Of a stretch of 64,000 nucleotides of DNA, positions 1-64,000 are shown piece by piece. Position 1 is the first letter of the stretch; each line of letters opens with the position of its first letter. The stretch is taken from the NCBI RefSeq assembly GCF_964019385.1, contig NC_088653.1:9143290-9207289 (forward strand), in the 5' to 3' direction. The notes under the pieces are model-generated. The model did no database searches. It had not been told where the DNA came from and saw only the letters and a program-made list of their open reading frames with translations. The translations under genes and the position numbers were made by a program. This DNA comes from Sycon ciliatum. Taxonomy: Eukaryota; Porifera; Calcarea; Leucosolenida; Sycettidae.

Positions 1-28
1 AAACTGCAGGAGGCCTCACCGCTTCTAA
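1..28 (+). repeat. 28-bp direct repeat flanking PLE-1 (left copy)
   Basis: The first 28 bases of the window recur exactly at 2936-2963, after the PLE coding region. Direct terminal repeats (pseudo-LTRs) are known for Penelope-like elements, so this is probably the edge of such a repeat; the left side is cut by the window start and its full length cannot be judged. Confidence 0.6.
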
Positions 29-72
29 TCTCTTGGTTCTCCTCTTCTAGGAGCGAGGCGCCATGGCGATAC

Positions 73-2700
73 TTGCAATGGGGGTGCAAACTCCAGAGGA
101 GCCAGTGCCAGTTGTCGTTTCTTCTTCAATGCCGGCAGGAGCGTATCATCCCACGGTTCATCACGCAATCAGTTCAGCCACCTCCAGCCTCAAGGCACAA
201 GAGTGTTCGACAGCAAAGACGCTTCCAGTACTGTCTCCGACTTCTGATCGACGCAATACAGGACAAGTGCGCAGAGAGGGACTTCCGTACAAGACAGTGC
301 CGGTACTTCTGCGAACAGCTTTGGTCGTTTTCCAGGGAGGATTACGTGCGTATTCGCGCCCTGCGGCGCTGTGTGGTTACGGAGGAGCGCATCCGTACCA
401 ATGCAAGGCTTCGATGGAAGCTGTCTAGGCTTCAAGCCCAAGAAGATGCCAGGGAAGCGCATGAGGCATGTTTGCCCGCGTCGTCCTACCAGAGTGGGAC
501 AGCCCTGGGTAGTCCCGGCCGGACGGGAATGGAGCATTCTCGGCGAACGCTTGTCATGGACTCGTGTGTAACAGACAATGCCAGACGGGTATTGGAACTG
601 GGACCCGGTTTTGTACCGTCCACGGGCAAGTTAACCAGTCGTGAGAAATCAGAAGTGGTCACCTCCGTAGAACGGATGGCCTACACTTTGAGATGGCAGC
701 AGGCGCGGCCTCAGGGTGTGGACCAGCCAGAGGACGACCACGATACCGGTACCGAGTGTGATCGCAGGCTGTGGAAGCTAAAGAAGCATGGCTTCAAGCA
801 ACCGCCCAGAATGAGCCAGGATGGGGAAAGAAAGATGGCCAACTTCAAGGACGAAGTTTTGGCAGCATATGGCAAACAAAGACCTCCCAAGCATAATATG
901 ACGCAAGAGGAACGCGACGGACTGAGAGAACCTCGTCATGACCCCAGTGTAGTGATAAAGCAATCCAACAAGAGCAAGAAGCTAGTAGCTATGAAACAGG
1001 AACTCTACCTGGAGAAGGCAGAGGCACTTCTGTCTGACAGCACTATGTACAGAAAAGTGGATCTAACTATCACTGCGTATGAGAAAGAGGTTAAATCCAT
1101 ACTGGAAGAGCAATGCACGAATATGGATCCTGATCTTCTGACTGCAATACTCCCTCATGACACACGATTCCCGGAACTATACGGTCTTCCAAAGGACCAC
1201 AAGCAAAATTTGCCCCTCCGACCTGTTGTCTCTGCTTGTGACAGTCCAGTCACAGGAATTTCGGTGGTTCTCGAACGCATATTGCATCAACTGCTTGCAT
1301 TTGTCCCATCGCACCTCATCAACACCAAAGACGCGCTAGACAATATCCGCATCATATACCCTGGCCTTAAAGCACCTGCTGGAACGATTCTGGCTACGAT
1401 GGATGTGGTGGGTTTGTATCCCAGCATACCGATCGAAGAGGGCGTGAATGCCGTTAGTGACGTGCTAGAGCAACACTATAACAGAGTTGATATGCTCGGG
1501 CTGAGCGTGACCCAAGTCAGGACACTACTGAAGTTTGTTCTGAGTCATAACTACTTCAGATTTGGCAGACAGATCTACCACCAGCTAGATGGGGTTGCTA
1601 TGGGGAACAACCTGGCACCTCCATTTGCCATCCTGTTTATGCACACCATTGAGACACGACTTCTTCAGGACTCACCCTTCCAACCTATTCTGTTCAGACG
1701 ATACATCCAAGATATCATCATCCTATGGACACATGGTAGGCAGCGCCTTCTGGAGCTCATAGAAAGATTCAACGCCAGCCACGAACGTATCAAATTCACG
1801 CATGAATTAAGTTGTGACAGTGGCTGCATAGACTACATGGACGTAACGATCGCGGTTGGGCAAACCGGAGAGCTGTCATTCAAATTATTCCAGAAGGCAT
1901 GCAGTAGTGGCCTACTGGTGGATTATTCATCGGCAGTTCCTCACCACATCAAGGTAGCCGTTGCTCAATCTCAATTCCTAAGGGCACAGCAACTATCGTC
2001 TAACCCCATGATGCAAGCCGAGAGCGAACAAAAAATACACAAACAACTGCGCATAAATAACTACCCAGACAGTATCATATCGGAAGCAAGGGAAGCTGCC
2101 AGGAAACCTCGGCGTAGACGACGCGGTAATCCCCGCTCTGCCTTCCTTAAACTACCGTTCAAGTCCGATGAAGTACACCACCATGTGAACAAAGCAATAC
2201 GGAAATACAAGTTGCCGGTACGTGTCGTATACGAGCACTCGGGCAGCCTCAGGCGTCAACTGTGCCGTTCGGCGCTGTTACCACCCAAGTGCGTAAACGA
2301 GCCCAACATTACTGAAAAAAGACGGAGAGGACGTCCACTAGGGCCTTGCATTACCTGTCAGTCTGGAGGCGAACGAGTATGTATGACAAAGAATGTAGTC
2401 TACGAATTGCAATGCAAATGGTGCCGGGAAACGTATGTAGGGGAGACGAAACGCTCCTTGGAAACAAGAATTCGGGAGCACAATGGCGAGGCACGCCGTC
2501 GCACTCTCGATAAGCCATGGGGTGACCACGTGCGCGACAAACATTCTGGCGAGAGCATAGCTGCTGCGAATAGTGTGTTCTCGGCTGTGTAAGTCCTGGC
2601 AAGGGCAGGCGACAGAGCAAGCAGAAAACTGCGAGAAGCTGTTGAAATCCGCAACTTGCGGCCGCAAGTAAACACTAATGCTGGCTGGGCACTACTGTGA
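73..2700 (+). pseudogene. Penelope-like element polyprotein (RT + GIY-YIG), decayed
   Basis: An 839-codon frame ends at an in-frame TAA (2590-2592), but PLE-like sequence continues in the same frame for 35 more codons (ending NTNAGWALL) to TGA at 2698-2700, so the TAA looks like a nonsense mutation. RT signatures in order: LYGLPKDHK (about residue 369), MDVVGLYPSIPIEEG (443), GVAMGNNLAPPFA (507) and RYIQDIIILW (about 543). A C-terminal GIY-YIG nuclease-like segment starts near residue 776 (VYELQCKWC, then TYVGETKRSLETRIREH). In this family motif C is normally YxDD; here the first metal-binding Asp is Gln (codon 1708-1710), so polymerase activity is unlikely. PLEs copy RNA into DNA at a nick made by the GIY-YIG domain. 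The true start is unknown because the frame is open near the window edge. Family assignment is firm; inactivity is inferred. Confidence 0.9.
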
Positions 2701-2825
2701 ATATATCGTATCTGGATATTAATATATCACCAATCCCTTTCGCCACCTTTGTAGCTGACACATTTGGCGCAAACACAGCACAGCACAGTATATTTGCTGC
2801 TCCTTTGTAGAGTGCACATCATTGC

Positions 2826-2860
2826 AAACCTGATGAGGGCTATATGCCGAAACGTTGTTT
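2826..2860 (+). ncRNA. degenerate hammerhead-like motif in PLE-1 3' region
   Basis: CTGATGA (2830-2836), a GGC-UAUAU-GCC hairpin and GAAA (2849-2852) follow the hammerhead core order, and AAAC (2826-2829) could pair with GUUU (2857-2860) as stem I. Stem III would be nearly absent, so self-cleavage is doubtful. PLE terminal repeats are known to carry hammerheads; this reads as a fossil or minimal version. Confidence 0.4.
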
Positions 2861-2935
2861 TAACTACGAAAATGTGTTCGAACGTTGCAGTGTAAATAGA
2901 AGGGAGCGAGTCCGCTCCATCTGTAATTCTGTATG

Positions 2936-2963
2936 AAACTGCAGGAGGCCTCACCGCTTCTAA
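2936..2963 (+). repeat. 28-bp direct repeat flanking PLE-1 (right copy)
   Basis: Exact copy of bases 1-28, placed 75 bp after the hammerhead-like motif; it marks the downstream terminal repeat of the PLE or the start of a tandem copy. Confidence 0.6.
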
Positions 2964-3235
2964 AGAAGAATTACGCAGTTGAATACTTTCTTGCGAGTAA
3001 ACTTCCGTGCCTTCTCTTCATGTTGTGACGTACCTTCTCCCGTACATTGTCTCCTTCCGCATCAACAAGGTAATATAGCGGCATGAGCAAATGAGAGCAA
3101 GAACAATGAAGTATGTATAGGCATGATGTATATTGGTCACGTATTAATCATCGTTGTTTTTAGCTATTCTGCTTTGACCTGGTTTTATCACTACATTGCT
3201 GTACATAATTTATTGTGAAAAAGGAGAAGGACAAA

Positions 3236-3303
3236 ATGTTCCGAGTTATGACTAACTGTCCACCAACGTAACCAGACCTTATACAGTCAATGAGTGCGAC
3301 CAT
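3236..3303 (+). repeat. single terminal arm of a TIR element
   Basis: This stretch matches with about 75-80% identity by eye the left terminal inverted repeat of the element at 27937-28448 (shared GAGTTATGACTAA, CCACC and GTAACCAGA blocks). No opposite arm was found nearby; the A-rich tail of the inverted LINE abuts it, so the LINE may have landed in this element. Confidence 0.5.
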
Positions 3304-6000
3304 TTTTTTATTTTTATTTACAATGAACACAGCTCACAGGCAAAGACGAAAAAATTGCATAGTGGGAGCATAGCGATGGTAAGGCTTTTTGCCCTCAGCC
3401 AACCTGAGGTCTCGACGTCATGGGGACATAAAACACACCAAAAAGTAAGAAGAAGAAACAACTGAAAGGAGTGACAGGTACATGATACGAAATGTTAGGA
3501 GGAGAGACAGGACATTTCAAGGAGGAAAAGATCACACAGCCAGTGTTAGGTGGAGAATGAGAGAAAAGAAGAACAGTTGTTATTGGGAGGAGTATTTGGA
3601 GCGGAATTTAAAAGTCATGGGGTGAGGCAGATGTGATGCTGATACTCAGAGATGGTCATGTGCCCACGACCAGTCGTTGGTCTTCAAACAATGGTTGGCT
3701 GCAACCTTTAAATGTTGCAAGTTCTTGGTGCAGAATGGACCAGAGAAGACTCCGGCGGGCAGCTGGTTTCAGACGGGGACAGCTGTGTGAGGGTAGGCTC
3801 GGCACAGGTTGTTTCGGGAACGGACTGGAAGTTAATTGGCCAGTTGGTGTGCATGGGAATAACATCTCTAAATCGTACTACGGGTGAAGTGGACTGTTTG
3901 GTGTTGGGGTTGCTGGGGTGGCAGCATCCTCTGTAGAAGGGGATGAGCATCTGGACAATCCATGTTGTACAGGAGGCAAAGTGCTGCAACCATCCGACGA
4001 AGAGCAAGACTCGGTAGCCAAAACATTGGGGCGATGGTTTGGACGGCCCGGGCTTGCACACGGTCGAGTTTTGCAAGATGGGATGGGGCTGCTTACATAC
4101 AGACGATGGAGCAGTACTCCATCACTGGGCGCACAAAGGCATTGTAGGCTTGGATGCGACCGGATACGTCTAAAAGGTGGAAAGCCTAACAGAAAGCGCC
4201 AAGTCGCTGTGTTGCCCGGAGGGCTACGATTCGAAGGTGGCGCCGGAAGGTAAGCTGACCATCAAAACTGACGCCAAAGCTCCTTTTGTTCTCTCAGGTT
4301 AGATCCATTGAAATCAATCTGTGGCATGTTCCATTGGGTGCGGTGGAAGCTAACTTTCAGTGCTTGGGATTTGGCTGGTTCAAATTTCTATCTTCCATTC
4401 TTGACTTCAGAGGGAGATGTTGTTGACTGCCAGCTGGAGGGCTTGGGTGGTGGAGGTGATGTTTGCATGCAGTGTAGTGTCGTCTGCGAATGAGGCTAGG
4501 TGAGCACCGGCTGGTACGTGGTCCTCGCAGTCGTTCACGTATATGAGGAAGAGAGTCGGACCCAGAATACTGCCCTGGGGGACTCCAGTCTGAATTGGGA
4601 GCCTTGAGGATGTCTGGCCACAAATGACCACTTGAAGGTAGCGTTCAATTAGGTAGCTGCTGAGCCACTGGTGCAGTTGCCCACGTAGGCCGTATACGTT
4701 GGACTTGTGTAGCACACCGGGGTGTGATACGCGATCAAACGCGCCGGCTATGTCAATGGTGAGTATGCGTGCTGCGTCTTTCTCCCCGGCTGTATGCAGC
4801 CACTGGTTGTGGAGGCTGGAGAGGAGGTCGGCTGCACTATGGCCATGGCGAAATCCAAACTGTCTTGTGGAGAAGACGTTCGACTCGAGGAAATTAGTTA
4901 TTGTTCTGTTGATGATTGTCTCCATCACTTTGGACAGAATACACAAGAGCGAAACTGGATGGTAATTGGAGAGTACAGACTTTGATTTCCGTTTGAATAT
5001 AGGGTCTATGTTGGCAATATTCCATGTCTTGGGCTGTATCCCAGTGTGGAAGCATTGTGTGAACAGTGTAGAAAGAGGTTGTTCCAGTTCAGCAGACCAG
5101 GTTATCAACACTCGTGCCAGTATCCCATCTTGCCCGTTAGCCTTTGATGGGTTGAACTGCCAATGGGTGCGCTCGACAGCAGCCGCACGGAAACGGCAAT
5201 CCGAAAGAGCCTGTTCATTCCGAAGCCAGACATAAGGGAATGGGGCTGACAGGTCATCTTGGCCAAGACTGCATTTACTTCCAAAATAGCGGGTCATGCA
5301 TTTTGCTTTGTCTGCGCCGGCTGTGCACTCACGTCCATCGGGATCACGTGATGTTGGAACAGATTGACGACGCCCATTGCCAGAGGCACACTTGACGGTG
5401 TGCTACCAGTCACTGGGTGTCAGCTGCTTTTAGGTTATTTTTTGCCTCAGTTTCGCCATGAAAGCACTCCTCACAGTTTTGAGACAGGCAACCGTTGAGA
5501 GCCTAGCATCTTGGTAAGCTGACTGTCGATCGTCGTCAGACGGGTCATCTCTCAGGTATCTCCATGCACGTCATTTTCTCACTGTGGCAGCAGTGCACTC
5601 AGGAGTCCACCATGGAGGGTCGAATGCACGGGTTTTCAGGGTATTAGAGGGGATGAATCTCTTCATACCCTCCAGGATCCTCTGTGACATGCCAGTGCAT
5701 GACAGGTCTGGATCAGTCCAAGCAATTGCTGCCCAATTGGTGGTTCTGACGAAGTGACGGAGCCTGGCCCAATCTGCATGCTGATACCTCCATACAGTTC
5801 TTGATATGGGAGGCTCGCGTGATGCACGGATCTGGAAATCGGGAAGTAGACAGGCATGGTCAGATTTGCCAAGAGTTGGCAAAACAGAAAAAAATGATTC
5901 TACGGGTAGGTCGGTCATCATCTGGTCCAGTGTGTTGCAGCCGTGCGGTGGTTGGTCGACTAGCTGTTCAACACTCTGTATGTACTTGCCAAGGGTGTGC
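3304..6000 (-). pseudogene. decayed LINE (EEP end, RT, C-terminal region), minus strand
   Basis: Read on the minus strand, three frames give one LINE. Residues encoded at about 6000-5571 hold the end of an AP-type endonuclease (GKSDH) and the linker ending PWWTPEC. The clearest block, 5297-4407 (296 codons), is the RT: NPSKANGQDGI, FDRVSHPGVLHK, TGVPQGSILGPTLF and motif C SFADDTTLHA. After a frameshift near 4407, 4250-3640 reads like the usual post-RT region (LLYNMDCPDAHPLL). The element ends in an A-rich tail, visible on plus as a T-rich run at 3304-3322. Most of the endonuclease is missing (5' truncation). Stops and frameshifts make it inactive. The FADD motif and layout suggest a Jockey/CR1-type LINE, but the clade is not certain. 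Confidence 0.8.
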
Positions 6001-6251
6001 CGTTATCCAGAGCCGTTTTCACCAGTACTGTGCGCTTGCTGCTTGAAAAGGCTGCGGTGCCAAACATCTACTCCGGACACTCATTCCGCATTGGCGCAAC
6101 TACTACCGCCGCCATGGCAGAGATACCAGATTCGCTGATTCGTTCTGCCGGCAGGTGGCAGAGCGATGTGTGTTTACTCTATATGCGAATTCCAATGGAG
6201 ACCAAGTCCAAGATCTCGGCTCAGCTTGCCTCAGTGAGTGAGCTTATCTAA
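6001..6251 (+). pseudogene. C-terminal fragment of a tyrosine recombinase
   Basis: An 84-codon frame starting within the stretch carries the end of a tyrosine recombinase: YSGHSFRIGATTTAAMAEIP holds the H-x-x-R box, GRWQSD the third-box residues, and the Tyr of LYMRIP is the candidate nucleophile. Such domains occur in Crypton and DIRS/Ngaro elements. No other part of such an element is recognisable here, and it abuts the truncated 5' end of the inverted LINE, so it is a fragment. The element class cannot be decided. Confidence 0.7.
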
Positions 6252-6365
6252 TTCTTTTCACGGACAGTTTATGTTCCATCCCTGAAGTCCTAGCATAGGA
6301 ATGCCACTGCTCGATAATTTCTTAATGCTGGGGGGTTGTTCGGGGATAGTGTTGCTGCTTTGCGG

Positions 6366-7580
6366 AGCTCTATCGCTCCTAATTGGTCACTTGCTTCGTT
6401 AGTTGCGGCTCTTCACCAGCCAGTTGTTTCCAATTGCGTTGGCTTTGCCTTGCAACCCCATTGTGGCACAATGTGGGTTTAATGCGGCTGCTCGCGAGCC
6501 AGTTGCTGGCAGTGGCCTGGCATTGCTTTCCAGCTCTTCGAGCTTTTGCATTACAAGACCAGGTACTCGAAGCAGCACACTACAGTTGAACATCGATTAT
6601 CCGCACATCGACTATTCGACCATTCGATTATCCGTAACAGTTTTTTTGGGCGCACGTGCCGTAGAGTACGCACTGTGCATGTAGTGAGCCATTCAAAAAA
6701 TACGAAAATTTTGAAAAGTAAAAAGTAAAAAGGTCGTGCGGCTAGTAATAACCACTGAAAGTGTGTGAGTGACAGTTCTTTCTTATCCGGAACATTTGCC
6801 TTATGTGAACACCGCCTGACAGTTGTCTGCCCAGAGGTGGTCGGATAATCGATGTTCAACTGTATCTCCAAAACAATTCCTTGTTGCCTTGGGCTGAGTA
6901 TGAGTGTGTGAGGGATATGGTGCTAATGTTGCAGTAATGTAGTTAGTGTGTGTTAGCATCCACCGATCACACTGCCATGTTTGCATCTGCCGCGCACCGC
7001 TGCATCAGTGCATTGCACTCTGCGCTCACACTGCCAGCGAATAGATTTGGGCACGCTTAGCCTGACGTCACACAACTGCTTCCTTTGAACTTTTGCTCAC
7101 TGCACTCACTGCCAGTGCATGGATTTGGGCGCGCTTAGCCTGACGTCATACAACTACATTCTTTGAACTTTCTCTTTCTTCCTTGCTGTTGGCTTTACTT
7201 CAAAGTCTAATTAGTGGTGACTTTTAGCTTGTGCCAGCATCAAATTTTCACCCTCCATCCCTCCCATCTTATCATCTTGTTAATGGTACTAGGGAACATT
7301 TAGCTCTATCGCTCCTAACTGGTCACTTGCTTCGCTAGTTGCAGCTCTTCACGAGCCAGTTTTTGCCAATTGCATTGGCTTTGCCTTGCAACCCCATTGT
7401 GGCACAATGTGGGTTTATTGCGGCTCCTCGCGAGCTAGTTGCTGCCAGTGGCCTGGCATTGCTTTCCAGCTCTTCGAGCTTTTGAATTACAAGACCAGTT
7501 ACTCGAAGCAGCACACTAACTCCAAAACAATTCCTTGTTGCCTTGGGCTGAGTATGAGTGTGTGAGGGATATGGTGCTAA
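6366..7580 (+). repeat. two copies of a ~280-bp direct repeat (6366-6929 and 7302-7580)
   Basis: The block from 6366 (CTCTATCGCTCCTAA) to 6580 plus 6865-6929 is repeated at 7302-7580 with about 95% identity by eye. The left copy is split by a 280-bp insertion, the right copy is not. Between them, two ~80-bp subrepeats (about 7015-7094 and 7095-7171, sharing GCTTAGCCTGACGTCA) form a smaller tandem duplication. No coding potential was recognised. Confidence 0.8.
6583..6862 (+). mobile_element. pogo/Tigger-like MITE with TA target duplication
   Basis: A 280-bp insertion starts CAGTTGAACATCGATTATCC and ends with its reverse complement, with TA on both sides (6581-6582, 6863-6864). The sister repeat holds the empty site with a single TA at 7517-7518. 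TA duplication and CAGTT termini are typical of Tc1/mariner-superfamily (pogo/Tigger) elements. It has no coding capacity, so it would have been moved in trans. Confidence 0.88.
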
Positions 7581-8084
7581 CTATTATTAAACTTTTATCT
7601 CCACGTAGATATACCGGAGGGGAAAAACAGAAATGGAGGAAAAGCAAAACTCCATTCTATGTGTACTGAGCCCTGTTGTACACAGAATAGCTGCACTACT
7701 TAACTATCCCTTATCCAAAACGACAAAAAGTCTCCACAGTACAGTTGGCAGACTGGGCTGGAGCGATGGGGCAACAGGCTTCATGGATGGCTCATTCTGT
7801 ACTTTGACATGAGTCCAGTAGAATTCCTCCACATCACGGTCCAGGAAAATCGCGGAGTCCTTGACACCCTGGAATCTCTGCTCGCTTGGTGAACAGGCCC
7901 TACCGTACGGCTTGGAAAAAAAGAATTTTCATCGCTCGCACCATCACACTTTCTACTGTAGTACCATCGCCGGGCAAGATTATCGAGAAGCTGATATCCT
8001 TTGATTTGATACTGGCTAGAGAATGTTCACCAGAACAGCCATCGATGAACTCATCTGGATGTTTTTCTTTTCTTTTCTTGTCAA
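7581..8084. other. no gene or repeat recognised
   Basis: Frames here are short and match nothing recognisable. The stretch lies between the duplicated block and the first LTR 3' end and may be an LTR body or ordinary intergenic DNA. Confidence 0.4.
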
Positions 8085-8240
8085 CTGTTGTGTATAGTGT
8101 TTGTTGCCGTATTGTCCCTCTCTGTGTTGCCTCTCTCTCATCTATTATACGCATGCTCATTGTAAATAAATCAGTCTTTGTCTTGACCCACAAGGGAGTC
8201 CTGCGTGGCACCAAGCGAACAAAACATGGTGGCAGCTGTG
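8085..8240 (+). mobile_element. LTR 3' end followed by a primer-binding-like site
   Basis: 8085-8226 holds an AATAAA (about 8165) and ends AACA; TGGTGGCAGC follows at once at 8227, like the primer-binding site next to the LTR in the miniature LTR element at 22-24 kb. A related copy lies at 9655-9795. The frame after it (MVAAVVPTPVELEK) could be a gag start but shows no domain. Confidence 0.5.
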
Positions 8241-9071
8241 GTTCCTACACCTGTAGAATTAGAAAAGAACCCTCCGCCTCTAGCCAGCAGTTTGAGCATC
8301 CCCAGCTCCGGGACAGTCTCGTCATCGTCGTCATCGTCATATGTTGTCGTCGTCAGTCTGAAACGTTTGGTAACACTAAATGTGGGCCGAGTCATGCCCG
8401 GCATGCACTACGCTATACTTGTTTCGTTCAGCTCGTGAACTCTATTCTTCATCAACAGTCACACCACTGCTCCTTGTCTCTCCTGACCGTCGTCTCTGTC
8501 CAGCCAGTTTGTTGTCCCGCATACTCTATCTCTCGGCAGCTCCAATAAGCCTGCTGTTGAGCACTGATCGCCATGTCCCCATGCCGTGTTCAACCGATCC
8601 TTATGGGAGAGATAGAGGTGTTACGGTATGGACGTGCCTCGGCCTCGAGCATTCCGGATCGACTCTGACTGGAAGGAACTGTCAGGCGCATGGTTAGCTG
8701 TAGCTTATTCTCTCTTTGTGTTTCATTTGTTTTGTTTTGACCTGTTCACTTGTGGTATATGTACATTATCAAGTGTACATCACTGAACACCAGACATGCA
8801 GACATTCTCACGCAGTCACATCTTGTTCTCGCTGTCCAACCAGACGTTGTACCACTCTGCGATGGCCTTGTCAAACGTGAGAGTCCTGGACGCGCGTGCT
8901 TCTTTATTCACTCTCGATCTCTTCATTTTTTGCCTCGAAATTCTTCATTAATATTATTCAAACAAAAAAATACTCTACAGTTTAGCTGTGCAAATGCTAG
9001 GCATGCCCTGCTACTTACGGTATGTTGTGTAGGCCCTAGCTCAACTCTCAATCTCGTTGATTTGCACTACT

Positions 9072-9402
9072 TAAAGGGGAAGTTAAGGCAAAAATCAAAA
9101 TTTCACCAGTTGTAGTCTTCGGAGTGCTGAGTCAAATGGTTGTGGTCCGAGGAAGCTGAGACGCTCCCTTCCTACTCTAATCCCAATCGAACTCGCGCAC
9201 TTCCACCGAAACTGGGTGACTGCGCCCTACGAGATGGGGATTTGTATGCAAAATGGCACTAAAAGCGCCATTTCGTTCTTATAAAAGCACGGATGACCGC
9301 GATTGGCCCATATGTTGTAGTCTTTTGGATGCTGAGTCAACTGGTTTTGGTTCGAAAAGGCTGCGATGCAGCGTTCCTCGCTTATTTCCAATCGAACATG
9401 GT
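9072..9402 (+). repeat. short tandem duplication, AAAGGGGAA-type repeat
   Basis: GTTGTAGTCTT...GCTGAGTCAA...CCAATCGAAC occurs twice (from about 9108 and about 9312). The leading AAAGGGGAA also opens similar sequence at 11461, so this is a dispersed non-coding repeat of unknown class. Confidence 0.4.
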
Positions 9403-9654
9403 TGAAGAAGTGGTCACATGCTCCTGCGTACACCAGTCACCTGGTCACCGTGCCTGCAGGGTACAACTTACTAGCCTGGTTGACCTTTTTGGGTGCAGTC
9501 CTGTAACTCGAGTTGAACTCGAGTTGAACCTTGGTGTGAAAGTTGTTGCCTGCTAGTTTTTCCTTGTTCTTTTTTCTTTCCGGGAAAAGGACATAATATT
9601 GCATACATACGTTCGTTCTCTCTATCCCCCCCCCCTTCTTCCCCAGAAAGAGAG

Positions 9655-9795
9655 ATGTTGTGCATAGTGTTTGTCGCCGTATTGTCTCTCTCCGTATTGT
9701 CTCTCTCTCATCTATTACACACATGCTCGTTGTTGATAATCAGTCTTTGTCTTGTCCCTCAAGGGACTCCTGCGGGGCACCAGTCAAACACAACA
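9655..9795 (+). repeat. second copy of the LTR 3' end (solo or truncated LTR)
   Basis: About 85% identical by eye to 8085-8226, including the CTCTCTCTCATCTATTA block and the CAAGGGA-CTCCTGCG-GGCACCA block before the end. It is not followed by TGGTGGCAG, so it looks like a solo or truncated LTR. Confidence 0.55.
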
Positions 9796-10329
9796 TGAAC
9801 TATTTGAAAAGATACGAGCGCGGTGACGCGAAACATAGAAATAACCTGGTGTGGCTTAATAAACATGAAATAGGACTCAGAGGACAGAACGTAATACAGT
9901 TTTGTAAAGCAAGCAACTACTAGATGTAGGAACCTGTAGGACGCGTCACTCACCTTCATTAGTGAAAGTGGATTGTGAGTAACACAGACTCACGCAGAAT
10001 CATATCAGGAAAATATTGAATTGTTTCCGTCATAAAATACCCATCAGAAATGATAATAGCAACAAGGACACAAAGAATGAATTTGGGCATGGTCACCACT
10101 GGGAAAGGTTTGATAATGAACAGTGCTGTGGGGAGATAATATTCATACATGCATGAACTATGGAGAGAGAGAAAAGAGGTTGAGGAAACGTCAGAAACAA
10201 ACACAAAGCTGGTACAGCAAAAGCATGATACGTGACAACTGTAAAACATTCCACGTGCACCAAGCAGAACATGTGTGTGTATTATGTACATCTATGAACT
10301 CGGATGGAGAGCCAAGGATTATTTATGCA

Positions 10330-10554
10330 AGGCAAAAAGGACCAAGGAACTACAAGTTACACTATAATGTCCACTAGCACCACCAGTTACTAAACAATCA
10401 GCTCATGCGATAACATTGCACGACACTGACCAAACGGCACTGACGTTCTACAACTAACTGGCTAGTAATGTTATCGCATGAGCTGATTGTTTAGTAACTG
10501 ATGGTGTTAGTGGGCATTATAGGGTAACTTGCAGTTTCTTGGTCCTTTTTACTT
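10330..10554. mobile_element. hairpin MITE with ~85-bp inverted arms
   Basis: The arm ending at about 10416 (CAATCAGCTCATGCGATAAC near its inner end) is matched inverted from 10467 (TTATCGCATGAGCTGATTG onward), reaching about 10550 (GGTCCTTTTT against AAAAAGGACC). The spacer is about 50 bp and unpaired. There is no coding capacity. Target duplication was not clear. Confidence 0.75.
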
Positions 10555-11245
10555 TTTATAAATATGTACATGTGCACATAATTGCGGGTGCTGGCAACGG
10601 CAGTTTATGGAAGTAGACAAATAATTCACTATCCGAGAGAAGCAAGTACTGGGCCAGTAATTTGTATCAGGAATGCCTTTACAGGAGGTTCAATCCTGCG
10701 TTGGCTTTTATTCTCGGGCCCATGTCCCGAATTTTTATCGCTTTGCGTATCCTCCTCCTCCTGGCCCAATGCGACTCAATTGCAAGGACGCGAACCTCCA
10801 TATATGCTGAGTCACCAATTGGCAGTACCACCCTGCTATGGTGAAGCCAGAAGGGCACATACTTTGGTAATCTCAGACATGGTCTCTTTTGACGCATAAC
10901 ATTTCCTGATTACTAGTAGTAGTACTCTGTTCGGAAACTGAACAAACTGTTAGGTCCCCATCTTCTGCATACTGTTTCTTAGTAAATCCTTTCTCTTGCT
11001 GGTCTGCACCCAGTCCACAAAGGTTAATGAGTTCCAGCATAGCAGATGCTTGTGCACCTGTATTGGTCATAGGCACTCAGGCCTTTTATCTAAATTGTAG
11101 CTCTCTCCCTTGCTCACTCTCACTCTCACTCTCTCTCTCTCTCTTTTGCCGTGATCAATCATGTAGTCGCTTGTCTCTCTGTCCCTTCCCTTGTTGTTTC
11201 CCCAAAACAAAATATCTTCAACGTTCTCACCTCTCCCTACTCCAG

Positions 11246-11344
11246 GCTCAAGAAACACCATTGCACAAAGCCTGTGAATACGGCAAGCCGGAGGTTATAG
11301 AATTTCTGCTTCGAACGGGTTCAGATCTTCTTTCCTTGTCAAAT
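11246..11344 (+). CDS. host gene exon: one ankyrin repeat
   Basis: A 99-bp open block between an AG acceptor (after a pyrimidine-rich tract) and a GTAAGT donor encodes exactly 33 residues, phase 0 on both sides. ETPLHKACEYGKPEVIEFLL fits the ankyrin consensus (TPLH, then helix two ending EFLL). Single-repeat, phase-0 exons are a common arrangement in animal ankyrin genes. The plus strand and the ROC GTPase exons downstream suggest one ankyrin-ROC (ROCO-type) gene, with a 13-kb transposon-filled intron after this exon. No earlier exon was identified. Joining it to the later exons is inference; a transcript would settle it. Confidence 0.75.
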
Positions 11345-11460
11345 GTAAGTCACACTTTTAGTTTAATTGGCAGCGTGGAAATAACAATCATAATATGCCG
11401 ATGAATAGAATCAAGTGCGCACTCGTATCATAAACATTGCAAGCAAACATGTTTTAACTT

Positions 11461-12960
11461 AAAGGGGAACTCCACGGAAAATGAAACTTTCATATCCTGT
11501 AGTCTCGGGTACTGACTCGAATGGTCTTCAGGGGCGCCACACACGGTACGACCACTACGACCATGGTCGTACCACTTTTCGTCCAGGATGGTCCACCCAA
11601 TTCATCCGAAAAAGCAATAAAAAAATTCAAGGATCTTCGGACTTGTACAACACATCGCAACTGTTACTTTCATTGCAAGGAGCATACAGACTTGATGCCT
11701 AGCACTAGCAGCTAGCTATTGCCCAAGACTCCAGGCGGCTATCCATTACGATAGGCGGTTGGAGTCACGGTTAGAGAAAACCAGACGATGGATTCCTCAC
11801 GGACGCATTCACTGCAAACTTGACGGAAACACAGCTGAGCTGGCGGCGATCACTGGGTCCAGAACTAAAATTTTCCAAGATCTACCATGTTACAATGGCG
11901 ATCAGCACGTCAAGAGACACTACATGTATGTCACTTTTCAGCTACAACATAATAATTATATTCTTTCCACAACGACACCTACCTAGTACCTCTGGCTCCT
12001 GACGATCTACTGCAAGCGGATTCGAAAATGCATTACACCCGCGAACGCAGCGCTTGTCAACGGAAAAGGGAAGCGCTTCATTCTCCGAAGCTGAAAAGTG
12101 TTTGAACTGCTGCTCCACGGCGGCAGAATATTCTGCAGCTGTTCACCGACACGACCCGCTTCACCTATATTATAACGATTTACGATCGTTTCGTTCCCCG
12201 AGTTTTCTGGTAGCAGCAACAAGAATTTCGTCCGCGACGACAGGACGAAAGTCTCGCAAACTAAAGTCCTGTTGCCTCGAAGACAGAGAAGATTCCGCAA
12301 GCGCTTTCTTCTGCTTCCATTGTTGTAGCTCTCCGGTCCACTGGCAGATCTTTCAATCCCACCGAACAAAAACAAAGGATCTGCTTCTCTCTCTAAAAAC
12401 AACTAAAATAATTACTTCGCGACTGTCCAGGCCGGACGTGTACATAGTGTACGCGACGCGGCAGACTTTTGCACGACACGACATACGTTTTTGCATAGCC
12501 GCTGGCGCTAGAACGCGCAGCACACTTGTACTTTGGATTTTGCGATTTTTCGAGGGCAATGGCCCTGAATCATTGAATGGGTTCCATTTGCCTTGCTTGG
12601 CTACCTACGATGTACAGAAAATACCAAAAATCCATGAGAAGTATGTTTTTGGAGCTGGAGTGGGGTTGTCTAATAAGTGCTAGGGGAACCCTCCTTTGCG
12701 GCTGTAGAGTGCTAAAACGTGGCCTGTTAGCCGAAAAATCCTTATTTTTTCTCCGCGGGGACACCCCCGGACCCCCGGTCGGACCACTCTCAGCAACCCT
12801 GTGACGCCCCTGGTCTTGGTCCGAAGTCTCTACGGCAAAGCGTTCTTGAGATATTGGCAAAACGGGGGCCGCGCCGTGACGTCATGCGGCCATTTGGCTA
12901 TGTCATCCCGGCCTGCCTACGTCATTGTGGCACGGTCTGAATCTAGGTGCTTTCTTTTAG
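11461..12960. other. no gene recognised; non-coding repeat-like DNA
   Basis: Opens with AAAGGGGAAC as at 9072. The frames present (up to 209 codons at 12054-12683) show no domain and are treated as chance frames. It lies inside the proposed host intron. Confidence 0.35.
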
Positions 12961-12979
12961 AATTAAATTTCAAGGAAAG

Positions 12980-13267
12980 ATGAGCTATTCCGAACAATTT
13001 TTTGTACCCAGCAATGGAAGCAGCGATGCTAAAGTCAGTGAAGACCACCATCAACCCACCGCCGCGTATGGTTGGAACAGGGAGCCCAGATACTCTGCTA
13101 AGGAGCTGCCATCGTGTGTAACAAATGTTGAGGAAGAAGATGCCTCAGCAGCTGCGTCCGACAGAAGAAGACGAATAGCTTGGCCACCAGACTCTCGATT
13201 CGTTTGGGACTCCAACTGGTGCGAGTGTGGACAAAAGTGTATAGCCTTGCCAAGCCCGCGGGAATAA
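12980..13267 (+). pseudogene. P2X7-C-like zinc-binding domain, frameshifted
   Basis: From ATG at 12980 the frame encodes 95 residues ending FVWDSNWCECGQKCIALP plus SPRE, then TAA. The WCxCGxxC layout resembles the P2X7 intracellular C-terminal domain, where a Cys-Cys element follows. After the stop, another frame (about 13269-13325) reads GCCRRCREDGPRFL, as expected of that continuation, so one or more frameshifts probably break it. Such domains occur as stand-alone proteins in many invertebrates. It could instead be a mis-modelled exon; no splice site removing the stop was evident. Zinc binding is inferred from cysteines only. Confidence 0.4.
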
Positions 13268-13461
13268 TTTTGCTGGTAGGATGCTGCCGTCGCTGTCGAG
13301 AAGACGGCCCAAGGTTTCTTGCGTAGCGGACCTCGCAGTTTACGAGATCGTAACCTTGCATTAGGCTGTACCCACCACTGCTCTTCGAAGTTATCTCGAC
13401 ATGCAGAAGCCGCCAATGCCAGTGACAGAAGAGTCTGAAATTAGGTAAGCCTCAATTAGTT

Positions 13462-13780
13462 TGTCTTGACTTGTCTTGTGAGGATCGCGCATCAATATGA
13501 TACGATAATTTTTTTTGGAGAAATTTATTGTTGTCAGGTGCACTACAGTAGGCGTCGCACAAGAACAAAATGTACTAGTAGTTATAACAAATTTCATGCT
13601 TGACACAAACAAATTCTCTTTGCTCCGAGTATGTCCTGACTTGCCTTGTGAGGATCGATGCGCGTAATGTTTTGCGTGCAACTTACTTATTGTTGTCAGG
13701 CATGGCACGAAAAACGTTGTACTATAGTGCTAGTAGTTATCACATGTTTTCATGCGTGACTCAAACACATCAATTTTGTG
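13462..13780 (+). repeat. ~160-bp tandem duplication
   Basis: The block with TTGTGAGGATCG, TTATTGTTGTCAGG and ACTCAAACA-type motifs at 13470-13615 recurs diverged at 13633-13780. It is non-coding. Confidence 0.6.
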
Positions 13781-13859
13781 TTTCATTATCCCTGGGATTG
13801 GTTCAAGATCTGCAAAGTATGGTAGTGTTCTGATGGTGAAGAGAGCACTGCACACAGTT

Positions 13860-14258
13860 TATGAGCACGATGCGTGCATTTGATCACACCCGAACCCATA
13901 CTGTATCGTTTCACGCGATAGGCTTTGTCAATACACCCGTTCTCTAGTAAACCATGTCATGCAACGTACAAGCGTGGGGTCAAGAAAGCGTACACCCAAA
14001 TAATGCACAAATTCTGGCAGGATAGTAAGACATCAGATTCTGTACTTTCTGACCAAGACATCTCTGTACTATAAGGGAATTGAATGTGTCCTAATCAGAA
14101 TTCATCAGTCATTGGAAATTCTACTAGAACCTCCATCTTTGTCCCAGCGAACACTAAATAGTTATGGCGCGCGCACTGAACGTGCAGGTAGGTACAGGTA
14201 GGTGTAATTCAGCGCATATGTAGAGTAAATGAGTATTTGACTATAGTATAGTCTGGCT
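13860..14258. other. no gene recognised
   Basis: No frame, repeat or RNA signal that I can support; it lies inside the proposed host intron and precedes a LINE tail. Confidence 0.35.
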
Positions 14259-14411
14259 GGGCGTGGACGTCCAAGGACATCCATTGCGACGCGCATCACA
14301 AGCGACTTACAGAGGAGGAACATCGACTTGAAGCGCAGCAGTCAGCTGGGGAATGTGAGGGCCATCGCTCTGGACAAGCTTACATGGAGAAATCTGGCCG
14401 ACAATCCATGA
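14259..14411 (+). pseudogene. LINE C-terminal tail fragment
   Basis: A 50-codon frame ending in TGA reads GRGRPRTSIATRITSDLQ and ends DKLTWRNLADNP. The GRPR start and the closing aDxxxWR pattern are typical of the extreme C-terminus of AP-type LINE polyproteins. Nothing upstream of it is recognisable, so this is a heavily 5'-truncated copy. Confidence 0.55.
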
Positions 14412-14540
14412 TCTGGCGTCACAGGTCATCAGTGCGCCGTGTTAATAATTACCTTGATACTGGAATTTGATCATAGGAGATAGGACAGAAGCGGAACGTA
14501 TAATTATACCCACATAATTATATTATTACGCGTGCTGTGG

Positions 14541-14568
14541 TATTATTATTATTATTATTATTATTATA
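14541..14568 (+). repeat. (ATT)n microsatellite
   Basis: About nine TAT/ATT units in an AT-rich stretch. Confidence 0.8.
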
Positions 14569-15186
14569 GTCACTATACCATACCATAATAATTATTACGG
14601 TTCAGCAATGTGGTATGTGTACAAGCACTCAGCATAAACGCTCCGTATGGCATTCTATGTTTCTGTAGATCTCTACGCTATGCAGCACACAGGCAGTACA
14701 CACTGTATGTACACGGCAAATGGGGCAAGCACGTTTGTTGTCGTCTTCCAGCCTGCGTTGTGAAAACCATCATGCAAAGATATCCAATTCCTGCACCACC
14801 TCAGCCTTCTAAGGAGACTTCCACCCGGGATTAGGCAGGGAACGCGCTTCTCCAAGACAGGAACATCGAGGTTGCCATCTGCAACCACTACCACCTCACA
14901 CATGAGCTTGTCACCAATCTCATAACTTTCTGTCGTATAATTATCTATTTGGCCACATAGTCTTCTTTATGCTGTGAGAACTGGACTTCATACCTTCCTA
15001 TCGGGGTATTTTTGGTTGTGCTGTGGCGACGGTTGACATTGATGTCGTCAAGAGCTGCGAGATGTGCGTGTCCACTCATCCCCAGAATTGAGAAACGAGT
15101 GAGTTTCAGAATGTATTTTGGCATGGCACTGTGATATACCTGCATGGCGAAAAGAATGTAGAGAAAACACACTTGCTTAGACAAAA

Positions 15187-15563
15187 CAGTAAGATCGGGC
15201 GTCGAAGAACACCTCGCCGAAGAACACCCAGGCTGGAAAACGGGCAAAATTTAAGAACAGTCCAGGCTAGAATTATCAGATTTAAGAACACGTTTAAAAT
15301 AGATCCACATTGTACATGTATGGGAGGTGAGTACATGTCATGTACACGTGTAAACAGTAACTGCTACATGTACAGTCATTCCCATTTACGACACCCACTA
15401 GTTTAGAAGTACTACATTGCACTACATGTACATGGCTAACGTCATGACGTCACTCGACTCGCCGCGCGCGTGTGAATAAGAACGGTCTGGCTAGAATCAA
15501 AAAATTAAGAACGTTCCTAGGCTGCACTCGAGCCCCTGCGTTCTTCGGCGCCCGATCTTACTG
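15187..15563. mobile_element. MITE with ~27-bp terminal inverted repeats
   Basis: Starts ACAGTAAGATCGGGCGTCGA and ends with the near reverse complement (GGCGCCCGATCTTACTGT). It is 377 bp and non-coding. The CAGT terminus suggests a Tc1/mariner-type family, but a clean TA duplication is seen only on the right. Confidence 0.65.
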
Positions 15564-15786
15564 TATAATTCTATATGTGTTACAAAACCACCAGTTCTCA
15601 AGAGGGAAAGGCCTTCTGGCTTATGACATTGTATTCGTTGCGATGTTGTATCTCGACTCCGTCGTACTGCTGATGTTTGCTGCATGGCGTTCGCTATTTG
15701 CGCTGTGTGAGTTTTGCTGTATTCGCTGTCATGTCATGTTTTACATGCATATGCTTTGATTATACATGTACGCTGTTTTTGCATGC

Positions 15787-15950
15787 TATAAATAGCTGGT
15801 GTTATTAGTGTTAGTTTGATTCAATGGAAGTCAAAACATACTGTTGAGAATAAATACTTTTCCTCGTGCCGTGTGGTCGTTCGTTTCTGATACTAACGAG
15901 AACCAGAGGGTTCATTACAGTTTGCGACCACGCCAGGATACGGAGCGAGC
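15787..15950 (+). promoter_or_regulatory. 5' LTR end of Bel-Pao element: TATA box, poly(A) signal, primer-site region
   Basis: CTATAAATA at 15787 and AATAAA near 15850 precede a segment ending TTCATTACA (about 15920), followed by TTTGCGACCACGCCAGGA as candidate primer-binding region and then the gag-like ATG at 15951. The upstream edge of the LTR was not located. Confidence 0.5.
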
Positions 15951-18900
15951 ATGGCAGAGCAACTACATAATTTGGAAGCCAGCTTTATCGCCAATGGAGT
16001 TCGGTTAGGATTGGAAGGCGATGAGTTGAGGGAACATTTGGAGCAGAGGCTCCGACAGTATGAGGAGCGTGAGGAGCGCAGTGCCAGACGGCGAGAGGAG
16101 GCGCTCTGCTCCGAGTTTGAAAAAAAAGCTCAAGGAGATTAAGAGCGCATCGCCAAGGCGTATCAGGGTGAGGGCAGAGTCGCCAGTGAGAGTGAGATGG
16201 GAGGTACAGCGGTAGCTCCCAGTCACAGCGGTGGGCGTAAGCCGTTGATGAAAATCATCTCATATGATGGAACGCAGTCAGGAGCGTTATCTTGACCTGT
16301 TCGAGGACATCTGTTCCAAGAACGGGTTCGAAGAAAGCAAATGGGTTCTGCGATTACGCATCACGCTAGCGGGTAGCAAAGCTGAGAGGATATGTTTTGG
16401 ATGAAATAATTACGAGGAAGCAAAGTAAGAGTTGCTTGCCTTGCTCGGAAAGATTCCGGATAAATCGTGGGAGACATTGCTGACAGGCAAGCAGCGGTCA
16501 GATGAGTCTTTTCACCAATACGTTGTTCGTGTTTGCCGAGAGGTAGAGGTAATACATGACGTGTTGGACGGAGCAGATTACAGCCGGGAGAAACTGACTG
16601 AGATAGTAACGGACAAGAAAGTTTGATCGCGCTGTCTACACTCAGCAAGTGTGCGGCTGATGACCGGAGTGGCGCGAGTTGAGGTAAGAACTCGAAAGGC
16701 GAAGGTTCGCGTGTTCCTGGACTCCGGTGCTGAGGCGTCATTTGTGACTGCAGCGTTGGTGTCAGCAATCGATGCAGAAGACGTTGGTGCTGAAAATGTA
16801 GAGGTGAAGGGCCAACCCAACAGCGTATGGATAAATACGCCATCACAATCCAAGGTAGCTCTGCTAGCATTCCGGTACGCGCGCTCGTGAAACCAACGCT
16901 AGAGCTAGACCTGAAGTGCGCGAGTCTGCAGGCCATTGCTCAGTGGCACAGTTGGGGAGTAGAGCTGAGTGAAGAGCCTCAGCAAGAAACAACAGACGAA
17001 ATACACATGCTGATCGGTGCAGAATATATCAACGCGATACAGCACAGCAAGAAAGAAGTTAATGGCGAGACTGTGTGGAACACAGAGATCGGTAGTGTAG
17101 TATCTGGTCCAGCGTCTGCACCCAGTCGGTGACCGTGTCATGTGTCACAGCCCATATCGACAAACTATGGCAGTTGGATCAACCTCCAGAATGACATCGG
17201 CACTTGCCATCTTTCCCGCTATGTCGCTAGGGCGCCGGATTCCAAGTGGGTCTCTTGTGGCGAAATGAGCGTCGCCCAACGGATAACTATGCTCAAGCTA
17301 GAGTCCTCACAACGCGGCTTCTGGAAAAGCTGAAGCGGAATGGGAAGCGTACACTCTATGATGATATGCTGATCAGGGACTACCACGCGCTTTGAGCAAT
17401 TTAGTTGGAGCCATGTGAGAGGGATGCCGGGCACTATGTACCGCATCATGGTGTATTCCGCAAGCACGCTGCAACCACGAAGTTAAGAGTGGTGTTCAAT
17501 GCCTTGGTGACGGCTCCAGATGGCAAGTCATTGAACGACATGGTTGACCCTCGACTGTCGCTATTGCCGAGTCTCGCGGGTATGCTAGTAAGGTTAAGTG
17601 AATATAAGAGCGCGCTGCAAGCGGACTTACCCAAGGCTTTCTTCATGGTCAAGGTTAATCCCGAAGACCGTCCGTACCTGCGTTTCTAGGGGCCCAGTCG
17701 AAGCGACAGCGACAAACTGTTAACCTGGAGGCAAACGAAACTGCCATTTGGCGTAAATTGCTCGCCATACATGCTTACTGTGGTGATTCAGCATCACTTC
17801 AAGGAGCTACGGGCGCTGTCTACACCCAAAGAGCGAGACCATATTGATCTCTTGCTCACGAGTTTCTACGTTGACGATTTGGTCTCTAGTGTCTCAAATG
17901 CCCCGTAAGCCAAGAAGATGCAAGAGTTGGGTGTGCGTGTGCTTACAGATGCTGGCATGGAGTTGCGCATGTGGCGAGGCAACGAAATACCGTGCGATCC
18001 AGAGGCCGGAGATAAAGTCCTCGGTCTGAAATGGAAAACCAGTGATGACTTGCTTAGCTTAGCAGCGCTAGGCGGGTCCGATAGGCCACCTGTTTGGACC
18101 CGGCGATCCCTCCTTAAGTGTGTTGTGTCAGTGTTTGATCCGGTAGGTCTAACAGCACCGGCAGTTGTGCCGGGAAAGATACTGCTACAGCAAGCCAGGA
18201 AATTCGGAGGCGGCTGGGATGATAAGTTGCCTGATGGCATCGCAGCCGCATGTGCGCAATGGTGGCGAGAGTTGGCCGGAGTGGTGAGCATTGACATACC
18301 ACGTTGGATTTGCTGCAATCTTGACATGCCGATTGCGCTTCATGCCTTCGCGGATGCCAGTGAGAAAGCGTTTGGATGTTCTTTGTATGCAGTCGTCAAT
18401 GGACAGTCGCACTTGGTATTTGCCAAGGCCAAAGTGGCACCGGTGTCTTCGCCCACGTTAGCCCGCCTTGAGTTACAAGCAGTATGTCTAGCGGCTCATT
18501 ACGCTGAGTTTGTGGTGAAGGAGCTGCGTGTGACCGTCACGCAAGTCTATGGCTGGACTGACAGTCTCACTACCGTTCATTGGATCAGTAATCCATCGTA
18601 CAAATGGAAAACATTTGTGGCTAACCGCATCAGTCAAGTCCAAGAGATATCGAAGAAGGTCGGCATTGTGTGGAACCATTGCCCGGGCCTTCACAACCCA
18701 GCAGATTTGCCGTCACGTGGGAGTAGTGCACAGCAGATCCGTAGCCCGTTCTGGATGGGTGGACCAACCTCGATCACGGATCCCAATGACTGGCCCACCG
18801 CATCCTGAACCGCAGCTACAGATGAGTCCAGTGTAGAAGTGTGAGTGTCAGCCACCACCTGTAGTCGAGAATCTGATAATGAACTGTGGCTCCGATTCAG

Positions 18901-19918
18901 TAAATGGGCGAGGGCACAGGGCACGGTGACTGGGATGTTGCAGTGGAAGCACACTGAGCCTCGTGCTGAACTCTGTTTTGCAGCAGACAACGTATTGTAC
19001 TGCATCGTTCAAGCCGAATGTTTCGCTGAGGATCTTGAGCTCATCAAGCAAGGTCAACCAGTGAAGCCTGGGTCGAAGGTGTATCAGCTTGCATCGTTTC
19101 TGGATGAGCATGGAGTGCTCAGAGCCGGGGGACGACTTCAGCACAGCGAGTTGGCATATGAAGCCAAGCACCCAGTCCTATTAGGCAAACATCATCTGAC
19201 CGAGTGCTGTTGGAGAAAACGCATGTCAAAAGGATGAACCGAGGTGAAGAAGGGGTCTTGTGGTACATCCGTCAGAAATTCTGGATTATCCGTGGTCGAC
19301 GAGCGCTACGCAACATTACTCAGCAATGTGTTACATGCCGCTGCTACAAGGCTAAGGCTGCCTCAGAAGTCTGCTCGCCACTGCCAGAAGACCGAGTTGT
19401 TCACGAGAGGCCGTTCGCAACTACCGGCATCGACTATGCTGGTCCGTTGTACGTGCGCTGTGGCGAGTCATCTCCGAAGGTATGGATAGCATTGTTTGTG
19501 TGTGCCACCAGCAGCAGAGCAGTTCACTTGGAGGTGCTCGATAGGTTTTAAAGTACTGACTCATTCTTGATAGCATTTCGGAAGTTTGTCGCGAGACGTG
19601 GTTTGCCATCTCGGATCAGGTCTGACAACGCTATAACGTTCAAGGCGGCATCTGACAAACTGAGTGTGCCATAGATATTCAATCCTCCAGCTGCGCAAAG
19701 GCATGGATGCTTCTATGGGCGAATGGTTGGTACGGTGACGAGTGCCTTGAAGAAGGTAATGGGAACAGCGTTTCTGAAGGTCCAGGAGCTTGAGACCCTC
19801 TTGTATGAGGTTGAAGCAGTGGTGAATAGTCATCCGCTAACTTATGTGTCTGTATAGCCTGGATGAGCCACCAGTAACCCCTGCAATGATGATGGGTAAC
19901 ATCTGGGTGTCGTCAGAG
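15951..19918 (+). pseudogene. Bel-Pao LTR retrotransposon gag-pol, decayed
   Basis: Open pieces in all three frames are ordered as in a Bel-Pao polyprotein. A gag-like coiled N-terminus starts at 15951. An aspartic protease lies near 16680-16800 (VFLDSGAEASF), followed by the Bel-Pao block MLIGAEYI (about 17010). RT begins near 17405 (TTKLRVVFNALVTAPDG, LQADLPKAFF) with motif C SFYVDDLVSSV near 17865. RNase H lies in the 296-codon frame 17918-18808 (AFADASEKAFG, ARLELQAVCLAAHYAEF). Integrase spans 19204-19857 with its zinc region (CVTCRCYKAKA) and acidic triad TTGIDYAGPL, RSDNAITF and E before VNSHPLTYVS. At least eight stops or frameshifts break it. No 3' LTR was found: the downstream end is replaced by the 37-bp minisatellite. 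Confidence 0.9.
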
Positions 19919-19929
19919 AAGCCAGCTGG

Positions 19930-20076
19930 TAGTCAGCTACAATCAAGCAAGGCAGGGATACTACAATAGTCAGCTACAATCAAGCAAGGCAGGGATACTA
20001 CAATAGTCAGCTACAATCAAGCAAGGCAGGGATACTACAATAGTCAGCTACAATCAAGCAAGGCAGGGATACTACA
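19930..20076 (+). repeat. 37-bp minisatellite, 4 copies (left LTR remnant of LTR element 2)
   Basis: Four near-identical 37-bp units (each with CAGCTACAATCAAGCAAGGC and GGGATACTACA). The last unit ends GGGATACTACA directly against a pyrimidine tract, which on the minus strand is a polypurine tract next to the LTR start TGTAGTATCCC. Confidence 0.85.
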
Positions 20077-20199
20077 CCCTCCCTTCCTACAGATAATTAT
20101 GCCCTCGTTATTTTCAAAAGTAGGCAGGTGGACCAATGTTCTGTCGTGAGACAGTATGTATTGGTAGACTGGTAGACTTGGTAGACTGATAAAGTAGGA

Positions 20200-20420
20200 A
20201 CCCTGTGGTAAAATGTGTGAAGGACCTGTCTCTCTGTGGAGCGGTAAAATGTATGTGTTCGCGTCTCAGCATTGGATGGTAAAAGGGATGTGTTCGGTCG
20301 CGTCACCCTTATCTTGGGCACGGTAGCATTTCTTAATTCGCGTCTTTCTGGGACGGTAACATTGCTTGATTCGAGTCTCTCTGGGACGGTACAACGGGAA
20401 AGGACTCGCTCACCATGTGG
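20200..20420. repeat. imperfect ~35-45-bp tandem repeats inside LTR element 2
   Basis: Repeated blocks around GGGACGGTA-ACATT and GATTCGAGTCTCTCT-like units; no coding function is supported. Confidence 0.4.
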
Positions 20421-20720
20421 CGGTATAATCATTGTTACATGGACTGGTTATTTGAGTGTGTGCTTCCAGGGTATACAGCATTTTGCGTCTGATCCAGGTC
20501 AGTGACTGCTGCTCCAGCAAATCGATTACTTGGTCTGTGCGGGGTGGACATGGTCGGGATGGGTAATGAAAAGGCTAGGAAACTTTGTTGACAGAACTGT
20601 GAGAAATCAGTTGTGTGGGAGCTTCAGTGGGGCGAAATGTTGGGTGATCCAGAACTGTGTACTGCATATATCTGCACGTACATGGAGGAACAGGGAGGGT
20701 TGTCAGTCCGATGCTTTTTT

Positions 20721-21436
20721 TTATCGAATGGTGGCACGGGGACTGGGAGTGGGATTGTCTGTGGGATGGAGTGGCTGATGGACCTGGAGAGCCTCGTTTA
20801 TCGAGTGTAATGTGGCAAACAAACAAAAAGGGAGGGATGTGATCGTTGAGACAATTTTGGCAGCAGAACGAGTTAGTAAGGGAAATATGGCAGCAATGAT
20901 CATGAGGATAGTATGGAAACCACCGTGGGATTGTGGAGCTTGCATAATACGCGGCGTAGCTTGCATGATAGGGGTGGCATATGCACTCACGTGAGTAACA
21001 GTTGCATTTAAACGGGTTGATGATAGAGTAGTGGTACAGCAAGTAGGGTGACATACCTTGGTTGCAGGGAATACGGGTCGTGTAGCGCGAGAACGATAGC
21101 AAGGACGATAGCGAGGACGATAGCGAGGACGATAGCGAGGACGATAGCAATACGCTATGTCATGGCCAATCTTCTTGCAGGATCGGCAATAGGGACGGAG
21201 ACGTAAGGGCCGACGCCGCTTTGGTCGTATATATACCGGTAGTACAGGGGCATACCGGAGGGCATGAGATCTCGCTGGAGAATTATGGTGATCCACTTGG
21301 CCGGAACGCGTACGCCGCAGCGTCGATCTCCTGTGCGGATGGACTGTAGATCCGGGATTCTGAGTTGATCTCTGGTCGTTGTAGGTTCAGAAACGCTTTT
21401 GGCACCAATAAACTTTGTCTTCCGCTCATTGGTCAA
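20721..21436 (-). pseudogene. gag-like protein with CCHC zinc knuckle (frameshifted)
   Basis: On minus, a frame from ATG at 21436 (93 codons) contains VRVPAKWITIILQRDLMPSG, resembling a gag/RNA-binding core. A one-frame shift near 21230 leads into PYCRSCKKIGHDIAYC, a perfect CX2CX4HX4C zinc knuckle, then a YRPR tandem repeat made by five 12-bp units at about 21085-21150. The remainder to 20721 is low-complexity and not recognisable. It sits just inside the 5' LTR and primer site, as expected for gag. It would bind element RNA if functional, but the frameshift argues against that in this copy. Confidence 0.6.
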
Positions 21437-21693
21437 GGAGAGTAGGAGAATATACAGAAAGAAATTAAGTGAAAGGCTGCACTAGAGATGGGGTTCAAAT
21501 CTGACAAAGTTTTAACCACCGCTGCGACCAATGTAATAGGTAGCCGAATGGAGGCACAGTGCTTAACACTAAATAACTTTTACTTAGACTTCCTCAGGTA
21601 CACACCTGGATTATTATGTAAAAAAATATGTGAAAACAGAAATGAGCAGAAGCTTTTATAGGTAACAGACTACATACGCTAACGTATGGGGAT

Positions 21694-22132
21694 CCGCTAC
21701 AATCAAGCAAGGCGGGGATACTACAATAGTCAGCTACAATCAAGCAAGGCAGGGATACTACAATAGTCAGCTACAATCACGCAAGGCAGGGATACTACAC
21801 TAGTCAGCTACAATCAAGCAAGGCAGGGATACTACAATAGTCAGTTACAATCAAGCAAGGCAGGGATACTGCAATAGTCAGCTACAATCAAGCAAGACAG
21901 GGATACTACAATAGTCAGCTACAATCAAGCAAGGCAGGGATACTACAATAGTCAGCTACAATCAAGCAAGGCAGGGATACTACAATAGTCAGGTACAATC
22001 AAGCAAGGCAGGGATACTACAATAGTCAGCTACAATCAAGCAAGGCAGGGATACTACAATAGTCAGCTACAATCAAGCAAGGCAGGGATACTGCAATAGT
22101 CAGCTACAATCAAGCAAGGTGGGGATACTACA
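21694..22132 (+). repeat. 37-bp minisatellite, ~12 copies (right LTR of element 2)
   Basis: About 12 head-to-tail 37-bp units, nearly all within two substitutions of each other. The unit contains GGCAGGGATACTACA, which is also the outer terminus of the LTRs of the neighbouring element at 22282-23885, showing that the array grew from an LTR end. Confidence 0.9.
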
Positions 22133-22281
22133 TAAACAGTCAGGTAGGACGACAACAAGATGCTAAACTGACAGAGGTACTGAGACATTGAACGACCTGA
22201 CAACTAGCTCCAACGAATCTACGAATTGAAAAACACAACCTTCTTATATCACTTGGAAGGTCCAATGAGGGGAAGGAAACG

Positions 22282-22637
22282 TGTAATGGGTGGCCGAGTG
22301 GTAGGCGCGGTGCAATTAACAATAATTACTTTTATTCTACTTTCAGGTACACACCTGAGATATAATCGTTATTGAAAGAAGAAGCGGCAAAATAAATAAC
22401 TTTCTCTCCGGTGCTCACCTAGAGGCTGAATCCTTATTCTTCGAGTTAGCTTTCATTGCTATCCAATCTAATCTAATCTTCTCTTCTCTAATCTTCTCTT
22501 CCTCAAAACAGAAATGCGCAGCCGCTTTTATGCAGCAGACGACGTACGCTTACATACGGAGATACACTAAATATACATCAGGCAAGCTCCGTATTAGTTC
22601 CGTACTGCTTCCGTAGTGGTCGGGCAGGGATACTACA
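22282..22637 (-). repeat. LTR of miniature LTR element 1 (3' LTR)
   Basis: 356 bp, TG...CA ends on the minus strand (TGTAGTATCC to CATTACA); by eye about 99% identical to 23530-23885. A polypurine tract (GGAAGGGAGGG on minus) immediately precedes it. Confidence 0.92.
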
Positions 22638-23219
22638 CCCTCCCTTCCTACAGATAATCACGCCCTCGTGATTTTCAAAAATTAGTGAGGAGTTACGAAC
22701 AACAGCGTCAACCGGAAGATGGCAAATTATATCGGAAATGATAACGTTTAGAGTAGACAGAAGAAATGAACTGATAACAAATCATAAAATAGAAGTAAAG
22801 CACACCAGGTTCACACAATCTCACGGGGTCAAAAAGGGAAAGAACTGTCCTCCAAATAGGACCTGAAACCACAGCACTCTTGCTGCACTACGCTGGCACA
22901 ACCCGCCAGGAACATCGCAGTTCAAAAACCGAACTGAATACACTATAACTATAAGGGGCGTTGTCACACACATTGTCCCACGTTAGCTGGGTAAGCCGTG
23001 GCTCACCATGATCAGACGCCTACCAAACTAATCTGGATTCACACACTCGCATAAAGGAAGACTGAAGAGAACAGGGAGACTGAAGGAAGACAGGAAAGAA
23101 AATGCCATACCTGGAATCAGCGTTAGTAACCACGGCGGCGGCTGGAGCTACGGCGAAGAGCAAGCCACGTTTTATCTTCATCTTGGTTGAGCCGGTCACT
23201 CAGAGCGGCTAGCTCGGCG

Positions 23220-23441
23220 TCAGACAAATGACCTGATTGACCTCCCTCCTCGTCTTGAATCGTGGTCTTCACATTGTCGATAGCATCGCTTTGCGCGACG
23301 TAAAGAGTGATGGTCTAGCCAGCCTGCTTCCGACTGCGTGCCGGCGAAAATCAAACGCTGCTGGTCTTGGGGAATACCCTCCTTGTCTTGGGTACCAGCC
23401 TGCCTGTTGTCGTCCTCATCAGCTTCGCCATCACCACCGGT
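23220..23441 (-). pseudogene. polyubiquitin-derived sequence captured in an LTR element
   Basis: Minus-strand 23393-23319 encodes [17 protein letters not shown] within 25 residues, matching ubiquitin positions about 31-54 with few changes. In another frame 23293-23240 encodes QSDAIDNVKTTIQDEEGG, matching ubiquitin about 19-36. The order (later part of one unit, then earlier part of the next) is that of a head-to-tail polyubiquitin gene with roughly 40 codons between them lost or scrambled. The first ATG upstream in the frame of part one is near 23450. No full ubiquitin fold or GG terminus remains, so conjugation activity is not expected. It lies a short way inside the primer site, where gag would normally start. 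Confidence 0.75.
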
Positions 23442-23529
23442 AGTGTACATGTAGGTAGCGGGTCGCTTGGAATCGCCATCGGAGTCTGGGGTCGAATCAC
23501 GTTGTTCTAAAACACACCGCTGCCACCAA

Positions 23530-23885
23530 TGTAATGGGTAGCCGAGTGGTAGGCGCGGTGCAATTAACAATAATTACTTTTATTCTACTTTCAGGTACAC
23601 ACCTGAGATATAATCGTTATTGAAAGAAGAAGCGGCAAAATAAATAACTTTCTCTCCGGTGCTCACCTAGAGGCTGAATCCTTATTCTTCGAGTTAGCTT
23701 TCATTGCTATCCAATCTAATCTAATCTTCTCTTCTCTAATCTTCTCTTCCTCAAAACAGAAATGCGCAGCCGCTTTTATGCAGCAGACGACGTACGCTTA
23801 CATACGGAGATACACTAAATATACATCAGGCAAGCTCCGTATTAGTTCCGTACTGCTTCCGTAGTGGTCGGGCAGGGATACTACA
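23530..23885 (-). repeat. LTR of miniature LTR element 1 (5' LTR)
   Basis: Partner of 22282-22637; its inner edge abuts the primer site (TTGGTGGCAGCGGTG on minus). Confidence 0.92.
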
Positions 23886-23889
23886 AACG

Positions 23890-24502
23890 CAAGAAAGATG
23901 TGCTCAAGGTATATCCCACGGGAGCAAAGAACGTCGAAAGCTACAAGATGATAAGGAGATTGGTAAGACCATTGGACAAACCCGTCTAACTACAACTCAA
24001 CAACGCGAATCAACCAATGACGAATTACGTTATTTTCTCTGACCAATGCCATACTTGAAGTATGAATTTAAAAAAATAATATATTGTACAATTTTCGGAT
24101 CACGAGACATAGTTTGACTCCGCTGTCATGTGGTGAAATCTCAGGAACCGTTGATTGCAGCGCTTCCTGGATGGGTTCTACGGCACGCTGAGAGTTTTCT
24201 CTTCGACATAGATATTTGGATCGTTGAATTTGAGCTAGTTTTGACCGAGTTACCATGGTTACGGCCTGTTGAAGTCTCAACGTCGTGTGTGTATAATTCT
24301 ACACATTCAAGTATGGGGCGGCTCTCAAAGGGCTAATGGGAGTTGTGATGATTCTCAGAACGGGCATTAGAAAAGTCATTAGTTTCTTGAATCTGCAAAG
24401 TATTCAAAATCAACTGCTGTTCTGGTTTACAAAGCTATGTGCAATGTTTATTAAGAGGTCTGTTTTACTTTCTTGTTGATTGACCATTGTTCATTCTACC
24501 AG
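23890..24502. other. intron-like sequence, no gene recognised
   Basis: Short frames only. It precedes the AG acceptor of the exon at 24503. Confidence 0.4.
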
Positions 24503-24625
24503 GACAACAGGACATGTCTGGACAGTGCAGTAGCAAATGGTTTCAGCTGTACGGCTCAGTGTGCGGCTAGACTAAGGGCAATTATCCGCTATCTTGAGAG
24601 CAAGTACCCAGAGGAGCAGAAGAAG
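24503..24625 (+). CDS. host gene exon: ankyrin-like repeat
   Basis: 123 bp open in phase 0, bounded by CTACCAG and GTAAGC. DNRTCLDSAVANGF resembles the start of a diverged ankyrin repeat (usually N-x-TpLdxAvxxG), and the block ends AIIRYLESKYPEEQKK, like a helix after the last repeat. It follows the 11.2-kb exon in the same strand and phase and precedes ROC exons, which fits the ankyrin-linker-ROC order of DAPK/ROCO-type proteins. Similarity to ankyrin is weaker than for the first exon. Confidence 0.6.
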
Positions 24626-25860
24626 GTAAGCACAACTTAGAAGAAAAGAAAATTCATCAAAATGAATTTCCCATTCGAAAACTTGCGTAACCAATGAGGT
24701 AACAATATCACTATATTCCCTCCTGACACATTGTCTCCCTGCTGCAAACACCGCTTTTGATTCCCCAAATATTCAGGCGTGGCTCAGTATCAGGTTACTG
24801 GTTAAAACTAATGATGGGTTATACCCAAACATTTAGTGACCCAAAAGTGACGTTCGCAGCAGAAACGTCCCTGTGTGGGTGTTTGGAATGAGTGCAATAA
24901 TGCAGTTTACTAAGACTGCGGAAAGGATGCAATAGTTTCAAATATTAATAGCAGTGAGTACACTCAAACGTCTTTTATCCGCACGCCTCAGATACTGGCA
25001 CGCCTCACTACTGGGCACCTTTAGCTTGAGTTCCTATGGCAAACCTGCTTCCAATTTGGGGGTTTGAATTATTTTTCGTGTACACTAGTGTCAATTTATC
25101 ACTGCCCACCTGTGCAATTCACTCATTTTCATCAAGACATTGTATTTTATCCTGAATATGGGTAATATGTGCCAAAAACACTTCTTCAAAAAGCGGTATA
25201 ATACATGGTAGACGAGCTGTCCTGAGATAACGGAAAACCTGAGATACGGGCAGTGACGTTCGAGCTCATACTGAATCGCTCGCTCCAGCAATAATATTTA
25301 GTAAAAGAGAACATATCAGAGAAAACCAGAACATTTGTGCAAGTCGATCTCTCCAATTTCGCTCAAATTTTGCAGGTAAGTTTCCTTTGGGGTTAAGATT
25401 GACTGTGCAAATCACGTGCCCCGTGACACCAGATTGCCAGGTCTCGTAGATCACGGTTCATCAGTTATTCTGAGTCACATTGATCAAGTGTACGTGTACT
25501 TACAAGGATCGCCCGTTGATATTTAGATTGGATCACAAGCATTTTGATGCCCGGCTAAAGAGCACGCTGGTCGCGTTGTAGACCTTCCAACCGGGACTTT
25601 CCCGCAACATGCAGCACAGAGACTAGGGTGAGTAGGGGCCAAATTGCGTTGTTCATCACGTAAGAAATCTGTGATGTGGGCACGTCACGTACCACATGGA
25701 ACCAGTGTAGCCTGTGCTGGTCAACTCCAAGCGACCTTGATGGCATGCTCGATGGTCATTCCTTGCTGTTGCAGATCTACATCAAGCATCAGCATGTAAA
25801 CTAGCCACGGTTCCTGTTGAGCCATGTTCGGGGTGTTCGAGGTTAGTGTGAAATATGCAT
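24626..25860. other. intron-like sequence, no gene recognised
   Basis: Between the 24.5-kb exon and a MITE; no coding or structured signal that I can support. Confidence 0.35.
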
Positions 25861-26047
25861 ACTGTCAGCTTCGCCAATAACGACTGCTGATAAAACGACA
25901 ATTCGCGAATAATGACAGAATTTCCATGCCCAGAGCAAAGTCCCACCCCATGTAATACATATAATGAGACTTTGGGTATAACGACATTTTGCGAATAAGG
26001 ACACCTTTTTGACGCCCACCGAGTGTCGTTATAAGCGAAGTTGACTG
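25861..26047. mobile_element. short pogo-like MITE
   Basis: The ends are inverted copies: CTGTCAGCTTCGCCAATAAC on the left, and CAGTCAACTTCGCTTATAAC on the minus strand from the right. It is about 187 bp, non-coding, with repeated CGAATAA-GACA blocks inside. TA is present only on the left side. Confidence 0.55.
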
Positions 26048-26424
26048 CACCTGTTCTCACTGCAAGAGGACATATCTCCAAGACGTCTTGCCAATGCAAT
26101 ACTGCTAGCGCTGTAACGATAGTGTCTGCGGGTTCTGAGCAGAGCATGCAGGAAATATGATGTGTCTTACCTCCTTCATTATGGTCCGTTTCGAATAGCA
26201 CATCAGGAACGATCGTGATCGTGTTGTGAACCGGAAATCATTATTCTACATCATGAAGCATATGATTTCATCATTCCTCTTGCGGTAAAGTTCAAAAACT
26301 ACATGCCAAACAGTCAACAAATGTTGCACCGAAAAATTGTGGTGGCGCAAGGAGAAGCTTGTCGTTTGGAGTGACAAGTTGTCACCGCTACTTTTCCTTG
26401 TCAGAGTCAACAATACACTTCGTT

Positions 26425-26809
26425 TTGCAGCTGGTCTACAAAGCCGAAGTGATACGCCGTAATGTTAACCCAGCACGTGTGTACTTCGGAGCGACAGAGC
26501 CAACGTTCAAGACCCGGTACGGAAACCACAAGGACACATTCAACCACGAGCGGAGACGAAAGAGCACCGAACTATCCAAGTATGTCTGGAAATTGACGGA
26601 GAGACAGGAAGACTGCTCGATCCAGTGGAGTATTTCAGAACGAGCACAAGCCTACAACAACATCAGCAAAATGTGCCAACTTTGCCTCTCGGAGAAGTTC
26701 CGATCATAATCGCGGATAGAGAAACATGCTTCAACAAGGAAAGCGAGCTTATCTCGAAGTGGAGACATACCAGAAAATTCTCGCTCGCGAACTACACCGG
26801 GGTCACATG
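26425..26809 (+). pseudogene. Penelope-like element C-terminus (GIY-YIG), frameshifted
   Basis: The frame encodes LVYKAEVIRR, then VYFGATEPTFKTRYGNH, STELSKYVWKL and KMCQLCLSEKF, a GIY-YIG domain as found at the C-terminus of one PLE group. After a single shift near 26700 a second frame continues with IADRETCFNKESELISKWRH, the usual end of this protein. It is from a different PLE group than the element at 1-2963. No RT remains, so the copy is 5'-truncated and frameshifted. It lies sense to the host gene, in an intron, with a hammerhead ribozyme 460 bp downstream. Confidence 0.8.
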
Positions 26810-26828
26810 ATGAGATATGCGGTGTTCC

Positions 26829-26970
26829 CACACACACACGCGCACGCCCGCACGCACACAAGCACGCACGCCCGCACGCACACACACACACACACACACA
26901 CACAACCACACACACACACACTCTATCTCTCTCTCTCTCTCTCGTGCACACACATGTACACCCTCACTCT
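26829..26970 (+). repeat. (CA)n and (CT)n microsatellite
   Basis: Mixed CA/CG, then pure CA, then (TC)n. The apparent frames across it are repeat artefacts. Confidence 0.9.
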
Positions 26971-27273
26971 TTCACACTCACACCAAACCACATTTTTGCG
27001 CCATTACCGACACTGGTATCTGCAATGTAACATACTACCCATCCCTTTGGCGTGACACAACTACCACTGAAACCTACTTAATTCCTGCGTCGGTTCTACA
27101 TGTATCTCCCATCTTGGTTATAGCAATATACCTCAGCCATGACACTTGCATTCATATTACGCACAGTGTATTCCAGCGCTGATGTTATCTCCTCAAGCTT
27201 CGTGGTTGCAGCACTGCCTTAGCCTACATTACAATTACCCTATATAACTAGCGAATAGCATTATTATGTTTTA

Positions 27274-27317
27274 TCGTCTGATGAATGTTTTTTGAAACAC
27301 GAAACTCGGAGTTGCGA
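27274..27317 (+). ncRNA. hammerhead ribozyme, PLE-2 3' region (sense to host gene)
   Basis: Order and pairing fit a type I hammerhead. Stem I is UCGU (27274-27277) with GCGA (27314-27317), one G-U pair. The core is CUGAUGA (27278-27284); stem II is UGUUU/AAACA around a UUUG loop with a terminal A-C mismatch; then GAAA (27301-27304). Stem III is ACU/AGU with a CGG loop (27304-27312). The predicted cleavage nucleotide is U27313. PLE 3' regions are known to carry such ribozymes. Activity is inferred from structure only. Confidence 0.7.
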
Positions 27318-27852
27318 GAAAGGTTTTTGGTCTGTGTGGTTCTGCCTCGTGTGGTATAAGCTCTGCCCTTGTTGAGGTATTGAGCATTATTTGCAGCAAA
27401 GACCCCAGACACTTTGTTTTATGTACTACGTATACATGTATATTAAGTTAAGGGGGCGTTCGAATTGTCTTCAGCAACTGTTCGAGCAATTTTTTTAAAG
27501 AGATTAGTTGAAGTGTCCCATTACAAGAACGTTTTCTACCATTTTAGAGTTTTCAGTGGAATTGTCGATGACGTCCGATAAGATCGACCATCTCCACGCA
27601 CTATGTGACGTAGCTATTCCAAACCCTTCGGAAAAAAGTCAAAGAACGACAATTCGAACAAGCCCTAAGTGAAAAGCCATAAAAGAAAAGAATTCCTTCT
27701 GCTCATGCTACCCTGTCCGTGACCGTCTTTCCTAGCACCTCACTTCACTCGAACCATGTTTCTCTACGGATTATTCTCTACCAACCACCTCTCCCCTGTT
27801 CCTACTTTTACATCTGTCATTGTGTTTCCTGTGTGTTCTATTGGCAATGTAG

Positions 27853-27921
27853 GTAATGGAAATTGTTCGACATGCCGCTGGGAAGAAGACTGCTGACCCT
27901 CACAACCGTCGTTTTCTTCAG
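27853..27921 (+). CDS. host gene exon (linker region), putative
   Basis: 69 bp, phase 0 at both ends, between TGTAG and GTAATA, encoding VMEIVRHAAGKKTADPHNRR plus FLQ. It matches no domain I recognise. Its phase agrees with the ankyrin exons before it and with the ROC exon after it, and its place suits the linker before a ROC domain. Support is splice sites, phase and codon-like composition only. Confidence 0.45.
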
Positions 27922-27936
27922 GTAATAGAAAGCACA

Positions 27937-28448
27937 TAATGTTATGAGTTATGACTAAGTTTCCACCGGTGTAACCAGATAATTATACCGTCAGCAAGTG
28001 TGACAAAGGGCACAAAACTGACCAGGAGTACTTAGCTAAAAAACTGACAAGGAATGCTCAGATTCCCCTTCCATGTTTACAATAATAAACTTGAACCTCC
28101 CAATTTGGGTGGTCTGTTACTTTGCGTCGTTGGGTTGTAGTAAAACCGGTACGCCCAATTGTCTTACTAGAAAAGTCTTTATACAGTAACGTTCGGCATT
28201 CTTTGTTGCTGTGGGACAAAGCCCGTGCTCATCTTCGTTGCGCTTTCCTTCCCCTCTTTAGATATTTCCTTACCTGAGCCTCCCAAGTTGGAAGGTTGTT
28301 GGTTTACACCTCTTAGATTTGTTGGAGTGAGGTGTTAGGTCGTTGAATGTCTCAGTACTCCTTGTCAGTTTTGTGCCCTGTTGTCGCATATGCTGACGGT
28401 GTATTACGTGGTTGCACTGAGGGACAGTTGGTTATAACTTGTAACATT
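27937..28448. mobile_element. non-autonomous TIR element (~510 bp, ~95-bp TIRs)
   Basis: The left arm 27937-28030 (with CACAAAACTGAC-AGGAGTACT near its inner end) matches the reverse complement of 28356-28448 at about 80% by eye. No transposase is encoded. A third arm of the family is at 3236-3303. Confidence 0.75.
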
Positions 28449-28504
28449 TTGCCCTTTCTTTATTTTTTACATGATTACATTGGCTAAAGATCCGAGCTCT
28501 TCAG

Positions 28505-29074
28505 GTAAAGTCTTTATTATCTTTTATACTGAGTATTCGAAGTATCCCGTTGCTATGGAGAGTATCGTGGCAATTGAGGTCATTCACTGATGTTATGTAC
28601 TTGTACATAGTAATAATTATTGTTAAAAATGGATGAAGTTTCGTTTTCAATCCGTGCATATGGTAAAAAGTCGTCTGTACTTTCAATACGTTTCACAAAG
28701 CTATCACCGACTCATTTTTTCGATGTCCACCATCCTAGTGTTGAAAGTAGCAAGAATCTTTATAGATTCATTTCCTGCTTGTGTTTAAATTCAGGCAAGT
28801 ACATGTGTGCAGTGCATGCCGCTTTCCGAAAGAACCATATAGCATGTGGACAAGCTGATCTTCTCATTTACATTAAATTCATAAAAAAATTCATCTCCAC
28901 TTAAGAAATGTGCTCCTCACATACTTTACTGTCAAACAGATGAACACTGCCAACTATGGAGCATTATCATCTTCACAGCCTTTAAGGAAAAGTTGCCTTC
29001 AACACTTATATCCAGTAATTGTTATTCTTTACTAAGAAAATGGTGGGCATCACGCAACTGCGTTATAAAGGAAA
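28505..29074. other. intron-like sequence, no gene recognised
   Basis: A 94-codon frame (28620-28904) shows no recognisable domain and is treated as chance. Confidence 0.35.
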
Positions 29075-29236
29075 GGGGGTTTATCAACTGACAACCCCTC
29101 TATTCAGTTGCTATTCACAGTGAGTGGCCCGAAACGTCACAATTTTTGACGTCACTAATAAAGAATTTTCATCCAGCGGATGCGCCAAGTGTGAATAGCA
29201 ACTGCATAGAGTGGTTGTAAGTTTACGAACCCCCTA
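29075..29236. mobile_element. hairpin MITE (~160 bp)
   Basis: GGGGGTTTATCAACTGACAA...TTGCTATTCAC on the left pairs with GTGAATAGCAACTGCATAGA...GAACCCCC on the right. The right half is also the left part of each 498-bp repeat unit that follows. Confidence 0.65.
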
Positions 29237-29529
29237 TTCTTTAATTGTTGTTCTTGTGTGAATGAAGCTGAAGACACCACTGCAGCTGTACTTATGGTTG
29301 ATAAATATGGTGGTAAAGACACACCTGGCAATATGGCGGTAAACACACGCCTGCCCACACACGCTCCCTAGGCTGCAAAGTTCTGGCACAGAGCTCTCCT
29401 TCTCACCACCACCACCATCAGTTCGCGCCTGGCGCCTGGTCGATGCATGGCTGGCGGTATCCGGCATAGCAGGCTGGTACATCAAGTAGCGCATGGCACA
29501 TAGATGATGACACAGCAACGATATAGCTC

Positions 29530-29573
29530 AATTGCGACGTACGTTTCGTCCCCGCTGGACTCATCAGGCAATC
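29530..29573 (-). ncRNA. hammerhead ribozyme, unit 1
   Basis: On minus: stem I GAUUGC/GCAAUU (terminal G-U), core CUGAUGA, stem II GUCC-AGCGG-GGAC, GAAA, stem III ACG-UA-CGU, cleavage nucleotide C (complement of 29536). All conserved core nucleotides are present. Confidence 0.85.
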
Positions 29574-30027
29574 TTCTTCTTGGATGTCTTCATACGGAGC
29601 TTGACTCGGAGCTTGACTCATATTTAGCAACCATAAGTACAGCTGCAGTGGTGTCTTCAGCTTCATTCTCCCGAGTCAAGCGCCAAGTGTGAATAGCAAC
29701 TGCATAGAGTGGTTGTAAGTTGACGAACCCCCTATTCTTTAATTGTTGTTCTTGTGTGAATGAAGCTGAAGACACCACTGCAGCTGTACTTATGGTTGAT
29801 AAATATGGTGGTAAAGACACACCTGGCAATATGGCGGTAAACACACGCCTGCCCACACACGCTCCCTAGGCTGCAAAGTTCTGGCACAGAGCTCTCCTCC
29901 TCACCACCACCATCATCAGTTCGCGCCTGGCGCCTGGTCGATGCACGGCTGGCGGTATCCGGCATAGCAGGCTGGTACATCAAGTAGCGCATGGCACATA
30001 GATGATGACACAGCAACGATATAGCTC

Positions 30028-30071
30028 GATTGCGACATACGTTTCGTCCCCGCTGGACTCATCAGGCAATC
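30028..30071 (-). ncRNA. hammerhead ribozyme, unit 2
   Basis: Same structure as unit 1 with a perfect six-pair stem I (GAUUGC/GCAAUC). Stem III has a C-to-U change that keeps pairing as G-U. Predicted cleavage after the complement of 30034. Confidence 0.85.
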
Positions 30072-30172
30072 TTCTTCTTGGATGTCTTCATACGGAGCTT
30101 GACTCGGAGCTTGACTCATATTTATCAACCATAAGTACAGCTGCAGTGGTGTCTTCAGCTTCATTCTCCCGT

Positions 30173-30486
30173 GTCAAGCTCCGTATGAAGACATCCAAGA
30201 AGAAGATTACCTGATGAGTCCAGCGGGGACGAAACGTACGTCGCAATCGAGCTATGTCGTTGCTGTGTCATCATCTATGTGCCATGCGCTACTTGATGTA
30301 CCAGCCTGCTTTGCCAGATACCGCCAGCCATGCATCGACCAGGCGCCAGGCGCGAACTGATGGTGGTGGTGGTAAGAAGGAGAGGTCTGTGCCAGAACTT
30401 TGCAGCCTAGAGAGCGTGTGTGGGCAGGCATGTGTTTACCGCCATATTGCCAGGTGTGTCTTTACCACCATATTTATCAACCATGT
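30173..30486 (+). repeat. inverted partial copy of the 498-bp unit, next to the ROC exon
   Basis: Reverse complement of about 29800-30108, including the hammerhead. With unit 2 it makes a ~300-bp near-perfect hairpin with a short centre (about 30109-30172). It ends roughly 30 bp before the splice acceptor of the ROC exon. Confidence 0.85.
30205..30248 (+). ncRNA. hammerhead ribozyme, sense strand of host intron
   Basis: Stem I GAUUAC/GCAAUC with one A-C mismatch, core CUGAUGA (30211-30217), stem II GUCC-AGCGG-GGAC, GAAA, stem III ACG-UA-CGU, cleavage nucleotide C30242. It would be present in the host pre-mRNA 267 nt before exon 30515. The stem I mismatch may weaken it, and the flanking hairpin could compete with its fold. 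Confidence 0.7.
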
Positions 30487-30514
30487 TGTTCTTGTGTGTA
30501 TTATATATACGCAG

Positions 30515-30908
30515 ACTTACCTTCAGCTGGAGGAATTTTATTCCGAAGGCCAAGTGGACGCTAACACTCTAGTTGTTCTAGTTAGCGGGGAACAACTTGT
30601 TGGGAAGTCGACACTGATCAAGACATTGAGAGAAGAAGGAAACAACGGCACATCAAACGACTCGAAACGAACCCGAGGCATCCAGATGTCCAACTTCACT
30701 GATAATCTTGGTCAGCATTTGCGTATCAAAGATCTCGCTGGGCAGGACGCGTTTTCAGCGACACACGACATTTTCTGCCTATCCACATCAGTACCAAGCC
30801 TCGGTCTTGCTGTTGTCAATAGTAAATGGGACGAGAAACTGATTACAACAAGCATAACCACCACAGTTGGTCGGTTTTTGAGCCGGAGGCCACCATCGGT
30901 AACATCAG
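30515..30908 (+). CDS. host gene exon: ROC (Ras-of-complex) GTPase, first part
   Basis: 394 bp from a CGCAG acceptor to a GTCAGT donor, ending in phase 1. TYLQLEEFYSEGQVDANTL leads into VVLVSGEQLVGKSTLIKTL, a P-loop (GxxxxGKST), and later LRIKDLAGQDAF, the DxxGQ switch motif. These mark the ROC GTPase of ROCO-type proteins (as in DAPK1 or LRRK). The single left-over G joins AC at 32867 to restore a codon, which strongly supports splicing to the next exon. The frame reaching upstream to 30254 runs through the inverted repeat copy and is not part of the exon. Confidence 0.85.
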
Positions 30909-31018
30909 GTCAGTGCTATATTTTATCAAATGCATTTTGTGAAAATTTGTTTGTGTCTGTTGATCCGTATGTCGGCATGTACTGTAGCAGACATGGACAT
31001 TCAGTTGATTGACCGGGG

Positions 31019-31268
31019 CCGGCGCCCTCAGCGCGAACAGAACACTGCGTGCAGTGCACATGTTGATCTGATACGACCAGCGCTCTGCAGAGCATAAATA
31101 CATGTGTGTTCCGCTTGTTCACGGCCGCATGGCGAGTGCCCTGGGGCCGCTAGAAGTGTGACCGGATTTCCATGTCCACGACACTACATGAATGAATGAA
31201 TGATTGGGGTATGTGTTTGATTCTGTATACTGGTGCAGGTTTATGTGTGTGTGTGTGCATGCAGCCAG

Positions 31269-31314
<46 letters not shown>

Positions 31315-32866
31315 ATGCAGGTGTGTGTGTGTGTTTATGTGTGTGTGTTATTTATAGTGGTGTGCATGGGTAGTCGGATACCCATGCAGCCCGTGAGGAT
31401 CTCGTGTAGACGGGTACAGAATAGTACCTGAAAACCCGAAGTCGCTGATGGCATCATGTACAGTGCACATGTACAAATTCATGTAGTACTCTGCATGTCT
31501 ATCCAGTGTGTAAGGGAAGGAGTGCATTGTGCTGTCACCATGGAAACATTACCCAATGGGGTATCCGTGCTACCCGTAGAAAACTACCCCAAAAATCCCT
31601 GAAGAAAAGTGCTACCTGACTCAGCCCTAGATATTCATCTCTCTGTCCATGGTAAATGCCTGTAGTAAGTCCTTGGGTTGAAACATTGGTGAAGGTCGAG
31701 CACATGTGCGTCAATATGGGCCCGGGAGCGTATGTGGTCCCGCCGATATTTTGGATACGTGAAATCAGACTGTTTTTCACATGAACAAACAGTTTTATTC
31801 ACAAGTGCTGTGCACTACACTGTACACTGTACTAACGAATTGTTACTGCACATCAAGCTGAACATGCACTGCCCCATGTACTGGGTCTTTCCTTTTGCCC
31901 ATGCGTTTCACACGGAGGTGGTCTAGAAAATGAGATAAGAGTGTCGACACATGGCACCTGGGCGCGTGCACGGATAGTGGACATTATACAAATCTTCAAG
32001 TTATTCCAAACTTTCCATAGTTGGTCTTTTCACGCTGTGTGTGTGCAGTGGGTAACAGTTTTACCACACAGAGCACTATGGTCTGTGCCTGAAGTTCTGT
32101 AACACTACCAGTCTACTGGATACCCTCACTATCGTGCTGCATGAATCACGTGGCACAAGTCCACAGACTTGTCACGTGCACATACATGCAGTCCCGCCTC
32201 ATCTTTGCTGCAACAATGAGCCCATAACTGACAAGTGAGAAAACAGCAAGCAGCTTCTGGATCGAAAACGTTCAGATCCGTTATTGTTGAGAGCCTTGAA
32301 TGGAAGAGCCGTGCCCTTGGTTCAAATACTCTGCTCCCTTCTCCAATCGAGCAACGTCCGAAATGTCCATACAAAAATTTTCTATGCCCAATGGAGCCCA
32401 AGATTTTCGGAAACATTCAGAGAACTCGCATCTGTCTTCTCCATCTCCAGACTTTGCTCTCCAGAGATCTGATAATAGAATCGGCCTGATCGGCATTAGC
32501 TGCTTCTTCTTTATTTGTCGCAGAAACAGCAGCGCACACTTCTGACTGGCCTGTGCAGCCACTTCTCCAGTAGATTGCCAAGGTTTTCAGCCCGAGACCG
32601 AACACATGGAGGTCAGGCATGGTTCCATCCTCACTCACGAGATATATCTTCGAGGCCGCTCATAACACCCTAGTACGTACTATTGGTCGCCAATTCATTT
32701 GAAGTAGCATTAGCACAATTGCTCTAAAACACTGTTTTGACTAATTTTTTAGCTGCATGCTATGATATTGCGGAGAGCGTGTTGCTTAAAATCACCTTTC
32801 CTCAAATCTCCTCACCACAAATATTTTTTTGTTTGCATTTCCCATCTCTTGTTGTTGCAAATACAG
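31019..32866. other. intron with (GT)n; otherwise no gene recognised
   Basis: Contains a GT microsatellite at 31243-31347. Remaining frames (e.g. 32129-32562) show no domain. Confidence 0.5.
31243..31347 (+). repeat. (GT)n microsatellite
   Basis: About 40 GT units interrupted by GCATGCAG-type spacers. Confidence 0.95.
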
Positions 32867-33093
32867 ACCAGCCGTTCACTGTCATGATCATTGCGACCTT
32901 CCGCGACGAGATCAAGAGAGAGGATCATGGAGAACTTGCTGCAAAGCTTGCCACAAGTTATAGTAGTGTCAAGGGGGAGTTTGGTGATAAACTCCACTTT
33001 CAAGGACCCTTTGCTATCAATGCCACCGTCAATGACGCAAGCTTCGACCGCCTGAGAGAAAAACTTTCTGTGGTTTGCACAGATATCCTGAGC
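32867..33093 (+). CDS. host gene exon: ROC GTPase, second part
   Basis: 227 bp from ATACAG to GTAAGT, entering in phase 1 and leaving in phase 0. It encodes QPFTVMIIATFRDEIKRED, corresponding to the G4 region of ROC domains, where VaTHrDe is usual; here His is replaced (ATFRDE), so nucleotide specificity may be altered. It continues GEFGDKLHFQGPFAINATV and ends SVVCTDILS, a plausible C-terminal ROC helix. No COR domain or later exon was found in the window, so the gene either continues beyond or its next exons are unrecognised. Confidence 0.8.
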
Positions 33094-33149
33094 GTAAGTA
33101 AAACTGTAAACCATGTTTCAATTACTACTAGTGGAGAAACTAGGGGATA

Positions 33150-33424
33150 GTAAAGGGATCAGGAAAGATAAAGTGTGGTAGGGAGAGGTATAGATGGAAA
33201 AATGGAGAGAAAGAGGGAGAGGTATAAAGAGATAGATAATGAGAACGAGAAAGAGAAAGAGAAAAGAGCATGAGAGAAGAGAAAGAGAGAAAGAGAGGCA
33301 GAAAGAGAATGAGAGAAAGAGAGGCAGAAAGAGAAGAAGAGAAAGATGGAAAAATGATGGAGGGAAAGAGTTGGGGAGACAGAGAGTGAGATTGGGAGTT
33401 AAAGAGAGACGGAGATAGAACTGC
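33150..33424 (+). repeat. ~270-bp polypurine (GA-rich) tract
   Basis: The plus strand is almost pure purine with repeated GAGAGAAAGAGAGGCAGAAA blocks, just after the exon ending 33093. Low-complexity frames on both strands here are not genes. Confidence 0.9.
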
Positions 33425-33920
33425 AATGCACACCAGTGCATTAGACAGAGTTTATAATCATTTATGGTGATCCGCACTTGCACCTCTCCCGTGAATTGTG
33501 GATTTGGTTATGAAAGAACTATTCAAACTGGAAAGAAACCTTATACGATGTTCCAAGAATGACCTTCACAAAATAATGTGCGACATAGAAAGTGACAATC
33601 TGCAGGGATGGTGCCTGGATCATGGCCTGACACGAGGGAAAATATGGATCAGCAATTTTTGGTCCAAGACCACATGGCTGTGAGTCTGATCTACTCAGCC
33701 ACCAGGACAAGGTCCTAGGGGTCTGGAGATTTTTTATCTTTTCAGGCAGTTCACTTCCCCGACTCATCCTTTGAATTATCCAATTATCCATGAGCACTCG
33801 GCCGAAGGCTAGAGATAGGCACCCATCGAGCTAGAATCCAGCAGCCAAAGGTGGGGCCATGCATCATATGGATATTAAATGATGGTAGGTAAACAACAAA
33901 GAGAAACACACAACCCTTTT

Positions 33921-34460
33921 CTAAATATCGATCATAAGAAACATGAGAGAGTTTGGAGGAAAATAGGACCGAAAGAACTCCGCCACCCACCCCAGAGCAT
34001 TACAAAGCAAGGACCTTACGCAGGATAGCTGCCGAGCCAAGGAGAGCATTATTTTGCCATTCAGATACAGGGCAGTAGCTGGTGATACCGATGGTGTCAA
34101 GGTATCCTCGCAACTGTTTGGAAACATGCCCAAAGCCCCAACTACTATAGGAACAATCTGAGTATCAACTTGCCATAGGCGATGGATTTCGCAAGCAAGA
34201 AGTTGATACTTGGCACGTTTCTCAACTTCCTTTTCAGCAACGCGTGGATCACCAGGTACAGCAATGTCAATGATCAGGGCCTTCTTGGCAGATCCATCCA
34301 CCAGAACAATATCAGGCCGTCGGTGCTTAGTGAAGCGATCGCACCGGATGGTGAAATCCCACAGAATCTTGATCTTCTTGTCCTGCGGAGAGATTTTGGC
34401 ATCTGAAGAATCTCTTTCTTCAGGCACATTATCCTCAGGTGCAGGATGCTCTTGTGGCAT
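33921..34460 (-). pseudogene. LINE C-terminal PD-(D/E)xK-like domain, minus strand
   Basis: A 179-codon frame carries KILWDFTIRCDRFTKHRRPD, then ALIIDIAVPGDPRVAEKEVE, KYQLLACEIHRLWQ and IVPIVVGALGMF. This block is frequent at the C-terminus of certain non-LTR retrotransposon polyproteins; the RPDIV...IIDIAVPGD spacing fits a restriction-like nuclease core. No RT is attached on its own strand; instead an RT on the opposite strand begins next to it (34483). It is therefore a fragment, perhaps left by an inversion. It overlaps nothing else of note. Confidence 0.65.
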
Positions 34461-34482
34461 TGCATCGGTCTTGGTATGCTCA

Positions 34483-35547
34483 AGAAGTCTTTATACCCGT
34501 GTCATGTGCAAACGTGCACTTCTCGATGACTGGAAATACTCTGCCGCACTATTAGACTTCAGCGGTGCATTTGATACCATTGTCCGTGAGAAGGCGCTAG
34601 CGCGGTTTTCAGACTCTGGAGCTGCCACTGATGTCGTTGCCACTCTGATCTCGGACACGACGGTGAGAGTGAAGCTCAGTTCTCATTTAGGCAAAGCATT
34701 TGCTACAAATATCGGTAGTGCAAGGGATCCGCTCTCTCCCATCATATACAATGTGTATGCTGAGGGTGCCATGCGCCACCTTGATCCTATGCTATCACAC
34801 TTATCTTTTCCAGCACCAACCACCCAATATGCAGACGACACAACAATCCATGACACGGAGAGGCGAGAAGTCGAGGAGATGGTGGAGAAATCAAGTGAAA
34901 AATTCAAATTACCTAATGTTAAATATGCAGAAAACACAATATATTACAGTAACTAAAGCCGACTCCTCTTGGCAATCTGTCAAGCTGCTTGACTCTTTGT
35001 TAGGGTCCGCAGAGGATATTCAGGCAAGAATAGGTGCTGCAAATAGAGCGTTCGGTTCGATTTCATGGAAGCGTCATAAACTGAGCTCCAGACAGTTTGT
35101 ATGTTCTCTGCCCTCATTCTGCCTATCCTGTTGTATAACTGAGGACTGTGGGCACTGACACAGTAACTCAGTACTCGGCTGGATGCGTGTCACCGAAGAA
35201 AATTGCGGTACCTGCTTGGTGTTGTGTACCCTCACCACATGTCAATTGTGACGGTGTACTCCTCAACGCGACAAGACCCAGTCAGCACTACCTGTCGCAG
35301 ACGTCGGCTGCTCTGGCTGGGCCATGTTGTTTGCGATGGACCTAACTCAGCGTCCTACCAAGCACTGGAGATGGCAATTAATACCCGGGACATCAAGCGC
35401 CCACGTGGCCGACCCCATCTCAGATGGATTGACAATATTAAAAATGATGTAAAGCACGCCGATGTTGATATTTCTGAATGTTTTGAACTGGCTCTAGACA
35501 AGAAAAAATGGCGGATGCTTGTGGAAAAATGTGCTGCGCTTGCGTAG
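34483..35547 (+). pseudogene. LINE RT and C-terminal fragment, frameshifted
   Basis: A frame to 34956 encodes an RT core: YSAALLDFSGAFDTIVREKA (motif A), GSARDPLSPIIYNVYAEG (motif B, with the usual RQGD degenerate) and TQYADDTTIHD (motif C). A shift near 34930 continues in another frame (to about 35158), and a third frame 35203-35547 holds RRRLLWLGHVVCDGP and GRPHLRWIDNIKND, the typical LINE C-terminus, ending LDKKKWRMLVEKC. The N-terminal endonuclease is absent. It is inactive by frameshifts and motif decay. Confidence 0.75.
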
Positions 35548-35859
35548 TTGTTCTTACTGTGGTGTTTTATTGTTCATCTATTGTTCATGGCATAATGCCT
35601 TTTGTTTGATAATCTCACATGCGGGAAACTTGCAGTTGCAACAACATTCTGTTTCACCATACGTTTATGGAAGTTCTTCCCTTCATGAGGATAATACACT
35701 TCCTCCATTACACAAAGATGTGCGCTGCTGGAGAGCGGTTGCACTTTTTGGTGCTCTGCTCTCTTGGTGCACATCGATAGCACAGAAAGTAATGGCAACC
35801 TTCTGTGCTTGTTTTATTCTTGCCGAAGACTGTGGAGTAGTGGGCGAGCGGTGCTCTGG

Positions 35860-36857
35860 TGTTTGTTTTGTTTCATGAAGAAAGTTTTGAGAGAGCCGGT
35901 CCACGAAACGGTCAGCAAAGGAGTTGGAGGAAACCAACAAAAAAAGGGACGGAAAACTCACGAGCGTATCAGTTTGGGACATGGTTGGTTCAAACTCTGC
36001 GAGAGCTGGGCAAGCTAGATCTTTTGCTGAAGGAAATGAAACGACTCAAGCTGGATGTTCTTGGTCTGTATGAAACGCGTTGGAGCGGAGAAGGCCATTT
36101 CGCCAGCGGTGACAAGTTGGTAATTTCAAGCGGCTCGCCGGACGGTGGATATGGCGGAGTGGCTGTCGTTCTGAGCGCAGCGGTGAAGAACAGCTTATTA
36201 TCATACACACCAGTATCAAATCGTCTCTTGGTGGTGCGCATACAGGCAACTCCTGTCCCTATTACCATCATTCAAGTGTACGCGCCGACCTCGTCATGCT
36301 CGGCAGAGGAAATAGATGATTTCTATGAAAAATTGCATGCTGTTATGGACGCCATGAAGAGTCGTCAGGTATGTGTGTTTATGGGCGATTTCAACGCCAA
36401 GTTGGGAGTTGAGAGAGACTTTGAAAGCGGTGTTTGGGAATATGGCCTTGGACAGCGCAATGAACGTGGGGACATGCTTGCAGAGTTCTGTAAGATTAAT
36501 GGCTTGGTCATTTGTAACACAGCTTTTCAGCATAATCTGCGCAGTCGCTATACATGGATATCTCCTGATGGTTGCACCTGTAATTTAATCGACTATGTCA
36601 TGATCAGCAAGTCGTGGTTCTCCAGTGTGCTGGATTCCAGAGCTCGCCCTGGCGCTGAATGTGACACTGATCACCATCTAGTTACATTGAAGTTACGTAC
36701 CAAGCATTTCCGTCAGGTTCGCTGCAAGTCTATGGCTGTTCGACCGTTCGACGTGGTGAGACTGCGGAATCCTGACGTCTCGGAAAAGTATTCAGTGGCG
36801 ACTGAGTATCGTTTCAGCTTGCTGCAGGACCAGTACAATGAGGAATGCACACCAGAT
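35860..36857 (+). pseudogene. LINE, 5' part (AP-type endonuclease), split by Gypsy insertion
   Basis: The frame carries an endonuclease/exonuclease/phosphatase domain: FGTWLVQTLRELGKLDLLLK, VLGLYETRWSGEG, TIIQVYAPTS, FMGDFNAKLG, RYTWISPDG-x-LIDYVM and TDHHLVTLKL. These supply the expected Asn, Glu, Asp and His residues. The domain nicks target DNA for LINE integration. The frame is interrupted at 36857 by the LTR element; the LINE resumes at 40715, directly after the repeated CAGAT. The real start codon was not decided. Confidence 0.85.
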
Positions 36858-37035
36858 TGTTGTATTATGATGTAATGCATTACGTAGCCATGCAAGAGCA
36901 TGCGCGAGATACACATCTCGCAGCTGCCTACTTTCATGCAGGATCCTTTAGATGTCGTGTCCTTATGATTTGCCTACAATGGCCAAGTGAGAATATAATC
37001 CTATCGTAAACAACTAACTTGTTTACCCCGAAACA
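36858..37035 (+). repeat. Gypsy 5' LTR (178 bp)
   Basis: TGTTGTATTATG to CCCGAAACA; identical over all 178 bp to 40537-40714. A primer-binding-like TGGTGTCAGAAGT follows directly at 37036. Confidence 0.95.
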
Positions 37036-37104
37036 TGGTGTCAGAAGTAAACTAAATAAACGCCCTAGAATTGTCGCAGTAGCGCCACCGGTGCAAGAGG
37101 TAAA

Positions 37105-38988
37105 ATGGCAGAAGCAGCCGGATTTACCCCGCCGTCGATGGATTGGCAAGCCGCAGATTTACCTGACGAATTCGAGCGGTTCCAACAATACTGCCTTCTA
37201 GTTTTCCAAGGGCCCTTTTCCGACAAGTCCGACAAGGAAAAGGTCGCCTATGTCATGCTATGGATCGGGAGAACTGGTGTTGATGCTTTCAATAGTTTCG
37301 AGTGGGATAATGCAAGCGACAAATCCAAAGTAGCTGCCGTCTTCAAGAAATTTAATAAGTATTTGCAGCCACGGGTAAATGCACGACTGGCTCGGTTTGA
37401 GCTTCAGAAATACCGCCAGCAACCCGACGAGTCTGTAGATGATTTCTTTGCGAGGTGTAAGAAGAAGACGTCCAAGTGCAAGTTCAGGGACGCTCAGGAG
37501 ACTAACGATCGCCTGATAGAACAGCTAATCGTGGGGACGAAGCACTCGAAAGTGCAAGAACGCCTGCTGGAGGGTGGTAGTGATTTGACTCTGGACGAAG
37601 CGCTTGACAAGGCCCGTACTTATGAAGCAACACAGCGCCACATGGAGCAGCTGTCCACCGCCGCCAGCAGCAGCCGTCTACCTGAAATGGTTCACGCCAT
37701 TTCCAAATCTGTGGGACACACAGACTGCGGCAAATGTGGACGAACCCACCACCCAAGCAAGTGCCCAGCGCACGGCTCCACCTGCAACAAATGCGGGAAG
37801 GCGAATCACTGGGCAAACGTATGCCGTTCGCAGGGGAGAGACGAGGCACATGGAAGGGGCCAGCAACGCGGACGCTGGCGCCAGAGGAGCCCCAGCCCGC
37901 GGGAGCGCTACCCCCAGAGGAGCCCCAGCCCACGGAGACGCTTCGACGCACTGCATTTCGACGCCGTCATCATCGACAGCGTCGAGCGTCACCAACCGCC
38001 ACTAGAGCGAGAGGTGTTCGCGACCCTCAATGTCAGCCTGGACAACACCAACAGACCGGCCACCTTGAGAGCCAAGGTGGATACGGGCGCCCAGGGCAAT
38101 ATATTGCCACTGAGAGTGTTCTGCCAAATGTTTCCCCAGCACGTCGGACCAAACGGATACCCAAAGCCGACGTCCGTGAAGCCGTCAAGTACCACCCTCA
38201 CAGCGTACGGCGGATCCAAGATAAAGCAATGCGGAACCCGTCCTATTCCGTGCTCTTACGATGGCAAGAGTCAACTCGCTGACTTCTACATCACGGACTG
38301 CCCTGGCACTGCTATCATCGGCCTCCCGACAGCGACAGCCCTGCAGTTAGTCACGCTGAACTGCGCTGTCCAGGAGAAGCCAGCGAGCATCCGAGACAAG
38401 GACGACCTGATGAAGCAATACCCGAAGTGCTTCGATGGCATTGGGAAATTCCCAGGCAAGTACCACATCACGGTGGACCCCAACGTCGTCCCGGTTGTAC
38501 ACCCTCCACGCCACCTCCACGCCATCGCACTGAGAGACGAGATCAAGACGGAGCTGGAGGACATGATCCAGAACGGCATCATCACCAAGATCCAGGAAGG
38601 CGAACCAACAGCGTGGGTGAACAGCCTCGTGTTCCGCCTCAAAGACAATGGCAAGCTACGCCTGTGCCTAGACCCCAAGGACCTCAATCACGCCATCCTG
38701 CGAGAGCACCACGTGGTCTCCACCATTGAGGAGATCACCCCAAAGTTGAGAGGTGCCAAAGTGTTCTCGATCGTCGACGTCAAATGTGGGTACTGGAATG
38801 TGGAGCTCGACGACGAATCCAGTTACCTCACCACCTTCAACACACCATTCGGGCGCTACAGATTCCTTCGCATGTCATTCGGCCTCAAGATGTCGCAAGA
38901 TGTCTTCCAAGCAAGGATCGACCAGACGTTCGAAGGGTGCTCAGGCGTCACCGGCATCGCAGACGACAACGTCACATACGGGAGATGA
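37105..38988 (+). pseudogene. Gypsy gag - protease - truncated RT
   Basis: 627 codons from ATG at 37105. Gag (residues 1 to about 200) includes FNKYLQPRVNARLARFELQK and is followed by two zinc-knuckle-like clusters (CGKCGRTHHPSKC; CNKCGKANHWANVC), then an RS/RG-rich stretch. Protease: LRAKVDTGAQGNILPL. RT: PTAWVNSLVFRLKDNGKLRL, FSIVDVKCGYWNVELDD, PFGRYRFLRMSFGL and motif C GIADDNVTYG, after which the frame meets rearranged DNA and stops. RT thumb and RNase H are missing, so a complete pol cannot be made. The frame up to that point is free of stops, consistent with young age. Confidence 0.9.
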
Positions 38989-39095
38989 TGCCAAAGAACT
39001 TGATCTTGTCCTCTTTGATGCGGCATTTGTCTGGGTTCAACTTCAGGCCAGATTGTTCGCAGCGAACCATCATCTGGTGCATGTTGAGATCATGG
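38985..39095 (-). other. micro-inverted RT segment inside the Gypsy element
   Basis: On the minus strand this ~110-bp stretch encodes MVRCEQSGLKLNPDKCRIKE and KIKFFGIISRM, the sequence normally found just after RT motif C. It is inverted relative to gag-RT on its left and integrase on its right. Everything from here to the integrase zinc region is deleted. Confidence 0.85.
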
Positions 39096-40291
39096 TCCCG
39101 TACTGGAATTTCCGCGACGAGATGAGCACCGAGGACGGTCTCATCCTGAAGAGCAGTCGCGTCCTGATTCCCCCGCCAATGAGGGGGGAAATCCTCAGCA
39201 AGCTGCACGCCAGCCACCAAGGCATAGAGAAGACCAAGCTGCGAGCCAGAACGTCCGTCTTCTGGAAGGACATCAACAAGGATATCGAAGCAACTGTCTC
39301 ATCTTGCACGACGTGCCAGCGCCACCAGAGCAGTCAAGCCAAGGAACCACTGGTGCAGCCCGATATTCCGCCAAGGGCATGGCACACCTTAGGCACGGAC
39401 CTGTTCTACCTCGGCGGGTCAGAATACCTCATTGCCGCCGACTACTACTCCAAGTACTTTATCACCCGGAAGCTGCCTGCCGGACAAGCGACCAGCAGGG
39501 CCATCATCCAGCACCTCAAGGAGATTTTCGGTGAGCACGGCATCCCAGCCGTGCTGAAGTCGGACAACGGGCCGCAATACAGCAGCCATCTGTTCGCGGA
39601 GTTTGCTGCCGAATATGGATTCCGCCACAGTACGTCGTCGCTACATCACCCGCAGAGTAACGGGTTTATCGAATCGCAAGTCAAGATCGCTAAGAGAGCT
39701 CTCGAGAAGGCAAGGGAGAGCGGGACCGACCCACACTTAGCACTGCTGTGCATTCGCGCCACCCCAGTGTGCCAGGGCTTACCGTCGCCGGCCGAGATGC
39801 TGTTCGGTCGTCAGGTACAGGACAACCTGCCTCGCAAACACCAGCGCGACACTCGGGACGAGGCCATCCGACAGAAGCTCGAGGAACGGCAAGACCAGCA
39901 GAAAGTACACCATGACCAGCGAGCGCAGTCTCTCCGCCCCCTAGTTCCTGGTCAGCACGTCGGCATCCGCAGCCCGACCACACACCTGTGGGAACCTGGT
40001 ATCGTAACCCAGTCTGTCAACGGACCACGGTCATACATGGTGCAGCCTGACCATGGGACAGAAGTGCGGCGCAACCGTACCCACCTCAGAGAGAGGCGGG
40101 TCCACTTCCCGCCGGATGTCAGTCTCGCAGGCCCTCAGCCGCCGAGTGACGTGCCGTCGCCGTGGAGCGACGTTAGCCAGTCTCAGCCGCCGTCACCGTG
40201 TGACGTCAGCCAGCCTGCTGAACCTGCCACCCAGCTGTATCGAACACGGTCTGGCCGCGCAGTCGCACCCAGGTCAATCCTGGATGTGTAG
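39096..40291 (+). pseudogene. Gypsy integrase with C-terminal tail
   Basis: The frame 38753-40291 is real from about 39096. Zinc-binding region: HASHQGIEKTKLRARTSVFW and CTTCQRHQ. Catalytic core: LGTDLFYLGGSEYLIAADYY (first Asp), LKSDNGPQYSS (second Asp) and HHPQSNGFIESQVKIAKRAL (Glu). Then PSPAEMLFGRQ and a C-terminal tail rich in Pro/Ser ending RTRSGRAVAPRSILDV. It lacks its own start and depended on fusion to pol. The core residues are intact. Confidence 0.9.
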
Positions 40292-40536
40292 GGCCGGAGA
40301 GGCCTCATGGACCTGTTCGCTTATGTCACAGTAGCTGAGGTGCCATTGTTATATTGTACATAGAGCTATTGTTGGATACTATGTCTCTGTATTGTTAGCA
40401 CGCCGTCGTGTGCCATTCATGATTGTTACCTTGTACATAGAGCTATTGTTGGATGTTATGTTCTATATTGTGAACACGCCGTCATATGCGTACGGTATGT
40501 TATGTAGGTTGTTAAACTCCTTTATGACGAAGGGGA

Positions 40537-40714
40537 TGTTGTATTATGATGTAATGCATTACGTAGCCATGCAAGAGCATGCGCGAGATACACATCTCGC
40601 AGCTGCCTACTTTCATGCAGGATCCTTTAGATGTCGTGTCCTTATGATTTGCCTACAATGGCCAAGTGAGAATATAATCCTATCGTAAACAACTAACTTG
40701 TTTACCCCGAAACA
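40537..40714 (+). repeat. Gypsy 3' LTR (178 bp)
   Basis: Identical to 36858-37035; preceded by a purine tract. Confidence 0.95.
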
Positions 40715-42780
40715 CAGATGAGTTGTGGGATCAGATTTAAGCGGGAGTTACGGAGGTTGCGGAGGAAGTAGGTGGGCGTAGAGGAAGGAAAACGCCTCCC
40801 AAGCCCTGGATCAGTGAGGAGGTGATAGCTCTGGCAGAAGGAAAGCGTATAGCCAGATGCACCGGTGAGGACCAAGAATACAAGGATCTGAAACTAGAAG
40901 TGCGCCGAAGGATTCGCTGTGACAGGAGAAAGTGGTAGAGGATAAATGTAAACACATTGAATCTTCTGGGAGGAACCATGATGTCCGAGAGGCATTCAAC
41001 ACCATTAAATCCATTAAAAAAATCATCGTTCCGGCCAAATCAAGCATGTATCAATGCTGCTGATGGCACGACCCTGACGGAGAAGAAAGATGTATTGCTG
41101 CGGTGGTGTGAATATTGGCAGCAGCTATTTGGCCAGCTGTCAGGCGATCAAGGGTGTTCGGCCTCGACGGAGAATGGTGCGGAAGAGCTTCCATCGCCAC
41201 TGATTATCCCTGAGCCTGTGCTTCTCTTGGCTGAGATTGAGCGAGCCATATTGTCACTGAAGAAGAGGAAAGCCCCTGGACTTGATGGGATCGTGGCGGA
41301 ACTGATTCAGCATGCATCCTCAGTTTGTGTTCTATTCCTACATAAACTTTGTTTGGAGATTTGGAAAACAGGGAGATGGCCAAAAGCGTGGAAACGTCAA
41401 GAAATCGTCGTGCTACCCAAAGCTGGATCAGCTAAGGAGTGTTCCAACTATCGGACCATTGCTTTGATGTCACATGCAAGCAAGATCCTTCTGACAATTA
41501 TCTTGAATCGTATCAGGAGATAGAATCTGAGTTACGAGATGAGCAGGCTGGTTTTCGAGCTGGTCGCAGTACTGTAGATATGCTCTATGTTCTGCAAATC
41601 ATTATCGAAAAATCTCTTGAATGGCAGAATCCTATATCCATTGTATTTATCGATTATCGTATAGCCTTTGACACAGTTAACCACTTACATCTTTTCGCTT
41701 GCCTTTTTGATTTTGGTTTCCTTCGCCATAAAATTTGTTTGCTCCAGAATCTTTACACGGGATGAGCGGAGTTATCAAATGGAATGGCTCGCCTTAATTT
41801 TGCCATCAAGAAGGGTGTTCGGCAGGGCTGTATTTTGTCCCCACATCTATTTAGCCTGTATACTGCGAGTGTTATGCGTGTTGCTGATGTGGACAGTAGC
41901 GGTTTGAGAATCGGAGGACGCCAGCCTTCGAACCTACGATATGCAGATGACACGGGATTGTGTGCACATCCATCAGAAGTGTCTACCCTCGCCAATGCTG
42001 TTAATGACGCTGGAAGAGAGAATGGCCTGTCACTGAATCTGTCCAAAACCAAGATCATGCATATTGGAACCTGTACTGCTGGTGCAAACGATACTGCTCC
42101 AACGCCACTTGTGGTCGATGGAGTACGAATTGCAGAGGTGAGCAGTTTCAAGTATCTGGGATCCTGGAAGACAACAAACGGTGATTGTAGCCTCGATATT
42201 CGGTCAAGAATTGCCATGGCGAAAGAGCGGATGCTGCAGTTAGTTGACATCTGGAAAGACCACAACATCTCCAGACAGCTGAAAATCCGGATAATGCATG
42301 CCCTTTGTGATCTGTCCTACCGTATGGAGCTGAGAGTTGGACTCTCCGGAAGACAGATGAACGACGAATACAGGCAGCAGAAATGTGGTGCTGCCGACGT
42401 CTGCTCAGAGTATCCTGGATGAAGAAGCGCACAAATGAAAGTATGCTGGTGGAGTTGGGAGTACAGAGACAGCTGCTAGCCAGGGTCAAGATACGCAAAC
42501 TGATCTATTTCGGGCACACATGCCGCCCATCTGGCTGCGAGCTTGTACGTGACGTGATGTTTGGTGTCGTGGATGGTAAGAGAAAGAGTGGTCGTCCGAA
42601 GATTTCCTTTGCTGACAATATCGTTTCGTGGACTGGTATGTCTCTGCATGAGAATTGCCAATTGGCATCTGACAGAGATGCCTGGCAGTCACACTGTGCA
42701 TCTACTGCGTACACAGCGGCATAATGTTTTATTTTTATTTTGAAACTCGGATGTTGAGCCATAAATAAATGTGGAAAGGA
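40715..42780 (+). pseudogene. LINE, 3' part (linker, RT, C-terminus), several frameshifts
   Basis: Continues the LINE from 36857. The linker (KTPPKPWISEEVIALAEGKR) is followed by RT: LKKRKAPGLDGIVAELIQHA (about 41260), KECSNYRTIALMSHASKILL, EQAGFRAGRSTVDML, VFIDYRIAFDTVNH, KGVRQGCILSPHLFSLY and motif C RYADDTGLCAH (about 41940). The C-terminus has KTNES-type MKKRTNESMLVELGVQRQLL, LIYFGHTCR and SGRPKISFADNIVSW, ending near 42724. Frame changes near 41521, 41763 and 42420 break it. AATAAA occurs at about 42764. With the left part this is an almost full-length AP-type LINE. Confidence 0.85.
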
Positions 42781-42889
42781 AGAAGACATATAGATACGAG
42801 TTAAAAATAACTCTCCATCACTGTAACTGGATACTATATACAGTCAGAAAGTGCAATAACGTTACTATCATTATTTTTTCGGCAACGCA

Positions 42890-42890
<1 letters not shown>

Positions 42891-42932
<42 letters not shown>
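42891..42932 (+). repeat. (ATG)n array 1
   Basis: 14 ATG units; the leftmost triplet array of the nested cluster. Its left flank is LINE 3' sequence or unique DNA. Confidence 0.98.
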
Positions 42933-44030
42933 GCCAGGATCGGGGATCTGTGTCGTCGCCAAGCCGATATCAAGCCATGCTTGACTGCCGAGCAGCAGTT
43001 CTTGGTAGAAGTCGCAAATGAGAAGGGCCTATCATCGTGGCTGACGGTGGCTCGCCGTGGCAGCATGGAACAATTTTAAAGAAATCAGATTCCCGGGACG
43101 CTCTATGCACCCGGTATGGTCACAGATTGAGTGGACTGCCGGAGAAATGCTTGTGTGGAGTGGATTTCAGTCCCGCACATGCCCTCACTTGCGCTACTGG
43201 TGGGTACACAATCGCCAGGCACAACGAGGTGAGAGACCTTGTCGCCGGTCTCCTGAGAAAGGCAGGTGTTGTTGATGTCGAGACCGAGCCTAGATTATTG
43301 CCGTGCGGTGATGAGGATCTACCAGGGGAGCGTTCGCTCAACAGAAGTACTGAGGCTCGTCTTGACGTGCGGGCTCGGGGCTTTTGGTCGTGGCAACAAG
43401 ACGCTTTTTTTGATGTGCGGATTACCCATCCCGCAGCGTCCGTGTTGTCTCGATCAAAAGCCTTGAGTCAGCTGAAGTCCCATGAACGGGCAAAAAAGAA
43501 TCAATATGCCAGCCGCGTTGTGAATGTCGAGCGAGGATCCCCACTGGTGTTCTCGACTTTTGGTTTCAGCGGGCCTGAAACAACTCAATTCCTAAAGTCT
43601 CTTGCCTCTCTCTTTGTAGAGAGAAGCCAGGATCTCAAATATCCTGTTGCCATGAGTATGTTGCGTACCCGCCTGTCGTTTTGCCTCTTGAGGTGGGCCA
43701 TTACGTGCTTTCGTGGTTGCTGAGGGTCTTATAACAGACGGCGGGTGAATTCCTTTGTGGCCCAATGTGGGTGGGCCGCATAGTAAATATTTATGCTATG
43801 CCTCTAAACAATATCACTATGGATAACATCACATTTTTTAAATAACTATTTGGTAAAGTAACATCATCTGTCATTCAATATCCACCTGGTAAAATAATCA
43901 GCATTTGAATATCTAATTGGTACAAATCATTCAACTGTTAAATGTCATATTTTTACCTGAATATCTATCACGATTTTTGCACATAATCTCGGTTATCACC
44001 GTTTCAAGCCCATACAAGAGGCCGTTTCCA
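42933..44030 (+). pseudogene. family A element A1, 5'-truncated
   Basis: Starts directly after array 1, and its protein begins ARIGDLCRRQADIKPCLTAE. A frameshift near 43051 and a CGA-to-TGA stop (FRGC*, 43721) break it; element A2 shows the uninterrupted reading. It contains the CCHC (CLCGVDFSPAHALTC) and endonuclease (RLDVRARGFWSWQQDAFFDV) of restriction-like-endonuclease LINEs. The ~300-bp 3' untranslated part ends GCCCATACAAGAGGCCGTTT at 44027 plus CCA, then (ATG)n. Only the C-terminal third is present. Confidence 0.85.

Positions 44031-44089
<59 letters not shown>
44031..44089 (+). repeat. (ATG)n array 2
   Basis: About 19 units between the 3' end of A1 and the 5' end of B1. Confidence 0.98.
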
Positions 44090-44090
<1 letters not shown>

Positions 44091-44104
44091 CTTGAGCTGC
44101 GCTG

Positions 44105-44133
44105 GTGGAGGTCGGTTGGTGATTCTGGAGCTC
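44105..44133 (+). promoter_or_regulatory. conserved 5'-terminal motif of families B, C, E (B1 copy)
   Basis: GTGGAGGTCGGTTGGTGATT and the following CTGGAGCTC match, at the same distance (15-20 nt) from the 5' end, 59022-58994 (C1, minus) and 60916-60944 (E). It could be an internal promoter, a structured RNA or an RT-binding site; function is unknown. Confidence 0.6.
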
Positions 44134-44417
44134 TGGAGGTGGCTGGATTTGCTTGCAGACTGGGGAGGCTGGAGAAGAGGCCTTGGATGCGACTGCTACT
44201 CTGCTGCTGTTTTCCTGTGTTGTGTTGGGTTTTGTTGCTTTTTTCTCCTATTTTCTGTTCACTTTTTGAGTTAGCAGAGTTAGCATCTCGCCATTGTCTT
44301 GAACAGTACCCGCCTGATCAATCTCGCCAGAGCATCGTTCATCAACATCATTGCCACCTACCAGCAGTGGGCCTGCAGGGGCTGCCAGCCTCGCACCTCC
44401 AGCCGTTGGAATACTTT

Positions 44418-47400
44418 ATGCCGTGCTGCCAGTGTCAATCAAGTCGAAAGTGTGTGAGATGCAGCTGTGTTCGGCATGGGAGGAAGTGTATTGATTGCTA
44501 CCCAGGAAGGTCGCTACCTAGCACGTGCAACAATTCGTTATCTGCCTCACAGCCTTCTGGTGCTAGCAATGTCACTCGAACTGTCAACGCGCACCCTGCC
44601 AGCCAGCCACTTGCGGTTGGGTTTGCACCTCGCGGTGTTGATTGCGCTGGAGATAGATCGCAAGCTAGCGACAGTGACAGTGATTCACTGCATATAAATT
44701 CGACATTTCCGAGGAACTTGGTATGCGCAGATCATGCACGCGCTGGTTCTTCCCCTGCAAGTGATGTAATAACTGATCCATCCTCTCAGATTCAAGGTGA
44801 TGGCCTTGGCACCTCACGGGCTGGAGCGTCAACATCCAACATTCATCCCACAGGTTCTCAGGTGGAGCTCCTGGCTACCCTAGATGCTTCGGGTCCTGAG
44901 TCCTCTGGACAAGCGGCAGACAGCGGTGATGCCGGCACCTCGTCATTACCGGCCGGCGATTTCGGAGGCGCGGTTGGTCGGCCGGCTCATCGCATTGGTG
45001 GGCGGAGCGGGGTGGATCCTGCGCCCTCCCTGTTGCCAGGAGCTGCTGCTGTGGGGCAGGGCTCGGCCCAGCCTGCTGCTGCTGCTTCTCCGGCTGCCGC
45101 GGTCGCTCGGCAGACTTCTACATCACAGGTCTCTCCTGCGGGTGCCAGAGTTAATACTATGAGCAGTGATGATTCCCTATCTTCGAACACCTCCCTCAAC
45201 AACGACATATCCCGAGCGTATGAGAAGGTGGTGACCTGGCGGAGAAACTTATTCAACGTTCCATTGGGCTCGGCTGGTGGTGATTTTGTTGACGTGCTCA
45301 CTGGGCTCATCAAGGGTTTCACCAATGGCTCCTCATTACGACCAGTTGCATGGAAGGCCGTCGGTGTTGCCTGCCACCTGCTTCTCCAGCGTCCGCATGA
45401 TTCTAAGATGATGTCAAACTATAGCGACCATTTACGGCGTCGACTCACTCTATGGAAATCTGGCCGAATAGATGATCTGACTACTGAAGGAGAGTCCCTT
45501 CAGGATCGTCTCAAGCCCCGGTACTCTACCTCGTCTGGTGGAGGAGAGAAGAGTGATATCACATTCAGCAACCTGGTATTTTCGGGAAAAATTAAGTCTG
45601 CCATTCGCTACCTGTCCAGTGATTCGTCCAATGATGTGCTGGGTATGACAGATGTAGTGGACGAAGAAACTGGAACTACCGTGAAGGAGGCACTGTTGCA
45701 AAAACATCCACCTGCTGCCGAGCCCCCGGTTTCGATACTTCTCGCCGGCGACCCGGAGCCAATCAACAGTATAGTGTTCCAGAAAATCACACCGGAGCTC
45801 ATCCGACGTCTGGGCCGACAGATGAAGGGGTCCTCGGGCCCATCTGGTCTGGACTCTGACGCGTGGTGCCGGATGCTAACCTGTTATCGCAAATCGTCAG
45901 ATGGTCTCTGTACTGCTCTTGCCAGCTTTGCCCAATGCCTGTGCTCGGAGGACTTGGATCCGGAACACCTATCCGCATTTACCGCCGCTAGACTTATTCC
46001 ATTGGACAAACACCCAGGTGTGCGGCCGATTGCGGTGGGTGAAGTGTTCCGCCGGCTTGTGTGTCGTGCCGTTATGCGGGTGCTTGAGTCCGATGTACTG
46101 CGTGCTACTGCTCCCATGCAATTGTGCATTGGGGTGCCGTCTGCCTGTGAGGCAGGGGTTCATGCAATGCAGGAGTTGTTCGCACGAGAGGACACGGAAG
46201 GCATCTTGTTTGTAGATGCTACGAATGCGTTCAATTCATTGAATAGAAACGCGGCCCTCCATAACGTGCCCTATGTATGCCCCGCTATGGCAAAGGTGTT
46301 CCAGAACACGTACAGTTCTTCAATTCGTCTCTTCGTCTCTGGCGGCGGGGAGATTGAGTCACTGGAGGGTACTTGCCAGGGCGATCCGCTGGCCATGGCT
46401 CTGTATGGTATCGCTACAGTCCCGATGATTCGGCGCCTCCAGGAATCCAATCCATCTGTGGCTCAGGTTTGGTACGCGGACGACGATTCTGCAGGTGGCC
46501 GCGTTTCTTCATTGTCCACATACTGGGGAGACATAAGCCAACTGGGCCCTGACTATGGATACTTTCCAAACCCACAGAAATCAATGTTGCTGGTCAAGCC
46601 GGAGCATGAGGAAGAGGCCCAGCGCCTCTTCTCCGCCACTGGAGTTACCATCAAGACCAGCGGCAACCGTCACCTCGGCGGAGCGATTGGCAGTGAGGAG
46701 TTCTGCTCTGCCTTCATGGCCAAGAAGGTGGATAAATGGAAGCAGGTTCTGGATTCCCTGACGGGGATGGCTGTCACTCAGCCTCAGGCCGCATACACCG
46801 TTTTTACGAAGGGTCTGTCATCCACATGGACATACCACTTGCGTTGCTCACCTTGTTCGGCTGAGATACTGGCCGAGCTTGATGAGAGGATCAATGATTG
46901 CCTGATACCTGCCCTTCTGGGGGATGGCGTTCGTCCTGGTAGCCCTGAGAGAGAGCTGATGTCATTTCCAGTGCGTCTTGGTGGTTTGGCCCTCCCTCTG
47001 TTGCAGGACAGTGCACCAGCAGAGCTCGCAGCATCCTTGAGCATCACAAAGCCTCTTGTTCAGCTACTGTTGACTGGCACATATGCGAACCCTCCAAGCG
47101 TGCCTGGTGATATGGCAAGGAGCGATTTGTCGGATACTGCCCAGTCAGAGGGCTCCGGTGATACAACCCAGGAGGTTGCCGACCGAGTGAGGCTCTCCAA
47201 TCATGATCCCGTCCGCGATGCTGTTGGGGACACCCGCCAGCTGGCACGCTCGACTCGGACAAGCAAAATGCGGAGCCTATGCAGCCGGCAACAAGACATT
47301 AAGGCGGACTTGAGCTCGGAGCAACAATTTCTTGTTGAAATCGCGTCCGAAAAGGGAGTATCGTCATGGTTGACTGTTGCCCCGCGGTGGCAAGATGGAA

Positions 47401-48122
47401 CCATCCTAAAGAAATCCGACTTCCGTGATGCCCTGTGCATCCGCTATGGGCGAAGGTTGAGTGGGCTACCCGATTCATGTGTTTGTGGTGTGCCTCTCAG
47501 CCCCGCTCATGCACTTACCTGTGCCACTGGCGGCTATACCATTGCCCGTCACAATGAGGTGCGGGACTTGGTTGCTGGACTACTGAGGGAGGCTGGAGTG
47601 GTGGACGTAGAGACGGAGCCCCGGCTATTGCCCTGCAGCAGTGAGCATTTGCCTGGTGGTCGTTCCCTCAACCGATGCGCAGAAGCTCGTCTGGATGTGC
47701 GGGCTCGCGGCTTTTGGTCGTGGCAACAGGACGCTTACTTTGATGTGCGGATCACTCATCCCGCAGCGTCTGTGTTGTCTCGATCACAAGCCCTGAGTCA
47801 GCTGAAGTCTCACGAGCGAAACAAGAAAAATCAATACGCCAGCCGTGTGGTTAACGTGGAGCGCGGCTCCTTCACGCCACTTGTGTTCTCGACGTACGGC
47901 TTTAGTGGCCCAGAAACTACTCAATTCCTGAAATCATTGGCCTCCCTGTTTGTTGAGCGCCATACTGAACTGAAGTACCCACTAGTAATGGGCATACTAC
48001 GCACCCGTTTGTCTTTCTGCTTGCTGCGATGGGCAGTCACCTGCTTCCGCGGTTGCCGCGGTTCGTACGGCAAGAGGCGACAGCCGAACTCATTTCTGGC
48101 CCAGTGCCGCCAGGCGGAGTAG
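44418..48122 (+). CDS. family B polyprotein: Cys-rich N-terminus, RT, CCHC, restriction-like endonuclease
   Basis: 1234 codons without interruption. I chose the ATG at 44418 because families C and E begin with the same MPCC motif; the frame also runs upstream through the ATG array. Residues 1-40 form a Cys cluster (CCQCQSSRKCVRCSCVRHGR, then KCIDCYPGR). A low-complexity Ser/Ala region follows. RT motifs: LFVDATNAFNSLN (about 597), TCQGDPLAMALYG (about 652) and VWYADDDSAGG (about 684). CCHC: CVCGVPLSPAHALTC (about 1021). Endonuclease-like: ARLDVRARGFW-x-DAYFDVRITHP (about 1091-1115), then HERNKKNQY and VVNVERGSFTPLVFS. This is the architecture of R2/R4-type site-specific LINEs; here target choice appears to be (ATG)n. 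All catalytic motifs are present, so activity is possible. Confidence 0.9.
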   Translation: MPCCQCQSSRKCVRCSCVRHGRKCIDCYPGRSLPSTCNNSLSASQPSGASNVTRTVNAHPASQPLAVGFAPRGVDCAGDRSQASDSDSDSLHINSTFPRNLVCADHARAGSSPASDVITDPSSQIQGDGLGTSRAGASTSNIHPTGSQVELLATLDASGPESSGQAADSGDAGTSSLPAGDFGGAVGRPAHRIGGRSGVDPAPSLLPGAAAVGQGSAQPAAAASPAAAVARQTSTSQVSPAGARVNTMSSDDSLSSNTSLNNDISRAYEKVVTWRRNLFNVPLGSAGGDFVDVLTGLIKGFTNGSSLRPVAWKAVGVACHLLLQRPHDSKMMSNYSDHLRRRLTLWKSGRIDDLTTEGESLQDRLKPRYSTSSGGGEKSDITFSNLVFSGKIKSAIRYLSSDSSNDVLGMTDVVDEETGTTVKEALLQKHPPAAEPPVSILLAGDPEPINSIVFQKITPELIRRLGRQMKGSSGPSGLDSDAWCRMLTCYRKSSDGLCTALASFAQCLCSEDLDPEHLSAFTAARLIPLDKHPGVRPIAVGEVFRRLVCRAVMRVLESDVLRATAPMQLCIGVPSACEAGVHAMQELFAREDTEGILFVDATNAFNSLNRNAALHNVPYVCPAMAKVFQNTYSSSIRLFVSGGGEIESLEGTCQGDPLAMALYGIATVPMIRRLQESNPSVAQVWYADDDSAGGRVSSLSTYWGDISQLGPDYGYFPNPQKSMLLVKPEHEEEAQRLFSATGVTIKTSGNRHLGGAIGSEEFCSAFMAKKVDKWKQVLDSLTGMAVTQPQAAYTVFTKGLSSTWTYHLRCSPCSAEILAELDERINDCLIPALLGDGVRPGSPERELMSFPVRLGGLALPLLQDSAPAELAASLSITKPLVQLLLTGTYANPPSVPGDMARSDLSDTAQSEGSGDTTQEVADRVRLSNHDPVRDAVGDTRQLARSTRTSKMRSLCSRQQDIKADLSSEQQFLVEIASEKGVSSWLTVAPRWQDGTILKKSDFRDALCIRYGRRLSGLPDSCVCGVPLSPAHALTCATGGYTIARHNEVRDLVAGLLREAGVVDVETEPRLLPCSSEHLPGGRSLNRCAEARLDVRARGFWSWQQDAYFDVRITHPAASVLSRSQALSQLKSHERNKKNQYASRVVNVERGSFTPLVFSTYGFSGPETTQFLKSLASLFVERHTELKYPLVMGILRTRLSFCLLRWAVTCFRGCRGSYGKRRQPNSFLAQCRQAE

Positions 48123-48333
48123 GGTGCTGCCTTTGGCCTCAACTTAATATAATGCTATTTTGGTTTTTTCCCCTTTTATTACTCTGTGTTCATTGCTTGT
48201 TTTTGTATTGATTTACTTCCTTGACTGCTTTTGTGTTTCATCATTTTCCGGTTGGTTTTGTGTTGATTTCCCCTGTTCACTTTACATATTGTAATGATAT
48301 ACATTTGCTTTGCCCGTAAAAGAGGCTTTTCTC

Positions 48334-48368
<35 letters not shown>
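48334..48368 (+). repeat. (ATG)n array 3
   Basis: Joins the 3' end of B1 to D1. Confidence 0.98.
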
Positions 48369-48369
<1 letters not shown>

Positions 48370-48635
48370 AAAGTAGTTTTAATGACCTGATGTTTGTTTT
48401 TTATATTTGTAGTTCTATTGTTGACATCTTTTGTCTTTTCTTTGGGTTAAAAGGTTAACTTCATCCTCGTGTTCCTATTGCCTTGTATTGGAATTTGCCC
48501 ATAAAAGTGGCTACGGTGTGATAATGCATTTCTATAAATTATTTCGTGTTTTAACATTATTTTCAGAAAATTGCTCTTACAATACCTTGCGTTTTATATT
48601 CATAATATTGTTGCCCGTAAAAGCGGCTTGGTCAC
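48369..48635 (+). mobile_element. family D 3' end (D1)
   Basis: A 267-bp non-coding fragment ending TTGCCCGTAAAAGCGGCTTG plus GTCAC before (ATG)n; its last ~217 bp recur at 60301-60518 at a different array. It also has an inner copy of the end motif (GCCCATAAAAGTGGC, about 48497). The coding part of family D is not in the window. Confidence 0.75.

Positions 48636-48668
<33 letters not shown>
48636..48668 (+). repeat. (ATG)n array 4
   Basis: 11 units between D1 and C0. Confidence 0.98.
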
Positions 48669-50185
48669 CGCATGCAGCATACTCTGCGTTGACCCATGGC
48701 TTAGTCAACAGATGGAACTATGTGTTTCGAACTATGTCTGTTTCTGCGGAGGACTTGGCGCCGTTGGAGCGGGAGCTTCACTCCTCACTGCTACCGGAGC
48801 TCGTGGGACAACCGAGCGTGCCTCTGAAAGACATTGATATTCTAAAGCTCCCGACACGGGATGGTGGGATGGCCCTTCCGGACCTCACGACTCGACCACG
48901 GTTTGAGCACCAGGGCTCCAAGCAAGTGTCCGGACCTATGGTGAAGGAGGTTCTGGGCGATTTCGCTAAGGATAGCGATCCAATTTCTCTCGCTGGAGAT
49001 GTGCCGGCTTCTGCAGATACTGCTGACCGTGGTGGAGCGTCTCCCACTCCCACGATGACGGCAACGGAGGTGCAGCCGCGGGAGGTCGCTGGCAACTCAA
49101 ACCCTGGACCGGATGTGGCTGCTGATGTTGCTGGTGCTGGTACCCCCTTTCAGAGGATGATCGATGAAATGCGTCACAAAAAGCGTGTCGTCCACACCGA
49201 AAACCGGGAGCGCGCAAAGGCAGCCAGGAACAAAATAGTGGACACGAGCGATGAGATGACGAAGCGACGAATAGAAGAACACACGGAGAAAGGATCATCC
49301 TCATGGCTGAGCGTGCTGCCCCTGGCGGAGCATGGCTTTCGTCTCACCAAGCGTGACTTCCGGGATGCTCTGGCATTGAGATATGCATGGCCGCTAGCCA
49401 ATACACCAGCAACCTGTGTGTGTGGTGAGCTGTTCTCAGTTGAGCATCAGCTATGTTGCGCCAGGGGCGGCTTCCCGACACTTCGTCATAACGAGATACG
49501 TGACCTGCTGGCGAGGGAATTGACTGAAGTCTGCACTGCCGTTTCGACAGAACCAGCGCTGCAACCTCTTTCTGGTGAGAGGTTTCCTCTTCGGTCAACG
49601 AACCGCCGAGAGGATGCGCGCCTGGACATAGCCGCTCGAGGGTTTTGGACCCGTGGGGAGGAAGCTTTTTTTGATGTAAGGGTATTTTGCCCAGATGCTC
49701 CTTCCTACGGGTCCAGAACCCTTCCTGCATTGTACCAGCAGCACGAGCGGCGTAAGTGGAACGAATATGGGCCAAGAGTCACAAATGTAGAAAGAGCCGC
49801 TTTCACACCTCTCGTGTTCTCTGTGCATGGTGGTTGTGGGAGGCTGTGCAATGTGTTCCTCAAGAGACTGTGCCAGATGCAGGCCGAGTCATCGGGATCT
49901 CACTATTCCCAGGTCATTGGTTTACTCCGCTGTCGGCTGTCTTTTGCTTTGCTGCGTGCTGCTGTGTTGTGCATACGTGGGGCTCGGTCACGGTACCACC
50001 ATCCGGCGAGATGTTTTCATGATGTCTCGATTGCCGTGGCCGAGTCAGGTCTAGTTTGTTAAGTATCGTGCTGTGTCCTGACTGTGCATGCGGGATTGGT
50101 ATGGCGCTTACCCTTTTGTTGCTGTTTTGTTGCTTTCATGCCTTTAAGCATGTAATTGTGTTCAATTGTTGTATTTCATGGAAAG
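48668..50185 (+). pseudogene. family C element C0, 5'- and 3'-truncated
   Basis: From array 4 the frame reads AYSALTHGLVNRWNYVFRTM and continues without a stop to 50062: CCHC CVCGELFSVEHQLCC, endonuclease RLDIAARGFWTRGEEAFFDV and ERAAFTPLVFSVHGG. It is nearly identical to the matching part of C1 (54820 onward). The 3' untranslated part stops about 120 nt short of the C1 3' end at CATGGAAAG, followed by nine A and (TCA)n. RT is missing. The flank polarity differs between the two sides (ATG left, TCA right). Confidence 0.85.
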
Positions 50186-50190
50186 AAAAA

Positions 50191-50222
<32 letters not shown>
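50186..50222 (+). repeat. A9 plus (TCA)n array 5; polarity switch
   Basis: A homopolymer followed by nine triplets in the opposite strand sense to array 4. It separates plus-strand C0 from minus-strand A2. Confidence 0.95.
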
Positions 50223-52206
50223 TGGAAACGGCCTCTTGTACGGGCTTGAAACGGTGATAACCGAGATTATGTGCAAAAATCGTGATAGATATTCAGGTAA
50301 AATATGACATTTAACAGTTGAATGATTATTACCAAATAGATATTCAAATGCTGATTATTTTACCAGATAGATATTGAATGACAGATGATGTTACTTTACC
50401 AAATAGTTATTTAAAAAATGTGATGTTATCCATAGTGATATTGTTGAGAGGCATAGCATAAAAATTCACTATGCGGCCAAACGACACTGGGCCACAAAGG
50501 AATTCACCCGCCGTCTGTTATAAGACCCTCGGCAACCACGAAAGCACGTAATGGCCCACCTCAAGAGGCAAAACGACAGGCGGGTACGCAACATACCCAT
50601 GACAACAGGATATTTGAGATCCTGGCTTCTCTCTACAAAGAGAGAGGCAAGAGACTTTAGGAATTGAGTTGTCTCAGGCCCGCTGAAACCATAAGTCGAG
50701 AACACCAGTGGGGTGAACGATCCTCGCTCGACATTCACAACGCGGCTGGCATATTGATTCTTTTTTGCCCGTTCATGGGATTTCAGCTGACTCAAGGCTT
50801 TTGATCGAGACAACACGGACGCTGCGGGATGGGTAATCCGCACATCAAAAAAAGCGTCTTGTTGCCACGACCAAAAGCCCCGAGCCCGCACGTCAAGACG
50901 AGCCTCAGTACTTCTGTTGAGCGAACGCCCTCCTGGTAGATCCTCACCACCGCACGGCAATAATCTAGGCTCGGTCTCGACGTCAACAACACCTGCCTCT
51001 CTCAGGAGACCGGCGACAAGGTCTCTCACCTCGTTGTGCCTGGCGATTGTGTACCCACCAGTAGCGCAAGTGAGGGCGTGTGCGGGACTGAGATCCACTC
51101 CACACACGCATTTCTCCGGCAGTCCACTCAATCTGTGACCATACCGGATGCATAGAGCGTCCCGGAAATCTGATTTCTTTAAAATTGTTCCATGTTGCCA
51201 GCGGGGAGCCACCGTCAGCCACGATGATAGACCCTTCTCATTTGCGACTTCTATCAAAAACTGCTGCTCGGCAGTCAAGCATGGCTTGATATTGGCTTGG
51301 CGACGACACACATCCCCGATCCTGGCCGCACGCGTTGTTCTTGCAATGTGCCGTGCATCGCCCACTGCATCACGAACCGGATCATGTGTCAAGATTAATT
51401 GATCCGGATTCGCCAGCACACCAATATTTCCATCAGGCTGTGCGATTTTCTCCTGGGCTTCCATCTGTGGCACACAGGAAACGTCAGGAGGGCTTGTGTA
51501 ATCGCCGGTCAGCAGCAGCTGTACCAGAGGCTTGGTCACTGCCCTTGACGCAATAAATTCAGCAGGTGCACTAGCCGCCAGAACCGGAATGGCAAGGCCA
51601 CCATACCGGACGGGGAATGTCAACAGCTCTCTCTCAGGACTATCAGGACGGACACCATCGCCAAGTAGGGCCGGAAGCAGACGTTCATCAATCACGGTGT
51701 CGATCGCCGTCAGGAGCTCTGGGGAACATGGCGAACAACGAATGTGATAGGTCCAGGAGCTCGACAAACCTTTAGTTAATACGCTATAGGCTGCCTGTGG
51801 CTGTGTGGTTGCCATTGAAGACAATGTATCCAATACCCGTCCCCACTTCTGGACACGCCGCTCCATAAAGGAAGAACAAAAATCCTCGCTGCCAATCACG
51901 CCTCCAAGATATCGGTTACCATCAGTTGTGATGACGACGCCAGAGCCCTGGAACTGTAGCCGAGCATCCTGTTCATACTGAGGCTTTACAAGGAGAACGG
52001 TTTTCTTGGGATTCGGGAAATACCCATAGCCTGGACCAATCTGACTGATATCGTTCCAATATGACCATAGTGATGTTATCCTACCTCCGGCTGAATCGTC
52101 ATCTGCATACCATCCCTGCTTTACTGATACGTTGGTATCCCGAAGTTGCCTGATCAACGGGACTGTCGCAAGAGCGTAAATAGCCATGGCCAACGGATCC
52201 CCCTGG
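50223..52206 (-). mobile_element. family A element A2, 5'-truncated, minus strand
   Basis: Contains an open frame (52193-50469, 574 codons) with the end of RT (motif C QGWYADDDSAGG, then NPKKTVLLVKP), CCHC CVCGVDLSPAHALTC and endonuclease RLDVRARGFWSWQQDAFFDV. The 5' truncation falls inside RT motif B: the sequence GATGATGCCAGGGGGATCC (minus) fuses the array to the GDPLAMA codons. The 3' end is CCCGTACAAGAGGCCGTTTC plus CA, then (ATG)n on its sense strand, as for A1. Confidence 0.88.

Positions 52207-52239
<33 letters not shown>
52207..52239 (-). repeat. (CAT)n array 6
   Basis: 11 units, ATG on the minus strand; joins A2 and B2. Confidence 0.98.
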
Positions 52240-52674
52240 GAGAAAAGCCTCTTTTACGGGCAAAGCAAATGTATATCATTACAATATGTAAAGTGAACAG
52301 GGGAAATCAACACAAAACCAACCGGAAAATGATGAAACACAAAAACAGTCAAGGAAGTAAATCAATACAAAAACAAGCAATGAACACAGAGTAATAAAAG
52401 GGGAAAAACCAAATAGCATTATATTAAGTTGAGGCCAAAGGCAGCACCCTACTCCGCCTGGCGGCACTGGGCCAGAAATGAGTTCGGCTGTCGCCTCTTG
52501 CCGTACAAACCGCGGCAACCGCGGAAGCAGGTGACTGCCCATCGCAGCAAGCAGAAAGACAAACGGGTGCGTAGTATGCCCATTACTAGTGGGTACTTCA
52601 GTTCAGTATGGCGCTCAACAAACAGGGAGGCCAATGATTTCAGGAATTGAGTAGTTTCTGGGCCACTAAAGGGC
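52240..52674 (-). pseudogene. family B fragment B2 (3' end), minus strand
   Basis: The last ~72 codons (FVERHTELKYPLVMGILRTR within it) and the complete 3' untranslated part of family B, ending exactly at the B 3' terminus against (ATG)n on its sense strand. Confidence 0.9.
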
Positions 52675-52719
<45 letters not shown>

Positions 52720-52773
52720 TGGAAACGGCCTCTTGTACGGGCTTGAAACGGTAAAAAAAAAAAAAAAAAAAAA

Positions 52774-52774
<1 letters not shown>
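52675..52774 (-). repeat. (CAT)n array 7, 33-bp family A 3' end, A22 run
   Basis: 15 CAT units (52675-52719), then 33 bp identical to the A2 3' terminus (52720-52752, minus), then 22 A on the plus strand (52753-52774), after which the array sense flips to (ATG)n. Confidence 0.9.

Positions 52775-52803
<29 letters not shown>
52774..52803 (+). repeat. (ATG)n array 8
   Basis: 10 units; in frame with B3, giving it a run of Met codons. Confidence 0.98.
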
Positions 52804-52804
<1 letters not shown>

Positions 52805-54431
52805 CCTTCATGGCCAAGAAGGTGGATAAATGGAAGCAGGTTCTGGATTCCCTGACGGGGATGGCTGTCACTCAGCCTCAGGCCGCATACACCGTTTTTA
52901 CGAAGGGTCTGTCATCCACATGGACATACCACTTGCGTTGCTCACCTTGTTCGGCTGAGATACTGGCCGAGCTTGATGAGAGGATCAATGATTGCCTGAT
53001 ACCTGCCCTTCTGGGGGATGGCGTTCGTCCTGGTAGCCCTGAGAGAGAGCTGATGTCATTTCCAGTGCGTCTTGGTGGTTTGGCCCTCCCTCTGTTGCAG
53101 GATAGTGCACCAGCAGAGCTCGCAGCATCCTTGAGCATCACAAAGCCTCTTGTTCAGCTACTGTTGACTGGCACATATGCGAACCCTCCAAGCGTGCCTG
53201 GTGATATGGCAAGGAGCGATTTGTCGGATACTGCCCAGTCAGAGGGCTCCGGTGATACAACCCAGGAGGTTGCCGACCGAGTGAGGCTCTCCAATCATGA
53301 TCCCGTCCGCGATGCTGTTGGGGACACCCGCCTGCTGGCACGCTCGACTCGGACAAGCAAAATGCGGAGCCTATGCAGCCGGCAACAAGACATTAAGGCG
53401 GACTTGAGCTCGGAGCAACAATTTCTTGTTGAAATCGCGTCCGAAAAGGGAGTATCGTCATGGTTGACTGTTGCCCCGCGGTGGCAAGATGGAACCATCC
53501 TGAAGAAATCCGACTTCCGTGATGCCCTGTGCATCCGCTATGGGCGAAGGTTGAGTGGGCTACCCGATTCATGTGTTTGTGGTGTGCCTCTCAGCCCCGC
53601 TCATGCACTTACCTGTGCCACTGGCGGCTATACCATTGCCCGTCACAATGAGGTGCGGGACTTGGTTGCTGGACTACTGAGGGAGGCTGGAGTGGTGGAC
53701 GTAGAGACGGAGCCCCGGCTATTGCCCTGCAGCAGTGAGCATTTGCCTGGTGGTCGTTCCCTCAACCGATGCGCAGAAGCTCGTCTGGATGTGCGGGCTC
53801 GCGGCTTTTGGTCGTGGCAACAGGACGCTTACTTTGATGTGCGGATCACTCATCCCGCAGCGTCTGTGTTGTCTCGATCACAAGCCCTGAGTCAGCTGAA
53901 GTCTCACGAGCGAAACAAGAAAAATCAATACGCCAGCCGTGTGGTTAACGTGGAGCGCGGCTCCTTCACGCCACTTGTGTTCTCGACGTACGGCTTTAGT
54001 GGCCCAGAAACTACTCAATTCCTGAAATCATTGGCCTCCCTGTTTGTTGAGCGCCATACTGAACTGAAGTACCCACTAGTAATGGGCATACTACGCACCC
54101 GTTTGTCTTTCTGCTTGCTGCGATGGGCAGTCACCTGCTTCCGCGGTTGCCGCGGTTCGTACGGCAAGAGGCGACAGCCGAACTCATTTCTGGCCCAGTG
54201 CCGCCAGGCGGAGTAGGGTGCTGCCTTTGGCCTCAACTTAATATAATGCTATTTTGGTTTTTTCCCCTTTTATTACTCTGTGTTCATTGCTTGTTTTTGT
54301 ATTGATTTACTTCCTTGACTGCTTTTGTGTTTCATCATTTTCCGGTTGGTTTTGTGTTGATTTCCCCTGTTCACTTTACATAATTATTGTAATGATATAC
54401 ATTTGCTTTGCCCGTAAAAGAGGCTTTTCTC
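52804..54431 (+). mobile_element. family B element B3, 5'-truncated, frame open
   Basis: Begins inside the RT C-terminal region (FMAKKVDKWKQVLDSLTGMA) and continues open to TAG at 54214-54216 with CCHC and endonuclease intact; about 470 codons, one visible residue change from B1 (LLARSTR for QLARSTR). The 3' end is at the B terminus, then (ATG)n. In-frame fusion to array 8 creates an apparent Met-started frame from 52774. Near identity to B1 indicates recent copying. Confidence 0.92.
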
Positions 54432-54531
54432 ATGATGATGATGATGATGATGATGATGTGTTGATTTCCCCTGTTCACTTTACATATTGTAATGATATAC
54501 ATTTGCTTTGCCCGTAAAAGAGGCTTTTCTC

Positions 54532-54566
<35 letters not shown>

Positions 54567-54600
54567 TTTTTTTTTTTTTTTTTTTTGATGATGATGATGA
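54432..54600 (+). repeat. (ATG)n arrays 9-10 with 73-bp B 3' end and T24 run
   Basis: Array (54432-54458), the last 73 bp of family B (54459-54531), array (54532-54562), T24 (54563-54586) and a short (GAT)n (54587-54600) up to the 3' end of C1. On the sense strand of C1 this reads (TCA)n, A24, (TCA)n. Confidence 0.9.
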
Positions 54601-54819
54601 AGCCACTTCTTTGGGCAAACAAAACACAATTTCCCAAGATGAAGGAGTGGAACCCTACACAAATAATAGTTTAAATGAATCCAACGCAAAGATCGTTTTT
54701 CCATGAAATACAACAATTGAACACAATTACATGCTTAAAGGCATGAAAGCAACAAAACAGCAACAAAAGGGTAAGCGCCATACCAATCCCGCATGCACAG
54801 TCAGGACACAGCACGATAC

Positions 54820-57800
54820 TTAACAAACTAGACCTGACTCGGCCACGGCAATCGAGACATCATGAAAACATCTCGCCGGATGGTGGTACCGTGACCGAGC
54901 CCCACGTATGCACAACACAGCAGCACGCAGCAAAGCAAAAGACAGCCGACAGCGGAGTAAACCAATGACCTGGGAATAGTGAGATCCCGATGACTCGGCC
55001 TGCATCTGGCACAGTCTCTTGAGGAACACATTGCACAGCCTCCCACAACCACCATGCACAGAGAACACGAGAGGTGTGAAAGCGGCTCTTTCTACATTTG
55101 TGACTCTTGGCCCATATTCGTTCCACTTACGCCGCTCGTGCTGCTGGTACAATGCAGGAAGGGTTCTGGACCCGTAGGAAGGAGCATCTGGGCAAAATAC
55201 CCTTACATCAAAAAAAGCTTCCTCCCCACGGGTCCAAAACCCTCGAGCGGCTATGTCCAGGCGCGCATCCTCTCGGCGGTTCGTTGACCGAAGAGGAAAC
55301 CTCTCACCAGAAAGAGGTTGCAGCGCTGGTTCTGTCGAAACGGCAGTGCAGACTTCAGTCAATTCCCTCGCCAGCAGGTCACGTATCTCGTTATGACGAA
55401 GTGTCGGGAAGCCGCCCCTGGCGCAACATAGCTGATGCTCAACTGAGAACAGCTCACCACACACACAGGTTGCTGGTGTATTGGCTAGCGGCCATGCATA
55501 TCTCAATGCCAGAGCATCCCTGAAGTCACGCTTGGTGAGACGAAAGCCATGCTCCGCCAGGGGCAGCACGCTCAGCCATGAGGATGATCCTTTCTCCGTG
55601 TGTTCTTCTATTCGTCGCTTCGTCATCTCATCGCTCGTGTCCACTATTTTGTTCCTGGCTGCCTTTGCGCGCTCCCGGTTTTCGGTGTGGACGACACGCT
55701 TTTTGTGACGCATTTCATCGATCATCCTCTGAAAGGGGGTACCAGCACCAGCAACATCAGCAGCCACATCCGGTCCAGGGTTTGAGTTGCCAGCGACCTC
55801 CCGCGGCTGCACCTCCGTTGCCGTCATCGTGGGAGTGGGAGACGCTCCACCACGGTCAGCAGTATCTGCAGAAGCCGGCACATCTCCAGCGAGAGAAATT
55901 GGATCGCTATCCTTAGCGAAATCGCCCAGAACCTCCTTCACCATAGGTCCGGACACTTGCTTGGAGCCCTGGTGCTCAAACCGTGGTCGAGTCGTGAGGT
56001 CCGGAAGGGCCATCCCACCATCCCGTGTCGGGAGCTTTAGAATATCAATGTCTTTCAGAGGCACGCTCGGTTGTCCCACGAGCTCCGGTAGAAGTGAGGA
56101 GTGAAGCTCCCGCTCCAACGGCGCCAAGTCCTCCGCAGAAACAGACATAGTTCGAAACACATAGTTCCATCTGTTGACTAAGCCATGGGTCAACGCAGAG
56201 TATGCTGCATGCGGCTCTGATGCGGCATAATTTGCTAAAATCTCTGTATGTTTCACCCACTCTTCTACTTTTGTCTCTTTGAATTCTCCGAGGAATGCCT
56301 CAGTCCCGATAGCAGCGCCCAGATACTGTACGCCACGAGACTTGACGTGGATAGTTGTGTCACCAAAAGTCTCGGCAGCCAAGGACTCAAAGCCAGGCTT
56401 GACGAGTAGTTGCGTTTTTGTTTCGTTGATGTTGTAGCCGTATTTTTGGCCCTCTTCCTTAAGGAGGTTGTACCACTTTCGCAATGGGGAGAGCCCTCCG
56501 GCAGCTGCCGAGTCATCTGCAAACCATCCCTGGCACACATCTGCAACATTGGTTCCGACTGACCTGACGAGAGGGGTGAGAGCCGTGGCATAAATGGCCA
56601 TCGCAAGAGGGTCACCCTGGGTTGTGCCCTCCTGTGACAATAAAGACTGGCCACCACGCACAAAGAGGGATGCAGGGTCTTGGTAAGTATTCAATGTTAT
56701 TTGTGCTAGCGGGGGGCATACTCGAGCAATATTGTGCAATGCAGCGCGGCGATTCAAGCTATTGAAGGCATTGCGAGCATCGACTAGCAACACTGCCTCA
56801 GCCTTTTCCGAAGCAAAGGCAGCCGTCATTGAGTGCACCATAGCCTCCAACCCAGCCGGGATGCCCGTGCAGGCCTGAACTGGTCCGCAGGCTTGCATAA
56901 TGTCGGGTTTCATCAGAAACAATGCCGCCTTGGAGCACAGTCTACGAAACACTTCACATACCCCTATTGGCCGAACGCCAGGGTTCTTGTTGAGGGCAAT
57001 GAGTCTGCAAGCTGTGTACGGTGTGAGTGAGCCGGAGGGGACTGAGTCGGTACAGATCAAGCGTGTGAAGCACGCCACTGCCTCACGCAGATCAGTAGAT
57101 GCACCTTTGTAACATGTGCATAGCCGCCGCCAAGCATCCGCGTCCAGGCCGGAAGGACCCGCAGAACCATGCAGAGAAAGGGCAGTGCGTTTGATCAACT
57201 CACCATTGACGCTGGCGAAGTAGATACTGCTGACATTGCCCGCCTCCTCCTGAAGCAGGATGTCCGGTGCTGCCGGTGCCGACCCCGGATGCTTCCCGAC
57301 GAGAATTTCACGGACTGACTGGGATTGATGAGAATCAGAAATGATGTCGTCCATGCCCAAGACCGGTTTATCACACTTGGGCTTGGTTGCATTATCCAGC
57401 ATTCTCAGTGCGCAGTGAACTCGGCCCTGTTCCATCAAGTGGCCAAACTCGTGAGCAGGGTCTTCGCCACGCCTGGATCTCCGATTCTGCGATGTCTTGA
57501 GCATATGCTGAATAGTTCGACCCTCCTGCACTAGCTCCATATAGGAACCCTGGATCCATAAATTTAGTCTGCGACGAGTGTGGTCAGAGCACTCTGCGGC
57601 AGGGCAATTCCGACCTACTCGCTGGAGCACCAACGCTGGAAGCAGGAAGAAACGATATAGAGCAGTGGCTTCCGCTCCTCGGGACGAATTGAACTTTTGA
57701 AGTTCTGACGTGAGTGTCCGAACAAACTCTTTGCAACACTGCCGGTCGGAGCCCGGAAGAGGTTCTTTTCCCAACTCGCCACCTCGTGATAGATGTCAGC

Positions 57801-58697
57801 CATGTCAAAAGGCATGGAGACCCGAGGGGTGGTGGGAACTGGAGAGGCAGCGTCCGGCTGGCTCGAGCCAAGCACCTGCGAAAATGGATCCACATCCGCA
57901 TGACCAGAACCCGTAGCCTGCAAATCGATATTCCCCGTAGATGGGCATAGCTGGGGTTGGGATGAGATAAGAGTGGACCGTGAGTCATCATCCCCATGCA
58001 CTGCCTGTTGTACAGTACCCCCAGCGCCCGAATCCACACTCATCAGTGGCGCACCAGAGTCAGATTCCTCCAAACTGGTAAGCAAGTCAACCTGAGATGC
58101 TGTCGGAATCAATGCAGTTGCAGCAGAGGTGCCACTCTGAATAATCTGGGGCTGAGAGCTCGGGACCCCAGGCACCGAAGCAACATTACGACAGGTGCCA
58201 AGTCCACCCCTCCCAGGATAGCAGTTACTACAAACTCTGCCAGCCCTGACACAAGCGCATCGTATGCACGTACCCCCTGCTTGGCAGCGACAACATGGCA
58301 CCGCGCTGGCTAGACCGCACTCGACTATGTCACTTGGGGAGAATGGCGAGGAATCAGAGCTGGGATGAATCCCAAGTGGGTGATCTACACGCAGCCAGGA
58401 GTCGACATCGCGCCTGCCACTGCCACAACCCTCGTCTGCAGATGCAGTGGATTCATCAGAGCTATCCTCCGGTGATATGTTTCGCTGAGATGGCTGGCTG
58501 GCTGAACATCCTCCACCACCACTGACCACAATACCAGCGCCAACAGCGCCAGCAGGCTGCGAGGCGATGGATTCAGTTTGGTTGTGACAAAGGCTAGGGG
58601 TAGCTCTACCGGGGTAGCAGTCCACACAGCGCTTCTTCGCACGAACACATCTGCATCTAACACATTTGCGACCAATCTGGCAGTTGCAGCACGGCAT
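54820..58697 (-). pseudogene. family C polyprotein with duplicated Cys cluster; one frameshift
   Basis: Starts MPCCNCQIGRKCVRCRCVRA (58697). A second related cluster (CCRCQAGGTCIRCACVRAGR, then VCSNCYPGR) follows about 135 residues later, so family C has two where B and E have one. The first frame runs to 57615; around 57735 the homologous reading moves to the second frame (57774-54820, 984 codons), so a single indel breaks the gene. RT: LLVDARNAFNSLNRRAALHN, TTQGDPLAMAIYA and QGWFADDSAAAGG. CCHC: CVCGELFSVEHQLCC. Endonuclease: ARLDIAARGFWTRGEEAFFD. It would act like the B protein but on the opposite repeat strand. Whether the shift is mutation or programmed cannot be told; no slippery site was identified. 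Confidence 0.88.
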
Positions 58698-58993
58698 CGC
58701 GACAGAACTGGCAGGGATAAGAGGTGTGAGGATGACTGAGGTGACAACTGCATCAGGACTGTACGACCAGAGTCACCAATCGTGTCAATCGTGTCAGAAA
58801 CTGCCTCCAGCAGCAAGGCAGTCACACTCCTCTCCTCACTGGTCTAACACTGGCCATTGGGTGGCCATTGGGTGCCTCCAAAGGATAAAATGTGATGACC
58901 ACTCCACCGAACAGCAACAGACAGCAGCGCCAGCCAAGTCAAGCTTCAAGCTTCTCAGTTCTCTCCAGCAACCAAGTCAACCAAGCAAACCAA

Positions 58994-59022
58994 GAGCCTC
59001 AGAATTGCCAACCGTTCTCCAC
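58994..59022 (-). promoter_or_regulatory. conserved 5'-terminal motif (C1 copy)
   Basis: On minus: GTGGAGAACGGTTGGCAATT then CTGAGGCTC, aligned with the B1 and E copies at the same place near the 5' end. Confidence 0.6.
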
Positions 59023-59027
59023 TGAGC

Positions 59028-59035
59028 GATGATGG

Positions 59036-59082
<47 letters not shown>
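59028..59082 (+). repeat. (GAT)n array 11
   Basis: About 18 triplets with one GGT interruption, between the C1 5' end and a B 3' fragment. Confidence 0.98.
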
Positions 59083-59287
59083 CTGCCTTTGGCCTCAACT
59101 TAATATAATGCTATTTGGTTTTTCCCCTTTTATTACTCTGTGTTCATTGCTTGTTTTTGTATTGATTTACTTCCTTGACTGCTTTTGTGTTTCATCATTT
59201 TCCGGTTGGTTTTGTGTTGATTTCCCCTGTTCACTTTACATATTGTAATGATATACATTTGCTTTGCCCGTAAAAGAGGCTTTTCTC
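59083..59287 (+). mobile_element. family B 3' fragment B5
   Basis: The last 205 bp of family B (3' untranslated only), ending at the B terminus before (ATG)n. Confidence 0.9.
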
Positions 59288-59316
59288 ATGATGATGATGA
59301 TGATGATGATGATGAT
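59288..59316 (+). repeat. (ATG)n array 12
   Basis: About 10 units between B5 and B4. Confidence 0.98.
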
Positions 59317-59318
59317 CA

Positions 59319-60268
59319 TCGCGGTGGCAAGATGGAACCATCCTGAAGAAATCCGACTTCCGTGATGCCCTGTGCATCCGCTATGGGCGAAGGTTGAGTG
59401 GGCTACCCGATTCATGTGTTTGTGGTGTGCCTCTCAGCCCCGCTCATGCACTTACCTGTGCCACTGGCGGCTATACCATTGCCCGTCACAATGAGGTGCG
59501 GGACTTGGTTGCTGGACTACTGAGGGAGGCTGGAGTGGTGGACGTAGAGACGGAGCCCCGGCTATTGCCCTGCAGCAGTGAGCATTTGCCTGGTGGTCGT
59601 TCCCTCAACCGATGCGCAGAAGCTCGTCTGGATGTGCGGGCTCGCGGCTTTTGGTCGTGGCAACAGGACGCTTACTTTGATGTGCGGATCACTCATCCCG
59701 CAGCGTCTGTGTTGTCTCGATCACAAGCCCTGAGTCAGCTGAAGTCTCACGAGCGAAACAAGAAAAATCAATACGCCAGCCGTGTGGTTAACGTGGAGCG
59801 CGGCTCCTTCACGCCACTTGTGTTCTCGACGTACGGCTTTAGTGGCCCAGAAACTACTCAATTCCTGAAATCATTGGCCTCCCTGTTTGTTGAGCGCCAT
59901 ACTGAACTGAAGTACCCACTAGTAATGGGCATACTACGCACCCGTTTGTCTTTCTGCTTGCTGCGATGGGCAGTCACCTGCTTCCGCGGTTGCCGCGGTT
60001 CGTACGGCAAGAGGCGACAGCCGAACTCATTTCTGGCCCAGTGCCGCCAGGCGGAGTAGGGTGCTGCCTTTGGCCTCAACTTAATATAATGCTATTTGGT
60101 TTTTCCCCTTTTATTACTCTGTGTTCATTGCTTGTTTTTGTATTGATTTACTTCCTTGACTGCTTTTGTGTTTCATCATTTTCCGGTTGGTTTTGTGTTG
60201 ATTTCCCCTGTTCACTTTACATATTGTAATGATATACATTTGCTTTGCCCGTAAAAGAGGCTTTTCTC
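59319..60268 (+). pseudogene. family B element B4, 5'-truncated
   Basis: Begins at the codons for RWQDGTILKKSDFRDALCIR and stays open to TAG at 60057-60059: CCHC plus endonuclease only, then the B 3' end. Its product would be a lone nuclease domain of about 240 residues if expressed, but no promoter or start is evident apart from an internal Met at 59394. Confidence 0.9.

Positions 60269-60300
<32 letters not shown>
60269..60300 (+). repeat. (ATG)n array 13
   Basis: Joins B4 to D2. Confidence 0.98.
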
Positions 60301-60302
<2 letters not shown>

Positions 60303-60518
60303 GTTGACATCTTTTGTCTTTTCTTTGGGTTAAAAGGTTAACTTCATCCTCGTGTTCCTATTGCCTTGTATTGGAATTTGCCCATAAAAGTGGCTACGGT
60401 GTGATAATGCATTTCTATAAATTATTTCGTGTTTTAACATTATTTTCAGAAAATTGCTCTTACAATACCTTGCGTTTTATATTCATAATATTGTTGCCCG
60501 TAAAAGCGGCTTGGTCAC
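60301..60518 (+). mobile_element. family D 3' end (D2)
   Basis: 218 bp identical by eye to the corresponding part of D1, with the same terminus against (ATG)n but a different 5' truncation point. Confidence 0.85.
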
Positions 60519-60562
<44 letters not shown>

Positions 60563-60584
60563 AATGATGGTGATGATGATGATG
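60519..60584 (+). repeat. (ATG)n array 14
   Basis: Triplet array with ATA and GTG interruptions. Confidence 0.97.
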
Positions 60585-60770
60585 TTTTTCCCCTTTTATT
60601 ACTCTGTGTTCATTGCTTGTTTTTGTATTGATTTACTTCCTTGACTGCTTTTGTGTTTCATCATTTTCCGGTTGGTTTTGTGTTGATTTCCCCTGTTCAC
60701 TTTACATATTGTAATGATATACATTTGCTTTGCCCGTAAAAGAGGCTTTTCTCATGACACGCACGTATTG
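60585..60770 (+). mobile_element. family B 3' fragment B6
   Basis: The last ~169 bp of family B, then ATGACACGCACGTATTG, a short unique spacer not seen at other junctions. Confidence 0.85.
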
Positions 60771-60778
60771 TGATGATG

Positions 60779-60815
<37 letters not shown>

Positions 60816-60900
60816 ATGATGATGAAGCCACTTCTTTGGGCAAACAAAACACAATTTCCCAAGATGAAGGAGTGTGATGATGATGATGATGATGATGATG
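60771..60900 (-). repeat. (TGA)n, T32 run, C 3' fragment (C2), (TGA)n
   Basis: (TGA)n, 32 T (60783-60814), (GAT)n, about 50 bp of the family C 3' terminus in minus orientation (60825-60874), then (TGA)n to 60900. On the sense strand of C2: end motif, (TCA)n, A32, (TCA)n, the same tail layout as C1. Confidence 0.9.
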
Positions 60901-60915
60901 GATTCGGATGCGCTT

Positions 60916-60944
60916 GCGGAGATCGGTTGGACTTTTGGCTGCTC
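60916..60944 (+). promoter_or_regulatory. conserved 5'-terminal motif (E copy)
   Basis: GCGGAGATCGGTTGGACTTT then TGGCTGCTC, aligned with the B1 and C1 copies. Confidence 0.6.
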
Positions 60945-61329
60945 TGGTTGGAGGAAGAAGCTTGCTTGGCTGCTGAGCTGCTTGATTGCTGTTTGGTCTG
61001 GAGTTGACTGGAGCAGCTGTTATATCTTCAAGTTCTTCAAGTTGGCTAGGTTGGCAGTGTCCTGCCATTGGATGAAGTCTCATGGTGTGGTCGAATCCTT
61101 CGATCCTTAGCGCAAGGGCTGAGTCGTGCGTTGCGCCAAGCTGGATTACCTGGATTACCTACTTCGCTGCATTACGCGCTGAGGTGAAGTTCTTGCACCA
61201 CTCATGGGCGCTTATTGGTGACGGATGTTTCTCCTGCTGTTGCTGGTCCAGGTCGTGGCACTTGCCTTGCCGGGCTGTCGCCAGGGGTCTGCGCTATCCG
61301 TGTTCCGCGCTGACTGGGTGGTTGGCCTG

Positions 61330-64000
61330 ATGCCTTGCTGTAGGTGCCAGACGGGCAGAGCATGTACACGATGTTCGTGTGTAAAGGCTGGGAGAGTTTG
61401 TAGCGATTGCTACCCGAGTAGGTCTACGCCCAGCACTTGCTGTAATGTGTCTGCAGCTGCTGCCGGAGTGCTACGCAGCCAACCACCATCTATCGCCAGT
61501 GCTGGTGTGGACCCAGCTCTCTCTTGTGGTGTGGATGGTGCAAGTCTACAGTCGCGGCCTCCAGTTGTTCATTCTGTCTCTCGGGATTTGGCACCTCCTC
61601 TCACCGTGGCAAGTGCTTTTGATGCCTCTGTTATTAGCAGCCAGGAGGGTGATGGCGGCTCTAGTGAGAATGTCTCCGGCTCTAGTGAGAATGGCGAGGA
61701 GGGTGATGAGTGCTCCCCACACCTTGCCACGGTTAATCAAAGTGCCACCCTACCCTCTGGTCCTGGAGAGGATACCCGGCTCCTGGCTGATCTCGGTGGC
61801 AGCCAGCCAAGCAGTGTGCTTGACAGCTCCGAGGATTGTGGAATGAATACGGAGCACCGCGCTGGTGGCGGCCAGGTGGATGTGGAATCAACCGCTCAGG
61901 CACGGTCGAGGCCTATCCCCAGCCCAGCGGATGCCGGTAGTGGAGTTGCGAGCGTAGCCAGGGATCCGTTTTCCGCGAGAATCATTGATGCCTACGAGGT
62001 CGTGGTAGGCTGGAGACGCAATCTGTTCATTATACCCCATGGATCCGCTGGTGCAGCCTTTGTTGACGAGCTCGCGTCTTTGATCCTTGGGTTTGCGGAT
62101 GACTCCGGTAAAAGAGATGTCGCATGGAGAGCTGTGTGCGTTGCTTGTCACCTTCTCTTGCAAAAACCACACAAATCAAAGATAATGAAAAACCATAGTG
62201 AGCATCTTCGCAGACGTCTCGTGCTGTGGAGAGATTGCGACATTCCACAGTTACTGAGCGAGTGCCTTTGTATCCAGGCGCACTTGCCGGCGCCGGGCGG
62301 TGGCTCTCCCAGGCCCGCCTCACAGGAGAAGAGTGACGTGGTGTTCGCTAATCTCGTTTTTAACGGAAAGATTTCTTCTGCTGTTCGCTACCTGGCGCCA
62401 AACGCTTCTGGTGGAGTCCTTTCCATGAACGACATTGTGGATGATACCACGGGAGAGACGGTCCGTGACGCCCTGTTGAAAAAGCATCCGCCATCTGTTC
62501 CACCGCCTGCCTCGGCTCTCTTGCCGGGTGATCCCGAGATTGTCAACCAGGTCATCTTTCAACAAATAACCCCTGAGCTAATAAAGAAAATCGGTCGAGG
62601 CATGCAGGGTTCCTCTGGACCGTCTGGCGTGGACGCTGAGGCGTGGTGCCGAATGCTGACGTGCTATGACGCCTCGTCAAGGCGTTTGTGTTCATCCCTT
62701 GCTGCCGCGGGGAGGTGCATATGTACCGAGCGCCTTGCCGGTTGCGCGATGATTGGATTTACATCCGCTCGCCTAATACCCCTCGATAAGAAACCTGGCG
62801 TGCGCCCCATCGCTGTGGGCGAAGTGTACCGACGTATCATTGGTCGTGCCGTGATGTCAGTAGTGGAAAGTGATGTGCTGAGTGTAACAGCTCCTGTCCA
62901 ACTCTGTGTGGGCGTTCCATCTGCCTGCGAAGCCGCCGTACACACAATGTCCCGTCTGTTCGCTGGCCCGGGGGTTGAGGGTGTATTGCTTGTGGACGCC
63001 TCCAATGCATTTAATGCATTGAATAGGCAGGCTGCGCTACACAACATTCCACGTCTCTGCCCCCCGCTTGCAACGGTGTTTCGTAACACGTATGGATCAG
63101 TTTCCCGCCTGTTTGTGTCTGGTGGAGGTGAAATCGAATCGCGTGAAGGCACGGCTCAGGGCGACCCACTGGCTATGGCAGCCTATGCTGTGGCGATCAT
63201 GCCACTGGTCAGGCGCCTGGCTGCGACATGCCCCAGTGTTGTCCAATCTTGGTTCGCGGATGATGACTCGGGTGCAGGTCTTCTGGCTCGCCTTCGGAAT
63301 TACTGGGATGAACTCCGGGCCATTGGCCCTGGTTATGGTTACTACCCGAACGCGTCCAAAACTGTTCTGATCACAAAGCCAGAGCATCTGGATAGGGCCA
63401 GGGAAATCTTCTTCGACAGTGGCATCCAGATTACCGCCGCTGGCGGCCGATTCCTCGGGGGCGCACTAGGGTCAGAAGATTTCTGCCGCTCTTATATGGG
63501 GCAGTTGGCGGATAGATGGGCTGGTGACCTGCGCACCTTGTGTGAGATCGCCCAGACTCAACCTCATGCGGCGTATACCGTCTTCTCCAAGGCCCTGTCA
63601 TCACGGTGGACTTACCACTTGCGCTCAATGCCGTTCTCGACAGGCGTTTTGGAGGCCTTGGATGAGATCCTCAGTGACCATTTCCTGCCGGCTTTGCTGG
63701 GTCATGGGATTGCGCAGGCCAGCCACCAACGTCGGCTAATGGCTTTGCCTGTCCGACATGGGGGCCTCGCCGTCCCCATATTGTCGAAGACGGCGGCTGG
63801 GGAACATCAGGCCTCTGTCAGTGCCACTGATCCTCTGGTTCAGCTTGCGCTATCATCGCCTTCGCCTGACTGTGCTGGTGCGTCACTGCCTCCGCCTGCG
63901 GGACCGCCTCTGCGTCATCTTAACCAACCACCTATGGGACCACCCCCGCATCATTGTGCTAATATGTCACCGCCTCTGCCTGCTGGGTCGCCTTTGCCTG
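61330..64000 (+). CDS. family E polyprotein (partial): Cys-rich N-terminus and RT
   Basis: From ATG at 61330 (MPCCRCQTGRACTRCSCVKA, as in B and C) the frame is open for 890 codons to the window edge; I read it codon by codon and saw no stop. The Cys cluster ends CSDCYPSRSTPSTC. After a Ser/Pro/Gly-rich region, AYEVVVGWRRNLFIIPHGSA aligns with B. RT motifs: LLVDASNAFNALNRQAALHN (about residue 554), TAQGDPLAMAAYA (about 610) and SWFADDDSGAG (about 640). The last visible part is a Pro-rich repeat. CCHC and endonuclease would lie beyond the window. The absence of stops suggests a young, possibly functional copy. Confidence 0.88.
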   Translation, partial: MPCCRCQTGRACTRCSCVKAGRVCSDCYPSRSTPSTCCNVSAAAAGVLRSQPPSIASAGVDPALSCGVDGASLQSRPPVVHSVSRDLAPPLTVASAFDASVISSQEGDGGSSENVSGSSENGEEGDECSPHLATVNQSATLPSGPGEDTRLLADLGGSQPSSVLDSSEDCGMNTEHRAGGGQVDVESTAQARSRPIPSPADAGSGVASVARDPFSARIIDAYEVVVGWRRNLFIIPHGSAGAAFVDELASLILGFADDSGKRDVAWRAVCVACHLLLQKPHKSKIMKNHSEHLRRRLVLWRDCDIPQLLSECLCIQAHLPAPGGGSPRPASQEKSDVVFANLVFNGKISSAVRYLAPNASGGVLSMNDIVDDTTGETVRDALLKKHPPSVPPPASALLPGDPEIVNQVIFQQITPELIKKIGRGMQGSSGPSGVDAEAWCRMLTCYDASSRRLCSSLAAAGRCICTERLAGCAMIGFTSARLIPLDKKPGVRPIAVGEVYRRIIGRAVMSVVESDVLSVTAPVQLCVGVPSACEAAVHTMSRLFAGPGVEGVLLVDASNAFNALNRQAALHNIPRLCPPLATVFRNTYGSVSRLFVSGGGEIESREGTAQGDPLAMAAYAVAIMPLVRRLAATCPSVVQSWFADDDSGAGLLARLRNYWDELRAIGPGYGYYPNASKTVLITKPEHLDRAREIFFDSGIQITAAGGRFLGGALGSEDFCRSYMGQLADRWAGDLRTLCEIAQTQPHAAYTVFSKALSSRWTYHLRSMPFSTGVLEALDEILSDHFLPALLGHGIAQASHQRRLMALPVRHGGLAVPILSKTAAGEHQASVSATDPLVQLALSSPSPDCAGASLPPPAGPPLRHLNQPPMGPPPHHCANMSPPLPAGSPLP

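Follow-up and report, generated by a model that had tools for sequence, protein, structure and literature searches.

SART/TRAS and MoTeR are LINEs of telomere repeats, and their repeated insertion into a short repeat leaves stacks of elements separated by that repeat. Tx1L is a LINE that targets a DNA transposon, and R2 resides in 28S rDNA. Microsatellite-specific LINEs with a restriction-like endonuclease (RLE) have also been described, namely the Dong elements, Togen in (TG)n and some HERO families (PMC4640811, PMC3636483); MoTeR is named in the latter source (PMC3636483), and the former lists transposons among LINE targets (PMC4640811). In Lepidoptera, RTE LINEs leave (TGA)n tails that are described as a source of microsatellites (PMC2887409).

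The window, by which we mean the whole 64,000-nucleotide stretch of Sycon ciliatum DNA analysed here, contains a stack of element pieces that is very likely a nest of R2-group non-LTR retrotransposons specialised for (ATG)n, and we propose a mechanism for their insertion. Short ATG repeats are almost the only insertion sites of several related families, and some of these repeats are the tails of another jumping gene, LINE Z; this near-exclusive choice leads to ordered stacks that keep landing sites open. The resemblance to R2 lies in the similarity of the reverse transcriptase (RT) and RLE profiles to R2 chains in PDB, and by analogy target-primed reverse transcription is assumed for this guild of families. 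Unlike R2, the guild targets a microsatellite rather than rDNA, and the N-terminal part of its proteins is a cysteine motif. In contrast to SART/TRAS and MoTeR, the target is scattered inside chromosomes and is partly made by another LINE. As with Tx1L, one mobile element targets another, here through a LINE's microsatellite tail. Confinement of RLE-type LINE families to a simple repeat is shared with Dong, Togen and HERO; compared with those elements as presented in the cited accounts, here several families of two lineages use one triplet, on opposite strands and in stacks (PMC4640811, PMC3636483). LINE Z, which has an AP endonuclease and whose (GAT)n tail belongs to the same repeat class, resembles the lepidopteran RTE elements, but here such tails serve as targets of another LINE group, a use not described in the parts of that account consulted (PMC2887409). 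Microsatellite-specific LINEs are known, and as far as we have found a multi-family, two-strand guild on another LINE's tail is a new form of them.

A whole guild of site-specific retrotransposons thus shares one triplet repeat. The lineages of the guild differ in the strand they choose, and one supply of its target comes from an unrelated retrotransposon. Comparing the DNA-binding parts of both lineages makes the evolution and upkeep of site specificity testable, and an RLE element whose target is short and simple is also of interest as a tool for insertion.

Architecture of the stack

The features of the window are as follows.

35841..42889, plus strand: LINE Z, RTE-like by the names of its relatives (AP-endonuclease frame 35841-36875; RT frames 40939-42422; 3' end 42423-42889)
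37069-40291: gypsy-like element inside LINE Z
42890..42932, plus: (GAT)n tail of LINE Z, where the stack begins
42933..44030, plus: A1, family A, 5'-truncated
44031..44089, plus: (ATG)n array
44090..48333, plus: B1, family B, apparently full-length, with RT and RLE
48334..48368, plus: (ATG)n array
48369..48635, plus: D1, truncated family E 3' end
48636..48668, plus: (ATG)n array
48669..52773, no strand given: inverted block C0-A2-B2-A3, including its (CAT)n arrays
48669..50193, plus: C0, family C, truncated, short poly(A) at its end
50223..52206, minus: A2, family A, truncated
52240..52674, minus: B2, family B, truncated
52720..52752, minus: A3, 33-bp family A 3' end, poly-T on its 5' side
52805..54431, plus: B3, family B, truncated
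54459..54531, plus: family B 3' end, 73 bp
54601..59027, minus: C1, longest copy of family C in the window, lying antisense to the ATG strand
59028..59082, plus: (ATG)n array, slightly imperfect
59083..59287, plus: B4, family B, truncated
59317..60268, plus: B5, family B, truncated
60301..60518, plus: D2, truncated family E 3' end
60585..60753, plus: B6, family B, truncated
60826..60874, minus: C2, short family C 3' end, 32-bp poly(A)
60875..60900, plus: (TGA)n array preceding E
60901..64000, plus: E, family E element present from its 5' end on and cut off where the window ends; the sequence named D is its 3' end

The initial annotation had named 16 pieces, nearly all of them joined by ATG, TGA or CAT triplets, and had assigned them to five families. 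All 16 pieces are present, and ATG-class triplets adjoin both ends of nearly every one. The whole window holds 19 ATG/CAT runs of 11 bp or longer, every one of them at 42890-60900 and none within 1-42889. The junctions depart from this pattern in three ways: poly-T stands on the 5' side of the 33-bp A end, B6 is separated from the next array by ATGA and about 12 bp of other DNA, and poly(A) precedes the triplets at C ends (after C1 come (ATC)n, poly(A) and then (ATC)n again). The family count falls to four, since "D" turns out to be the 3' end of family E: in stretch L017 a single element with a 1363-aa frame comprises the E body, the RLE domain and D, an arrangement found again in L010, L018 and L021. 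Two further families, F and G, occur in other stacks outside the window. B1 begins at the same base as the B copies of stretches L009 and L012. The orientation of the pieces at 48669-52773 is reversed with respect to the remaining pieces of the window. The inclusion of D in E, the fixed orientation of the families, opposite for C and G, the inverted block and the origin of the first array as the tail of another LINE were absent from the earlier description.

Target specificity at 3' ends

Specialisation of these families for (ATG)n had been proposed from the window together with its test, a genome search with the 3' termini and inspection of the sequence downstream. The search supports the proposal, placing most intact family B ends in an array: the 538-Mb genome holds 229 exact B 3' ends, and after 200 of them ATGATGATG follows directly. 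Among the first 100 B ends listed, 12 are without directly adjoining ATGATGATG; five of these run into imperfect ATG arrays, four reach another guild element within 0-2 units, and three lie outside any ATG array, one of them in (GTG)n. In homology searches, each with the best 40 candidates scored, the match continues into the array in 43/43 cases for family A, 41/41 for family E and 51/51 for family B, the B search comprising 53 rows of which the remaining two are array alone. All 20 fetched copies of family C are followed by (ATC)n. Most genomic copies are therefore flanked by one simple repeat, as in microsatellite-specific LINEs. The unrelated LINE taken for comparison is LINE Z. In the window and 18 other stretches, ATG directly follows 75 of 76 A, B and E ends, and in 69 of the 76 a perfect array of at least 9 bp does so. 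A GCC...GGC hairpin was considered as a shared 3' feature; the z-scores of five folded 31-nt ends were weak (-0.72 to 0.30), so no hairpin is claimed.

LINE Z as a probable source of targets

The names of its relatives suggest that LINE Z is RTE-like; one relative is called "craniofacial development protein 2-like", which we take to indicate a link to RTE. Both PF03372 (35841-36872) and RVT_1 (41766-42419) score above the Pfam cut-off, so that Z would combine the AP endonuclease and RT of an RTE element, provided that its endonuclease portion and its 3' end, within 35841..42889, come from a single copy, as appears to be the case. It also has the 3' tail of short tandem repeats expected of RTE, (GAT)3 following 107 of 120 exact Z 3' ends.

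The stack in the window and others start on Z's own (GAT)n tail. We somewhat favour a two-tier LINE community, in which an RTE-like LINE scatters (GAT)n tails, two RLE lineages land there on opposite strands, and each insertion lengthens the array, so that stacks are self-sustaining and most long genomic ATG arrays lie inside them. It is possible, if rather doubtful, that the (ATG)n preference is real and the Z tails are incidental, the main targets being ordinary arrays of other origin; this would concern the Z part of the reading only. Five of the eight readable stack edges are not known Z ends, and occupancy was seen in only 6 of 60 sampled Z tails, as would suit such arrays. Against this, the other three edges are Z ends, and C, E, F and G were all caught on Z tails in a sample of 40 copies, in which four tails hold E, G, C or F and 36 have no guild element within ~250 bp. 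Moreover, all 20 (ATG)10 stretches sampled on contig C1 touch a guild element and are already in a stack, which leaves no free long array of another origin in that sample.

Probable growth of the stacks by insertion

It is highly improbable that the stacks are assembly artefacts, or arose mainly by tandem duplication and recombination between microsatellites, and not by repeated insertion. Their joints are simple repeats, at which unequal exchange and misjoining are easy, and inverted blocks do occur. The junctions of L112 and L113 are repeated in L115 and L116, ~34 kb away, which indicates that part of the stack DNA was duplicated. However, the gaps between neighbouring pieces (median 43 bp, maximum 135 bp, 79 gaps) are far below long-read length, and the four sampled Z copies with elements directly on their tails argue for insertion. 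The families alternate, with differing order and many different truncation points, in stacks on 11 contigs, which also makes the assembly collapse considered by the initial annotation unlikely.

Of 96 readable 5' junctions, 80 pass a strict array test; among the 16 that fail, nine have arrays that are imperfect, very short or accompanied by filler bases. ATG arrays likewise border 5' ends that are truncated, and at 63 such junctions the mean microhomology is 1.63 bases against 0.68 expected, the maximum in 5000 simulations being 1.11. This excess indirectly supports an array that was already present when the element inserted. Arrays make up 2.4% of the sequence examined, yet only one of 107 segments is split by other DNA, and B ends cluster, with 56 pairs of neighbours no more than 15 kb apart where 0.56 would be expected; in 54 of the pairs both ends share a strand. 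The A, B and E 3' junctions keep a fixed ATG phase, which copying of the array together with the RNA would produce, and LINE Z shows that triplet tails exist in this genome. Even so, there is very little chance that the triplets are 3' tails made by the elements' own reverse transcriptase, as in the I factor or RTE, with insertion anywhere and stacks formed by chance or in open chromatin, an explanation that the array-bearing 5' sides, the nearly unstruck element bodies and the clustering contradict and that the 5' flanks had already largely refuted.

Strand choice follows family. A, B, E and F carry their sense strand on the ATG strand, without poly(A); C and G have the opposite orientation, and poly(A) is usual. 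With the array within 45 nt, A/B/E 3' sides are 75 sense and 0 antisense, and C 3' sides are 17 antisense and 0 sense. The only exceptions among scored segments are two 5' sides, one of A and one of C, each of which forms one end of the inverted block at 48669-52773. Elsewhere, outside the scored segments, a few orientation flips were seen.

For insertion into (ATG)n we propose that the predicted RLE nicks one strand of the array, and that the RNA's own triplet end, or its poly(A), would meet the nicked strand and prime target-primed reverse transcription. The 5' end would then be closed through microhomology in the upstream array. The median array length is 33.5 bp after 76 guild ends and 20 bp in 36 Z tails that are empty (p = 8e-6). 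With array on both sides, and arrays by guild elements longer than empty Z tails, each insertion may leave the next one a site no worse than before, so that stacks could grow from a small seed.

Encoded proteins and their relatives

Pfam RVT_1 matches C1 at 48.3 bits, above the cut-off of 29.6; B1 (22.1 bits) and E (23.2 bits) fall below it with E < 1e-3, and the A2 fragment gave no RVT_1 match. The reverse transcriptase domain of the R2 group is thus present. In a 29-row alignment, the RT is followed by C-x-C...H...C, a conserved H, and E-P, A-R-x-D and F-F-D-x-R columns, that is, a C-terminal CCHC motif and restriction-like endonuclease after the RT in one protein. No Pfam family matched this CCHC/RLE part. 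The guild profile matches R2 proteins in PDB, including 8gh6 in the RLE region at E 0.008. By these similarities, with PDB R2 chains as the only named references, the guild is assigned to R2-group non-LTR retrotransposons with RT and C-terminal RLE in one protein.

No relatives in viral contigs were confirmed. Those in bacterial genome contigs are two loci, L029, on a contig of a Poribacteria MAG and with no readable 3' end, and L030, at 25% identity. Poly-residue runs that might point to triplet flanks elsewhere were sought in 120 relatives; the only case, a B 3' end read through GAT repeats, is in P0001, which is the family B protein itself.

Element families in the stack

Sixteen element pieces lie between the 19 ATG/CAT runs of 11 bp or more in the window, and so the initial annotation of a stack of pieces separated by ATG-class arrays stands. 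Every one of these runs falls at 42890-60900; the sole further period-3 array found by Tandem Repeats Finder is at 14541-14567. Judging from pairwise identities of 96-99.9% (B1/B3 99.5%, C0/C1 99.9%, A1/A2 96%), the copies in the window are young. The reading frame of the longest family C copy (54820-58772) is split over two overlapping frames, with a switch near 57.7 kb.

For comparison we took 20 regions of 8.2 kb around the best-ranked B matches outside the window from the genome (538 Mb, 313 contigs). These merge into 18 stretches on 11 contigs, or 19 stretches including the window, and in each of the 19, pieces of the guild families adjoin (ATG)n. D had been annotated as a family of its own, but in one stretch (L017) the E body, the RLE domain and D run uninterrupted within one element, and D is therefore the 3' end of E. 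Over 863 aa, family E shares 98.6% identity with a EukProt protein whose prefix, scpid, probably denotes the calcareous sponge Sycon ciliatum. The stacks also contain two extra families, F (53% to B) and G (43% to C), and a sequence at 6116-8167 of L017, 34% to E, may represent a further one.

Element ends and the array

ATG follows directly after 75 of the 76 A, B and E ends in the 19 stretches, and a perfect array of at least 9 bp after 69. Since the stretches were picked via B, a second count was made without that selection, in the manner of the genome-wide tabulation of 3' flanks proposed in the initial annotation: the 22-mer of the B 3' end has 229 exact occurrences, of which 200 continue into ATGATGATG. 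All 12 exceptions among the first 100 ends listed were read. Five are imperfect arrays, four give way after 0-2 units to E (two cases), C (identified by eye) or G, and two have one or two units and then other DNA. The last has a long (GTG)n in place of (ATG)n (L148, G000:C4:40232680-40232880), perhaps an off-target triplet. In homology searches the array was entered by 43/43 matches of A, 41/41 of E and 51/51 of B (two further of the 53 B rows being array only); these counts are biased toward the hypothesis, because array-bearing copies score higher and only the best 40 of 146, 341 and 262 candidates were scored. Family C is followed by (ATC)n in all 20 copies fetched from 43 matches, usually in the order (ATC)2-4, poly(A), (ATC)n, with a poly(A) of 7-31 between the C end and (ATC)n in 14. 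Six G ends were read: three have an A-rich tail, two run directly into (ATC)n and one into other sequence.

The 5' flank was readable in 96 of 107 segments, and 80 passed a strict array test. Nine of the 16 failures do have an array, which is imperfect, very short or followed by a few filler bases. The rest comprise two breaks inside E, one E 5' end flanked by other DNA, a C end in L023, a B piece that directly adjoins an E end, poly-T ahead of the 33-bp A end and the single split element. At 63 truncated 5' junctions the mean microhomology is 1.63 compared to 0.68 expected (0 of 5000 simulations exceeded 1.11), which argues that the array was present when the 5' end was joined. In L023 (G000:C1:31307324-31315497), a B piece and a C end sit in a short ATG array beside a long (GT)n; this array is not among the known tails of LINE Z, the RTE-like LINE on whose tail the window stack starts.

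Perfect arrays have a median of 33.5 bp after the 76 guild ends versus 20 bp at 36 empty Z tails (p = 8e-6). This fits either arrays being renewed or lengthened with each insertion, or longer arrays being chosen.

Strand preference

Strand was scored from arrays within 45 nt, with none in reach at 15/107 3' sides and 19/107 5' sides. The 3' sides of A, B and E were sense in 75 cases and antisense in none; those of C were antisense in 17 and sense in none. The 5' sides were 15 antisense and 1 sense for C, and 71 sense and 1 antisense for the others. The two exceptions, C0 and the 33-bp A end, are the two edges of the block 48669-52773, which is most simply an inversion, because reversing it restores the strand rule. 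Other flips were found: E and F face each other in L100, as do B and E in L147, and G (L137) and a C/G-like piece (L044) lie in sense. In a tree of 111 sequences, A, B, E and F belong to a clade of 14 leaves (0.997), and C groups with G, a partial sequence, in a clade of 5 leaves (0.998) across the midpoint root from it. Two lineages thus share one repeat, each on a different strand.

Occupancy of the arrays

The (ATG)10 30-mer has 3994 overlapping matches in the genome and the backward control (GTA)10 has 499,500, so a far commoner triplet was available. This (GTA)n satellite amounts to roughly 1.5 Mb by estimate, and none of the guild ends read lay in it. The first 22 (ATG)10 places listed are all on contig C1; in 20 stretches covering 21 of them the array always adjoins a guild element, and in at least 17 it does so on both sides. 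These stretches are not independent, because they represent a few clusters and include the duplicated-looking L112/L113 and L115/L116 (G000:C1:2090500-2100030, 2124420-2133940). There, two identical-looking junction pairs lie ~34 kb apart, and part of a stack seems to have been duplicated. The first 100 B ends listed form 56 neighbour pairs within 15 kb (0.56 expected), 54 of them on the same strand.

Passages of two papers describe microsatellite targeting for Dong, Togen and some HERO elements (PMC4640811, PMC3636483), and those of PMC7650587 add nothing further on it. Among titles and abstract openings, a scope that excludes most subscription papers and Repbase reports, we found no multi-family guild of this kind and no LINE tail as a target.

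Encoded proteins and other features

A profile of 29 relatives matched R2 chains in the PDB over the RT (best E 1.9e-7) and, in the RLE region, 8gh6, R2 of Bombyx (E 0.008). A cysteine motif, CCxC...C-x-RC-x-CV...C-x-x-CYP, is present at the N-terminus once in B, once in E and twice in C:

58200-58700 (-), N-terminal cysteine motif
61330-61450 (+), N-terminal cysteine motif
44420-44540 (+), N-terminal cysteine motif

No Pfam family was matched there at the cut-off. The motif is a candidate for the repeat-binding part.

The window also contains the following:

1-2592, open frame with RT-like and GIY-YIG-like C-terminal sequence, probably a Penelope-like element, judging by its motifs
37069-40291, gypsy-like gag/pol frames that lie within LINE Z
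19930-20076 and 21696-22132, 37-bp tandem arrays
29182-30179, 498-bp tandem duplication
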